Source of the DNA: Candidatus Vecturithrix granuli
Lineage (GTDB): Bacteria > Moduliflexota > Moduliflexia > Moduliflexales > Moduliflexaceae
Assembly (NCBI GenBank): GCA_000739535.1
Contig: DF820463.1
Coordinates: 505,377 to 544,490 of the forward strand
DNA: 39,114 nucleotides
Direction of reading: 5' to 3'
A program made the translations under genes and the position numbers. Positions 1 to 39,114 of the stretch are shown here, piece by piece. The notes beneath the pieces were generated by a model, which saw only the letters and a list, made by a program, of their open reading frames with translations, made no database searches and was not told where the DNA came from. Within the stretch, counting starts at the first letter, position 1. Every line of letters starts with the position of its first letter.

Positions 1-2
1 TT

Positions 3-132
3 GGCTTTGTTGCATGATTATCACCATATTTTTCAATAAGTTAAAGTTTTTAAAAGTCGAAATTTGACGTTTTTTGACGGTTTCAATCATATAAATTATT
101 GAAAAAATTTAAGTTAATCATGCAACAAAGCC
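3..132. mobile_element. MITE-like element with 18-bp perfect terminal inverted repeats
   Basis: Positions 3-20 (GGCTTTGTTGCATGATTA) are the exact reverse complement of 115-132. A second inverted pair lies inside (28-39 against 96-107), so the 130-bp AT-rich element could fold into a long hairpin. It has no coding capacity. The GGCTTTGTTG end resembles the termini I recall for the IS903 group of the IS5 family, which makes 9-bp target duplications. The only two left-flank bases visible (TT) agree with the last two of the nine bases to the right (133-141), which is weak support. Inference: a non-autonomous element mobilised by an IS5-type transposase encoded elsewhere. Confidence 0.6.
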
Positions 133-293
133 GTTGAAATTCGTAATAATTTAAGGTTATATAAAAAACCATCATGCCAGGAATGTCAAAAAAATAGTTG
201 TCAGAAAATGAAAAGATATATGAGATGAAAATCAAAAATGGCGTACAAACTTGAGTTTGCCTTAAAAACAAGCAATCAGAAGAAGGAGAGTCT

Positions 294-1427
294 ATGAATC
301 CATATCACCGACCGGCCTGGATTGAAATCAATCTGGGGCAGCTTCAGCAAAATTTTGCAATTATCAATCAGGATAAACTAGCGGCCTTATCGCTCTTGTT
401 TGTCGCCAAAGATCAGGCGTATGGACATGGGGCGTTCGAATGCGCGCGCGTTGCGCTCGAGCATGACGTCAGGATGCTGGGCGTGGCGACGATCAGTGAA
501 GCGGTTGAACTGCGCGAAAAGGGGATAACAGCCCCGATTCTGATCTTTGGCGAACGGCTTGAAGATCAATTGGAATTGTGTTTGCAGTATGATCTGACGA
601 TTTTTGTCAATACTGTGCAAAAAGCGACATGGTACGCTCGTTATGCGGCAAAATGGCAGAAAACGCCTGCCGTCCATATCGAAATTGACACCGGATTAAG
701 CCGCTATGGCATTCGCTGGACCGAAGCTGTGGAAACTGTTGCGCAGATTATGGACATTCCGGGTATTCGTTTTGAAGGAATTATGAGCCATTTCGCCATG
801 TCAGATGAGTTGGATAAATCGTACGCACTGTTGCAACTCCAACGCTTTCAAGAGGTGTTAACAGGGCTGAAATGTAAAGGAATCAATCTTCCTCTGACCC
901 ATATCTGCAACACTGGCGGATTCTTAGATTTACCGCATGCGCATTTTGATATGGTGCGAACAGGGATTTTGCCCTTAGGCGTCTATCCCTCACAAGTATG
1001 TCGTAGAATTCCTGGCATTCGGCCGATTATGAGCGTCAAAGCTAAAATCGTTTTGATCCGCGATCTGCTGCCAGGCGATAAAGTCGGTTACGGGATGCAC
1101 TACACCGCCCCATCTGCCCGTAAGATCGCTGTGATTCCTTTGGGTTACGGCGATGGCTTCCCCAGAGTACGCAACACCGGATGCGTGTTAATTCATGGAA
1201 AACGTGCACCGATTGTGGGCGGCAATGCCATGGATGTGATGATGGTGGATATTAGCGACATTCCGGCTGCTCAAATCGGCGATGAAGTAGTTGTGATGGG
1301 CAAAATGGGAACAGAAGAAATCTCCGTACATGAGCTTGCCAGATGGAAACAGAGCGTCTCGTATGATATTCTTACCAATTGGAGTTGGCGTCTGCCAAGA
1401 GTATATATGAAGGAGGGAAATCTCTAA
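294..1427 (+). CDS. alr: Alanine racemase (PLP-dependent)
   Basis: Interconverts L- and D-alanine for peptidoglycan synthesis in the cytosol. The 377-residue length is normal for the family. The N-terminal TIM barrel carries the PLP lysine K39 in VAKDQAYGHG; the usual form is VKANAYGHG, so the lysine and YGHG are kept and the two residues between are unusual. The second catalytic base is Y266 in KVGYGMHY. The C-terminal beta domain shows GKRAPIVGGNAMD (302-314) and ends with a typical SYDIL...PRVY segment. The start is set by an AAGGAGA site at 283-289, five bases upstream of the ATG. It is monocistronic: the next feature is a tRNA with its own promoter. The substitutions beside K39 and GGNAMD in place of the usual GR-x-x-MD mark a divergent member; a broad-specificity amino-acid racemase cannot be excluded. 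Confidence 0.92.
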   Translation: MNPYHRPAWIEINLGQLQQNFAIINQDKLAALSLLFVAKDQAYGHGAFECARVALEHDVRMLGVATISEAVELREKGITAPILIFGERLEDQLELCLQYDLTIFVNTVQKATWYARYAAKWQKTPAVHIEIDTGLSRYGIRWTEAVETVAQIMDIPGIRFEGIMSHFAMSDELDKSYALLQLQRFQEVLTGLKCKGINLPLTHICNTGGFLDLPHAHFDMVRTGILPLGVYPSQVCRRIPGIRPIMSVKAKIVLIRDLLPGDKVGYGMHYTAPSARKIAVIPLGYGDGFPRVRNTGCVLIHGKRAPIVGGNAMDVMMVDISDIPAAQIGDEVVVMGKMGTEEISVHELARWKQSVSYDILTNWSWRLPRVYMKEGNL

Positions 1428-1455
1428 CAATTTTCCCAAAATGGTATTTTTTCCC

Positions 1456-1485
1456 TTGACAAAATTTCGTTCCTTTTTCTATAGA
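1456..1485 (+). promoter_or_regulatory. Promoter of the tRNA-Lys gene
   Basis: A perfect -35 box TTGACA (1456-1461) is followed after 18 bp by TATAGA (1480-1485). The predicted transcription start, about 1492, lies some 13 bases before the tRNA, as expected for a short-leader tRNA transcript. Confidence 0.6.
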
Positions 1486-1504
1486 GTAAATTGTTAAATA
1501 TGAG

Positions 1505-1578
1505 GGGCCGCTAGCTCACTCGGTTAGAGCATCTGCCTTTTAAGCAGAGGGTACCTGGTTCAAGTCCAGGGCGGCTCA
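1505..1578 (+). tRNA. tRNA-Lys (anticodon UUU)
   Basis: A complete cloverleaf is visible. The acceptor stem GGGCCGC/GCGGCTC pairs over seven bases with one G-T wobble. The D arm is GCTC...GAGC. The anticodon stem TCTGC/GCAGA encloses the loop CTTTTAA with anticodon TTT. The variable loop is GGGTA, the T arm is CCTGG-TTCAAGT-CCAGG and the discriminator is A. CCA is not encoded and must be added after transcription. It reads AAA/AAG lysine codons. Confidence 0.95.
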
Positions 1579-1587
1579 CTTTTTCTG

Positions 1588-1622
1588 AAGGGTGAAAACC
1601 ACTTGGTTTTCACCCTTTTTTT
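1588..1622 (+). terminator. Rho-independent terminator after tRNA-Lys
   Basis: A 13-bp perfect stem (1588-1600 with 1605-1617, core GGGTGAAAACC) has a 4-base loop and runs into a T tract. It lies 9 bases after the tRNA. Confidence 0.85.
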
Positions 1623-1959
1623 ATTTCTCTCATGCAGCTCTTTGTTTGTAGTTCTCGCTTTAGCGAGTTCTTCCGCCTGAAGTGGTGAGGGGCCACGAAC
1701 TTGATTTTTATCCCGTGTGTGTCATATTCCTACCATTCGATGACTTCTAATTCTCCACTGTCAATAACATCTCATCCTGGCATAAAAATTGCTATAATTT
1801 TTTTATGGTTCAAAAAACGCGGACTACCCCAATAAATCGGAAATAAGACTGCTTAAAATATGATCTGGCGTTTCAATTTTTTGAAAAAACTGGTTTTCAG
1901 TGATGCTTTGAAGTTGACAAGTCTCCATAACTGCAAAAAGACTGTATTAATATGCATAC
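1623..1959. other. Gene-free spacer with palindrome and extended -10 promoter
   Basis: No gene is supported here. A hairpin CTCGC-tttA-GCGAG (1654-1667) lies in a GTAGTTC-containing stretch (1649-1700) that resembles the interspersed repeats at 6018-6113 and 38861-38929. An extended -10 motif TGCTATAAT (1790-1798), without a clear -35 box, is the best candidate promoter for the kinase operon. It would give a leader of about 155 bases. Confidence 0.4.
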
Positions 1960-3432
1960 ATGTTCTCTAAAAAAGAACATAAACCTGGACACCACATACC
2001 GGGTACATTTATGACTATACGCGAGTTTATTGATGAAAAAACTCATGAGCGCTACCGAGATATTACGGAGATGCCTCATGAAGAAGGTGGCTTTGGACGA
2101 CTGTATAAAGCCTTTGACACCCAGGATGACAAAAAAGAAGTCTGCATTAAAGTCATCAAACCTAACCTCAGTAAAGAGCTTCAAATGAAGCTTTGGCACG
2201 AAGAAGTCAAAGCCTTGAAAAGTTATCGCTATCGTTCCGGAATTGTGCATCTGGTTGGCGAACAATATGAGTTTACCCGAGAAGAACCTTATTGGTTTCT
2301 GGTAATGGAATATGTGCATGGAAAACGTCTGGGATCGAGTAAATACCGGATTGAATTAGATGTCGAAGAAGATCGGGCGATTCGTTTGATTTTTCAACTT
2401 TGTTCCGTGATCTACAGCATTCATCAACACGGTCATTATCATCAGGATATTTTCCCGGATAATATCAAAATTCAGGGGGAAAAATTGATCCTCCTTGATT
2501 TAGGCGGAATGCGCGAAGCCGAACGCCGATCAGGCACGATTATTTTTGGCGGCGAGATGTATTCACCGCCGGAAGTTTCCCCGACCCGTCTGAGAATGAA
2601 ACGCTTTCGAACCCTGCGCAAAGAAAAAATGGGGTCGTTTGAAAGCGCCGATATTTTTTCCATTGGGGCGATTTTTTATGAATTATTGATGGGATCCACG
2701 TTTTTTGAAAACATTGAACAATCTGAGCAATTAAAAGAATATGTTTATGACTATCATACCGATCCGGCCACGCAAAAGACTCCGAAAAAAGAATATCAAC
2801 TTGCCTATCACATCGCAAAACGTAATCAACAGAAATTATACGTGTTTCTCCAACAATACCATCTGCCATTAGAACTGTGTCAACGCTTTGTTTCAACCCT
2901 TGAAGTGCTCCATCCGCAGCAGCGTCCCTCAATTGAATATTTATTACAATTCCTTTTACCCTATATGCTGCAACGCATGACAGAAGCATATCAACGTCAT
3001 GATTGGCAGGAATCACTTTTATGGGGACAATACGTCCGTGAACACTTTGACGAAATTCAGGATGAAGTCGATCATGAAATGCTCAATACGAATGAGACTT
3101 TTCCCGAAAAAGTGATGCAACACTTGCTCTCCTCGTTGTCGCTTTCCATTCGCGCTCGCCTGATCAATGGGATTTGTTTGTTTCAACAAGGTCAATATGA
3201 CATGGCCCAACAGACCTTTTTGAAAACGAAAGAGGTCCTCGAACGCTATGAGGAGGTTTGGGGGGGACAACAGTGGAATACCTTGTTCCTGAAAGTTGTG
3301 AACAACCTGGCCGCCTGTTATTATAAACGCCGTCAAAATGATGAGGCGCTCCATTTATACAAATCGCTTTCAACCGCTCAGGGATATTTGGGTCAAATCA
3401 TTAACCATAATTCCCAGGTTTGCACTGTATAG
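1960..3432 (+). CDS. Atypical Hanks-type Ser/Thr protein kinase with C-terminal helical/TPR-like region
   Basis: Predicted cytosolic protein kinase of 490 residues. The kinase fold spans about 35-335: Gly-rich loop EEGGFGRLY (41-49), ATP lysine K64 in VCIKVI, catalytic loop HQDIFPDN (161-168), metal-binding DLG (180-182) and PE in YSPPE (201-205). The rest, about 345-490, is helical with TPR-like pairs (ICLFQQGQYDMAQQTF; NLAACYYKRRQNDEALHLY). The catalytic Asp163 and Asn168 remain, but HRD is HQD and the catalytic-loop lysine two residues after the Asp is Phe165, so activity may be weak or altered. No transmembrane segment is seen. A PP2C gene follows 38 bases later, so the pair probably act on the same targets. 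The start is uncertain: neither M1 nor M18 has a good Shine-Dalgarno site. Confidence 0.85.
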   Translation: MFSKKEHKPGHHIPGTFMTIREFIDEKTHERYRDITEMPHEEGGFGRLYKAFDTQDDKKEVCIKVIKPNLSKELQMKLWHEEVKALKSYRYRSGIVHLVGEQYEFTREEPYWFLVMEYVHGKRLGSSKYRIELDVEEDRAIRLIFQLCSVIYSIHQHGHYHQDIFPDNIKIQGEKLILLDLGGMREAERRSGTIIFGGEMYSPPEVSPTRLRMKRFRTLRKEKMGSFESADIFSIGAIFYELLMGSTFFENIEQSEQLKEYVYDYHTDPATQKTPKKEYQLAYHIAKRNQQKLYVFLQQYHLPLELCQRFVSTLEVLHPQQRPSIEYLLQFLLPYMLQRMTEAYQRHDWQESLLWGQYVREHFDEIQDEVDHEMLNTNETFPEKVMQHLLSSLSLSIRARLINGICLFQQGQYDMAQQTFLKTKEVLERYEEVWGGQQWNTLFLKVVNNLAACYYKRRQNDEALHLYKSLSTAQGYLGQIINHNSQVCTV

Positions 3433-3470
3433 TTAACAAGATCACGTTGCTTGCTGATCCTTTATGACAC

Positions 3471-4274
3471 GTGGCATGGCTTATGAAGTCAAAATTTACA
3501 TATCGGAGCACCTCAGAAACCGACATAGGATTGCGAAAAACAGCGAATGAAGATAGTTTCTTAGACACCCCTCAGATATTAACCGTGGCTGAGAGCTTAA
3601 ATCGTCTGGGGTACTTATTTGCCGTAGCAGACGGGGTCAGCGGTCAGGAAGGAGGCGAAATTGCGAGTAAAATCGCCATTGATACTTTGCGCATGTATTA
3701 TGTGTTGCCGCATGTGAATATTCCCCCGCAAGATCGCTTGCGGAATGTGTTTCTTGAGGCGCACCGACGAATCGAAGAATACGCGGAAAAGCATCCGCGC
3801 TATAAAGGCATGGGCACCACATTAACCAGCGTGATTTTGAAAGAGAATAGCGCGTATTACGGACATGTCGGCGACAGCCGTTTATATGTCATCCGACCGG
3901 TCACACGTGAAATTACCCAACTGACTGAAGACCATACGCTCGTCAACAGATTTGTGAAAGAAAAAAAATTGACGCCTGAAGAAGCTGCCCAGGAGGATTC
4001 GAATGTCTTAGATCAGGCGCTGGGGTGTGTTGCTAAAATTCACGTTGAGGTCGGCGAATATCCCGCGCTTTGCCCCGGAGATTTACTGCTCTTATGCTCG
4101 GATGGGTTGACCGATCTGGTCACGGACGCCAAAATCCGCGATATTGTGCTCGGTTCTCCCAGCCTGGCTGATGCCTGTCATCGCTTGGTGATGAAGGCGA
4201 ATCAGCAGGGCGGAAAAGATAATATTACGGTAGTGCTGGTTGCCGTCGAAGAAACAGGGTCAGAGGAACACTAA
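3471..4274 (+). CDS. PP2C-family Ser/Thr protein phosphatase (PPM, PrpC/Stp type)
   Basis: Metal-dependent phosphoprotein phosphatase that should reverse the kinase encoded just upstream. The whole 267-residue protein is the PPM domain. Its motifs in order are RKTANEDSF (22-30), AVADGVSGQEGG (51-62) with a metal-binding Asp, MGTTLTSV (114-121), GHVGDSRLYVIR (131-142), LTEDHTLV (151-158), CSDGLTDLV (209-217) and GGKDNITVVLV (247-257). All acidic metal ligands expected of an active enzyme are present. The start is uncertain: GTG at 3471 or the in-frame ATG at 3483, neither with a clear Shine-Dalgarno site. The stop codon lies one base before the next ATG, so it is co-translated with the TPR gene. 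Confidence 0.93.
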   Translation: MAWLMKSKFTYRSTSETDIGLRKTANEDSFLDTPQILTVAESLNRLGYLFAVADGVSGQEGGEIASKIAIDTLRMYYVLPHVNIPPQDRLRNVFLEAHRRIEEYAEKHPRYKGMGTTLTSVILKENSAYYGHVGDSRLYVIRPVTREITQLTEDHTLVNRFVKEKKLTPEEAAQEDSNVLDQALGCVAKIHVEVGEYPALCPGDLLLLCSDGLTDLVTDAKIRDIVLGSPSLADACHRLVMKANQQGGKDNITVVLVAVEETGSEEH

Positions 4275-4275
4275 T

Positions 4276-4914
4276 ATGATGATGTCGCCTTTTCTGATGA
4301 TCAGTATCATTGTTCTTGTGGGACTTATTGGTATCGTGAGTGGGGCAATATGGCTTCGTCAATACGTTCGTTTTGCAGCGAAACTCCATTATGATAAGGG
4401 CGTGGCGTATCTCCAAACCGCAGACTATACCAGGGCGGAAGAGGAGTTTAGCGCGGCGCTGAAACGCCAATCTGGGATGCTCGAAGCACGTTATGGTCTG
4501 GGCTGTACATACGTGCAACAACAACGCTATCGCGAAGGGATTGCAATGCTCAAAGAGGTTGTGAAGGCCAGGCCCCAGAATGGCGTCGCGTACTATAATC
4601 TGGGGATGGCCTATATTGCGATTGGCAATTTGGATGATGCTCAGGAGGTCCTGAAAACCGCGCTGCAATTCAAACCAACCATGAAGGAAATTCACTTTAA
4701 TTTGAGTAACGTGTTCCTGGAAAAAGGGGATGTCAAACAAGCCAGCATTTACTGCGAAAACGCCCTGAAACTCGATCACGACTATGTTAAAGCGCAAGAA
4801 TTGCAAAAACAACTTGCCGAAATTCGATATGTTGCTCCTATTAATCTCAAGCTTATCCGCAAAGCGTTACAAGATTTTGATCAGAATGATGCGGAATTCC
4901 TGATAAAACTCTGA
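4276..4914 (+). CDS. Membrane-anchored TPR protein
   Basis: A 212-residue protein with an N-terminal transmembrane segment (about 5-27, LMISIIVLVGLIGIVSGAIW) followed by about four tetratricopeptide repeats, for example AKLHYDKGVAYLQTADYTRA, ARYGLGCTYVQQQRYREGI and AYYNLGMAYIAIGNLDDA. TPRs bind partner proteins, so it probably scaffolds the kinase/phosphatase system at the membrane. I chose ATG 4276 because AGAGGAA lies at a proper distance upstream; the frame stays open further upstream but only into the phosphatase gene. The partner is unknown. Confidence 0.8.
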   Translation: MMMSPFLMISIIVLVGLIGIVSGAIWLRQYVRFAAKLHYDKGVAYLQTADYTRAEEEFSAALKRQSGMLEARYGLGCTYVQQQRYREGIAMLKEVVKARPQNGVAYYNLGMAYIAIGNLDDAQEVLKTALQFKPTMKEIHFNLSNVFLEKGDVKQASIYCENALKLDHDYVKAQELQKQLAEIRYVAPINLKLIRKALQDFDQNDAEFLIKL

Positions 4915-4942
4915 AATAGAGAAAAAAAGAGGAGATTTTTTT

Positions 4943-5758
4943 ATGGATCGCCCCAAAGACTATGAACCCATGATGCTTGATTTACAAAAAACGCAAAGAA
5001 TCAGCCAACCCAAAGCCTATTTGTTTCTTTTTATCGTTTCCGTGTGTATGTTCGGAATCCTGGTCATCTTTGCCGTGCTCTATTTTCAGCATTCCTCTTC
5101 ACAACCTTCTACAGGTCAGGCGCCGGAACCAATTCCGACTATTGCAGCAGCAAAGACTCCCACGCCAGTCCCCACGCCGATCCCTACGAAAGTCGCGCCA
5201 ACGCCAACGCCGACGCCGCAGAAAACCCCTACGCCTCCTGCGCCGCAAAAAGGATGGTTAACCCTTTATTCGTATCCTGAAGATGCTGAAGTTGTGATTA
5301 ATGGGAACATTTTGGGACGAACCCCATTGAAACAATCCGAACTTCCCGTTGGAACCTATACTGTCACCTTTTCGTATGAAGGACATGAGTTTCAGCAGCA
5401 ACTCTCAATTACTGCAGGCAACACGACAGAATTTACATACCGGTTCCCTGGTTTTGGCGCGCTCAACATTGAAACTACAACCTCTGGCTGTGAAATTTAT
5501 CTGAATGGAAAACTTGCCGGGAAATCTCCGATCCTGATAGAAGGACTTGCACCGGGAACTTACACGATCACGGTCAAAAAAATCGGCTATGCCACAACCG
5601 AGAGAACAGTGACGCTCGCGAAAGAAGAGACGCAAGATCTCCTTATTACCATCAGGAGACTGGGATCGACATCTCCATCTTCCCTTGAACCAACGCCGCA
5701 TCCCAGACGCCCGATCCACCCCAGCGAACGATTGCGGCAGCAGACGCCTCATCCATAA
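4943..5758 (+). CDS. Membrane protein with Pro/Thr-rich linker and two PEGA domains
   Basis: A 271-residue single-pass protein. The transmembrane helix is at about 25-49, followed by a low-complexity Pro/Thr linker (about 55-102, PTPTPTP-type). Two PEGA domains follow: GWLTLYSYPEDAEVVING and then GxxLGRTPL at 103-170, and GALNIETTTSGCEIYLNG and then KLAGKSPI at about 172-238. The tail is Pro/Arg-rich. PEGA domains are common in surface and S-layer-type proteins and often sit near Hanks kinases. The layout implies domains displayed outside the membrane on an extended stalk. AGAGGAG precedes the ATG. It is the last gene of the signalling operon, and the Thr-rich linker could be a kinase or glycosylation target only if part of it is cytosolic. 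Confidence 0.82.
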   Translation: MDRPKDYEPMMLDLQKTQRISQPKAYLFLFIVSVCMFGILVIFAVLYFQHSSSQPSTGQAPEPIPTIAAAKTPTPVPTPIPTKVAPTPTPTPQKTPTPPAPQKGWLTLYSYPEDAEVVINGNILGRTPLKQSELPVGTYTVTFSYEGHEFQQQLSITAGNTTEFTYRFPGFGALNIETTTSGCEIYLNGKLAGKSPILIEGLAPGTYTITVKKIGYATTERTVTLAKEETQDLLITIRRLGSTSPSSLEPTPHPRRPIHPSERLRQQTPHP

Positions 5759-6225
5759 AACCAAATCAAAACATAATGGAAATATGTGGTTGTTTCGGGA
5801 ATGAGCGCAGCGATTTCCCGAAACCCGATTCCTTCACTCGATTAAACTTCATAGCATTTTACAAAACTTTGAGTAATACGTTCATGATTTTCAAAAGTAA
5901 CGGATTCCAGATATTCCTGTAAGATGAAATTTTTCTTGACATCAAGGGAAAATCACTACTACACCATATCTGTTTGTACGACGGCTATCTGCCCTTTGCT
6001 TGTGGAAGTTGTGATACTCGTAGTTCTGCCTTCAGGCAGCCTGTTTAAGCGGGGATGACGAATCCCCGTCTGCGGGCAGCGTACAGGCATGCACGTACAT
6101 CATGAAAATTTCATTGACATGGGAAAGATAGATGAAAGCGAGGTGATGAACGGAGAACAGAAGATCGCATATACAGTTTCCATCTGATAAAAAAGGAAAG
6201 AACAATCAAAAGAGGAGGAAAAACT
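5759..6225. other. Gene-free spacer with palindrome, interspersed repeat and possible promoter
   Basis: Contains a 10-bp stem palindrome (5792-5801 with 5815-5824, GTTTCGGGAA arm), which ends the signalling operon but lacks a T tract. A TTGACA box (5936-5941) with only weak -10 candidates nearby is the best promoter lead for the transporter operon. An interspersed repeat occupies 6018-6113. On the minus strand 5842-5950 stays open and reads like protein sequence, but has no start and no recognisable family. The binding-protein gene has a strong AGAGGAGG site at 6211-6218. Confidence 0.4.
6018..6113. repeat. Interspersed palindromic repeat, copy 1
   Basis: Its first 24 bases (6018-6041) are identical to 38861-38884 and its last 16 (6098-6113) to 38914-38929, so the two loci carry versions of the same element, 96 and 69 bp long. 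It contains the hairpin TGCC-ttca-GGCA and a second palindrome around GGGGATgacgAATCCCC. Confidence 0.7.
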
Positions 6226-7215
6226 ATGAGAAAAATATTGAGTGTCAGCGTTATTTTTGTCAGTGCTTTTTTAGCCTTTAGCAGTTTTTCGGTTTGCGCC
6301 GAAGAATATGAAATTGTCATGGTCGCTAAACATGAAGGCATTTCCTGGTTTGATGACATGCGAACCGGGGTTGAAGAGTTTGGAAAAGATCATGCTGACG
6401 TGAAAGCGTATCAGATTGCTCCGGAAGGCGGAGATCCGGCAAAACAAGTCCAGATGGTCGAAGATCTGATTGCCAAAGGGGTTGACGCTATTCTGGTTGT
6501 CCCCAATGATCCAACCTCGATGGAACCTGTTCTGAAAAAAGCTAAAGAAGCGGGAATTATTGTCATCAGCCATGAAGCCCAACAATTAGCAGGCATTGTG
6601 GATTATGACATGGAATCTTTTGTGAATGAAAACTTTGGACGGTTGATGATGGAATCGCTGGCTGAAGTCTTGAATGGTGAAGGTGAATATACAGGCTTTG
6701 TCGGCGCCCTGACCATGCAGACCCACATGCAATGGTTTAACGCCGCCGTCGAATTACAGAAAGAAAAATTTCCCAATATGAAACTTGTCACTACCGAACC
6801 GATTGAAGACAAGAATAATGAAAAATTGGCCTATGATCGCGCCACCGAACTAATCAAAACCTACCCGAATTTGAAAGGGATCATTGGCTGCTCCGTATCT
6901 TCGACGACTATGTCGGCTTTGGTGTTAGAAGAAAAAGAGAATAAAGATATTGCGGTTGTAGGATTGGCGCTGCCTTCGGTCAGCGGCCCTTACATCAAAT
7001 CTGGATATCTGAAAAAAGGTCAGTGCTGGCGTCCGGCCGACGCTGGTTATGTGTCTGCGCTGATTGCTTACAAAATGCTCAAAGGGGAAGAAATCAGCAC
7101 TGGCGTTAATCTGGTGAAACCGGGCTATGAAAACTGCACTGTGAAAGACGGTGTGGTGTTTGGGAACGCTCCGTTAGTCTTAACTGCGGAGAATGTGGAT
7201 CAGTATCCTTTCTAA
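6226..7215 (+). CDS. CUT2-type sugar ABC transporter substrate-binding protein (transporter 1)
   Basis: A 329-residue periplasmic binding protein of the RbsB/LsrB type (Peripla_BP_4). The Sec signal peptide is about 1-25 and ends in VCA before EEYE. The cysteine there is not in a lipobox, so a soluble periplasmic protein is expected. The body shows the usual two-lobe pattern: VQMVEDLIAKGVDAILVVPN (75-94), then KAKEAGIIVISHEA and GIIGCSVSSTTMSALVLEE. ATP-binding and permease genes follow. A pair of separate permeases is the arrangement of Lsr- and rhamnose-type systems, but the ligand cannot be read from sequence. The strong Shine-Dalgarno site suggests high expression, normal for binding proteins. 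Confidence 0.88.
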   Translation: MRKILSVSVIFVSAFLAFSSFSVCAEEYEIVMVAKHEGISWFDDMRTGVEEFGKDHADVKAYQIAPEGGDPAKQVQMVEDLIAKGVDAILVVPNDPTSMEPVLKKAKEAGIIVISHEAQQLAGIVDYDMESFVNENFGRLMMESLAEVLNGEGEYTGFVGALTMQTHMQWFNAAVELQKEKFPNMKLVTTEPIEDKNNEKLAYDRATELIKTYPNLKGIIGCSVSSTTMSALVLEEKENKDIAVVGLALPSVSGPYIKSGYLKKGQCWRPADAGYVSALIAYKMLKGEEISTGVNLVKPGYENCTVKDGVVFGNAPLVLTAENVDQYPF

Positions 7216-7265
7216 TAAGGAATTTCTTTGGAGTTTTAACCCCACTCCTACCCCATCCTGAAAGG

Positions 7266-7450
7266 CTGACAGGGGTAGGTATTTTACTCGTGCGACCAGT
7301 CTCCTGGCGATCAATCGCCAGTCTCAAAGCGAAAGGACGCTGAAGCGCCCTGCGGAATTGATGAGCGGGCTTGAGCCTGCTTTAGCTTTGAGACCGGTCA
7401 TTTATGACTGGGCAGATGAGGCATCAGCACAAAATACTTACCCTTGTCAG
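7266..7450. repeat. Nested inverted-repeat element between binding-protein and ATPase genes
   Basis: Outer arms 7266-7285 and 7431-7450 match as inverted repeats at 18 of 20 positions. Inner arms 7318-7330 and 7385-7397 match at 12 of 13. Smaller hairpins lie inside (TGGCGA-tcaa-TCGCCA at 7305-7320; GGGC-ttga-GCC near 7368-7378). No coding potential. Together with the next element it fills the 423-bp gap between 7215 and 7639. Confidence 0.6.
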
Positions 7451-7459
7451 TTCCTGAAA

Positions 7460-7575
7460 GGCAGGGCTGTTAAGTTCTGTGGAAGTTTGTCATCTCGACT
7501 CCGCTCGATGACCAGAACACCGCACGTCGAGCGAAGTCGAGACGGGATGTTGTGTGAGAACTTAACAACCCTGCC
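7460..7575. repeat. Large imperfect palindrome (about 116 bp)
   Basis: Outer arms 7460-7478 and 7557-7575 (GGCAGGGCTGTTAAGTTCT) pair at 18 of 19 positions. Inner arms near 7493-7510 and 7525-7542 carry TCTCGACTCCGCTCGA and its near complement. The inner core recurs at 30065-30080. CCTGAAAGG lies at or just outside both ends, possibly a target-site footprint. Looks like a MITE or REP-type element. Confidence 0.6.
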
Positions 7576-7638
7576 TCCTGAAAGGAGAGATTTCGGGATG
7601 GGGTCCATTACAAAATCAACAGTTTTGGAACGGAGATC

Positions 7639-9153
7639 ATGGCAGAAGAACTGTTAGTTGCAAGAAATATCAGCAAATCCTATGCAGGGGTTCGCGCCTT
7701 AGATCGCGTGAACCTGACGATTGGCAGGGGAGAAATTCACTGCCTGGTTGGGGAAAATGGATCTGGGAAATCCACGTTGATCAAAGCTCTGGCAGGCGTC
7801 ATTCCGATTGATGAGGGAGAACTACTTATTCATGGACGAGCTTACAAACATTTCCATGCGATCGATGCTATCCACGAGGGAATTCAAGTGATTTACCAGG
7901 ATTTATCACTTTTTCCCCGCCTGACCGTGGCCGAGAATATTTCCGTTAATCAGATGGTCGAAAAAGGACGAAAGTTTGTCAATTGGAAAGAGATGAAACG
8001 GATTGCCCAACAAGAGCTTGCCCGGATCGGCGTTCCGCTTGATCCAGAGGAGCTTGTGGAAGATCTCTCCATGGCCAACAAACAAATCGTCGCCATTGTT
8101 CGCGCTTTAACTCAGGACGCCAAACTGATCATCATGGATGAACCGACGACCGCCTTGACCAAAAGTGAAATTGATTCCTTGTTTTCTGTGATCATGGATT
8201 GTAAAGCGCGAGGGATTTCCACAGTGTTTGTGAGTCACAAGCTCAATGAGGTCTTAGAAATTTCAGAAAACATTACAATCTTACGAGATGGCAAAAAAGT
8301 CGGCGACTATCGTACAGATGAATTAGATACTGAAAAATTAACTTTTTATATGACTGGCAAAAAGATCGATCACTCCAGGTTTCTGTATCATAACCAACAT
8401 CAGCAACCCACGCCAGTTCTGGCACTGAAAGATCTTTCCAAAATTGATCATTATGAACAGATCAGTTTTACTCTTACAGCAGGTGAAATTTTAGGCATCA
8501 CCGGATTATTGGGATCGGGCAGAACAGAATTAGCCTTATCCATATTCGGCCTGAATCCTCCTGATTCAGGAGAAATCTGGGTACAAGGACGCCCGGTTAC
8601 CATCACCTCCCCGCGCCAGGCCGTGAACCTGGGTATCGGATTTTTGCCTGAAGATCGCCATATTCAGGGCTTGTTTTTGCAACAAACCATTGAAAACAAT
8701 ATCAGCGCAACCATCCTCAACAAATTATTGAACCCTTTCAAATTGATTAGTTCAGGCAAAAAATCTCAGACTGCGACCAGATGGGCCACGGAACTTCATA
8801 TCAAAACCCCGACATTAGAGATGTTTGCGGAAAACCTGTCCGGTGGGAATCAACAGCGAGTTGTTGTAGCGAAGTGGCTGGCAACCCATCCTACGATCTT
8901 TATCCTGGATAGCCCGACAGTCGGGATTGATATTGCCTCAAAAGCAGAAATTCACGCTATGATCCATGATCTGGCTGCACGGGGAATGGGGATTATTATC
9001 ATTTCCGATGAAGTGCCTGAAGTGCTATATAATTGTAATCGCGTACTTGTGATGAAAGCCGGAAAAATTATCGGAGAATTTGAGACGCAGAAGACGACAG
9101 AAGAAGAGTTATTCGCCCTTGTGGGCCGTAAGGAAATCAGTGTAATGTCTTAG
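7639..9153 (+). CDS. CUT2-type sugar ABC transporter ATP-binding protein, tandem NBDs (transporter 1)
   Basis: A 504-residue fused double ATPase of the RbsA/LsrA/MglA class that powers uptake through the two following permeases. NBD1: Walker A GENGSGKST (38-46), signature LSMANKQ, Walker B LIIMDEPTTAL. NBD2 starts near 255: GLLGSGRTE in the Walker A position, normally degenerate in this family, and signature LSGGNQQ. The NBD2 Walker B reads FILDSPTVGID, with Ser where the catalytic Glu normally is; the ATPases of the other two transporters here keep DEPTRGID. NBD2 hydrolysis may therefore be lost. Start ATG 7639 has GGAG close upstream. The first permease starts one base after the stop, so they are translationally coupled. 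Confidence 0.9.
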   Translation: MAEELLVARNISKSYAGVRALDRVNLTIGRGEIHCLVGENGSGKSTLIKALAGVIPIDEGELLIHGRAYKHFHAIDAIHEGIQVIYQDLSLFPRLTVAENISVNQMVEKGRKFVNWKEMKRIAQQELARIGVPLDPEELVEDLSMANKQIVAIVRALTQDAKLIIMDEPTTALTKSEIDSLFSVIMDCKARGISTVFVSHKLNEVLEISENITILRDGKKVGDYRTDELDTEKLTFYMTGKKIDHSRFLYHNQHQQPTPVLALKDLSKIDHYEQISFTLTAGEILGITGLLGSGRTELALSIFGLNPPDSGEIWVQGRPVTITSPRQAVNLGIGFLPEDRHIQGLFLQQTIENNISATILNKLLNPFKLISSGKKSQTATRWATELHIKTPTLEMFAENLSGGNQQRVVVAKWLATHPTIFILDSPTVGIDIASKAEIHAMIHDLAARGMGIIIISDEVPEVLYNCNRVLVMKAGKIIGEFETQKTTEEELFALVGRKEISVMS

Positions 9154-9154
9154 T

Positions 9155-10192
9155 ATGGAGAAAGGACGCATGAAAGGCAAGGACCACGTTCTGCAAAAAA
9201 TGTTTAGAAAAAACGAAACTTATCTTTTCCTCATTCTTATCTCGTATTCTATTCTGGTGACAGCAGTCAATAGTTCCTTTTTGACTCTTGAAAACTTTTT
9301 TGATATTGTGAGAAGCAGCGCCGGTATGGGGATTCTGGCGATGGGTGTGTTAGTGGTGATTTTATCAGGCGGAATTGACGTCTCGTTCACCGCCGTTGCA
9401 ATTTCAGGCGGATATATTGCCGTGAGAGCAACCATGGCCGCCGGAGTAGATAATTTAGCTGTAGCCTTTTTGATTTCATGCGCAGTCGGTATCCTGCTCG
9501 GCGCGATCAATGGCTTGATCATCTCGTTTTTTCGACTGCCGACCCTGATCGCAACGCTGGGGACATTGAGCGTCTTTTTTGGGGCGTTAACCACCTTTGT
9601 CGGCACAAAATCCGTGAATGCCCGTGAGATGCCGAAATGTTTTATTAATTTTGGTTCTGCGAAACTGGTGCACTTATCAAATGTCAAAGGACACACCTAT
9701 GGATTGTCCGTATTTGTTATTCCGCTGTTGTTCGCCATTCTTCTGACCTGGTTTCTGCTTAAATATACGATGTTGGGACGCGGAATTTACGCGCTTGGGA
9801 ATAATAAAGAATCTGCCCTGCGCGCCGGGTTTAATCTGGTCAGAACCCAACTGTTTATCTATTGTTATGTCGGATTTTTGGCCGGGATCATGGGAGTTGT
9901 GTATGTTTCAGAAGTCCGATGGGTGAATCCTGTAGATTTAGTTGGCCAGGAACTGACCGTCATTGCGGCTGTGGTGATTGGAGGTGCAAAGTTGACTGGC
10001 GGTTCAGGCACGATCTTAGGGACGATCCTGGGTGTTGCCATTGTCAGAGTTCTCTATTCGACGCTTGTTCTGTTAGGCTTATCCTCATCCTGGAACGACT
10101 TTTTTGTCGGCTTGATTATTCTGGTCAGCGTGGGCATCACGTCATATCAGAACAAACTCAAAAATGAGAAAAGTTTAAGTTTTAAAGTCTAA
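9155..10192 (+). CDS. CUT2-type sugar ABC transporter permease (transporter 1, first)
   Basis: A 345-residue BPD_transp_2 inner-membrane permease with about eight to ten hydrophobic helices. Family marks are LSGGIDVSFTAVAISGG (about 73-89) near the N-terminus and VIGGAKLTGGSGTILGTILG (276-295) near the C-terminus, the region that contacts the ATPase. The start may be ATG 9155 or ATG 9170. The upstream choice lacks a well-placed Shine-Dalgarno site; the downstream one has AAAGGA but only a short spacer. It pairs with the second permease to form the heterodimeric channel. Confidence 0.87.
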   Translation: MEKGRMKGKDHVLQKMFRKNETYLFLILISYSILVTAVNSSFLTLENFFDIVRSSAGMGILAMGVLVVILSGGIDVSFTAVAISGGYIAVRATMAAGVDNLAVAFLISCAVGILLGAINGLIISFFRLPTLIATLGTLSVFFGALTTFVGTKSVNAREMPKCFINFGSAKLVHLSNVKGHTYGLSVFVIPLLFAILLTWFLLKYTMLGRGIYALGNNKESALRAGFNLVRTQLFIYCYVGFLAGIMGVVYVSEVRWVNPVDLVGQELTVIAAVVIGGAKLTGGSGTILGTILGVAIVRVLYSTLVLLGLSSSWNDFFVGLIILVSVGITSYQNKLKNEKSLSFKV

Positions 10193-10236
10193 AGTGGCAA
10201 AACATTTTCTTATGAAAAATCCTTGTAGTGCTTTGA

Positions 10237-10343
10237 GACAGAAGTTCTTACTAACAGACCTTGTCGGACCTTGTCGGACAAGTCTGAGTTATCCGACAAA
10301 GCCACCGCAGCCAGGGATTCCCGAAGTAGTAAAAATTTCTGTC
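10237..10343. repeat. Palindromic element between the two permease genes
   Basis: Arms 10237-10254 and 10326-10343 pair at 15 of 18 positions. Inside are a tandem GACCTTGTCG-type 10-mer and hairpins built on CTTGTCGGAC/GTCTG and TCCGACAAAG. It fills most of the 173-bp spacer and no gene is present. The architecture is the same as in the other multi-armed palindromes of this window. Confidence 0.5.
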
Positions 10344-10365
10344 CCATAGCAGTAATGACGTAAAA

Positions 10366-11376
10366 ATGCCAAGAGAGAAACGCATAGATGCTCATCTTGC
10401 CGTCTTAGCGGCCATCACCCTGGGGGTGTTCTTTGTGCTCGGTATTTTGCTGCAACAGCAGTTCTTTTCATTGCGAAATTTTCAATCCATGGCCTATCAA
10501 TTTCCCGAATTTGGCTGCTTTGCTCTGGCCATGATGATTGCCATGATAAGCGGCGGCATTGATTTATCTGTCATTGCCAATGCCAATCTTTCCGGAATTG
10601 TTGCAGCCTTTATCTTAACCAAAATGATCACCTCTGAGATGGCAGCATCTGGGGCCATCTTGCTGATCGCCATAGCAATTCTGGCCGCGCTGATAGTCGC
10701 CTTACTGTGCGGTCTCGTCAACGGCATGCTTATCGCGTATGTCGGAATTCCAGCGATTCTTGCCACACTAGGTACCATGACGTTCTATACCGGAATTGGC
10801 ATGGCAATCACCCAGGGGGTTGGGGTCGTCGGATTTCCGGAACAATTTCTGGCAATCGGGTCGGGCAAGATTGGCATGCTTCCCATTCCGCTCGTGATCT
10901 TCGTACTCGCGGCGATCATGGTGTCGCTCACACTGAATAAGACGGTTTTCGGACAGAGTGTGTATTTATTCGGAGCTAATCCCATCGCAACGCTGTTTTC
11001 CGGGATTCACAACACAAGCGTCACCCTCAAAGCGTATCTGCTTTCCGGCTTGTTGGCAGGCTGTTCAGCGATTATCATGATTTCGCGCGTCAATTCAGCC
11101 AAAGTCGGTTATGGCGATACCTATTTACTCCAGGCCATTCTGGTTGCAGTGCTCGGCGGGGTGAACCCTTACGGTGGACGCGGAAAAGTGTCGGGAGTGC
11201 TGATGGGCATTATCATCCTGCAATCCTTACAAAATGCGTTTACCCTGTTTATGTTTACCCCTTACGCTAAAAGGCTGATCTGGGGCTTGATGCTGTTATT
11301 AGTGATGATTATTCATTATATTAATCTGAGATACCAGGAACGAGCGAAAATCCGCGCCATGGTTTCTCAAATATAA
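10366..11376 (+). CDS. CUT2-type sugar ABC transporter permease (transporter 1, second)
   Basis: A 336-residue BPD_transp_2 permease and the likely partner of the preceding one. Motifs: MISGGIDLSVIANANLSG (about 60-77), with the conserved GGIDLSV, and VAVLGGVNPYGGRGKVSGV (about 260-278), the family's C-terminal Gly-rich loop. Multiple hydrophobic helices fill the rest. The ATG has no strong Shine-Dalgarno site and is separated from the first permease by a palindromic element, so its expression may be uncoupled. A gap of 104 bases with no visible terminator follows. Confidence 0.87.
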   Translation: MPREKRIDAHLAVLAAITLGVFFVLGILLQQQFFSLRNFQSMAYQFPEFGCFALAMMIAMISGGIDLSVIANANLSGIVAAFILTKMITSEMAASGAILLIAIAILAALIVALLCGLVNGMLIAYVGIPAILATLGTMTFYTGIGMAITQGVGVVGFPEQFLAIGSGKIGMLPIPLVIFVLAAIMVSLTLNKTVFGQSVYLFGANPIATLFSGIHNTSVTLKAYLLSGLLAGCSAIIMISRVNSAKVGYGDTYLLQAILVAVLGGVNPYGGRGKVSGVLMGIIILQSLQNAFTLFMFTPYAKRLIWGLMLLLVMIIHYINLRYQERAKIRAMVSQI

Positions 11377-11480
11377 AAACCAGCGAGACTTAAAACCCAG
11401 GCGTCACTTGACTAAAGATAGAACGAATTTGTGATTTCGCTCATGAATTTGTGTAAACGCGAGTTTGTACTCCTAAAAAG

Positions 11481-12305
11481 ATGAAAAAAAATGACCTCAA
11501 AGCGATCATCGAAGCCAAAAGTCCGCAGTATTTCGAACGCTTGCCACATGTTCTCTCCTCAGCGTTGTTACGGGTATTGGAACGGATTGTTCATGCGGAC
11601 GAGCTCCTCGATTTTTTTGATCAGCACGGCGACAAACGGAATTGGGACTTCATTGAAGCAGTGTTTGATTATCTGCACGTCTCTTATACAGTTTCGGAAG
11701 AACATCTCAAAAAGATTCCTGCAAAGGGGCGGCTGATTTGCGTCGCCAACCATGCGACCGGCCCTCTGGATGGCCTATTGCTGCTCCATGCTATCGGTCA
11801 GGTACGGCAGGATGTCAAAATCGTCCTGACCGATATTTTAGCCGGGTTGGATAATTTAGCCGACCTCTTTTTGTTGTATGATCAATATACATCACGTCTG
11901 CAAAAGCGGAATATTGCCGCCATCCGGCAGGCAATCCTGGCCGAGCAAGCCGTGATTTTTTTTCCGGCCGGGGAAGTCACCAAACTCTCCTGGCGCGGCA
12001 TTCGTGAACAAACATGGCAGGCAGGGGCGTTTTCGCTTGCCCGTAAATATCAAATTCCGATCCTGCCTATCGCTATTCGCGCCAGGAATTCCTTGCTCTA
12101 TTATTTGATTGCACGCTTGCATCGCAATGCTTCTACGCTCTTGCTCTGCCATGAAATGTTCCGGAAGCATTCCAGCACGATTCCGATAACGATCGGCGAT
12201 CTGCTGCTGCCGGATCGAGTGTTTCCCAATGCTGACGCCGATGTGACCGTTCAGGCCCAGAATGTTAGGATACAAGTTCAGAGCCTGTTGCTTAAAGATG
12301 CATGA
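11481..12305 (+). CDS. PlsC-type 1-acyl-glycerol-phosphate/lysophospholipid acyltransferase family protein
   Basis: A 274-residue protein with the glycerolipid acyltransferase signature. Block I is NHATGPLD, the HX4D catalytic dyad, at about 91-98. Block III is FFPAGEVTK, which replaces the usual FPEG, at about 156-164. A block-IV-like ILPIAIRARNS follows. It probably transfers an acyl chain to a lysolipid or related alcohol or amine at the inner membrane. The N-terminal 80 residues are an unassigned helical extension. Close relatives are often annotated as hemolysin-like acyltransferases, including enzymes of ornithine-lipid synthesis, so the acceptor is unknown. It is not obviously linked to the flanking genes. 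Confidence 0.75.
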   Translation: MKKNDLKAIIEAKSPQYFERLPHVLSSALLRVLERIVHADELLDFFDQHGDKRNWDFIEAVFDYLHVSYTVSEEHLKKIPAKGRLICVANHATGPLDGLLLLHAIGQVRQDVKIVLTDILAGLDNLADLFLLYDQYTSRLQKRNIAAIRQAILAEQAVIFFPAGEVTKLSWRGIREQTWQAGAFSLARKYQIPILPIAIRARNSLLYYLIARLHRNASTLLLCHEMFRKHSSTIPITIGDLLLPDRVFPNADADVTVQAQNVRIQVQSLLLKDA

Positions 12306-12383
12306 TCGGATCATTGGAAAATTTCAACTCCGCCAGCACAACCTTGCAAGTACAATGGCGGTTTGTCACATGGGAGGCATAGT

Positions 12384-14429
12384 ATGGAGAATACCCGGCC
12401 CAAAACCCTGCTCCTCGTCGAAGATGAAACGATAATCGCTATGGCGGAAGCCAGGATACTCGAAAAACATGGGTATCAGGTGGTGATAACCTCAAGCGGC
12501 GAACAGGCTATCGAGATGGTCGCTGCGAACCCGGCTATTGACCTGATCTTGATGGATATTGATCTGGGGCGTGGGATCGATGGGACCCAGGCAGCGCAAA
12601 AAATCTTACAGCAACGCGATCTGCCGATCATTTTTCTGACCGCCCACACCGAGCAAGCCATGGTGGAAAAAGTCAGAAAAATTACCCGTTACGGCTATGT
12701 GCTCAAAGATTCCGGCAATTTCGTCCTGCTCTCCTCCATTGAAATGGCCTTTGAATTATTCGAAGCACACCAGCAGATCAAACAAAGCGAAGCGCGAATC
12801 AGGATGAAACTGAACGCGATTCTTGCACCGGACGGAGATCTGGAAACACTGGAACTGGAAGATATTGTAGATATGCAGGCGATCCAGGCATTGATGAACG
12901 ACTTTTACGCGCTGACCCGGATCGGGGTGGCTATCCTTGATATTCATGGCAAAGTTCTGGTTGCTACGGGCTGGCAGGATATTTGCACACAATTCCACCG
13001 CGTCCATCCCGAAACGCGTAAACATTGCCTCGAAAGCGATACAGAACTCTCAGAAGGAGTCGCGCCGGGAACCTTCAAAATCTATCGTTGTAAAAATAAC
13101 ATGTGGGATATGGTGACCCCCATTATGGTGGGCGGCAAACATCTGGGCAATCTGTTTCTGGGACAATTTCTTTTTGAACATGAAGTACCAGATGAAGCAT
13201 TGTTCCGTTCTCAAGCCCAACGCTATGGTTTTGATGAGGAAGAATATTTGTTTGCCCTCAGACGGGTGCCTCGCTGGAGCAGAGAAACCATCAATACAGT
13301 CATGACCTTTTACACCGGGTTTGCCAACCTTGTTTCTGCACTGAGTCATGCTAACCTGAAATTGGCCAGGATGTTGGCAGAACGCGAAAGTTTGCTCGCT
13401 TTGTTGCGAGAGAGCGAAGCCAATCTGTCTGCCCTGATTGAAAACACCGACCACTGTATCTGGTCAGTCGATCTGCATTATTGTTTGATTATCGGGAATT
13501 CCTGGTTTCGAAAGGGCATGCAAACGGTACTGGGATATGAGCCTGCCAAAGGCGAATACCTTTTGCCGAAAGCGATTCCGCAGTCAACGCGTGAAGAATG
13601 GCAGGAATATTATGATCGCGTGTTACATGGCGAGGCCTTCAGTGTGGAAACGGCCACGCGCTTTTCAGGAGAACCCTGTCAATTTGAATATCGCCTCCAT
13701 CCGATTCGAAACAGCACAGGGATGATCAGTGGCGTGACGGTCTCAGGGCACGACATCACTGAACGCAAACGTGCTGAAAAGCAGATTCAGCAACTTCTAA
13801 CCGAAAAAGAGCTCCTGTTGCGGGAAGTCCATCATCGGATCAAAAACAACATGAGTATGCTCATTAGTTTGCTGGACCTGCACACCGTGACACTTCACAA
13901 TCAAGACGCTAAAACTGAGTTACACGATGCCAGCAATCGCATGCGCAGCATGGTAGAGATTTATGACAAGCTCTACCGTTCGCACGACTACACCACTATC
14001 AATCTGAAGCACTATTTGACCGATTTACTGTATGAGATCACACGCACTTATCCACAGATGCACAAGGTGATCGTAGAACACGACATTGTCGACTTGATGA
14101 TCGATCAGAAATATGCCTTTCCAATTGGAATTATCATCAATGAATTAATAACAAATGCTCTCAAATATGCGTTTCCAGAGAGGAGGTCTGGCACTATTAG
14201 CATCTGTGTGCATCAAATGAGTGACCAGTCGGTCAAACTGGTCGTGGCTGACAATGGGGTGGGCATACCGGCAGACATCGATTTGACCCGGACGCAAAGT
14301 TTCGGCTTACACCTCATCAGTCTATTAGTCGAACAATATGACGGTCAGATCCAATTGGATCACGAGAATGGTACTCAATTCACGATCACGTTTCCAGAAA
14401 TATTGAGCGCAAGAAAACACCAGACGTGA
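12384..14429 (+). CDS. Hybrid receiver-PocR-PAS-HisKA_2 sensor histidine kinase
   Basis: A 681-residue cytosolic signalling protein. In order: receiver domain (about 6-125) with phospho-acceptor D58 in LILMDIDLG and K108; PocR ligand-binding domain (about 165-320) with C201, C215, C236 and the typical PIMVGGKHLGNLFLGQF; PAS/PAC (about 345-462); HisKA_2 box LLREVHHRIKNN (478-489); and HATPase_c with N-box NELITNALKYAF (586-597), DNGVGIP (623-629) and SFGLHLISLL. No transmembrane helix. An N-terminal receiver fed by another kinase plus a small-molecule PocR domain suggests signal integration. PocR is the sensory domain of the propanediol/microcompartment regulator PocR, which is suggestive given the BMC genes about 24 kb away, though not proof of a link. 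Start ATG 12384 is chosen for GGGAGG at 12372-12377. No cognate output regulator is adjacent. Confidence 0.9.
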   Translation: MENTRPKTLLLVEDETIIAMAEARILEKHGYQVVITSSGEQAIEMVAANPAIDLILMDIDLGRGIDGTQAAQKILQQRDLPIIFLTAHTEQAMVEKVRKITRYGYVLKDSGNFVLLSSIEMAFELFEAHQQIKQSEARIRMKLNAILAPDGDLETLELEDIVDMQAIQALMNDFYALTRIGVAILDIHGKVLVATGWQDICTQFHRVHPETRKHCLESDTELSEGVAPGTFKIYRCKNNMWDMVTPIMVGGKHLGNLFLGQFLFEHEVPDEALFRSQAQRYGFDEEEYLFALRRVPRWSRETINTVMTFYTGFANLVSALSHANLKLARMLAERESLLALLRESEANLSALIENTDHCIWSVDLHYCLIIGNSWFRKGMQTVLGYEPAKGEYLLPKAIPQSTREEWQEYYDRVLHGEAFSVETATRFSGEPCQFEYRLHPIRNSTGMISGVTVSGHDITERKRAEKQIQQLLTEKELLLREVHHRIKNNMSMLISLLDLHTVTLHNQDAKTELHDASNRMRSMVEIYDKLYRSHDYTTINLKHYLTDLLYEITRTYPQMHKVIVEHDIVDLMIDQKYAFPIGIIINELITNALKYAFPERRSGTISICVHQMSDQSVKLVVADNGVGIPADIDLTRTQSFGLHLISLLVEQYDGQIQLDHENGTQFTITFPEILSARKHQT

Positions 14430-14627
14430 TGTCCAGAAAGCATGTATATTGAAACTTCTTTGACAATGATCTCGTGTTGAGAGAGGAATCGCAAAATGTT
14501 GTTTCTATTTGTACTCAAATTTTCTAATTTGTACGAATTCTCTTGTCAAAAAACCAGAGAGGAAAAATACTTGAAAACTACACGGAATCATGTTTTTGAA
14601 TGAGTAGAAATTCTTTGGAAAACCTGT

Positions 14628-15395
14628 ATGGCGCGACATAAAAAGAAAAAATGGTTTGCTCGCAATGCCCCTGAACCCAAAGCAACGTTGCGCGAAGCCT
14701 GGCTTTCGCTGCAACAGGGAAATTTGAACGCCGCGTTTCAAATGACGGCGCAGGTGTTACAACAAACGCAAGGCGCGGAGGAAATTCAGCAGGCGTACCA
14801 ATTGTTAGCCGAGATCCATTTTCGCCGCGCCCTGGAAACGCAAAATCCTGAGAAAAAACTCCCCCATTTAGAGAATGCGCTGGCCGTGCTGCCCCAGGAC
14901 CCTCGCTTTCATTTTCATTACGGCATTGCGCTGTTGCAAACCGAGAAGGCTGCTGCTGCGCTGCAAGAATTTGATCTGGTTGCGAAAACCGAACCGAAAC
15001 GGGAAGGATTAGCGTTTTTTCGTCAACTCGCTCTTCTATCAGCGAAAAAACCGCTCGCCAAAAACCAACAACTTTCGGAAGCCGAAACAAACACCCTGAA
15101 GGTTCTTGAACTCTTTACCCAACGCCCATCAAAAAAACTCACGGAGACGCCTGTGAATGATCCGCTGCTAGGAAATTCGCAAGTATGGAACGCCTTGCAT
15201 GCAATGCGCCATGATAAAACTGCGACGCCCAATCTGCTCCCGACGGAAGAAAATGCAGCCAGGCTCTCCAAAGCGGTTTCAGCGATTTTAACATATTATC
15301 AGGGCGTTGCGGCGATACGCAAGGAGGATGTGCAAACTGCGAAAGCCCTCTGGCAGCAAGCCTTAGCAAAAGGGTTTACGACGCCCTGGAATTAG
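14628..15395 (+). CDS. TPR protein of the chaperone module, N-terminal part (ends at in-frame TAG)
   Basis: 255 residues with a basic N-terminus (MARHKKKKW) and TPR-like helices (for example LREAWLSLQQGNLNAAFQMT and RFHFHYGIALLQTEKAAAAL). The TAG at 15393-15395 is followed in the same frame, without another stop, by 22 codons and then the 502-residue segment listed next. Reading across the TAG gives one protein of about 780 residues. The downstream half has no Shine-Dalgarno site, so the two are best seen as one gene broken by a nonsense change or a base error. Natural readthrough is less likely. It heads a cluster with J-like, GrpE and Hsp70 genes. Confidence 0.7.
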   Translation: MARHKKKKWFARNAPEPKATLREAWLSLQQGNLNAAFQMTAQVLQQTQGAEEIQQAYQLLAEIHFRRALETQNPEKKLPHLENALAVLPQDPRFHFHYGIALLQTEKAAAALQEFDLVAKTEPKREGLAFFRQLALLSAKKPLAKNQQLSEAETNTLKVLELFTQRPSKKLTETPVNDPLLGNSQVWNALHAMRHDKTATPNLLPTEENAARLSKAVSAILTYYQGVAAIRKEDVQTAKALWQQALAKGFTTPWN

Positions 15396-15461
15396 AAAAA
15401 TCTGGGTCTCACTCTGCGTCAGGACTTTGATGATCTCGTCGCAACTGAACGCTGGCACGAG

Positions 15462-16970
15462 GTGCTCAAAGCCTTTGAACGTTTGCCGTCCGATTTGAAT
15501 GATGACGCCTTAAACCAGGTCGCCAGCCTGGCCCTTTTTCATCAGGGGTATGAACAGGCTGAGAAAGGCAACTGGCGCAAAGCGGTGAAATACTGGCAAG
15601 AAGCAGCCCAAAAATCGCATAACCGCTATCTGGCACAAAATTTAGCCATTGCCCAGGAACAGCAGGAAGAATGGGCATTGGCGGCGAATGAGTGGCGCGA
15701 GATGCTGCGCCGTCGTCCGCGTAAAGAGGGTCATCCGGATTATCTGCGCGATAAACAGGTGGCCGCAATCTGGGAACATGCCGCCAACTGTTATTTGAAT
15801 GTGCCGCTTGATGATGACGCGATTACCTGCCAACGTAAGGCGATTCAATATGACCCGCAGAATTTGGAACTGCGTTTTAAACTCATTTCCCTGCTCATGC
15901 CCGACGCCCACGGCGATACGCAGGCAGCGATCAAAGAACTCAATGGGATTATAGAGATTGCCCCGGACAATATTCAAGCCCTGACCCAACTGGCGCACCT
16001 CTATATGACGAATGAGTGGCGTTACAATGCGACGCCGCTGTGGAAAAAAATTCTGGAACTCGACCCGGAAAATAAAGAAGCCCGCAAGGAACTCGCCTGG
16101 AACTACGTGGAGAAAGTGCTTCCGCAAAAAACAGGATATCTTTCAAGAGTTTTACCATTTAAAGAACGGGTTAAAATTCTGGAGCAAGGCTTGAAAGAAC
16201 TGCCGGAGCATCCTGATCTGATTCTGGCCATGGGAATCGTTCATATAGATGCTCATAAAGATGCTGAGGCGAAAGCTTATCTGGTTCAGGCGCACAATCT
16301 CGCTCCACAGGATGCGCAGATTGCCGCGATGGTGCTTCAGAATCTCATTCATGTGAATGCTGATGCTGAGATCGAGCAGATCATTCCCCAGGTGCACCAG
16401 ATTCCTACTTTACTTCCGGCATTCTGGGTTGATCAGGGGAAAACTGCCCTGGATCATCCCAAATGGGCGAAACGCTTTTACGAAGAGGCCCTGGAGCATT
16501 TGAAATATATTCAGGTCGTGACAAAAGCCAGTGTGCTTGTGGACATCTATCTGAGTCTTCCCCCGGAAAAATACAAGGACCTGAAGCAGATTTATCTCAA
16601 AAAAATCTTTCAGGAGACGCCCCAAAGCGGCGCGGTCGAATTTATTGAGGCAATCTCAGCGATTGATGTAGAACAGAACATCGGAAAAGCGAAACGTATG
16701 CTGCACAAAGCCAAAAGACTTGCCAAAGCCGCCAATGACTCCGGACTGGTACGACAGATTGAAACTGAGGAAAAAATGCTCAATGCGCCGCCGCCAAATG
16801 CGTTGATGGATATGTTGTTCAATATGGGCGGCATGGGAGGCAAAAAAGGCCAGAAACAAATGGATCATATACTCGATCAATTTTTATACGAGATGCAAGG
16901 AAAGTACGGCCAGAAAGAGATGGAATGCATGCTTGAAGATTTGTTAGATGAATTGGAAGGAGGGTTTTAA
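15462..16970 (+). CDS. TPR protein of the chaperone module, C-terminal part (same frame as the preceding fragment)
   Basis: 502 residues from a GTG at 15462, but open in frame back to the TAG at 15393. It contains six or more TPR units (for example HQGYEQAEKGNWRKAVKYWQ, ALTQLAHLYMTNEWRYNATP and LAMGIVHIDAHKDAEAKAYL). The C-terminus is Met/Gly-rich (MDMLFNMGGMGGKKGQK) followed by an acidic helix. TPR co-chaperones hand clients to Hsp70, which fits the neighbours. No ribosome-binding site precedes the GTG, so independent translation is doubtful. The J-like gene starts 3 bases after its stop, with GGAAGGAGGG lying inside this gene's 3' end, so they are co-translated. Confidence 0.7.
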   Translation: MLKAFERLPSDLNDDALNQVASLALFHQGYEQAEKGNWRKAVKYWQEAAQKSHNRYLAQNLAIAQEQQEEWALAANEWREMLRRRPRKEGHPDYLRDKQVAAIWEHAANCYLNVPLDDDAITCQRKAIQYDPQNLELRFKLISLLMPDAHGDTQAAIKELNGIIEIAPDNIQALTQLAHLYMTNEWRYNATPLWKKILELDPENKEARKELAWNYVEKVLPQKTGYLSRVLPFKERVKILEQGLKELPEHPDLILAMGIVHIDAHKDAEAKAYLVQAHNLAPQDAQIAAMVLQNLIHVNADAEIEQIIPQVHQIPTLLPAFWVDQGKTALDHPKWAKRFYEEALEHLKYIQVVTKASVLVDIYLSLPPEKYKDLKQIYLKKIFQETPQSGAVEFIEAISAIDVEQNIGKAKRMLHKAKRLAKAANDSGLVRQIETEEKMLNAPPPNALMDMLFNMGGMGGKKGQKQMDHILDQFLYEMQGKYGQKEMECMLEDLLDELEGGF

Positions 16971-16972
16971 CC

Positions 16973-17326
16973 ATGCTGTTTTCGAAAAAGCCGCTTGCCG
17001 CCACGCCCTACCAGATTTTAGGGATTGCCCCCAACGCAGATATGGCGGAAATTAAACGCGCGTATTTCAAGCTTGTACGAGAGTTCCCGCCGGAAGAGCA
17101 GCCGGAGAAATTCAAAGAAATTCGCAAGGCGTATGAGCAGCTCAAATCTCCGGAACAAAAGGCCCTGGTTGACATGTTTCTCTTGCAAAAACCGCCGGTT
17201 CTTCCAGATTTGACCAAAGGCCGCTATGACCTGACCGTGCATCCAGAAGATATGAGCCGATTGGCTTTGGAATTCAAGCTCGCGGAACTTACTGTAGAAA
17301 AAGATTTTTACACACCGGAAACATGA
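16973..17326 (+). CDS. J-domain-like co-chaperone with PPE in place of HPD
   Basis: A 117-residue protein whose first 70 residues align with the DnaJ J domain: helix I PYQILGIAP (12-20), helix II EIKRAYFKLVREF (26-38) and helix III EKFKEIRKAYEQL (45-57). The HPD tripeptide that triggers Hsp70 ATPase is replaced by P39-P40-E41. No Gly/Phe, zinc-finger or client-binding domain follows, only a short acidic tail (about 75-117). It may bind the adjacent Hsp70 without classical stimulation, or this Hsp70 may have co-evolved with a different loop. It lies between the TPR and GrpE genes. Confidence 0.78.
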   Translation: MLFSKKPLAATPYQILGIAPNADMAEIKRAYFKLVREFPPEEQPEKFKEIRKAYEQLKSPEQKALVDMFLLQKPPVLPDLTKGRYDLTVHPEDMSRLALEFKLAELTVEKDFYTPET

Positions 17327-17378
17327 TAAAGGAGCGCCAAACAGGAAAAAAACCAGGTTTTTTGAAAATATCTGGTTC

Positions 17379-18314
17379 TTGAACGTAAACTATTTTTCCG
17401 AAATACTCGCATTTATGTTAGAACACGAAGATGTTTTACAAGTTCAGAACAATATGGCCAATTTAACCCAGCGTATCGAGCGTATGCACTGGGAACTCGG
17501 TCAATTATTGCAGGAAACTCAGGAAAGCAACGGTCAGTTGCAGGCCCTGACACGCCATTTTCTCAACACGGAAGCTCATAACCGGCTCAACGAGGTCCTG
17601 GCAGAAGTACAAACTCAGATGGAATCCGGCCAGGAGAAAATTGACGAATTGGTTCAGACCATGAAAAAATTGAGCCGCACTCAGTTCAAGGCGAACACGT
17701 TGAATGAAGCGAAAGATCAACAGCTTTCGGAAACAATCGCCCTCTTGCGCGAGATGCTCGCCAAACGCGAAGAAATCCAAAACGCTCGCAAAGAAGAAGA
17801 ACAGCAGCGCCAAGCTACGTTACAGGCTCGCGCCAGAGTTCAACTGGCCGCCGATTTTCTTCCGGTGTTAGATGGCATTGAACTGGCTCTGGAACACGGG
17901 ATGCCAGCCCCGGAACAGAATCATCAACCTCTTGAACAACCACAGCCTTCCTCAGGGTTTTTTCGAAAACTCTTTGGCGGAAAGCATCATCCGGAGCATG
18001 AGCCGCAGCAACAGACGCCTCAAAGCGTCGCCTCAGAAGTCTCTGACGCCATTGCTGACTGGCTGCACGGCCTTGAAATTGTCCGCGAGCGGTGTGTACG
18101 TCTGCTTGAACAGGAACATATCAGACGCATCCCCGATCTCAACGAATCTTTTGATCCTCATCTGCACGTCGCTCTGGAAGTTGAAGAACGCACTGATGTT
18201 CCCGAAAATACCATTGTAAAAGTGCTTCGTAAAGGATATACGCACCAGGATCGGGTTCTGCGTTACGCCGAAGTGATTGTCGCAAAAGCCCCGCAACAAA
18301 AGGAAGACCTATGA
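17379..18314 (+). CDS. GrpE-family nucleotide exchange factor with long coiled coil
   Basis: 311 residues from a TTG. The C-terminal GrpE head is clear (FDPHLHVALE at 258-267, then VLRKGYTHQDRVLRYAEVIVA). It is preceded by a long helical and coiled-coil region (about 20-150) and a Pro/Gln/His-rich insert (about 175-215). At over 300 residues it is much longer than a typical GrpE of about 200. It should release ADP from the Hsp70 encoded next, whose ATG overlaps this gene's TGA by four bases. The start is unclear: TTG 17379 and ATG 17415 both lack a Shine-Dalgarno site, while AAGGAG at 17329-17334 has no start codon at the usual distance. Confidence 0.82.
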   Translation: MNVNYFSEILAFMLEHEDVLQVQNNMANLTQRIERMHWELGQLLQETQESNGQLQALTRHFLNTEAHNRLNEVLAEVQTQMESGQEKIDELVQTMKKLSRTQFKANTLNEAKDQQLSETIALLREMLAKREEIQNARKEEEQQRQATLQARARVQLAADFLPVLDGIELALEHGMPAPEQNHQPLEQPQPSSGFFRKLFGGKHHPEHEPQQQTPQSVASEVSDAIADWLHGLEIVRERCVRLLEQEHIRRIPDLNESFDPHLHVALEVEERTDVPENTIVKVLRKGYTHQDRVLRYAEVIVAKAPQQKEDL

Positions 18315-20062
18315 AAGAAAAAATTGTCGGAATTGATTTGGGCACCACGAATTCAGTTGTGGCGCTCATTCAAGACGGCGTCCCGAAATTGACGCCGGTC
18401 AAAGGGAAACATCTGCTGCCCTCCGTTGTTGGCATCTCGCTGAACAATGAACTCTTAGTGGGCGCGGCCGCTCGGAATCAATGGGTTGTTGCGCCGGAAC
18501 GCACCATCCGCTCGATCAAGCGCAAAATGGGATCCCCAGAACCTGTAACCATGGCTGGCAAAACCTATTCGCCTCAAGAGATTTCCGCGTTCATTCTACG
18601 CGCCATCAAAGAGGCCGTTGAATATGAACTTGGCACTCCGGTCGAAAAAGCCGTGATTACGGTACCGGCCTATTTTAACGAAGTCCAGCGCGAGGCCACA
18701 ATGGAAGCCGGAAGAATCGCCGGATTTACGGTGGAACGGATCATTAACGAACCCACGGCCGCAGCCCTGGTTTACGGTTATGGCGCGAAAGAGGCGCAAC
18801 ATCTCCAAATTATGGTCTATGATCTGGGCGGCGGCACCTTCGACGTCTCGATTATCGAATTGCACGAAGGGATCGTGGATGTGGTAGCGACGGCTGGCGA
18901 TAATCTGCTGGGCGGCGATGATTTCGATGAACTGCTCGCCAACATGCTGGCAGATGAATTTGCCAAAGAGTATGAGATTGATTTACGCACCGACCATCAG
19001 GCCTGGGCACGTTTACTGCGCGCGGCCGAAGACGCCAAGATCGAATTATCGGATGTCCAATATACGGAAGTCAAACTTGAATATCTGACGAAAGGCGAAA
19101 AAGGCCGTCCCTTGCACCTGACGCGCGAAGTGCGCCGTGAAGAATTTGAAGACCTGATCGAGGGTCTGCTTGATCGCACGATTGACGCCATTGATAAAGC
19201 CCTCAAAGACGCCAAATTGGAAGCGGAGGATATTGACCGGGTGCTGTTTGTCGGCGGTTCGACCCGCATTCCGGCGGTCTGGAACTTGGTCAGGGAACGT
19301 ATGGGGCAGGACCCGCACACCGAAATTAACCCCGATGAAGCCGTCGCCTTGGGCGCAGCCGTGCAAGCCGGCATCATCGCTAAAGAAGATATTGACGCTA
19401 TTCTGGTAGATGTCACCCCCTTGTCGCTCGGCATTGAAGTTGCGAACGTCAGTATCACCGGCCAGGTGACCGGCGACATTTTTGAACCCCTGATTCACCG
19501 TAACACAACTATCCCGGTGCACAAAAGCAAAGAATTTCAAACCCTGTATCCGGGGCAGGAGGCCATTCACATCAAGGTCTATCAAGGGGAACACAACACA
19601 GCCTCACAAAATACGCTGCTGGGCGATTTTATGGTCGAAGGCTTAAAACCGAATCCGCAGTGGCATGGTCTAACCAAGGTGACCGTGAATTTTCAAATTG
19701 ACGTGAACGGCATTCTGGAAGTCACGGTGACGGAACGCGGTACGCGCACACGGGTGCAGCAACGCCTGAAAGCCGACCGTCAGCGCATGAGTCCCGAACA
19801 AATCGCCGCAAGTCAGGAAAAACTGGCCGAATGGTCTGAAGCGGAATTCAGCGAGTTGGAAGCGGTTGAACTCGATCCCGGCGTGATGGCTCTCTTTGAC
19901 CGAGCCAGAAAAGTGTTGGAACAACCGAACCTCGATGCGGATCTGGCGGAAGATATTTCCACCGTGATCGAAGATATCCGTCAGGCTGAAGTGACCGGCG
20001 ACAAAGAAAAAGCCGGAGAACTCTGCGATGAGCTGATTGATTTACTCATGGAAGCCGAATAA
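18311..20062 (+). CDS. dnaK: Hsp70/DnaK-family molecular chaperone
   Basis: ATP-dependent chaperone of 583 residues, shorter than canonical DnaK (about 640). The nucleotide-binding domain has IDLGTTNSVV (8-17), DLGGGTFD (171-178) and VGGSTRIP (314-321). The linker is DVTPLSLGIE (367-376), which matches the allosteric DVxPLSLG pattern. The substrate-binding beta domain is about 377-490 and the lid (490-583) is shortened, without the EEVD-like tail. It is coupled to GrpE by a 4-base overlap. Linkage to a TPR protein and a divergent J protein suggests a specialised paralog rather than the housekeeping DnaK. No CIRCE operator is visible upstream of the cluster. Confidence 0.93.
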   Translation: MKEKIVGIDLGTTNSVVALIQDGVPKLTPVKGKHLLPSVVGISLNNELLVGAAARNQWVVAPERTIRSIKRKMGSPEPVTMAGKTYSPQEISAFILRAIKEAVEYELGTPVEKAVITVPAYFNEVQREATMEAGRIAGFTVERIINEPTAAALVYGYGAKEAQHLQIMVYDLGGGTFDVSIIELHEGIVDVVATAGDNLLGGDDFDELLANMLADEFAKEYEIDLRTDHQAWARLLRAAEDAKIELSDVQYTEVKLEYLTKGEKGRPLHLTREVRREEFEDLIEGLLDRTIDAIDKALKDAKLEAEDIDRVLFVGGSTRIPAVWNLVRERMGQDPHTEINPDEAVALGAAVQAGIIAKEDIDAILVDVTPLSLGIEVANVSITGQVTGDIFEPLIHRNTTIPVHKSKEFQTLYPGQEAIHIKVYQGEHNTASQNTLLGDFMVEGLKPNPQWHGLTKVTVNFQIDVNGILEVTVTERGTRTRVQQRLKADRQRMSPEQIAASQEKLAEWSEAEFSELEAVELDPGVMALFDRARKVLEQPNLDADLAEDISTVIEDIRQAEVTGDKEKAGELCDELIDLLMEAE

Positions 20063-20080
20063 ATAGGACTCTAAATCGGG

Positions 20081-20242
20081 AGTGTCAAAGCTCTGCTTTG
20101 ACAGCGAAAGCAGAGCTTTCGCATTCCTATTTGGAGTGTCAAAGCTCTGCTTTGACAGCGAAAGCAGAGCTTTCGCACTCCTATTTGGAGTGTCAAAGCT
20201 CTGCTTTGACAGCGAAAGCAGAGCTTTCGCACTCCTATATGT
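20081..20242. repeat. Three tandem 54-bp palindromic repeat units
   Basis: Units at 20081-20134, 20135-20188 and 20189-20242 are nearly identical. Each contains two hairpins, TGTCAAAGC-tct-GCTTTGACA and GCGAAAGC-aga-GCTTTCGC, framed by GGAGTG and CACTCC (the first unit has GCATTCC). The two inner hairpins can also pair with each other to form one long hairpin. Located 18 bases after the Hsp70 stop. Short open frames across it are repeat artefacts. Confidence 0.9.
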
Positions 20243-20356
20243 ATGGACACGGGCGACCATTACTCGAGCATTGCCATGAACACCTGAGCATGTCCTTACA
20301 AAATATCAGGAACAATGGATACTACAGCAACATTCACAAGTATTGAACACACAGTA

Positions 20357-20389
20357 AGACTTGACAGGTTTTAAAAACCTGTCAAGTCT
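20357..20389. terminator. 33-bp near-perfect palindrome after the chaperone operon
   Basis: Arms 20357-20372 and 20374-20389 (AGACTTGACAGGTTTT) pair over 16 bp. The arm is related to the hairpin at 31496-31527. It could act as a bidirectional terminator between the + strand operon and the decayed minus-strand gene, but no long T tract follows, so an interspersed repeat is equally likely. Confidence 0.4.
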
Positions 20390-20732
20390 CTATTCAATTC
20401 TGATGAATAATGCTGTGATACCTCTATATTTTCCAATGACTCTGAATATCTCTGGGGCTTCTGCTCTGACATAGTGCTCATCTTCATCATGTAAAAGGGT
20501 TTCAAATATTGAGATATAGTGTTCAAAATAAGCCCGCATCAGTATGTGCAATATTCTCGCATGCCCATATCATTGACATTCTGACCTTTGGAATGGGATC
20601 TTGAGATAATTGGAGAATTTCATCTATCCGATTCTTCACGAACGCGATGTTCACTCGTCCAGTTCGTCCTATCGCAAATAAGTCATTTTCTCTCACCTCC
20701 GCGTTTTCATGATGAAGATCTTCAAATGCTCA
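20390..20732 (-). pseudogene. Decayed HEAT-repeat protein gene fragment
   Basis: The minus strand reads as HEAT-like protein sequence in two frames. From 20729 down to about 20540 it contains RENDLFAIGRTGRVNIAFV and VRMSMIWACENIAHTD. It then shifts one frame and continues from 20539 to the TAG at 20390-20392 with MRAYFEHYISIFETLLHDED and YVRAEAPEIFRVIGKY. A TGA at 20730-20732 interrupts the upstream side. Helix-pair periodicity and the VR.EAPEIFRVIGK pattern are typical of HEAT repeats. One frameshift and one stop in about 340 bp mark it as a pseudogene; its true 5' end is not identifiable. Confidence 0.55.
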
Positions 20733-20768
20733 TTCGATATTTTTTGTGTAATGAGTAAAATTTTTTTC

Positions 20769-20798
20769 TTGACAGAACAATAAAGGCCTTTACATAAA
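20769..20798 (+). promoter_or_regulatory. Candidate promoter upstream of the RpiR regulator
   Basis: A perfect TTGACA (20769-20774) is followed after 18 bp by CATAAA (20793-20798). The ATG at 20804 is so close that the transcript would be leaderless or nearly so, consistent with the absence of a Shine-Dalgarno site. Confidence 0.4.
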
Positions 20799-20803
20799 GA
20801 ATT

Positions 20804-21748
20804 ATGGAAAAAATTTTACACATAAGCAAAGAGGTACCCGAAGAAAATGGATCGAATTTACAAAATGGCGACAATTTCATTCGCCGATTGCAAACTCGCT
20901 ATTCGTCGCTGAGAAAATCAGAAAAAAGAATTGCCGATTATTTACGGCAAAATTCTCAACAGCGTTTAGATATGTCCATCACGGAATTTGCCAAATTTCT
21001 TGATGTGAGTGAAGCCACGATCAGTCGTTTCTGTCGGGCTGTCGGCTTTCGAGGGTTTCAAGACCTTAAACTCTCTTTAGCCACATCCATCAATATAACG
21101 GAAGAATTTCAAAATATTCCGCGAGATATTCATCAGACGGATTCGACGACTGAAATTGGCAAAAAATTGGCTGATACACTTTCCGGCGCAATTGCTGAAA
21201 CTCAAAAAAGTTTGAGGATAGATGATATTGATGCTGCGATCGATGCGCTTGCACATGCCAGACATATCACCCTGTACGGTATCGGCGGCTCTTCGATTAT
21301 TGTCTATGCTGCGCATCACCTTTTTGCTAAAGCCGGTCTGAGCTGCGGCGTGTATGTGGATGGGTATATGCAAACCGTAACCGCCTCGATGATGAACTCC
21401 GAAGGGGTTGCGCTGGGGGTGTCCAATACCGGGATGAGCAAACACGTCGTGGATGCCCTGGAAATTGCCGCATCAAAAGGGGCTACGACGATCGGGATCA
21501 CCAGTAACCGCGACTCTGCCCTTGCCAGAGCTTCGACAATCTGTCTGGTGACGCCTCCAGGCCAGAGAGACGTTCCGCTGTATGGCGGGTCGATCGAGGC
21601 CAAAGTCTGCCAACTCTATATTCTCGACCTGCTGTACCTCGGTATCTTATTCAAATTGGGAAATATTACCAAAAAGAATCTGAAAGAGACCGCGAATGCG
21701 TTGAGAACCTATTACAATCCGATTAATTATATTGGAGACCTTAAATAG
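20804..21748 (+). CDS. RpiR-family transcriptional regulator (HTH + SIS)
   Basis: A 314-residue regulator with an N-terminal RpiR helix-turn-helix (about 25-100; ITEFAKFLDVSEATISRFCR) and a SIS sugar-phosphate-binding domain (about 130-265; LYGIGGSSIIVYAAHHLFAK and VALGVSNTGMSKHVVDALEI). Members sense phosphosugars and control neighbouring sugar genes. It heads the carbohydrate/BMC locus and lies 41 bases before the dehydrogenase gene, so it probably controls this locus in response to the product of the FGGY kinase. The operator was not identified. No Shine-Dalgarno site precedes the ATG, and the next in-frame Met is inside the HTH domain. Confidence 0.9.
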   Translation: MEKILHISKEVPEENGSNLQNGDNFIRRLQTRYSSLRKSEKRIADYLRQNSQQRLDMSITEFAKFLDVSEATISRFCRAVGFRGFQDLKLSLATSINITEEFQNIPRDIHQTDSTTEIGKKLADTLSGAIAETQKSLRIDDIDAAIDALAHARHITLYGIGGSSIIVYAAHHLFAKAGLSCGVYVDGYMQTVTASMMNSEGVALGVSNTGMSKHVVDALEIAASKGATTIGITSNRDSALARASTICLVTPPGQRDVPLYGGSIEAKVCQLYILDLLYLGILFKLGNITKKNLKETANALRTYYNPINYIGDLK

Positions 21749-21789
21749 AGAGGTTTTTCTCAAAAAACAGAGTATAAAGGAGATGTCGC

Positions 21790-22788
21790 ATGAAAGTGTT
21801 AGCCATTGGTGATATGTTTATTCCGGCCGAGTTCATGCATACCGGTCTGGAAAAACTCCGTGAAAAGGGATGGCAGGTTGATGTCAGGGAATGGAAACAT
21901 GCCACTCTGACGGATTTACAGCATGATAATCTGCTGGTCGAACAACAAGGACCGGAAGCGCTCGACGTGCCGGAAAATTTAGTAGAGGGGATCGAGGAAT
22001 ATGAGATCCTTGTCATTCAGTTTTTTCCCATCAATAAAAGGATCATTGACCGGGCAAAAAAGCTCAAATATATCTGTGTACTTCGTTCAGGAACAGAAAA
22101 CATTGATAGTGCTTATGCCGAAGCTCAAGGCATTGAAGTACTCAATACTCTCGGCAGAAATGCGAGATCTGTCGCGGAATTTACACTGGGAATGATTCTG
22201 GCGGAAATGAGAAATATTGGCCGTGCTCACGCTGCTCTGAAGGCAGGAGAGTGGCGGAAGGATTTCCCCAACAGTGAGGCCATCCCCGAATTATATGAAA
22301 AAACTGTCGGCTTGATCGGATTTGGCAATATCGGACGTCTTGTCGCTCATTATCTGCACGCCTTTGGCAGCAAAGTTGTGGTGTATGATCCTTATATCAA
22401 AGAACCGCCAGCGGGAATTACATTGGTATCTCTTGAAGAACTCCTGAAAATTTCGGATGTCGTCTCAATCCATGCCCGACTGTGTGACGAGACCTATCAC
22501 TTGATTGGTAAAAAAGAATTCGCCCTGATGAAACCGAATGCCATTTTCGTCAATACCGCTCGTTCCGGCCTGGTGGATGAGGCGGCGTTGATTCACGCCC
22601 TTGAAAATAAACAAATTATGGGAGCGGCGATTGATGTCTTTGATAAGGAACCGATCGAGAGCAATCATCCTTATCTCAAATTGGATAATATCACGCTTAT
22701 TCCCCATTTAGCAGGCTCAACCAGAGATGCGTTTGCCAACAGCCCTAAAATGATGGCGGAAAAATTGATCAAAAAATTTGAGTTATGA
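21790..22788 (+). CDS. D-isomer-specific 2-hydroxyacid dehydrogenase
   Basis: A 332-residue NAD(P)-dependent oxidoreductase with the D-2-hydroxyacid dehydrogenase fold. The Rossmann motif is GFGNIG (177-182) with the acidic residue in VVVYDP. The catalytic residues are R258 (NTARSGLVDE), E287 (IDVFDKEP) and H306 (IPHLAGST), so it should be active. AAAGGAGA precedes the ATG. The FGGY kinase follows 30 bases after its stop. A dehydrogenase of this class beside an FGGY kinase recalls the Bacillus subtilis yoaD-yoaC pair. The substrate is probably a sugar acid or its keto form rather than 3-phosphoglycerate, since no ACT domain is present. Confidence 0.88.
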   Translation: MKVLAIGDMFIPAEFMHTGLEKLREKGWQVDVREWKHATLTDLQHDNLLVEQQGPEALDVPENLVEGIEEYEILVIQFFPINKRIIDRAKKLKYICVLRSGTENIDSAYAEAQGIEVLNTLGRNARSVAEFTLGMILAEMRNIGRAHAALKAGEWRKDFPNSEAIPELYEKTVGLIGFGNIGRLVAHYLHAFGSKVVVYDPYIKEPPAGITLVSLEELLKISDVVSIHARLCDETYHLIGKKEFALMKPNAIFVNTARSGLVDEAALIHALENKQIMGAAIDVFDKEPIESNHPYLKLDNITLIPHLAGSTRDAFANSPKMMAEKLIKKFEL

Positions 22789-22818
22789 ATCCGATGGTGC
22801 ATGGAAGGAGAGGTGGCT

Positions 22819-24330
22819 ATGTCGAAATATGTTTTAGGTATTGATAACGGTGGCACGGTGATTAAGGCCGCCCTCTACGATCTGACGGGGCACGAAGTCG
22901 CAGTTGCGAGTTCGAAAGTTGAGATGAATATCCCTGAACCAGGCTATACCGAACGTGATGCCGAGGAATTGTGGGAAGCGAATGTCCGGGCAATTGCCGG
23001 AGTCGTCCAACAATCCGGGATCAATACCGGCGATATTGCCGCAATAGCCACAACAGGTCATGGTAATGGTCTCTACCTCATTGGTCAAGACGGGACTCCC
23101 GTCTATCCTGGTATCTATTCAACCGATGTAAGAGCACAAGGATACGTTGACAGGTGGTACGCAGACGGCACCTTTGATACCGTGCTCCCTAAAACCATGC
23201 AATCGATCTGGGCGGGACAGCCGGTCGCTTTGCTCGTCTGGTTTCAAGACCATAAGCCGGAAATCTTAAAAAAAGTCCGTTGGATATTTATGTGCAAGGA
23301 CTATATCCGCTACCGCCTGACCGGTGAAGCTTATGCGGAAATCACTGATATGTCAGGATCGAATTTGATGAATGTCAGGGATGTAACCTATGATCGGGAA
23401 TTACTGCGGGAATTTGGCCTTGAAAACTGTTTCGAGATGCTGCCTCCGCTCAAGTATTCGTCCGAGATTTGTGGAACAGTCAATCAGGAAGCAGCCCAAA
23501 AAACCGGCTTAAAGGTAGGAACTCCGGTGGCCGGAGGGTTGTTTGACATTGACGCCTGTGCAATTGCTACCGGCATTACGGATGATGAGAAGTTTTGTAT
23601 TATTGCCGGGACATGGAGCATCAACCAATATATCAGCAAACAACCGATCGTTTCAAAATCCCTGTTTATGACATCGCTCTATTGTGTGCCGGGATATTGG
23701 CTAGCAACTGAAGCAAGCCCGACTTCGGCCAGCAACCTCGAGTGGTTTGTGACGGAGTTTTTAGGAGACAATTACGCACCAATCGCCGGATCGGGCAAAT
23801 CGGTCTATGATTTATGTAATGAGTGGGTCGAGAGTATTGCCCCTGAAGAGACGCATATCATCTTTCTCCCCTTTCTGTACGGCTCAAATGTGGAGGCTGG
23901 CGCAAAAGCCTGTTTTATCGGCTTAAAAGGGTGGCATCATAAAGCTCATATTCTCAGAGCACTGTATGAAGGGGTGGTGTTTTCACACAAGATGCACATC
24001 GAAAAATTACTGGCCTATCGGGACATGCCAAAAGTTGCTCGAATTACCGGAGGAGCCGCCCGTTCAGAAGTCTGGTGCCAGATGTTTGCCGATGTCTTGC
24101 AAGCTCCGCTCGAAGTTATGAGCGGCACAGAGTTGGGAACACTGGGAGCCGCGATGTGCGCCGGAGTGGCGACCGGCCATTTTCCGTCATTGGAGCGCGC
24201 GTCGGAAAACATGGTGCAGGTGGTACGCACGATTCTGCCCAATCCTGACAACAAAACCATTTATGAGGAAAAGTACGCCAACTATAAGAAGACGGTGGAA
24301 ACGCTGGCATCGTTGTGGAAGCATGTCTAA
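22819..24330 (+). CDS. lyxK: FGGY-family carbohydrate kinase, LyxK-like (L-xylulose/3-keto-L-gulonate type)
   Basis: A 503-residue ATP-dependent sugar kinase. The N-terminal lobe starts YVLGIDNGGTVIKAALYD and contains PGYTERDAEELW; the middle has GTPVAGGLFDIDACA; the C-terminal lobe has ATEASPTSASNLEWF, FLPFLYGSN, YEGVVFSHKMH and ITGGAARSEVWCQMFADV. From memory these blocks match Escherichia coli LyxK closely, better than XylB, AraB or GlpK, so an L-ketose or keto-sugar-acid substrate is the best guess. The start at 22819 is set by AAGGAGAGG (22805-22813); an ATG at 22801 lies upstream of that site and is rejected. It would create the phosphosugar sensed by the RpiR regulator and committed to later steps. 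Confidence 0.85.
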   Translation: MSKYVLGIDNGGTVIKAALYDLTGHEVAVASSKVEMNIPEPGYTERDAEELWEANVRAIAGVVQQSGINTGDIAAIATTGHGNGLYLIGQDGTPVYPGIYSTDVRAQGYVDRWYADGTFDTVLPKTMQSIWAGQPVALLVWFQDHKPEILKKVRWIFMCKDYIRYRLTGEAYAEITDMSGSNLMNVRDVTYDRELLREFGLENCFEMLPPLKYSSEICGTVNQEAAQKTGLKVGTPVAGGLFDIDACAIATGITDDEKFCIIAGTWSINQYISKQPIVSKSLFMTSLYCVPGYWLATEASPTSASNLEWFVTEFLGDNYAPIAGSGKSVYDLCNEWVESIAPEETHIIFLPFLYGSNVEAGAKACFIGLKGWHHKAHILRALYEGVVFSHKMHIEKLLAYRDMPKVARITGGAARSEVWCQMFADVLQAPLEVMSGTELGTLGAAMCAGVATGHFPSLERASENMVQVVRTILPNPDNKTIYEEKYANYKKTVETLASLWKHV

Positions 24331-24509
24331 CCAGAAGAACTTTTTCAGAACATCGTTCGCTTTCGAGGGCTGAGTCCCATAAGTTCGGGAGGTGGTGTGT
24401 GGGAAGGAAGATTGATGTTTTTCGTGGTAAAGCAATTGTTCAGTGGTGTCCTTGACAATCGTAGCAGAAGTGAGGACGTCACCGGCATCGCATAAAAAGG
24501 AGATCAGTC

Positions 24510-25538
24510 ATGAAAAAATTGGGTATTGGTATTGTGGTCGTATTTGTAGTCAGTGCATTAGCTTTTTCAGTGTGTGCACAAGAAAAAAAATCGCCGTTCA
24601 TCGGTGATCCGGAAGAAACCTATTACATGTGTGTGATGGTGTCTGGGGTGGAATACTGGTTCCCGGTCTATGAAATGTTTAAACAAGCAGGGCAACAATT
24701 AGGCGTCAAAACGGTGTATACCGGAACGCCGGAGTATGATGTCAACAAACAGATTGCGGTGTTTGACCAGATTCTTGCTAAAAAACCTGCCGGAATTTTG
24801 CTCCATCCAATGAATTCTGATCCCTTTATCGAGCCTATTAATCGGGCGGCTGAAATGGGGATTCCTGTTGTCACGTTCGCTGCTGATTCTCCTCTTAGTA
24901 AGCGGGTGTCATACGTAACTTCAGATAATTACAAAGAGGCCGCCCTTGCTGCGAAGTTTATCGCAGAGGATATGGGAGGAGTCGGAGAAGTTGCTGTACT
25001 TGAAAACCCGGGCCAGGATAACCATGATCGGCGGACAAATGGTTTTATTCAAAGTATAGAAGCAAACTATCCCAAGATGAAGGTCGTGGGTCGGGTCGCG
25101 TGCAATCAGGATCCGAACAAAGGCTATCAGGCTGTGTTGACCCTCGCACAAGCTCATCCGGAACTAGGCGCGGTGTTTATGCCTGAGGCCGTAACGGCGA
25201 TCGGAGCCGCTCAGGCTGCGAAGGAACTGGGTGGCAAGATCAGAGTTGTCTGCTGTGATGTGAGCGTGAAAATCCTGGATATGATTAAGGCCGGCGAGAT
25301 TTTTGCCGCTATCAACCCAGATCAGGGCGTTCAGGGATATATGGGAATGTTGCTGCTCTATCTGGCAAAGCACTCTGATATGATCGATCCGATGAACGAC
25401 TGGAAACAGGCCGGATATAACCCAATGTCTGTGCCCTATCTGGATAACGGCATGCACGTTGTCAACAAAGACAATGCGGACTTTTTCTACTGGGAAAAAT
25501 ACCTGGCACAAAGAGGCACCAAAGGGATCAATGAGTAA
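24510..25538 (+). CDS. CUT2-type sugar ABC transporter substrate-binding protein (transporter 2)
   Basis: A 342-residue periplasmic binding protein (Peripla_BP_4). The signal peptide is about 1-23 (VSALAFSVCA before QEKK), without a lipobox. The mature part shows QIAVFDQILAKKPAGILLHP (82-101), INRAAEMGIPVVTFAADSPL and GVQGYMGMLLLYLAKH, typical of ribose/xylose-type binding proteins. AAGGAGA lies upstream of the ATG. It opens the operon with the ATPase at 25680 and a single permease at 27210. The ligand is unknown; the adjacent LyxK-like kinase and 2-hydroxyacid dehydrogenase suggest a pentose, ketose or sugar acid. Confidence 0.88.
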   Translation: MKKLGIGIVVVFVVSALAFSVCAQEKKSPFIGDPEETYYMCVMVSGVEYWFPVYEMFKQAGQQLGVKTVYTGTPEYDVNKQIAVFDQILAKKPAGILLHPMNSDPFIEPINRAAEMGIPVVTFAADSPLSKRVSYVTSDNYKEAALAAKFIAEDMGGVGEVAVLENPGQDNHDRRTNGFIQSIEANYPKMKVVGRVACNQDPNKGYQAVLTLAQAHPELGAVFMPEAVTAIGAAQAAKELGGKIRVVCCDVSVKILDMIKAGEIFAAINPDQGVQGYMGMLLLYLAKHSDMIDPMNDWKQAGYNPMSVPYLDNGMHVVNKDNADFFYWEKYLAQRGTKGINE

Positions 25539-25560
25539 TATACGCGCATGCGCATGGACG

Positions 25561-25653
25561 GAGAAGTGGTGGAATGCCACCGCTTCTCTGAAAGATTAGA
25601 GGAGTGCAAAATTTATCTTGTAGGCTTCTGAGGGCAAACTAAAGTTTGCCCTC
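25561..25653. repeat. Two hairpins between binding-protein and ATPase genes (transporter 2)
   Basis: The first stem is 25561-25572 with 25577-25588 (GAGAAGTGGTGG, one G-T pair, 4-base loop). The second is 25630-25640 with 25643-25653 (GAGGGCAAACT, perfect, AA loop). Neither has a T tract, so they are more likely mRNA-stabilising or processing elements than terminators. The second lies 12 bases upstream of the ATPase Shine-Dalgarno site (25666-25673). Confidence 0.65.
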
Positions 25654-25679
25654 CAATCCGAGAACGGGAGGGACTTCCC

Positions 25680-27176
25680 ATGAGCGAGGAAATTGTTTTA
25701 GAAGTCAAAGGCATTGATAAAATATTTCCTGGGACTAAAGCGCTATCCGAGGTGAATTTTCAACTTCGCAAGGGAGAAATTCATGCCCTGGTTGGGGAAA
25801 ATGGCGCCGGAAAATCAACGTTAATGAATGTGATTGGTGGAATTCATCAGCCGGATGCCGGAGAAATTTTTGTCAACAATCAACATCGGCAGATTCGAAA
25901 CCCTCTTGAGGCTCAACAATGTGGGATTGGGTTTGTCCATCAGGAGATTGCGTTATGCCCGCATGTTACTGTCGCCGAAAATGTGTATATGGCGGCAGTG
26001 AATACTAGCAGGAAGCTTTTTGTCAATTATAAGACACTCTACAAAAAAACCACAGACGTTCTCAAATCGTTACATTCGATTAAACCGGATATAAAAGTCA
26101 AGGATCTCAGCATCTCTAACCAACAGGTGGTGGAAATTGCCAAAGCCTTGATCCTGAATTGTAAAATTTTGATCCTGGATGAGCCTACGGCGGCTTTAAC
26201 CGAAAATGAAACCAAAGCCCTGTTCAAGATTATGCAAGATTTAAAAAAACAGGGGATGAGCATTATCTATATCAGCCATCGTATGGCGGAAGTGTTTGGA
26301 CAATGTGACAGAGTATCTATTCTCAGAGATGGACATTATGTCGGAACCTATGTTGTGGCAGAAAGCACGTCGCAAGATGTGGTAAACAAGATGGTGGGCC
26401 GGGAGATCGGGGATATGTACCCATCGAAAATGGATGAAGAGGAAGATGACACCCGGGTGCTATTGGAAGTCAGACATCTGTCAAATAGTAACCGATTCAA
26501 AGATATTAATTTCAAGCTCTATAAAGGGGAAATTCTGGGACTTGCCGGATTGGTTGGAGCCGGAAGAAGCGAAGTCGCGAAGGCGATCTGTGGGCTCTAT
26601 CCGAAAGAAAATGGAGAGATTCTCTTTAAAGGAAAGCCTTTAGAGATTACCCAATATGAAGATGCTATCAAAAACGGGATTGTGTACTTGACAGAAGATC
26701 GCAAGGCAGAAGGGGTGTTCCTGGATTTGCCCCTCAAGCAAAATATCTCCGCGATGGATATCAAACAGGTATCATCGAAGGGATTTATTGACAAGAAGAA
26801 GGAAAATCGCCAGGCACGCAGTCTCTTAGAAAAACTGCGCGTGAAATACAGTTCTCTTTCTCAGAAAGCCTCTTCTCTTAGTGGTGGGAATCAACAGAAA
26901 TTGCTAATCGCCAAACTCTTATCTGTCAAGCCTGCTATCGTTTTAATGGATGAACCTACTCGCGGAATTGATGTAGGGGCCAAAGCAGAGATCCATCGGT
27001 TGCTTCGAGAACTGGCGATCCAGGGGATTGGCGTTATTATGATCTCTTCGGAACTGCCAGAAGTTATCGGAATGTGCGACCGGGTGTTAGTGATGCATGA
27101 GGGGACTCAATGTGGGATTCTGACCAGGGATGAAATCACAGAAAAGCGGATTATTCATCTCGCTTCCGGTTTATAA
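25680..27176 (+). CDS. CUT2-type sugar ABC transporter ATP-binding protein, tandem NBDs (transporter 2)
   Basis: A 498-residue fused double ATPase of the RbsA/XylG/MglA class. NBD1: Walker A GENGAGKST (39-47), signature LSISNQQ, Walker B ILILDEPTAALTENE. NBD2: degenerate Walker A GLVGAGRSE, signature LSGGNQQKLLIAK and Walker B IVLMDEPTRGIDVGAKAEI, fully conserved unlike transporter 1. The GGGAGGGA site at 25666-25673 sets the start. It energises the single permease encoded next, which presumably works as a homodimer. Confidence 0.92.
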   Translation: MSEEIVLEVKGIDKIFPGTKALSEVNFQLRKGEIHALVGENGAGKSTLMNVIGGIHQPDAGEIFVNNQHRQIRNPLEAQQCGIGFVHQEIALCPHVTVAENVYMAAVNTSRKLFVNYKTLYKKTTDVLKSLHSIKPDIKVKDLSISNQQVVEIAKALILNCKILILDEPTAALTENETKALFKIMQDLKKQGMSIIYISHRMAEVFGQCDRVSILRDGHYVGTYVVAESTSQDVVNKMVGREIGDMYPSKMDEEEDDTRVLLEVRHLSNSNRFKDINFKLYKGEILGLAGLVGAGRSEVAKAICGLYPKENGEILFKGKPLEITQYEDAIKNGIVYLTEDRKAEGVFLDLPLKQNISAMDIKQVSSKGFIDKKKENRQARSLLEKLRVKYSSLSQKASSLSGGNQQKLLIAKLLSVKPAIVLMDEPTRGIDVGAKAEIHRLLRELAIQGIGVIMISSELPEVIGMCDRVLVMHEGTQCGILTRDEITEKRIIHLASGL

Positions 27177-27209
27177 GAAGCATACATCACATAGAGGAGG
27201 GGTTGTGTT

Positions 27210-28223
27210 ATGGGGGGTATTATGGAACAAGAAGGGCAACAAGGATCACCAGAAGCACCTGGTGGAAAACTGACAAATATCATCAGGAAATTTGAGGGTT
27301 TCAGAGAAGGAACTCTGATTTTGATCATCATCTTTGTTTGTGTGGTAATGAGTTTTGCGTCACCCTACTTTTTGACCTGGCCCAGTATCAAGGCTATCTT
27401 GCTCTCGTTTTCGACAGAAGGGATTGTGGTCGTAGGGATGACCATTATGCTGATTGTCGGGGGGATTGATCTGTCAGTAGGAGCCGTCATGGCTCTTTCC
27501 ATGGTCATAGCGGGTAAACTGTTTCTATTAGGGTTAAACCCCTGGATAGCCAGTCTGGTTTCTATTATGATTTGTGGTCTCATTGGAGCTGCAATCGGAC
27601 TGTTTGTCACCCAATTAGGATTAAGCCATTTTATCACAACCCTGGCTTTTATGGGGATTGCCCGGGGCGCCTGCTATGTAATTACGGAGGGAACCCCGTT
27701 ATCCCTGTACACCCTACCGCCGAGTTTCAAGTTTATTGGACAAGGGAACATTTTTAAAAATCTTCCTTTCGTTATAGTCATCTTTTTCATTATCGTGATC
27801 ATCAGTGACTATTTTTTAAGAAATTCGACGCTTTTGCGGAAGGTATTTTACACGGGCAGCAACGAAAAGGCGGCGATGTATTCCGGGATTAACGTGTCAA
27901 AAGTGAAAATCGCTGTGGCAATGCTGTGCTCGTCGCTGACAGGACTTGCAGGTATTATCTTTATGTCGAAATTTGGGGCAGCGACTGCTAATTTTGGGAC
28001 TGGCCTTGAATTGACCGCCATTTCTGCGGCGGTCATTGGCGGCGCCAGCCTGACAGGTGGAGAAGGGACCGTCTTTGGCTCTATCCTGGGGATCGGTCTG
28101 GTTGCGACTATTACCGGCTCGATGATCCTGATGGATGTCTCAGTCTACTGGCAGGAGTTGATTAGAGGCTGCATTTTATTGACCGCAGTATCGCTCGATC
28201 ATCTCCGTCATCACAAAAAATAA
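27210..28223 (+). CDS. CUT2-type sugar ABC transporter permease (transporter 2)
   Basis: A 337-residue BPD_transp_2 permease. A 30-residue cytosolic N-terminus precedes the first helix (LILIIIFVCVVMSFA). Family marks are IVGGIDLSVGAVMALS (about 85-100) and AAVIGGASLTGGEGTVFGSI (about 270-289). Start ATG 27210 is preceded by GAGGAGGGG; a second in-frame ATG at 27222 is a weaker alternative. Only one permease gene is present, so a homodimeric channel is expected, as in ribose systems. The aldo-keto reductase gene follows 18 bases later. Confidence 0.9.
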   Translation: MGGIMEQEGQQGSPEAPGGKLTNIIRKFEGFREGTLILIIIFVCVVMSFASPYFLTWPSIKAILLSFSTEGIVVVGMTIMLIVGGIDLSVGAVMALSMVIAGKLFLLGLNPWIASLVSIMICGLIGAAIGLFVTQLGLSHFITTLAFMGIARGACYVITEGTPLSLYTLPPSFKFIGQGNIFKNLPFVIVIFFIIVIISDYFLRNSTLLRKVFYTGSNEKAAMYSGINVSKVKIAVAMLCSSLTGLAGIIFMSKFGAATANFGTGLELTAISAAVIGGASLTGGEGTVFGSILGIGLVATITGSMILMDVSVYWQELIRGCILLTAVSLDHLRHHKK

Positions 28224-28241
28224 ATAGGGAGGAAAAGATTT

Positions 28242-29237
28242 ATGAAAACTCGTAAGATAGGAACAACAGATATTGAAGCGTCAGTTGTCGCCCTGGGAAC
28301 CTGGGCTGTTGGAGGAGGAACCTGGTGGGGCGACTCCGATGATAAACAGTCTGTAAAAGCTATTCATGCGGCAATCGATGCCGGAGTAAATCTGATTGAC
28401 ACCGCTCCGGTGTATGGATGGGGAAGAAGCGAAGAAGTTGTCGGAAAAGCCATTCACGACCGGCGCGAGAAAGTCGTGCTTGCCACAAAATGCGGCCTCT
28501 GGTGGCATGATGATACCGGAAAGACCTTCTTTGAACTGGAAGGCCATGCGGTGAAACGAACCCTGGGGCCGAAAACGATCCGGCAGGAATTGGAAATCAG
28601 CCTCAAACGTCTCCAGACCGACTTCATTGACTTGTATCAAACTCATTGGCCGTCGCTCGACCCGGAACATGAACCGATTGCCGATACAATGGAGTGTCTG
28701 CTGCGCCTCAAAAAGGAAGGCAAAATTCGTGCGATTGGAGCATCAAATGTTGATATTGCCCTGATTAAAGCGTACCAGGCAGTCGGCGTGCTTGATGCTA
28801 TACAACCACGCTATAGCATGTTGGATCGAGCAATTGAACAAGAGCTGATTCCCTATTGTCTTGAACACCATCTAAGTACATTGGTTTATTCTCCGCTTGA
28901 ACAGGGATTGTTGACAGGAAAGATCACAAAAGAGCAAACGTTTAAAGAAGGAGAATTTCGGAATCAACTCGTCTGGTTCAAACCGGAAAACCGCGAGAAA
29001 GTGATTGATATGCTGGAGGGGTGGCAAGACCTCACCGAAAAATATCGCTGTACGCTTGCGCAGCTTGTTATTGCCTGGACAGTGGAACAACCAGGAATCA
29101 CATTTGCGCTTTGTGGAGCGCGAAAGCCTGAACATAGCATACAAAATGCGAAAGCCGGCGATCTCTCCCTTGAACCAAACGACATTCAACGGATGCGTCA
29201 TGATGTTGAAGCGCTAGGTCAACCAATAGGGGCGTAG
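28242..29237 (+). CDS. Aldo/keto reductase (YdjG-like)
   Basis: A 331-residue NAD(P)H-dependent carbonyl reductase with the AKR TIM barrel. The catalytic tetrad is complete: D53 and Y58 (NLIDTAPVYGWG), K83 (VVLATKCG) and H135 (DLYQTHWP). The C-terminal cofactor loop reads ITFALCGARKPEH. By recollection it is close to Escherichia coli YdjG (THWP, YSPLEQGLLTGKIT, MLEGWQDL), which reduces aldehydes such as methylglyoxal and belongs to a sugar cluster with a kinase, an aldolase and a zinc dehydrogenase. Here it may interconvert a sugar and a polyol or reduce an aldehyde intermediate. AGGGAGGA precedes the ATG. Confidence 0.9.
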   Translation: MKTRKIGTTDIEASVVALGTWAVGGGTWWGDSDDKQSVKAIHAAIDAGVNLIDTAPVYGWGRSEEVVGKAIHDRREKVVLATKCGLWWHDDTGKTFFELEGHAVKRTLGPKTIRQELEISLKRLQTDFIDLYQTHWPSLDPEHEPIADTMECLLRLKKEGKIRAIGASNVDIALIKAYQAVGVLDAIQPRYSMLDRAIEQELIPYCLEHHLSTLVYSPLEQGLLTGKITKEQTFKEGEFRNQLVWFKPENREKVIDMLEGWQDLTEKYRCTLAQLVIAWTVEQPGITFALCGARKPEHSIQNAKAGDLSLEPNDIQRMRHDVEALGQPIGA

Positions 29238-29273
29238 GACGAACGTTTTCGAAAAAGACAAAGGGAGTGTGCT

Positions 29274-30023
29274 ATGGAATTAGGATTACAAGGCAAAAAT
29301 GCGATTGTGACAGGGGCAGCAGGAGGAATCGGAAAGGCGATTGCCCTGGCTTTGAGCGAAGAAGGAGCGAATGTAGCCATTGGCGACATTCGTGATGCCG
29401 ATGATGTTGTCCGGGAATGTGAACAATTTGGCGTCAAAGCGGTGTCAATCCCAACTGATTTGACGAAAGCTGATGATTGTATCAACCTTGTCAAGAAAGC
29501 GGAAGAAAGTCTGGGACCGATCGATATTTTGATCAACAATGCCGGTTTATGGCCGACCAATTTAGTGAAGGATATTCCATTGCAAGAATGGCATAAAACA
29601 GTTGATATTAATTTAACTGCCGTGTTTTTAACCTGCCAGGCTCTGGTGCAAAAAGTCCTGGCGGAAAAACGGAAGGCAAAAATTTTAAATGTGACTTCAC
29701 AAGCGGCATTTAATGGGTCAACCACCGGACACGCCCACTATGCGGCGAGTAAGTCCGGTGTGGTTACATTTACAATTTCACTTGCCCGCGAGGTCAGCAA
29801 GCAGGGGATTAATGTCAATGCCATCGCATTGGGTCTTGTGGAAACGGGCATGTCCGCGGAAGCTCTGGCGAAGAATAGAGAATACTATGAAAAACGGATT
29901 ATGATTGGCCGGATTGCGCGACCTGAAGAAATTGCGAAACTGGCAATCTTTTTAGTGTCGGAACCGGCAAACTACGTGACCGGTTCGACTTTTGACGCAA
30001 CCGGCGGAATGCTCTCGCGATAA
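29274..30023 (+). CDS. Short-chain dehydrogenase/reductase (classical SDR)
   Basis: A 249-residue classical SDR. Cofactor motif TGAAGGIG (13-20), acidic D38 after beta2 (VAIGDIRD), which favours NAD(H), NNAG (88-91), catalytic S142 (NVTSQAAF), and Y156 and K160 in HYAASKSG. C-terminal NYVTGSTFDATGGM is typical of FabG-like sugar and polyol dehydrogenases. It probably oxidises a polyol or sugar acid at a secondary alcohol. It is 36 bases after the aldo-keto reductase and ends this transcription block; a 437-base gap follows. Confidence 0.9.
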   Translation: MELGLQGKNAIVTGAAGGIGKAIALALSEEGANVAIGDIRDADDVVRECEQFGVKAVSIPTDLTKADDCINLVKKAEESLGPIDILINNAGLWPTNLVKDIPLQEWHKTVDINLTAVFLTCQALVQKVLAEKRKAKILNVTSQAAFNGSTTGHAHYAASKSGVVTFTISLAREVSKQGINVNAIALGLVETGMSAEALAKNREYYEKRIMIGRIARPEEIAKLAIFLVSEPANYVTGSTFDATGGMLSR

Positions 30024-30064
30024 TTGCCGGATAAACAGTGTATAGTGATCCCATGTGAGTTGTG

Positions 30065-30114
30065 TCTCGACTCCGCTCGACAGCCGCCCGGTCACTGAGC
30101 GAAGTCGAAGTGAC
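30065..30114. repeat. REP-like palindrome
   Basis: TCTCGACTCCGCTCGA (30065-30080) is identical to 7493-7508. The adjoining 30091-30114 forms a GTCACT...AGTGAC hairpin. It follows the SDR stop in a 437-bp gap without a supported conventional gene. Confidence 0.55.
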
Positions 30115-30166
30115 ATGACACAAATGATTTAGGATGTCTATAGAAAGTTTATGGCGTATTTTTTGT

Positions 30167-30199
30167 ATGTTGTTGTGTGGACAGTCCACATAACAACAT
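30167..30199. promoter_or_regulatory. 33-bp imperfect palindrome, possible operator
   Basis: Arms ATGTTGTTGTGTGGA and TCCACATAACAACAT pair at all but one position around the central CAG (outer 8 bp and inner 6 bp match). Unlike the REP-like elements it has a single dyad with AT-rich flanks and lies upstream of the transporter 3 genes, so a regulator-binding site is plausible. It could bind the locus RpiR protein or another factor; no second copy was noticed. Confidence 0.35.
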
Positions 30200-30318
30200 G
30201 CAAATTTGATATATACCCTGGTACTGGTTGAGTTCTGTTGGAATACCTGTGAAAACCAAAATATGCTTGTTTTCCCCACCAATTCAATTGAACCAGCGCA
30301 TCAGGGAGGAGGGAGAAT

Positions 30319-30342
30319 ATGAAAAAGACATGGCTCACTTAA
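30319..30342 (+). CDS. Possible 7-codon leader peptide (MKKTWLT)
   Basis: A tiny reading frame with a very strong Shine-Dalgarno region (GGGAGGAGGGAG, 30304-30315) lies 118 bases before the transporter 3 binding-protein gene. Its stop codon TAA (30340-30342) falls at and in the loop of a hairpin, CTCACTT (30334-30340) with AAGTGAG (30344-30350). This could be a translated leader that controls downstream expression, or the remnant of a truncated signal-peptide gene. Not a confident gene. Confidence 0.3.
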   Translation: MKKTWLT

Positions 30343-30460
30343 GAAGTGAGAAACTGATAAGAGGGGTTATACGTAAGCTAAGTGCGTACAATAAGGGCGT
30401 TTGTAAAAACTTCAAAATCGAACATCTATAAGGTAATTATAGAGTAGGGAGGAAGACACA

Positions 30461-31486
30461 ATGAAAAAGATTATTTTATTACTCGTTATAGCAGCTCTGG
30501 TTGTTCCTGCCTCTTATGCGGCAGATAAACCTTTGAAGATCGCGTATTTTGTCTCCGATCTGAAGGTCGGATTCCATCAGGCGCAAGCCTACTGGGCCAA
30601 AATATATGCCAAGGAGCAATATGGGGCAGATGTCCAGGTTTTTGATGGAAAGTCCGATGTCGCTACCATGACCGCAAATATTGATCAGGTCATTGCCCAG
30701 GGTATGGATATGGCCACTCTGCATGTTTGGCAGCCAGAAGCTGCGAAACCCGGCATTGAAGCCGCCCTGGAAAAGGGAATAACCATGGCCAGTTTCTTCG
30801 AGACACAGGCCGTGGATATCCCTGTAGTCAGACATGATGAAGCTGCTGTTTCCTTCCAGATGGGCAAAATTGCGGCGGAACAGTGGAAGAAAGCTCATCC
30901 TGATAAACCCATTGTGTTTGTCCAATTAGGCTGGCCGGATAATGAAGCGGTCGCTGAGGGACGGACGAATCCGTTCGTCGAGGGGGTTTTGTCGGTAGCC
31001 CCGGATGCGAAAAATCTCGGTTGTATGGATGCCAGTAAAGGCGCGGATGCCGCAAAGAAGATCATTCAAGACCTGGTTCAGGCAAATCCGGACCTTTGCA
31101 TCATCTACTCGGAAGCGGCAAATTTGACGGATGGCACCATGCCCGGATTGAGAGCGGTTGGCAGAGGCAAGATGGAGAATGGTGTGCCGTTGACTGAAAT
31201 CGTTGCCAGCGTGGACTGCCCGGAAAACGAGTTAATAGAGATTTACGATCCGAGTTCTTCATTGAAAATGTCACTGGCTCTTCCGCCAAAAGAAACCGGC
31301 ATGTTTCGAATTGACAATCTGATGGACATCAGGAATGGAAAAATTCCGCAGGTTGATCCGGCGAACAAGAAACCACTCTATATTCCGGCTTCTCTCGTTG
31401 GGTATTGGAGCATGAAACCAGAAGAAGCCGTGCAATGGTACAATGAGCAGTTCCAGGCTGAGGTTAAACTGCCTGAATACAAATAA
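30461..31486 (+). CDS. CUT2-type sugar ABC transporter substrate-binding protein (transporter 3)
   Basis: A 341-residue periplasmic binding protein. The signal peptide is about 1-20 (LLLVIAALVVPASYA before ADKP), cleaved by signal peptidase I. The Peripla_BP_4 pattern is present: NIDQVIAQGMDMATLHVWQP (73-92), IEAALEKGITMASFFETQA and DLVQANPDLCIIYSEAANL. It differs from the other two binding proteins in the window (WQPEAAKPG in the ligand-cleft position, and a PDNEAVAEGR segment), so another ligand is likely. AGGGAGGA (30446-30453) precedes the ATG. The operon continues with one ATPase and two permeases. Confidence 0.88.
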   Translation: MKKIILLLVIAALVVPASYAADKPLKIAYFVSDLKVGFHQAQAYWAKIYAKEQYGADVQVFDGKSDVATMTANIDQVIAQGMDMATLHVWQPEAAKPGIEAALEKGITMASFFETQAVDIPVVRHDEAAVSFQMGKIAAEQWKKAHPDKPIVFVQLGWPDNEAVAEGRTNPFVEGVLSVAPDAKNLGCMDASKGADAAKKIIQDLVQANPDLCIIYSEAANLTDGTMPGLRAVGRGKMENGVPLTEIVASVDCPENELIEIYDPSSSLKMSLALPPKETGMFRIDNLMDIRNGKIPQVDPANKKPLYIPASLVGYWSMKPEEAVQWYNEQFQAEVKLPEYK

Positions 31487-31495
31487 ACGTACCTG

Positions 31496-31527
31496 AGACC
31501 TGTCAGGTTCCAAAGCCTGACAGGTCT
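31496..31527. repeat. Hairpin between binding-protein and ATPase genes (transporter 3)
   Basis: A 12-bp perfect stem (AGACCTGTCAGG at 31496-31507, CCTGACAGGTCT at 31516-31527) with an 8-base loop, 9 bases after the binding-protein stop. Only three T residues trail it. The arm is related to the palindrome at 20357-20389. It probably protects the upstream mRNA or attenuates the ATPase and permease genes. Confidence 0.65.
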
Positions 31528-31543
31528 TTCAACGGGGAGTAAA

Positions 31544-33031
31544 ATGATGAGCGATAATGTTCTGGAAATTCAAAACCTGACCAAGGATTTTCCCGGTGTA
31601 AGGGCCGTGAATGACGTCAGTTTCAATATCAAAAGAAATACCGTGCATTGCCTGGTTGGAGAAAACGGAGCCGGAAAATCCACGCTGATCAAAATCCTCA
31701 CTGGCGCTTATGACAGGACGAGCGGGACCATCCTGTTGAACGGGAGCGACTATGAGGCTCATAATCCCAGGGAGGCAAAACAACAAGGGATCAGTACCTT
31801 GTTTCAGGAGTTGAATGTGGTTGACCAACTGACGGTTGAAGAAAACCTGACACTTGGCATGGAGGATACCTGGTTTGGTTTTTTGAAAAAAACGGATAAA
31901 ATTAAAAATATGGTGAATGTGCTGGAAAGCATTGACCCGTCGATCTCCCCAAAACAACGGGTATCGAGTTTGAGTGTCGCCCAAAAACAAATGGTGGAAA
32001 TCGCCCGAGCTGTTGCCTCGGAATCTGATATTATTATTATGGACGAACCGACGGCGGCGATTTCCGAAGAAGAAACGCAGCGGCTCTTTACAATCATCAA
32101 AGGCTTGAAAGAGAAAAATGTGTCCGTGATCTACATTTCCCACAGATTGGATGAAATTTTTAAACTCGGCGATTACGTGACGGTCATGCGTGATGGGAAA
32201 CATATTGATACCAGGCCGCTTTCTGAGGTTAAAGATCGCGCCGAACTAATTAAATTAATGATTGGAAAAACAGTGTATGAACAATATGTTATGAGGAATC
32301 TCGAAAACGCAGAGAATCTGCTGGAGGTCAGCAATATCTGCAACAAAAAGCTTAAGGAAATTTCCTTTCATGTCAAGCGTGGCGAGATCGTGGGGTTTTA
32401 TGGACTGGTAGGGGCCGGGAAAACTGAACTCGCCCGGGCCATATATGGCGCAGACAACTACACTGGTGAGATCGTATTCAAAGGGAAAAAGCTGGAACAA
32501 TCCCCAGATAAAGCGATCAGCGCAGGAATTGCCATGGTGCCTGAAGAAAGAAGAACGCAGGGACTTTTCACGCTTCTCACGATCAGAAATAATATCCCGG
32601 TGATGAATATGCAAAAAATCTCACACGCCGGATTTATTGATGCGAAAAAAGAATGGAACTCCACAGTAGAATATATTGATAAACTGGGGATTATGACAAA
32701 CAGCGTTGAAAAAGAAACTGCCAAGCTTTCGGGCGGAAATCAGCAAAAAGTCGTTTTTTCCAAGTGCCTGTTTGCCGATGCCGATCTGCTCATCCTGGAC
32801 GAACCAACCCGGGGGATCGATGTTGGAGCCAAAAGTGAGATTTACAAAATTATCCGCCAGTTATCAGAAGAAGGCAAATCAATCGTCTTTTGTTCTTCCG
32901 AGCTGCCTGAAATTATGAATATGTGCGACAGAATCTTCCTGTTGTATGACGGAAGAATCAAAGCGGGAATGGCGAATAGTAAAGAGATTGACAGTGAAAA
33001 GATTATTCATATTGTGACAGGGGGCGAATAA
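31544..33031 (+). CDS. CUT2-type sugar ABC transporter ATP-binding protein, tandem NBDs (transporter 3)
   Basis: A 495-residue fused double ATPase. NBD1: Walker A GENGAGKST (39-47), signature LSVAQKQ, Walker B IIIMDEPTAAISEEE. NBD2: GLVGAGKTE, here with a Lys that makes the Walker A motif nearly canonical, signature LSGGNQQK, Walker B LLILDEPTRGIDVGAKSEI. GGGGAG precedes the ATG. Its TAA overlaps the next ATG by one base, so permease translation is coupled. It serves the two following permeases. Confidence 0.92.
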   Translation: MMSDNVLEIQNLTKDFPGVRAVNDVSFNIKRNTVHCLVGENGAGKSTLIKILTGAYDRTSGTILLNGSDYEAHNPREAKQQGISTLFQELNVVDQLTVEENLTLGMEDTWFGFLKKTDKIKNMVNVLESIDPSISPKQRVSSLSVAQKQMVEIARAVASESDIIIMDEPTAAISEEETQRLFTIIKGLKEKNVSVIYISHRLDEIFKLGDYVTVMRDGKHIDTRPLSEVKDRAELIKLMIGKTVYEQYVMRNLENAENLLEVSNICNKKLKEISFHVKRGEIVGFYGLVGAGKTELARAIYGADNYTGEIVFKGKKLEQSPDKAISAGIAMVPEERRTQGLFTLLTIRNNIPVMNMQKISHAGFIDAKKEWNSTVEYIDKLGIMTNSVEKETAKLSGGNQQKVVFSKCLFADADLLILDEPTRGIDVGAKSEIYKIIRQLSEEGKSIVFCSSELPEIMNMCDRIFLLYDGRIKAGMANSKEIDSEKIIHIVTGGE

Positions 33032-34038
33032 TGGCAGCAAAAAACATGGTAAAAGGAACAATGAGCAATGAATCGTTTATTACATTGTCCATGCTGGCCG
33101 TGTTAGCCGGATTATTTATCGTGGCTTCGCTTTTTGTGCCAAGGTTTTTTGATATCCGTACAATCTCCAATCAACTTTCTCAACAGGCGGAACTTATTAT
33201 TCTTGCCATTAGCGTCACATTTATTTTGATTAGTGGCAACTTTGACCTGTCGGTAGGCGGTATCGTTGGTTTAGGCGCTGTCCTTTCCGCATATTTTTGT
33301 CAGCGATCAACTGGGGCTGGGCTGGCGCTGGCGCGTGGGTTGGGCATGCCCTATGGCGTTGCCATCGCGGCAACTCTTGTCTGCTGTATGGGCATTGGCG
33401 CCATCAACGCCTTTTTTGTCACCAGGATGAAGGTCGCCTCCATTATTGTGACACTGGGCACCATGTCGCTGGCGCGCGGTATTGCGCTGATTCTCACCCA
33501 GGGATCTCAACGCAGTTCGGGCCTGCCATACATATACAAAAAGTTTGGGGGATTTTCCCTGATCGGCACCATTAATGGGTCGGTTGTTCTCATGATCATC
33601 CTCATTAGTATTGCACTGATCATTGAAAAAAAGACTGTATTCGGCCGGCGGACGTATTATATCGGCGCCAACCCGATCGCGGCAAAGCTTTCCGGCATCC
33701 AGGTTGAAAAGCATATCTCACTCCTATATTTGGTCAGTTCTTTTTTAGCCGGCGTCGTAGGCGTCATCATGGGGTCCATTCATAATGCGGGGATTTCCAG
33801 CCTTGGTGAGGGGGTCGAATTTGACGCGCTGGTTATTACATTATTGGGCGGAACAAGCATTATGGGTGGATTTGGCTCGGTTCTGGGCACAGTCGTCGGC
33901 GCATTTATCCTGGGCATCTTATCCACCTCGTTGAATATGCTGGGGTTATCTCCGGATATTCAAACAATCGTGAAAGGTGTTGTCACCCTAATCGCGATTT
34001 TGGCGCAGCGGTTTGCTTTGGATCACAGAAAAACGTAA
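33031..34038 (+). CDS. CUT2-type sugar ABC transporter permease (transporter 3, first)
   Basis: A 335-residue BPD_transp_2 inner-membrane permease. Motifs: ISGNFDLSVGGIVGLG, where the usual GGIDLSVG reads GNFDLSVG, and LLGGTSIMGGFGSVLGTVVG near residue 270. About nine hydrophobic helices. It starts in a TAATG overlap with the ATPase gene and ends 25 bases before the second permease. The two probably form a heterodimer. Confidence 0.88.
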   Translation: MAAKNMVKGTMSNESFITLSMLAVLAGLFIVASLFVPRFFDIRTISNQLSQQAELIILAISVTFILISGNFDLSVGGIVGLGAVLSAYFCQRSTGAGLALARGLGMPYGVAIAATLVCCMGIGAINAFFVTRMKVASIIVTLGTMSLARGIALILTQGSQRSSGLPYIYKKFGGFSLIGTINGSVVLMIILISIALIIEKKTVFGRRTYYIGANPIAAKLSGIQVEKHISLLYLVSSFLAGVVGVIMGSIHNAGISSLGEGVEFDALVITLLGGTSIMGGFGSVLGTVVGAFILGILSTSLNMLGLSPDIQTIVKGVVTLIAILAQRFALDHRKT

Positions 34039-34063
34039 GGAATTTAACGAGGAGCAGGAAAGT

Positions 34064-35041
34064 ATGGAAATGTACATGCATATACCAAGAAAGTTCACAT
34101 GGACAGCCTTTAAGGATATCTTTGTGTACCTGGTTCTGGCAGCGATTGTCATCGGATTCAGTACCGTCTCATTAAATTTCTTAAATCCGTATAATCTTGT
34201 CAACATTTTGAGAATGTCCGTCCCAATCCTGTTAGTCAGTTGCGGAGCCACGTTAATCATGATTTCCGCAAATATCGATCTCTCGGTGGGCAGTATGGTC
34301 AGTTTAAGCGGCGTGATGTACTGCATCGGGCTAAAAAGCGGGATCGGGTTTTTCTGGGCCACTCTGCTCACTTTCCTCTTAGGGGTATTAATGGGCTTCA
34401 TTAACGGCCTTCTGGTCATGAAATGGCGCATTGTGCCGGTTATCGCGACTCTGGTTACATTATATCTGTATCGCGGGATTGCCTGGACCTTAACACCTCG
34501 ACAGGTCGGTCTGATTAAAGGCGATATGCCTGAGGGAATTAATGATTTTGGTCGCACCCCCGTGTTTCTGGGTCTGCCATTAGCGTTTTATATCACTGTC
34601 GCGGTTATCGCGATCATGATTGTTGTGCAGCAAAAAACGGTGCTTGGTAAATATACTGCGGCAATCGGCGGCAATAGGACTGCGGCAGAATTATCCGGTA
34701 TCAATGTCATCCGGACCGTCTGGATTTTGTATATCATCACTGGCTTTCTCGCTTCTCTTGGCGGTATTGCCAGAGCAAGTTATCTGTCAATGGGTGACCC
34801 TCAGACGGGCAACCTGATGGAGATGGAAGTTATCATTGCCGTGCTTTTGGGAGGAGCGCGTTTTTACGGCGGTGAGGGGTCTATCATTAAAACCGTCGTT
34901 GGGGCCTTGATCATTATGTGCGTGTCAGTCGGAATGACCGTTTTATGGATTCCGCCCTACTGGCAATCTTTTGTCAGAGGCATCGTACTTATCGGCACTG
35001 TCGCTGTCTATACGCTGATCAAGGAAAAAGTTGAAGAGTAA
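34064..35041 (+). CDS. CUT2-type sugar ABC transporter permease (transporter 3, second)
   Basis: A 325-residue BPD_transp_2 permease. Motifs: ISANIDLSVGSMVSLSGV, a GGIDLSVG variant, and VLLGGARFYGGEGSIIKTVV near the C-terminus. The ATG at 34064 follows GAGGAGCAGGAA (34049-34060); the frame is open further upstream only through the previous gene, so the longer version is rejected. It completes transporter 3, which like transporter 1 has two non-identical permeases. Confidence 0.88.
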   Translation: MEMYMHIPRKFTWTAFKDIFVYLVLAAIVIGFSTVSLNFLNPYNLVNILRMSVPILLVSCGATLIMISANIDLSVGSMVSLSGVMYCIGLKSGIGFFWATLLTFLLGVLMGFINGLLVMKWRIVPVIATLVTLYLYRGIAWTLTPRQVGLIKGDMPEGINDFGRTPVFLGLPLAFYITVAVIAIMIVVQQKTVLGKYTAAIGGNRTAAELSGINVIRTVWILYIITGFLASLGGIARASYLSMGDPQTGNLMEMEVIIAVLLGGARFYGGEGSIIKTVVGALIIMCVSVGMTVLWIPPYWQSFVRGIVLIGTVAVYTLIKEKVEE

Positions 35042-35158
35042 GTGTTAAGAACTACAAGAATGTAGCATAAGCAAGAATGGTTTCGGGGGGCGCAGATAAC
35101 ACGCACACTCATGAATGGATACATAACGGTATGAACATATCTAATTGGGGAGGAGAAT

Positions 35159-35659
35159 ATGCGTACAGTACAGGTAAAAGACTTACAGGTTGAAGCGTTT
35201 TTGCCCTTTGGGTTTTATGCCAATATGATCGATCCGGACACTGAAAAAATAGGAGCGCCGCCGATAGAGTTTTTCAGAGATATGCTCCAACTGGAATTAG
35301 GCAATACGGGACGGGTTTCTTTCGGGGTATGCCGGGTCGAACCACGAGAGCTGATTATTGATGCAACGGAATACCATTCAACGTCCGGGGAAGGGATTCT
35401 GCCGCTTGACAATGATGTCTTGATGTATGTCGCCCCGGCCACGCCCCCGGATGAGCAGGTCCCGTTAGAGAAAATCGAGGTCTTCCGGGTGCCGCAGGGA
35501 ACCCTGGTAGTACTTCGTCCGGGAGTATGGCATCATGGTCCGTTTACAACAAACGGGAAACCTGCCAATATGTTAATCGCGCTTCCTGAACGGCTCTATG
35601 CCAATGATTGCCATGTATTCAAATTAGAGGAGCAAGATCAGATCAAAATAGATGTATAA
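35159..35659 (+). CDS. Ureidoglycolate lyase (AllA)-like cupin-family protein
   Basis: A 166-residue protein with an AllA-like single beta-barrel pattern: EAFLPFGFYANMI (12-24), FGVCRVEPRELIIDATEYHS, DVLMYVAPATPPDE and FRVPQGTLVVLRPGVWHHGP with paired histidines near residue 122. AllA cleaves ureidoglycolate to glyoxylate and urea, but no purine-degradation gene is near. In a sugar locus, relatives of this fold may act as epimerases, isomerases or lyases on sugar acids. GGGGAGGAG precedes the ATG. The exact reaction is unknown. Confidence 0.6.
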   Translation: MRTVQVKDLQVEAFLPFGFYANMIDPDTEKIGAPPIEFFRDMLQLELGNTGRVSFGVCRVEPRELIIDATEYHSTSGEGILPLDNDVLMYVAPATPPDEQVPLEKIEVFRVPQGTLVVLRPGVWHHGPFTTNGKPANMLIALPERLYANDCHVFKLEEQDQIKIDV

Positions 35660-35828
35660 CTGTAATCACTCAGTTTTTTCGTACCATGACCATCCTTGTT
35701 TACCCAACATGGAGAGGCAGAATCATCGTAGAGTTCAGGGTTCTCCGTGCTGACAGGGATTTTCGTGGTACGACTGAGTTGTTATCATTTACTGGAATTC
35801 ACATTTGTAAAAAGGAGGAGGAAAACAC

Positions 35829-36878
35829 ATGGCAGATACGATGAAAGCGGTCATGTATTACGCCCCGAAAGATATCAGGGTTGAAATGATCCCTGTTCCA
35901 TCCTGCGGGGACGACGAAATCCGTGTGAAAGTTGACGCATGCGCTGTCTGTGGGACGGACTTGAAGTCATATAATAGCGGAAATCCCCGGATTAAAGCCC
36001 CATTGCCAATGGGACATGAGTTCACGGGGTTGGTCGAAACCATTGGAAAAAATGTCCAGGGATTCGCCCTGGGAGATCGCATTGTCATGGCCACGACGAT
36101 CTCCTGCGGGGAATGTTACTATTGTAAACGCGGCTGGCGCAATATTTGTGCGAACCTTTCACCCATGAGCTTCGGTTATGCCGGTGGAATGGCGGAATAT
36201 ACGATCATTCCGGCCAGAGCGTTACAGAACGGTCATGTCATTAAAGTTCCCGAAGGGGTGAAAGCCGAACATGCTGCGCTCTCCGAACCGGTCAGTTGCG
36301 CGGTCAATACCTGTGAAATCTGTGACGTTCAAGATGGAGACACGGTTGTTGTGAGCGGCGCAGGGACGTTGGGGATGATTAATGCCTGTGTTGCCAGGGA
36401 ATTCGGCGCGAAAAAAATTATCCTGATCAACCGCTCAAAACCCAGATTGGAACGGGCGCGTTCATTCGGCTTCGATGTCCTGATTCATTCGGAAGAACAG
36501 GATGTGCGTCAGATGATTCTTGATGAAACCGATGGAATCGGGGCCGACGTGGTGATTGTTGCGGCTCCGGCTGTAGAACCCCAGGAACAAGCGATTGATC
36601 TGGTTCGTAAACGCGGAGCGGTCTGCCTGTTTGCTTCGCTCCCGGTGGGAAAAAATATGCTCTCCTTAGACAGCCGGAAAATCCATTATGGCGAGTTGCG
36701 CGTGTTGGGAATCAGTGATTCGACGCCGCGCCATGTGACAAAAGCGGTCGAGCTTATCAGCCAGAACCGCCTGCCGATGGACAAATTGGCAACTCACATT
36801 CTGGGGTTGGATGATATTTTTAAGGCCTTTGACCTGATGCAGAGCGGAGAATCATTGCGAGTCGTGCTGAAACCATAA
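35829..36878 (+). CDS. Zinc-dependent alcohol/polyol dehydrogenase (MDR family)
   Basis: A 349-residue medium-chain dehydrogenase. The catalytic zinc ligands are C41 (VCGTDL), H63 and E64 (GHEFTG). The structural zinc site is C93, C96, C99 and C107 (SCGECYYCKRGWRNIC). The nucleotide motif is GAGTLG (about 176-181). The pattern fits sorbitol, galactitol-phosphate and threonine dehydrogenases; in this context a sugar alcohol or its phosphate is the likely substrate. AAGGAGGAGG lies upstream of the ATG. The 169-bp gap before it holds no gene. Confidence 0.9.
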   Translation: MADTMKAVMYYAPKDIRVEMIPVPSCGDDEIRVKVDACAVCGTDLKSYNSGNPRIKAPLPMGHEFTGLVETIGKNVQGFALGDRIVMATTISCGECYYCKRGWRNICANLSPMSFGYAGGMAEYTIIPARALQNGHVIKVPEGVKAEHAALSEPVSCAVNTCEICDVQDGDTVVVSGAGTLGMINACVAREFGAKKIILINRSKPRLERARSFGFDVLIHSEEQDVRQMILDETDGIGADVVIVAAPAVEPQEQAIDLVRKRGAVCLFASLPVGKNMLSLDSRKIHYGELRVLGISDSTPRHVTKAVELISQNRLPMDKLATHILGLDDIFKAFDLMQSGESLRVVLKP

Positions 36879-36964
36879 TCCGGTTGCTAACATTAAATCA
36901 ATATATTGCACGATGAATATTACCTGATGTCCCACAAGACTATTGAGGGAATGTTCATTGCGGC

Positions 36965-37756
36965 ATGTTAGGGCATATGAGTATTTCAATCCAGGAGAAA
37001 GTGTGTGTCGTGACCGGCGCCGCTCGCAGCATTGGTCTGGCGATTGCGGAAAAATATTGTCAGGACGGAGCCAAAGTTGCGATGATTGATATTAATCCGG
37101 AAGTCACGAGCCAGGCAGATCGTCTCAGCAGCGCAGGCGCGACCGTCAAAGGATATATTGTGGACATTACCGATCAACAAGCGGTTTTTGCCTGTTTTGA
37201 TGATATTGAAAAAAGGCTGGGACCTGTATTTGCCCTGGTGAATAATGCCGGTCTGGTGGATCAACGGCCATTTGAGGAGAATACGCCCGAACAAATTGAC
37301 AAAATTATGCGGGTGAATGTCAATGGCACAATTTATTGCTCACAAGGAGCGTTAAAAAGTATGAAATCCCTGGGAGATGGTCGTATTATCAATTTCTCCT
37401 CCAAATCCGGCAAAACCGGATCAGCCCTGATGGCCCCCTACTCTGCGGCCAAAGGCGCGATTATTGCGCTGACCCATGCCATGGCCTTTGAATTTGCCGG
37501 GAAGAATATTAAGATTAATTGTGTGTGCCCCGGCATTACCGATGCCACAGGCGTATGGAGCGTTGTCAGCGAAGGATATACCAAAAATTTGCAGATGCCT
37601 CGCGAAGAGGTGATTAAAAAGTTCACGGCGAAAGTTCCGCTGGGCAGATTGACGGAGATTGAGGATATTGTTGAGTTTGTTTATTTCTTGACAGTACACG
37701 GCGATTATTGTACTGGACAGGCGTTCAACATTACAGGCGGGCGAGAAATGCATTGA
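36965..37756 (+). CDS. Short-chain dehydrogenase/reductase (classical SDR)
   Basis: A 263-residue classical SDR. TGAARSIG (17-24) carries Arg-Ser where the usual motif has Gly. D42 after beta2 (AMIDINPE) favours NAD(H). NNAG is at 93-96, catalytic Ser at 145-146 (NFSSKSGK), and Y159 and K163 in YSAAKGA. YCTGQAFNITGGREMH is the usual C-terminal end. The start is uncertain between ATG 36965 and ATG 36977, neither well placed behind a Shine-Dalgarno site. It lies 80 bases before the BMC-T gene and is probably co-transcribed with it, so its substrate may be linked to the microcompartment pathway. Confidence 0.88.
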   Translation: MLGHMSISIQEKVCVVTGAARSIGLAIAEKYCQDGAKVAMIDINPEVTSQADRLSSAGATVKGYIVDITDQQAVFACFDDIEKRLGPVFALVNNAGLVDQRPFEENTPEQIDKIMRVNVNGTIYCSQGALKSMKSLGDGRIINFSSKSGKTGSALMAPYSAAKGAIIALTHAMAFEFAGKNIKINCVCPGITDATGVWSVVSEGYTKNLQMPREEVIKKFTAKVPLGRLTEIEDIVEFVYFLTVHGDYCTGQAFNITGGREMH

Positions 37757-37836
37757 ACCCATGTCATTCCTGGCCTCACGCGAAGATAGAGCGCGCATTG
37801 CCGCTGGGGACGACACTCACAGAAGGGGAAATAACT

Positions 37837-38457
37837 ATGTCAGTTGATTTACGCACCTATGTGTTTTTAGATTCATTACAATACCAGATGGCGTCCTTTA
37901 TTTCGACCATCTCTCGTGGATATTATCCGGTAGCTGAACAAGCCTGCTGTGTGATTGAAATTGCCCCGGGCATTGAGATCAATCGGCTTACGGATATTGC
38001 GTTGAAAGCGACGAATGTGACACCCGGATTGCAAGTAGTCGAAAGGTCGTTTGGCCTGTTGGAAGTTCATTCGGATGAGCAGGCAGATGCGAGACAGGCC
38101 GGGGAAGCGGTATTGCAAGCCCTGGGGAAAAGTGAGACGGATCGTATAAAACCCCATGTCTTGACAAGTCAGTTAATCCGCCATGTCACGGATCATCATG
38201 CTCAATTGATCAATCGGACCCGCTACGGGAATATGGTCTTGCGTGGGGATACGTTGTATATCCTCGAACTGGAGCCGGCCGGGTATGCCTATTACGCGGC
38301 GAACGAGGCCGAAAAAGCCTCACATATTAATATTATTAATGTGCAGGGCTTCGGAAAATACGGCCGGGTGTATATCGCCGGCGATGAGGCCGAAGTTGTC
38401 GAAAGTCGCGAAATTGTCGAGAACCGCCTGGCAATGCTTTCGGGCCGGGAGGAATAA
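37837..38457 (+). CDS. BMC-T shell protein (tandem BMC domains, CsoS1D/CcmP-like)
   Basis: A 206-residue bacterial microcompartment shell protein built of two BMC domains, expected to form pseudohexameric trimers. It begins VDLRTYVFLDSLQYQMASFI. Domain 1 (about 1-97) contains CCVIEIAPGIEINRLTDIAL and VVERSFGLLEVHSD. Domain 2 (about 105-206) contains ILELEPAGYAYYAANEAEKA and INVQGFGKYGRVYIAGDEAE. By recollection this matches the permuted, stacking BMC-T class, which can have gated pores for larger metabolites. Start ATG 37837 is set by AAGGGGAA (37823-37830). It is followed 77 bases later by BMC-H. Confidence 0.88.
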   Translation: MSVDLRTYVFLDSLQYQMASFISTISRGYYPVAEQACCVIEIAPGIEINRLTDIALKATNVTPGLQVVERSFGLLEVHSDEQADARQAGEAVLQALGKSETDRIKPHVLTSQLIRHVTDHHAQLINRTRYGNMVLRGDTLYILELEPAGYAYYAANEAEKASHINIINVQGFGKYGRVYIAGDEAEVVESREIVENRLAMLSGREE

Positions 38458-38534
38458 GTCTGAATATTTTATACGTAAAGATATAACCCTTTTGTTAACA
38501 CAATATAATCGAGAAGAAAGTAAGGAGAAATGTT

Positions 38535-38834
38535 ATGGCAGAACAATATGCAGATGCTCTTGGGATGATTGAAACACGTGGTTTTGCTGCAATGGTGGAA
38601 GCATCGGATGCGATGGTCAAAGCAGCAAAAGTTGAGTTAGTGGGGTATGAAAAAACTGGCGGCGGATTTGTGACCGTTGTTGTCAGAGGCGATGTTGCTG
38701 CGGTTCGCGCTGCTGTTGATGCCGGCGCCCGCGCCGCAGAACGCGTTGGCGAAATCGTCTCAACTCATGTGATTCCACGGCCTCATGCCAATGTTGATAG
38801 TGCGTTACCATTGGGACGTCAAGGAAAAGAATAA
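38535..38834 (+). CDS. BMC-H shell protein (PduA/EutM/CcmK-type hexamer)
   Basis: A 99-residue canonical single-domain shell protein that tiles microcompartment facets: [20 protein letters not shown] (8-27), the edge lysine in MVKAAKVEL, the pore loop [17 protein letters not shown] (38-54) and [20 protein letters not shown]. The pore segment is Thr-Gly-Gly-Gly-Phe, and the short tail ends [16 protein letters not shown] (38522-38528) precedes the ATG. With the BMC-T gene this shows the start of a microcompartment operon; pentamer genes and encapsulated enzymes would have to lie beyond the window. Confidence 0.95.
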
Positions 38835-38857
38835 CTGATGTAAACCAGGAATCCTCA

Positions 38858-38929
38858 TGTTCGTAGTTCTGCCTTCAGGCAGCCCGCTCAAGCGGGAACT
38901 ACGAACACCCGTGCATCATGAAAATTTCA
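38858..38929. repeat. Three-armed palindromic repeat, copy 2
   Basis: Outer arms TGTTCGTAGTTC (38858-38869) and GAACTACGAACA (38896-38907) are perfect complements. Two hairpins lie within: TGCC-ttca-GGCA (38870-38881) and CCCGCT-ca-AGCGGG (38883-38896). Bases 38861-38884 and 38914-38929 are identical to parts of 6018-6113. An element at this position may separate the BMC-H gene from genes beyond the window. Confidence 0.75.
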
Positions 38930-38938
38930 GTTTCAAAG

Positions 38939-39047
38939 GAGTGAACATGAGCTTATGTTCACTCGGTACGATGAAAATCAGCGAGAGATGTACCGCGAAA
39001 CTCCATTTTCGCGGGCGCGAAGCTGGAGCTTCGCGCTACATTTTCAT
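38939..39047. repeat. Cluster of nested hairpins at the window end
   Basis: Stems at 38939-38948 with 38955-38964 (GAGTGAACAT), 38994-39000 with 39007-39013 (CGCGAAA) and 39015-39023 with 39028-39036 (GCGCGAAGC). An outer pair, GATGAAAAT near 38970 and ATTTTCAT near 39040, brackets the last two. No gene is supported between 38835 and the end; the final bases (AGGGGAAGATG) could be the edge of a downstream gene start but are too short to call. Confidence 0.6.
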
Positions 39048-39114
39048 AGGAGTTATTCATTCGTTTTGGCAAACGCACCACGGCGAATAAAAATTTTATG
39101 GTCAGGGGAAGATG

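Follow-up and report, generated by a model that had tools for sequence, protein, structure and literature searches.

Two shell genes of a bacterial microcompartment (BMC) close a run of carbohydrate genes in Candidatus Vecturithrix granuli, a KSB3-related bacterium, and this arrangement raises two questions: whether the compartment belongs to a type already known, and whether the neighboring sugar genes supply it. The window analyzed here is a 39,114-nucleotide stretch of contig DF820463.1 (positions 505377 to 544490), for which a preliminary description had proposed an undescribed BMC type fed by the linked sugar genes. The BMC type is already known; what is new is its variant with linked sugar genes. 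We consider it probable that the 5′ part of the locus is a carbohydrate or polyol catabolic operon that supplies a sugar phosphate utilization (SPU) metabolosome via a ketose phosphate.

Carbohydrate and shell genes in the window

The run extends for about 18 kb (positions 20804 to 38834), with all carbohydrate genes on the + strand, and ends in a BMC-T and a BMC-H gene; every gene named in the preliminary description is present, in the order given there. It opens with an RpiR-family regulator (HTH_6 and SIS; Pfam PF01418 and PF01380; 20804 to 21748), a D-isomer 2-hydroxyacid dehydrogenase (2HADH; PF02826; 21790 to 22788), and an FGGY carbohydrate kinase (22801 to 24330). CUT2 transporter 1, which has one permease, follows (24510 to 28223, comprising SBP1 at 24510 to 25538, the ATPase at 25680 to 27176, and the permease at 27210 to 28223), and after it come an aldo-keto reductase (AKR; 28242 to 29237) and the short-chain dehydrogenase SDR1 (29274 to 30023). 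CUT2 transporter 2 has two permeases (30461 to 35041, comprising SBP2 at 30461 to 31486, ATPase 2 at 31544 to 33031, and permeases at 33031 to 34038 and 34013 to 35041). An AllA-like cupin (Ureidogly_lyase/DUF4867; 35159 to 35659), a zinc-dependent dehydrogenase (ZnADH; 35829 to 36878), and the polyol-dehydrogenase-like SDR2 (36965 to 37756) complete the carbohydrate genes. The shell genes encode a CcmP/HO-5816-like tandem-domain BMC-T protein (37837 to 38457) and a BMC-H protein (38535 to 38834), both on the + strand. The mechanical open reading frame of BMC-T begins at TTG 37708; the protein start is ATG 37837, which yields a full-length tandem-BMC protein.

The FGGY kinase is 36% identical to E. 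coli LyxK, 27% to XylB, and 23% to LsrK, so that LyxK is the closest of the three E. coli FGGY kinases compared and the earlier label "LyxK-like" is a fair one; no curated NCBIfam kinase model scored it above cut-off. The best PDB match of SBP1 is an arabinose-binding protein, and the PDB matches of SBP2 are weak; the ligand is settled by neither.

Co-transcription of the run with the shell genes is a prediction. SDR2 and BMC-T are separated by 80 bp, in which no terminator-like site was found. Upstream, the 437-bp gap between SDR1 and SBP2 holds a 20-pair hairpin that is a possible terminator (30162 to 30204, + strand), and the run may therefore be two transcripts, such that a single transcript from 20804 through the shell genes is not assured.

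The BMC locus is of the SPU type by gene content and order

The first question is answered by the DNA past position 39114. Within 6 kb beyond the window, the same contig carries (in L002 numbering, where window position = L002 + 30623) two BMC-P genes (8801 to 9099 and 9215 to 9502), a CoA-acylating aldehyde dehydrogenase (AldDH; 9782 to 11206), two further BMC-P genes (11308 to 11586 and 11583 to 11852), RpiB (PF02502; 12010 to 12597), DeoC (PF01791; 12584 to 13384), and a GntR regulator (13517 to 14281). Between BMC-H and the first BMC-P lies a masked or gap stretch of 236 bp (N). The shell set comprises BMC-H, BMC-P, and tandem BMC-T. With a score of 109 bits, BMC-H gives the sole PF00936 match over cut-off in the genome (8.4 Mb), and the four BMC-P genes, all within 3.7 kb after BMC-H, are its only PF03319 matches over cut-off; the shell genes are therefore not chance matches.

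Judged by the content and order of its core and shell genes, this locus is of the SPU type, which ranks among the most widespread BMC types according to PMC8217296 (>280 members in 26 phyla). As characterized in PMC4207490 and PMC8217296, SPU loci share with it the DeoC (pfam01791) and RpiB (pfam02502) signature pair, an EutE/PduP-type AldDH, BMC-H, BMC-P, and tandem BMC-T proteins, and N-terminal extensions on three core enzymes. It differs from SPU as described there in its 5′ carbohydrate operon, in SDR2 abutting the shell genes, and in the missing PduL match. The CcmP-like BMC-T suggests SPU2 or SPU3 as the likeliest subtype. Among 80 loci obtained by a BMC-T scan of genome contigs, most that were close in sequence and long enough to assess have the order BMC-H/T, P, P, AldDH, P, P, RpiB, DeoC, and this order recurs in dozens of SPU loci, among them loci of Spirochaetes, Bacteroidetes, and Phycisphaerae.

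Several genes that the preliminary description had proposed to look for are present: an aldolase (DeoC), an AldDH with an N-terminal extension, and BMC-P genes, here four, do lie past 39114, and the signature enzyme is indeed outside the window, although it proved to be DeoC and not a new enzyme. It also named a phosphotransacylase; the genome has no match to PduL (PF06130). PduL occurs in most SPU loci of Axen 2014 (PMC4207490), and the feature pair that Sutter 2021 (PMC8217296) gives as common to all SPU subtypes does not include it.

The proposal of an undescribed BMC type is refuted by the criterion that the preliminary description itself had set, a match of the downstream genes to a standard locus such as SPU; a new type is ruled out at type level by the SPU genes downstream of the window. 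The kinase, transporter, and SDR set goes unmentioned in the main-text SPU passages of the published catalogues, which might speak for a type not catalogued before, but the core and shell genes match SPU in both content and order, and the accessory genes may already be drawn in the supplementary locus diagrams of PMC8217296. We give the reading as an uncatalogued type almost no credence. No publication describing an FGGY-linked SPU BMC turned up in our literature search, and the term microcompartment is absent from the KSB3 genome paper (PMC4312070).

The locus was also compared with other known BMC systems. PVM and PVM-like BMCs, which act on fucose and rhamnose, are likewise sugar-linked metabolosomes that end in an aldehyde and an AldDH, but the aldolase here is DeoC, and no annotated locus gene had a Pfam match to the class II sugar-phosphate aldolase of the PVM kind. 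The diol dehydratase and ethanolamine ammonia-lyase of Pdu and Eut systems are both missing among the annotated locus genes. The HO BMC of Haliangium has a related tandem BMC-T (HO-5816-like), whereas here DeoC and RpiB both lie in the main locus, together with four BMC-P genes.

Core enzymes

The family assignments of the three core enzymes rest on strong sequence matches. DeoC matches PF01791 and scores 272.5 bits with TIGR00126 (cut-off, 117.3), being scored by NCBIfam as an ordinary deoxyribose-phosphate aldolase; RpiB scores 161.3 bits with PF02502 and 139.9 with TIGR01120 (cut-off, 138.65); and AldDH is of the CoA-acylating EutE/PduP type, scoring 676 bits with NF011927 (cut-off, 403), with CoA-acylating-type chains as its best PDB matches. 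All three bear N-terminal extensions of 35 to 45 residues that resemble encapsulation peptides, by which they would be loaded into the compartment as cargo. The DeoC extension motif is kept in SPU loci and missing from shell-less orthologues; the amphipathic-helix score (hydrophobic moment) of the core-enzyme N termini alone was not significant (P about 0.1).

SPU RpiBs have Asp at the position of the catalytic Cys66 of E. coli RpiB in 61/61 aligned rows, and the same alignment shows His10, His99, and His134 retained; Cys at position 66 is also found in one solved PDB RpiB. SPU-clade DeoCs retain the catalytic Lys and Asp positions and mostly carry P49S, T77M, and T87R relative to two solved deoxyribose-phosphate aldolases. 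The genome holds five DeoC-family genes besides the BMC DeoC, which is therefore not alone in its family there.

A rival explanation is that the locus encodes an ordinary metabolosome for DNA debris, which would cleave 2-deoxyribose 5-phosphate to glyceraldehyde 3-phosphate and acetaldehyde and convert the latter to acetyl-CoA, and that the sugar operon lies beside it only by chance. Such a metabolosome is the proposal made for SPU in PMC8217296 and PMC4207490. The DeoC agrees with it, passing the deoxyribose-phosphate aldolase model with both catalytic positions kept, as does an adenine deaminase gene that adjoins a Bacteroidetes SPU locus. The isomerase fits it poorly. C2 of deoxyribose 5-phosphate bears no oxygen, and an isomerase of the ribose-5-phosphate type therefore has no evident role in cleavage of that compound.

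SDR2 is linked to SPU shell genes and to SPU-clade DeoC

The gene neighborhood of SDR2 bears most directly on whether chance placed the sugar genes beside the shell genes. SDR2 has one close orthologue each in seven other genomes. Six of these have the gene immediately 5′ of SPU shell genes: three Spirochaetes (G059, G061, and G064; 67 to 72% identity), two Phycisphaerae (G060 and G062; 46 to 47%), and one member of the Kiritimatiellales (G063; 47%). Genomes G059 to G064 had been reached via their BMC genes. When 393 Spirochaetota were searched with SDR2 alone, without conditioning on BMC genes, the search returned G064, its centre, and three new genomes, G367, G431, and G313. SDR2 abuts a BMC-T gene at a contig edge in G367. 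Over the Spirochaetes with SDR2 5′ of SPU shell genes, identity is 67 to 74%. In G431 and G313, SDR1 and SDR2 are followed directly by DeoC, and the clusters are shell-less.

The DeoCs of these two clusters are 67 to 71% identical to the BMC DeoC without its N-terminal extension of about 45 residues, and in the tree they nest within the SPU DeoC clade (99/98), beside the SDR2-linked SPU DeoCs (95/76). Because of this nested position, the shell-less form looks derived. A ribulose-phosphate 3-epimerase gene lies downstream of both DeoCs; in G431, a xylose-isomerase-like TIM-barrel protein is also encoded downstream, and the upstream genes include those for CUT2 components and an FGGY kinase (51%).

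Chance does not explain why seven further genomes, of three other phyla, have SDR2 5′ of SPU shell genes, nor its position 5′ of an SPU-clade DeoC in two shell-less clusters. We accordingly regard the DNA-debris explanation with a chance neighbor as unlikely for this locus, while leaving it real weight. SDR2-like adjacency was seen in only 6/80 SPU loci, many of which are cut short.

Kinase, dehydrogenase, transporter, and cupin genes in other SPU genomes

Other genes of the run recur in the SDR2-linked SPU genomes less strictly than SDR2. FGGY orthologues (53 to 58%) occur in four of them, G059, G060, G062, and G064. In the two Phycisphaerae, FGGY and a 60% ZnADH orthologue lie just 3′ of the DeoC/BMC genes. 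G059 carries FGGY together with SBP2, ATPase 2 (75%), the cupin, and the two permeases; in G064, FGGY is accompanied by the two permeases and by an ATPase 2 (74%) at a contig edge. In both of these metagenome-assembled genomes (MAGs), the FGGY/transporter cluster and the BMC are on different contigs. Several of the partner genomes are fragmented MAGs. G333 has SDR2, a GntR regulator, FGGY, and ZnADH on one contig.

FGGY orthologues of 48 to 50% are also present in Spirochaetes with no BMC-T match, and co-occurrence of FGGY and BMC in a random Spirochaetota sample was not significant (2/17 versus 7/230; P = 0.12). The difference in FGGY between SPU-sampled and random genomes (P = 0.0003) is confounded by phylogeny and sampling. 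The closest relative, G001 (candidate division KSB3), has a complete SPU locus that is surrounded by ilv genes and has no sugar gene of this run near it; at the thresholds used, it has no SDR2 or cupin orthologue, and its FGGY kinases reach only about 31% or less. These unrelated neighbors are what the DNA-debris explanation would lead one to expect, and they indicate that the feeder is not required; together with the 6/80 adjacency, they mark the feeder as a trait of one branch and not of SPU overall. The linkage between sugar and shell genes that had been supposed at the outset is supported by SDR2 beside shell genes in seven further genomes, by the shell-less SDR1-SDR2-DeoC clusters, and by the recurring FGGY, ZnADH, transporter 2, and cupin genes, but it is not universal.

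A narrower account would assign only SDR2, with SDR1, to the pathway of the compartment, where it might cycle NAD(H) in a locus without the usual alcohol dehydrogenase, and treat the kinase and transporters as a separate operon. SDR2 is the tightest linked of the sugar genes, several genomes have the FGGY and transporter genes unlinked or on different contigs, and the gap after SDR1 bears a hairpin; in addition, the genome yielded no PduL, and the core past BMC-H no alcohol dehydrogenase gene. This account leaves unexplained the two Phycisphaerae with FGGY and ZnADH just 3′ of the BMC, the grouping of SDR2, FGGY, and ZnADH in G333, and the FGGY gene upstream of SDR1-SDR2-DeoC in G431; moreover, in the loci examined, SDR2 showed no extension of the encapsulation type. 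We hold it to be improbable.

Proposed route from sugar to compartment

In the reading we favor, of a carbohydrate- or polyol-fed SPU metabolosome, the CUT2 importers would take up a sugar or polyol, which cytosolic ZnADH, SDR1, SDR2, and the FGGY kinase would convert to a ketose phosphate. This product, which is probably either a pentulose 5-phosphate or a deoxy analogue, would then cross the shell, perhaps via the tandem BMC-T pore. Inside, RpiB would convert it to an aldose phosphate, DeoC would cleave this, releasing a two-carbon aldehyde along with glyceraldehyde 3-phosphate, and AldDH would trap the aldehyde as acyl-CoA. A 2-deoxy substrate would give acetaldehyde, and one with a 2-hydroxyl would give glycolaldehyde. 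We infer these steps, their order, the entry into the compartment, and the direction of flux from enzyme families and gene neighborhood.

This reading calls the DNA-debris proposal into question for the SDR2-linked branch. More tentatively, and with rather less than even confidence, we suggest that SPU in this branch handles a ketose phosphate derived from a sugar or polyol by FGGY and the SDRs, not DNA-derived deoxyribose; that RpiB (Cys66 to Asp) and DeoC have been retuned; and that the pathway persists in some Spirochaetes after loss of the compartment and of the encapsulation peptide on DeoC. The SPU substrate itself rests on inference, and the linked genes hint at a food other than DNA scraps. 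The transporters, kinase, and dehydrogenases are assayable candidates for the SPU upstream pathway, and a pathway that exists both with and without a shell would let the contribution of the shell be compared directly.

Related cassettes lacking shell genes

Cassettes on rhizobial plasmids and in CP125156 resemble the 5′ part of the run; in the stretches read, they contain no shell gene, RpiB, or CoA-acylating AldDH. That the rhizobial transporter, AKR, and kinase genes occur together with an aldolase gene speaks for the reading we favor. Likeness in the rhizobial cassettes extends to SBP1 (68 to 70%), the ATPase (55%), the permease (61%), the AKR (51%), and FGGY (41 to 43%), and in the CP125156 cassette, it extends to FGGY (53%), the 2HADH that adjoins it (54%), and an SDR (45%). 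In both, a DeoC/LacD-family aldolase adjoins the kinase, of a subfamily that differs from that of the locus DeoC.

Aspartate replaces the catalytic Cys66 of E. coli RpiB in every BMC-linked RpiB among the aligned sugar phosphate utilization (SPU) rows (61/61). The RpiB gene of the locus under study lies at 12010-12597 of L002, a stretch of the same contig that runs past the window end (window position = L002 position + 30623). In three SPU loci (L110, L111, and L120), a single open reading frame appears to span both RpiB and DeoC, as a fusion. Some Spirochaete SPU loci are adjoined by a second DeoC lacking the N-terminal extension (L055, 9714; L058, 15224; L068, 14979).

Within the BMC locus, a run of 236 N bases (L002 8492-8727) separates BMC-H from the first BMC-P gene, and just beyond the locus, GH88 and GH28 pectin-type glycosidase genes occupy the opposite strand (L002 15117-18375). 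At the other end, DnaJ, GrpE, and DnaK genes (window 16973-20062) immediately precede the sugar operon. Farther 5′, window 1960-5758 holds consecutive genes of the Ser/Thr kinase, PP2C phosphatase, TPR, and PEGA-domain kinds. In window 6226-14429, a third CUT2 transporter precedes an acyltransferase gene and the gene of a response-regulator/PocR/histidine-kinase hybrid.

The record CP125156.1, which carries a related FGGY kinase cassette without a BMC, is labeled as a K. pneumoniae plasmid; this label is doubtful because the record is 5.37 Mb long.
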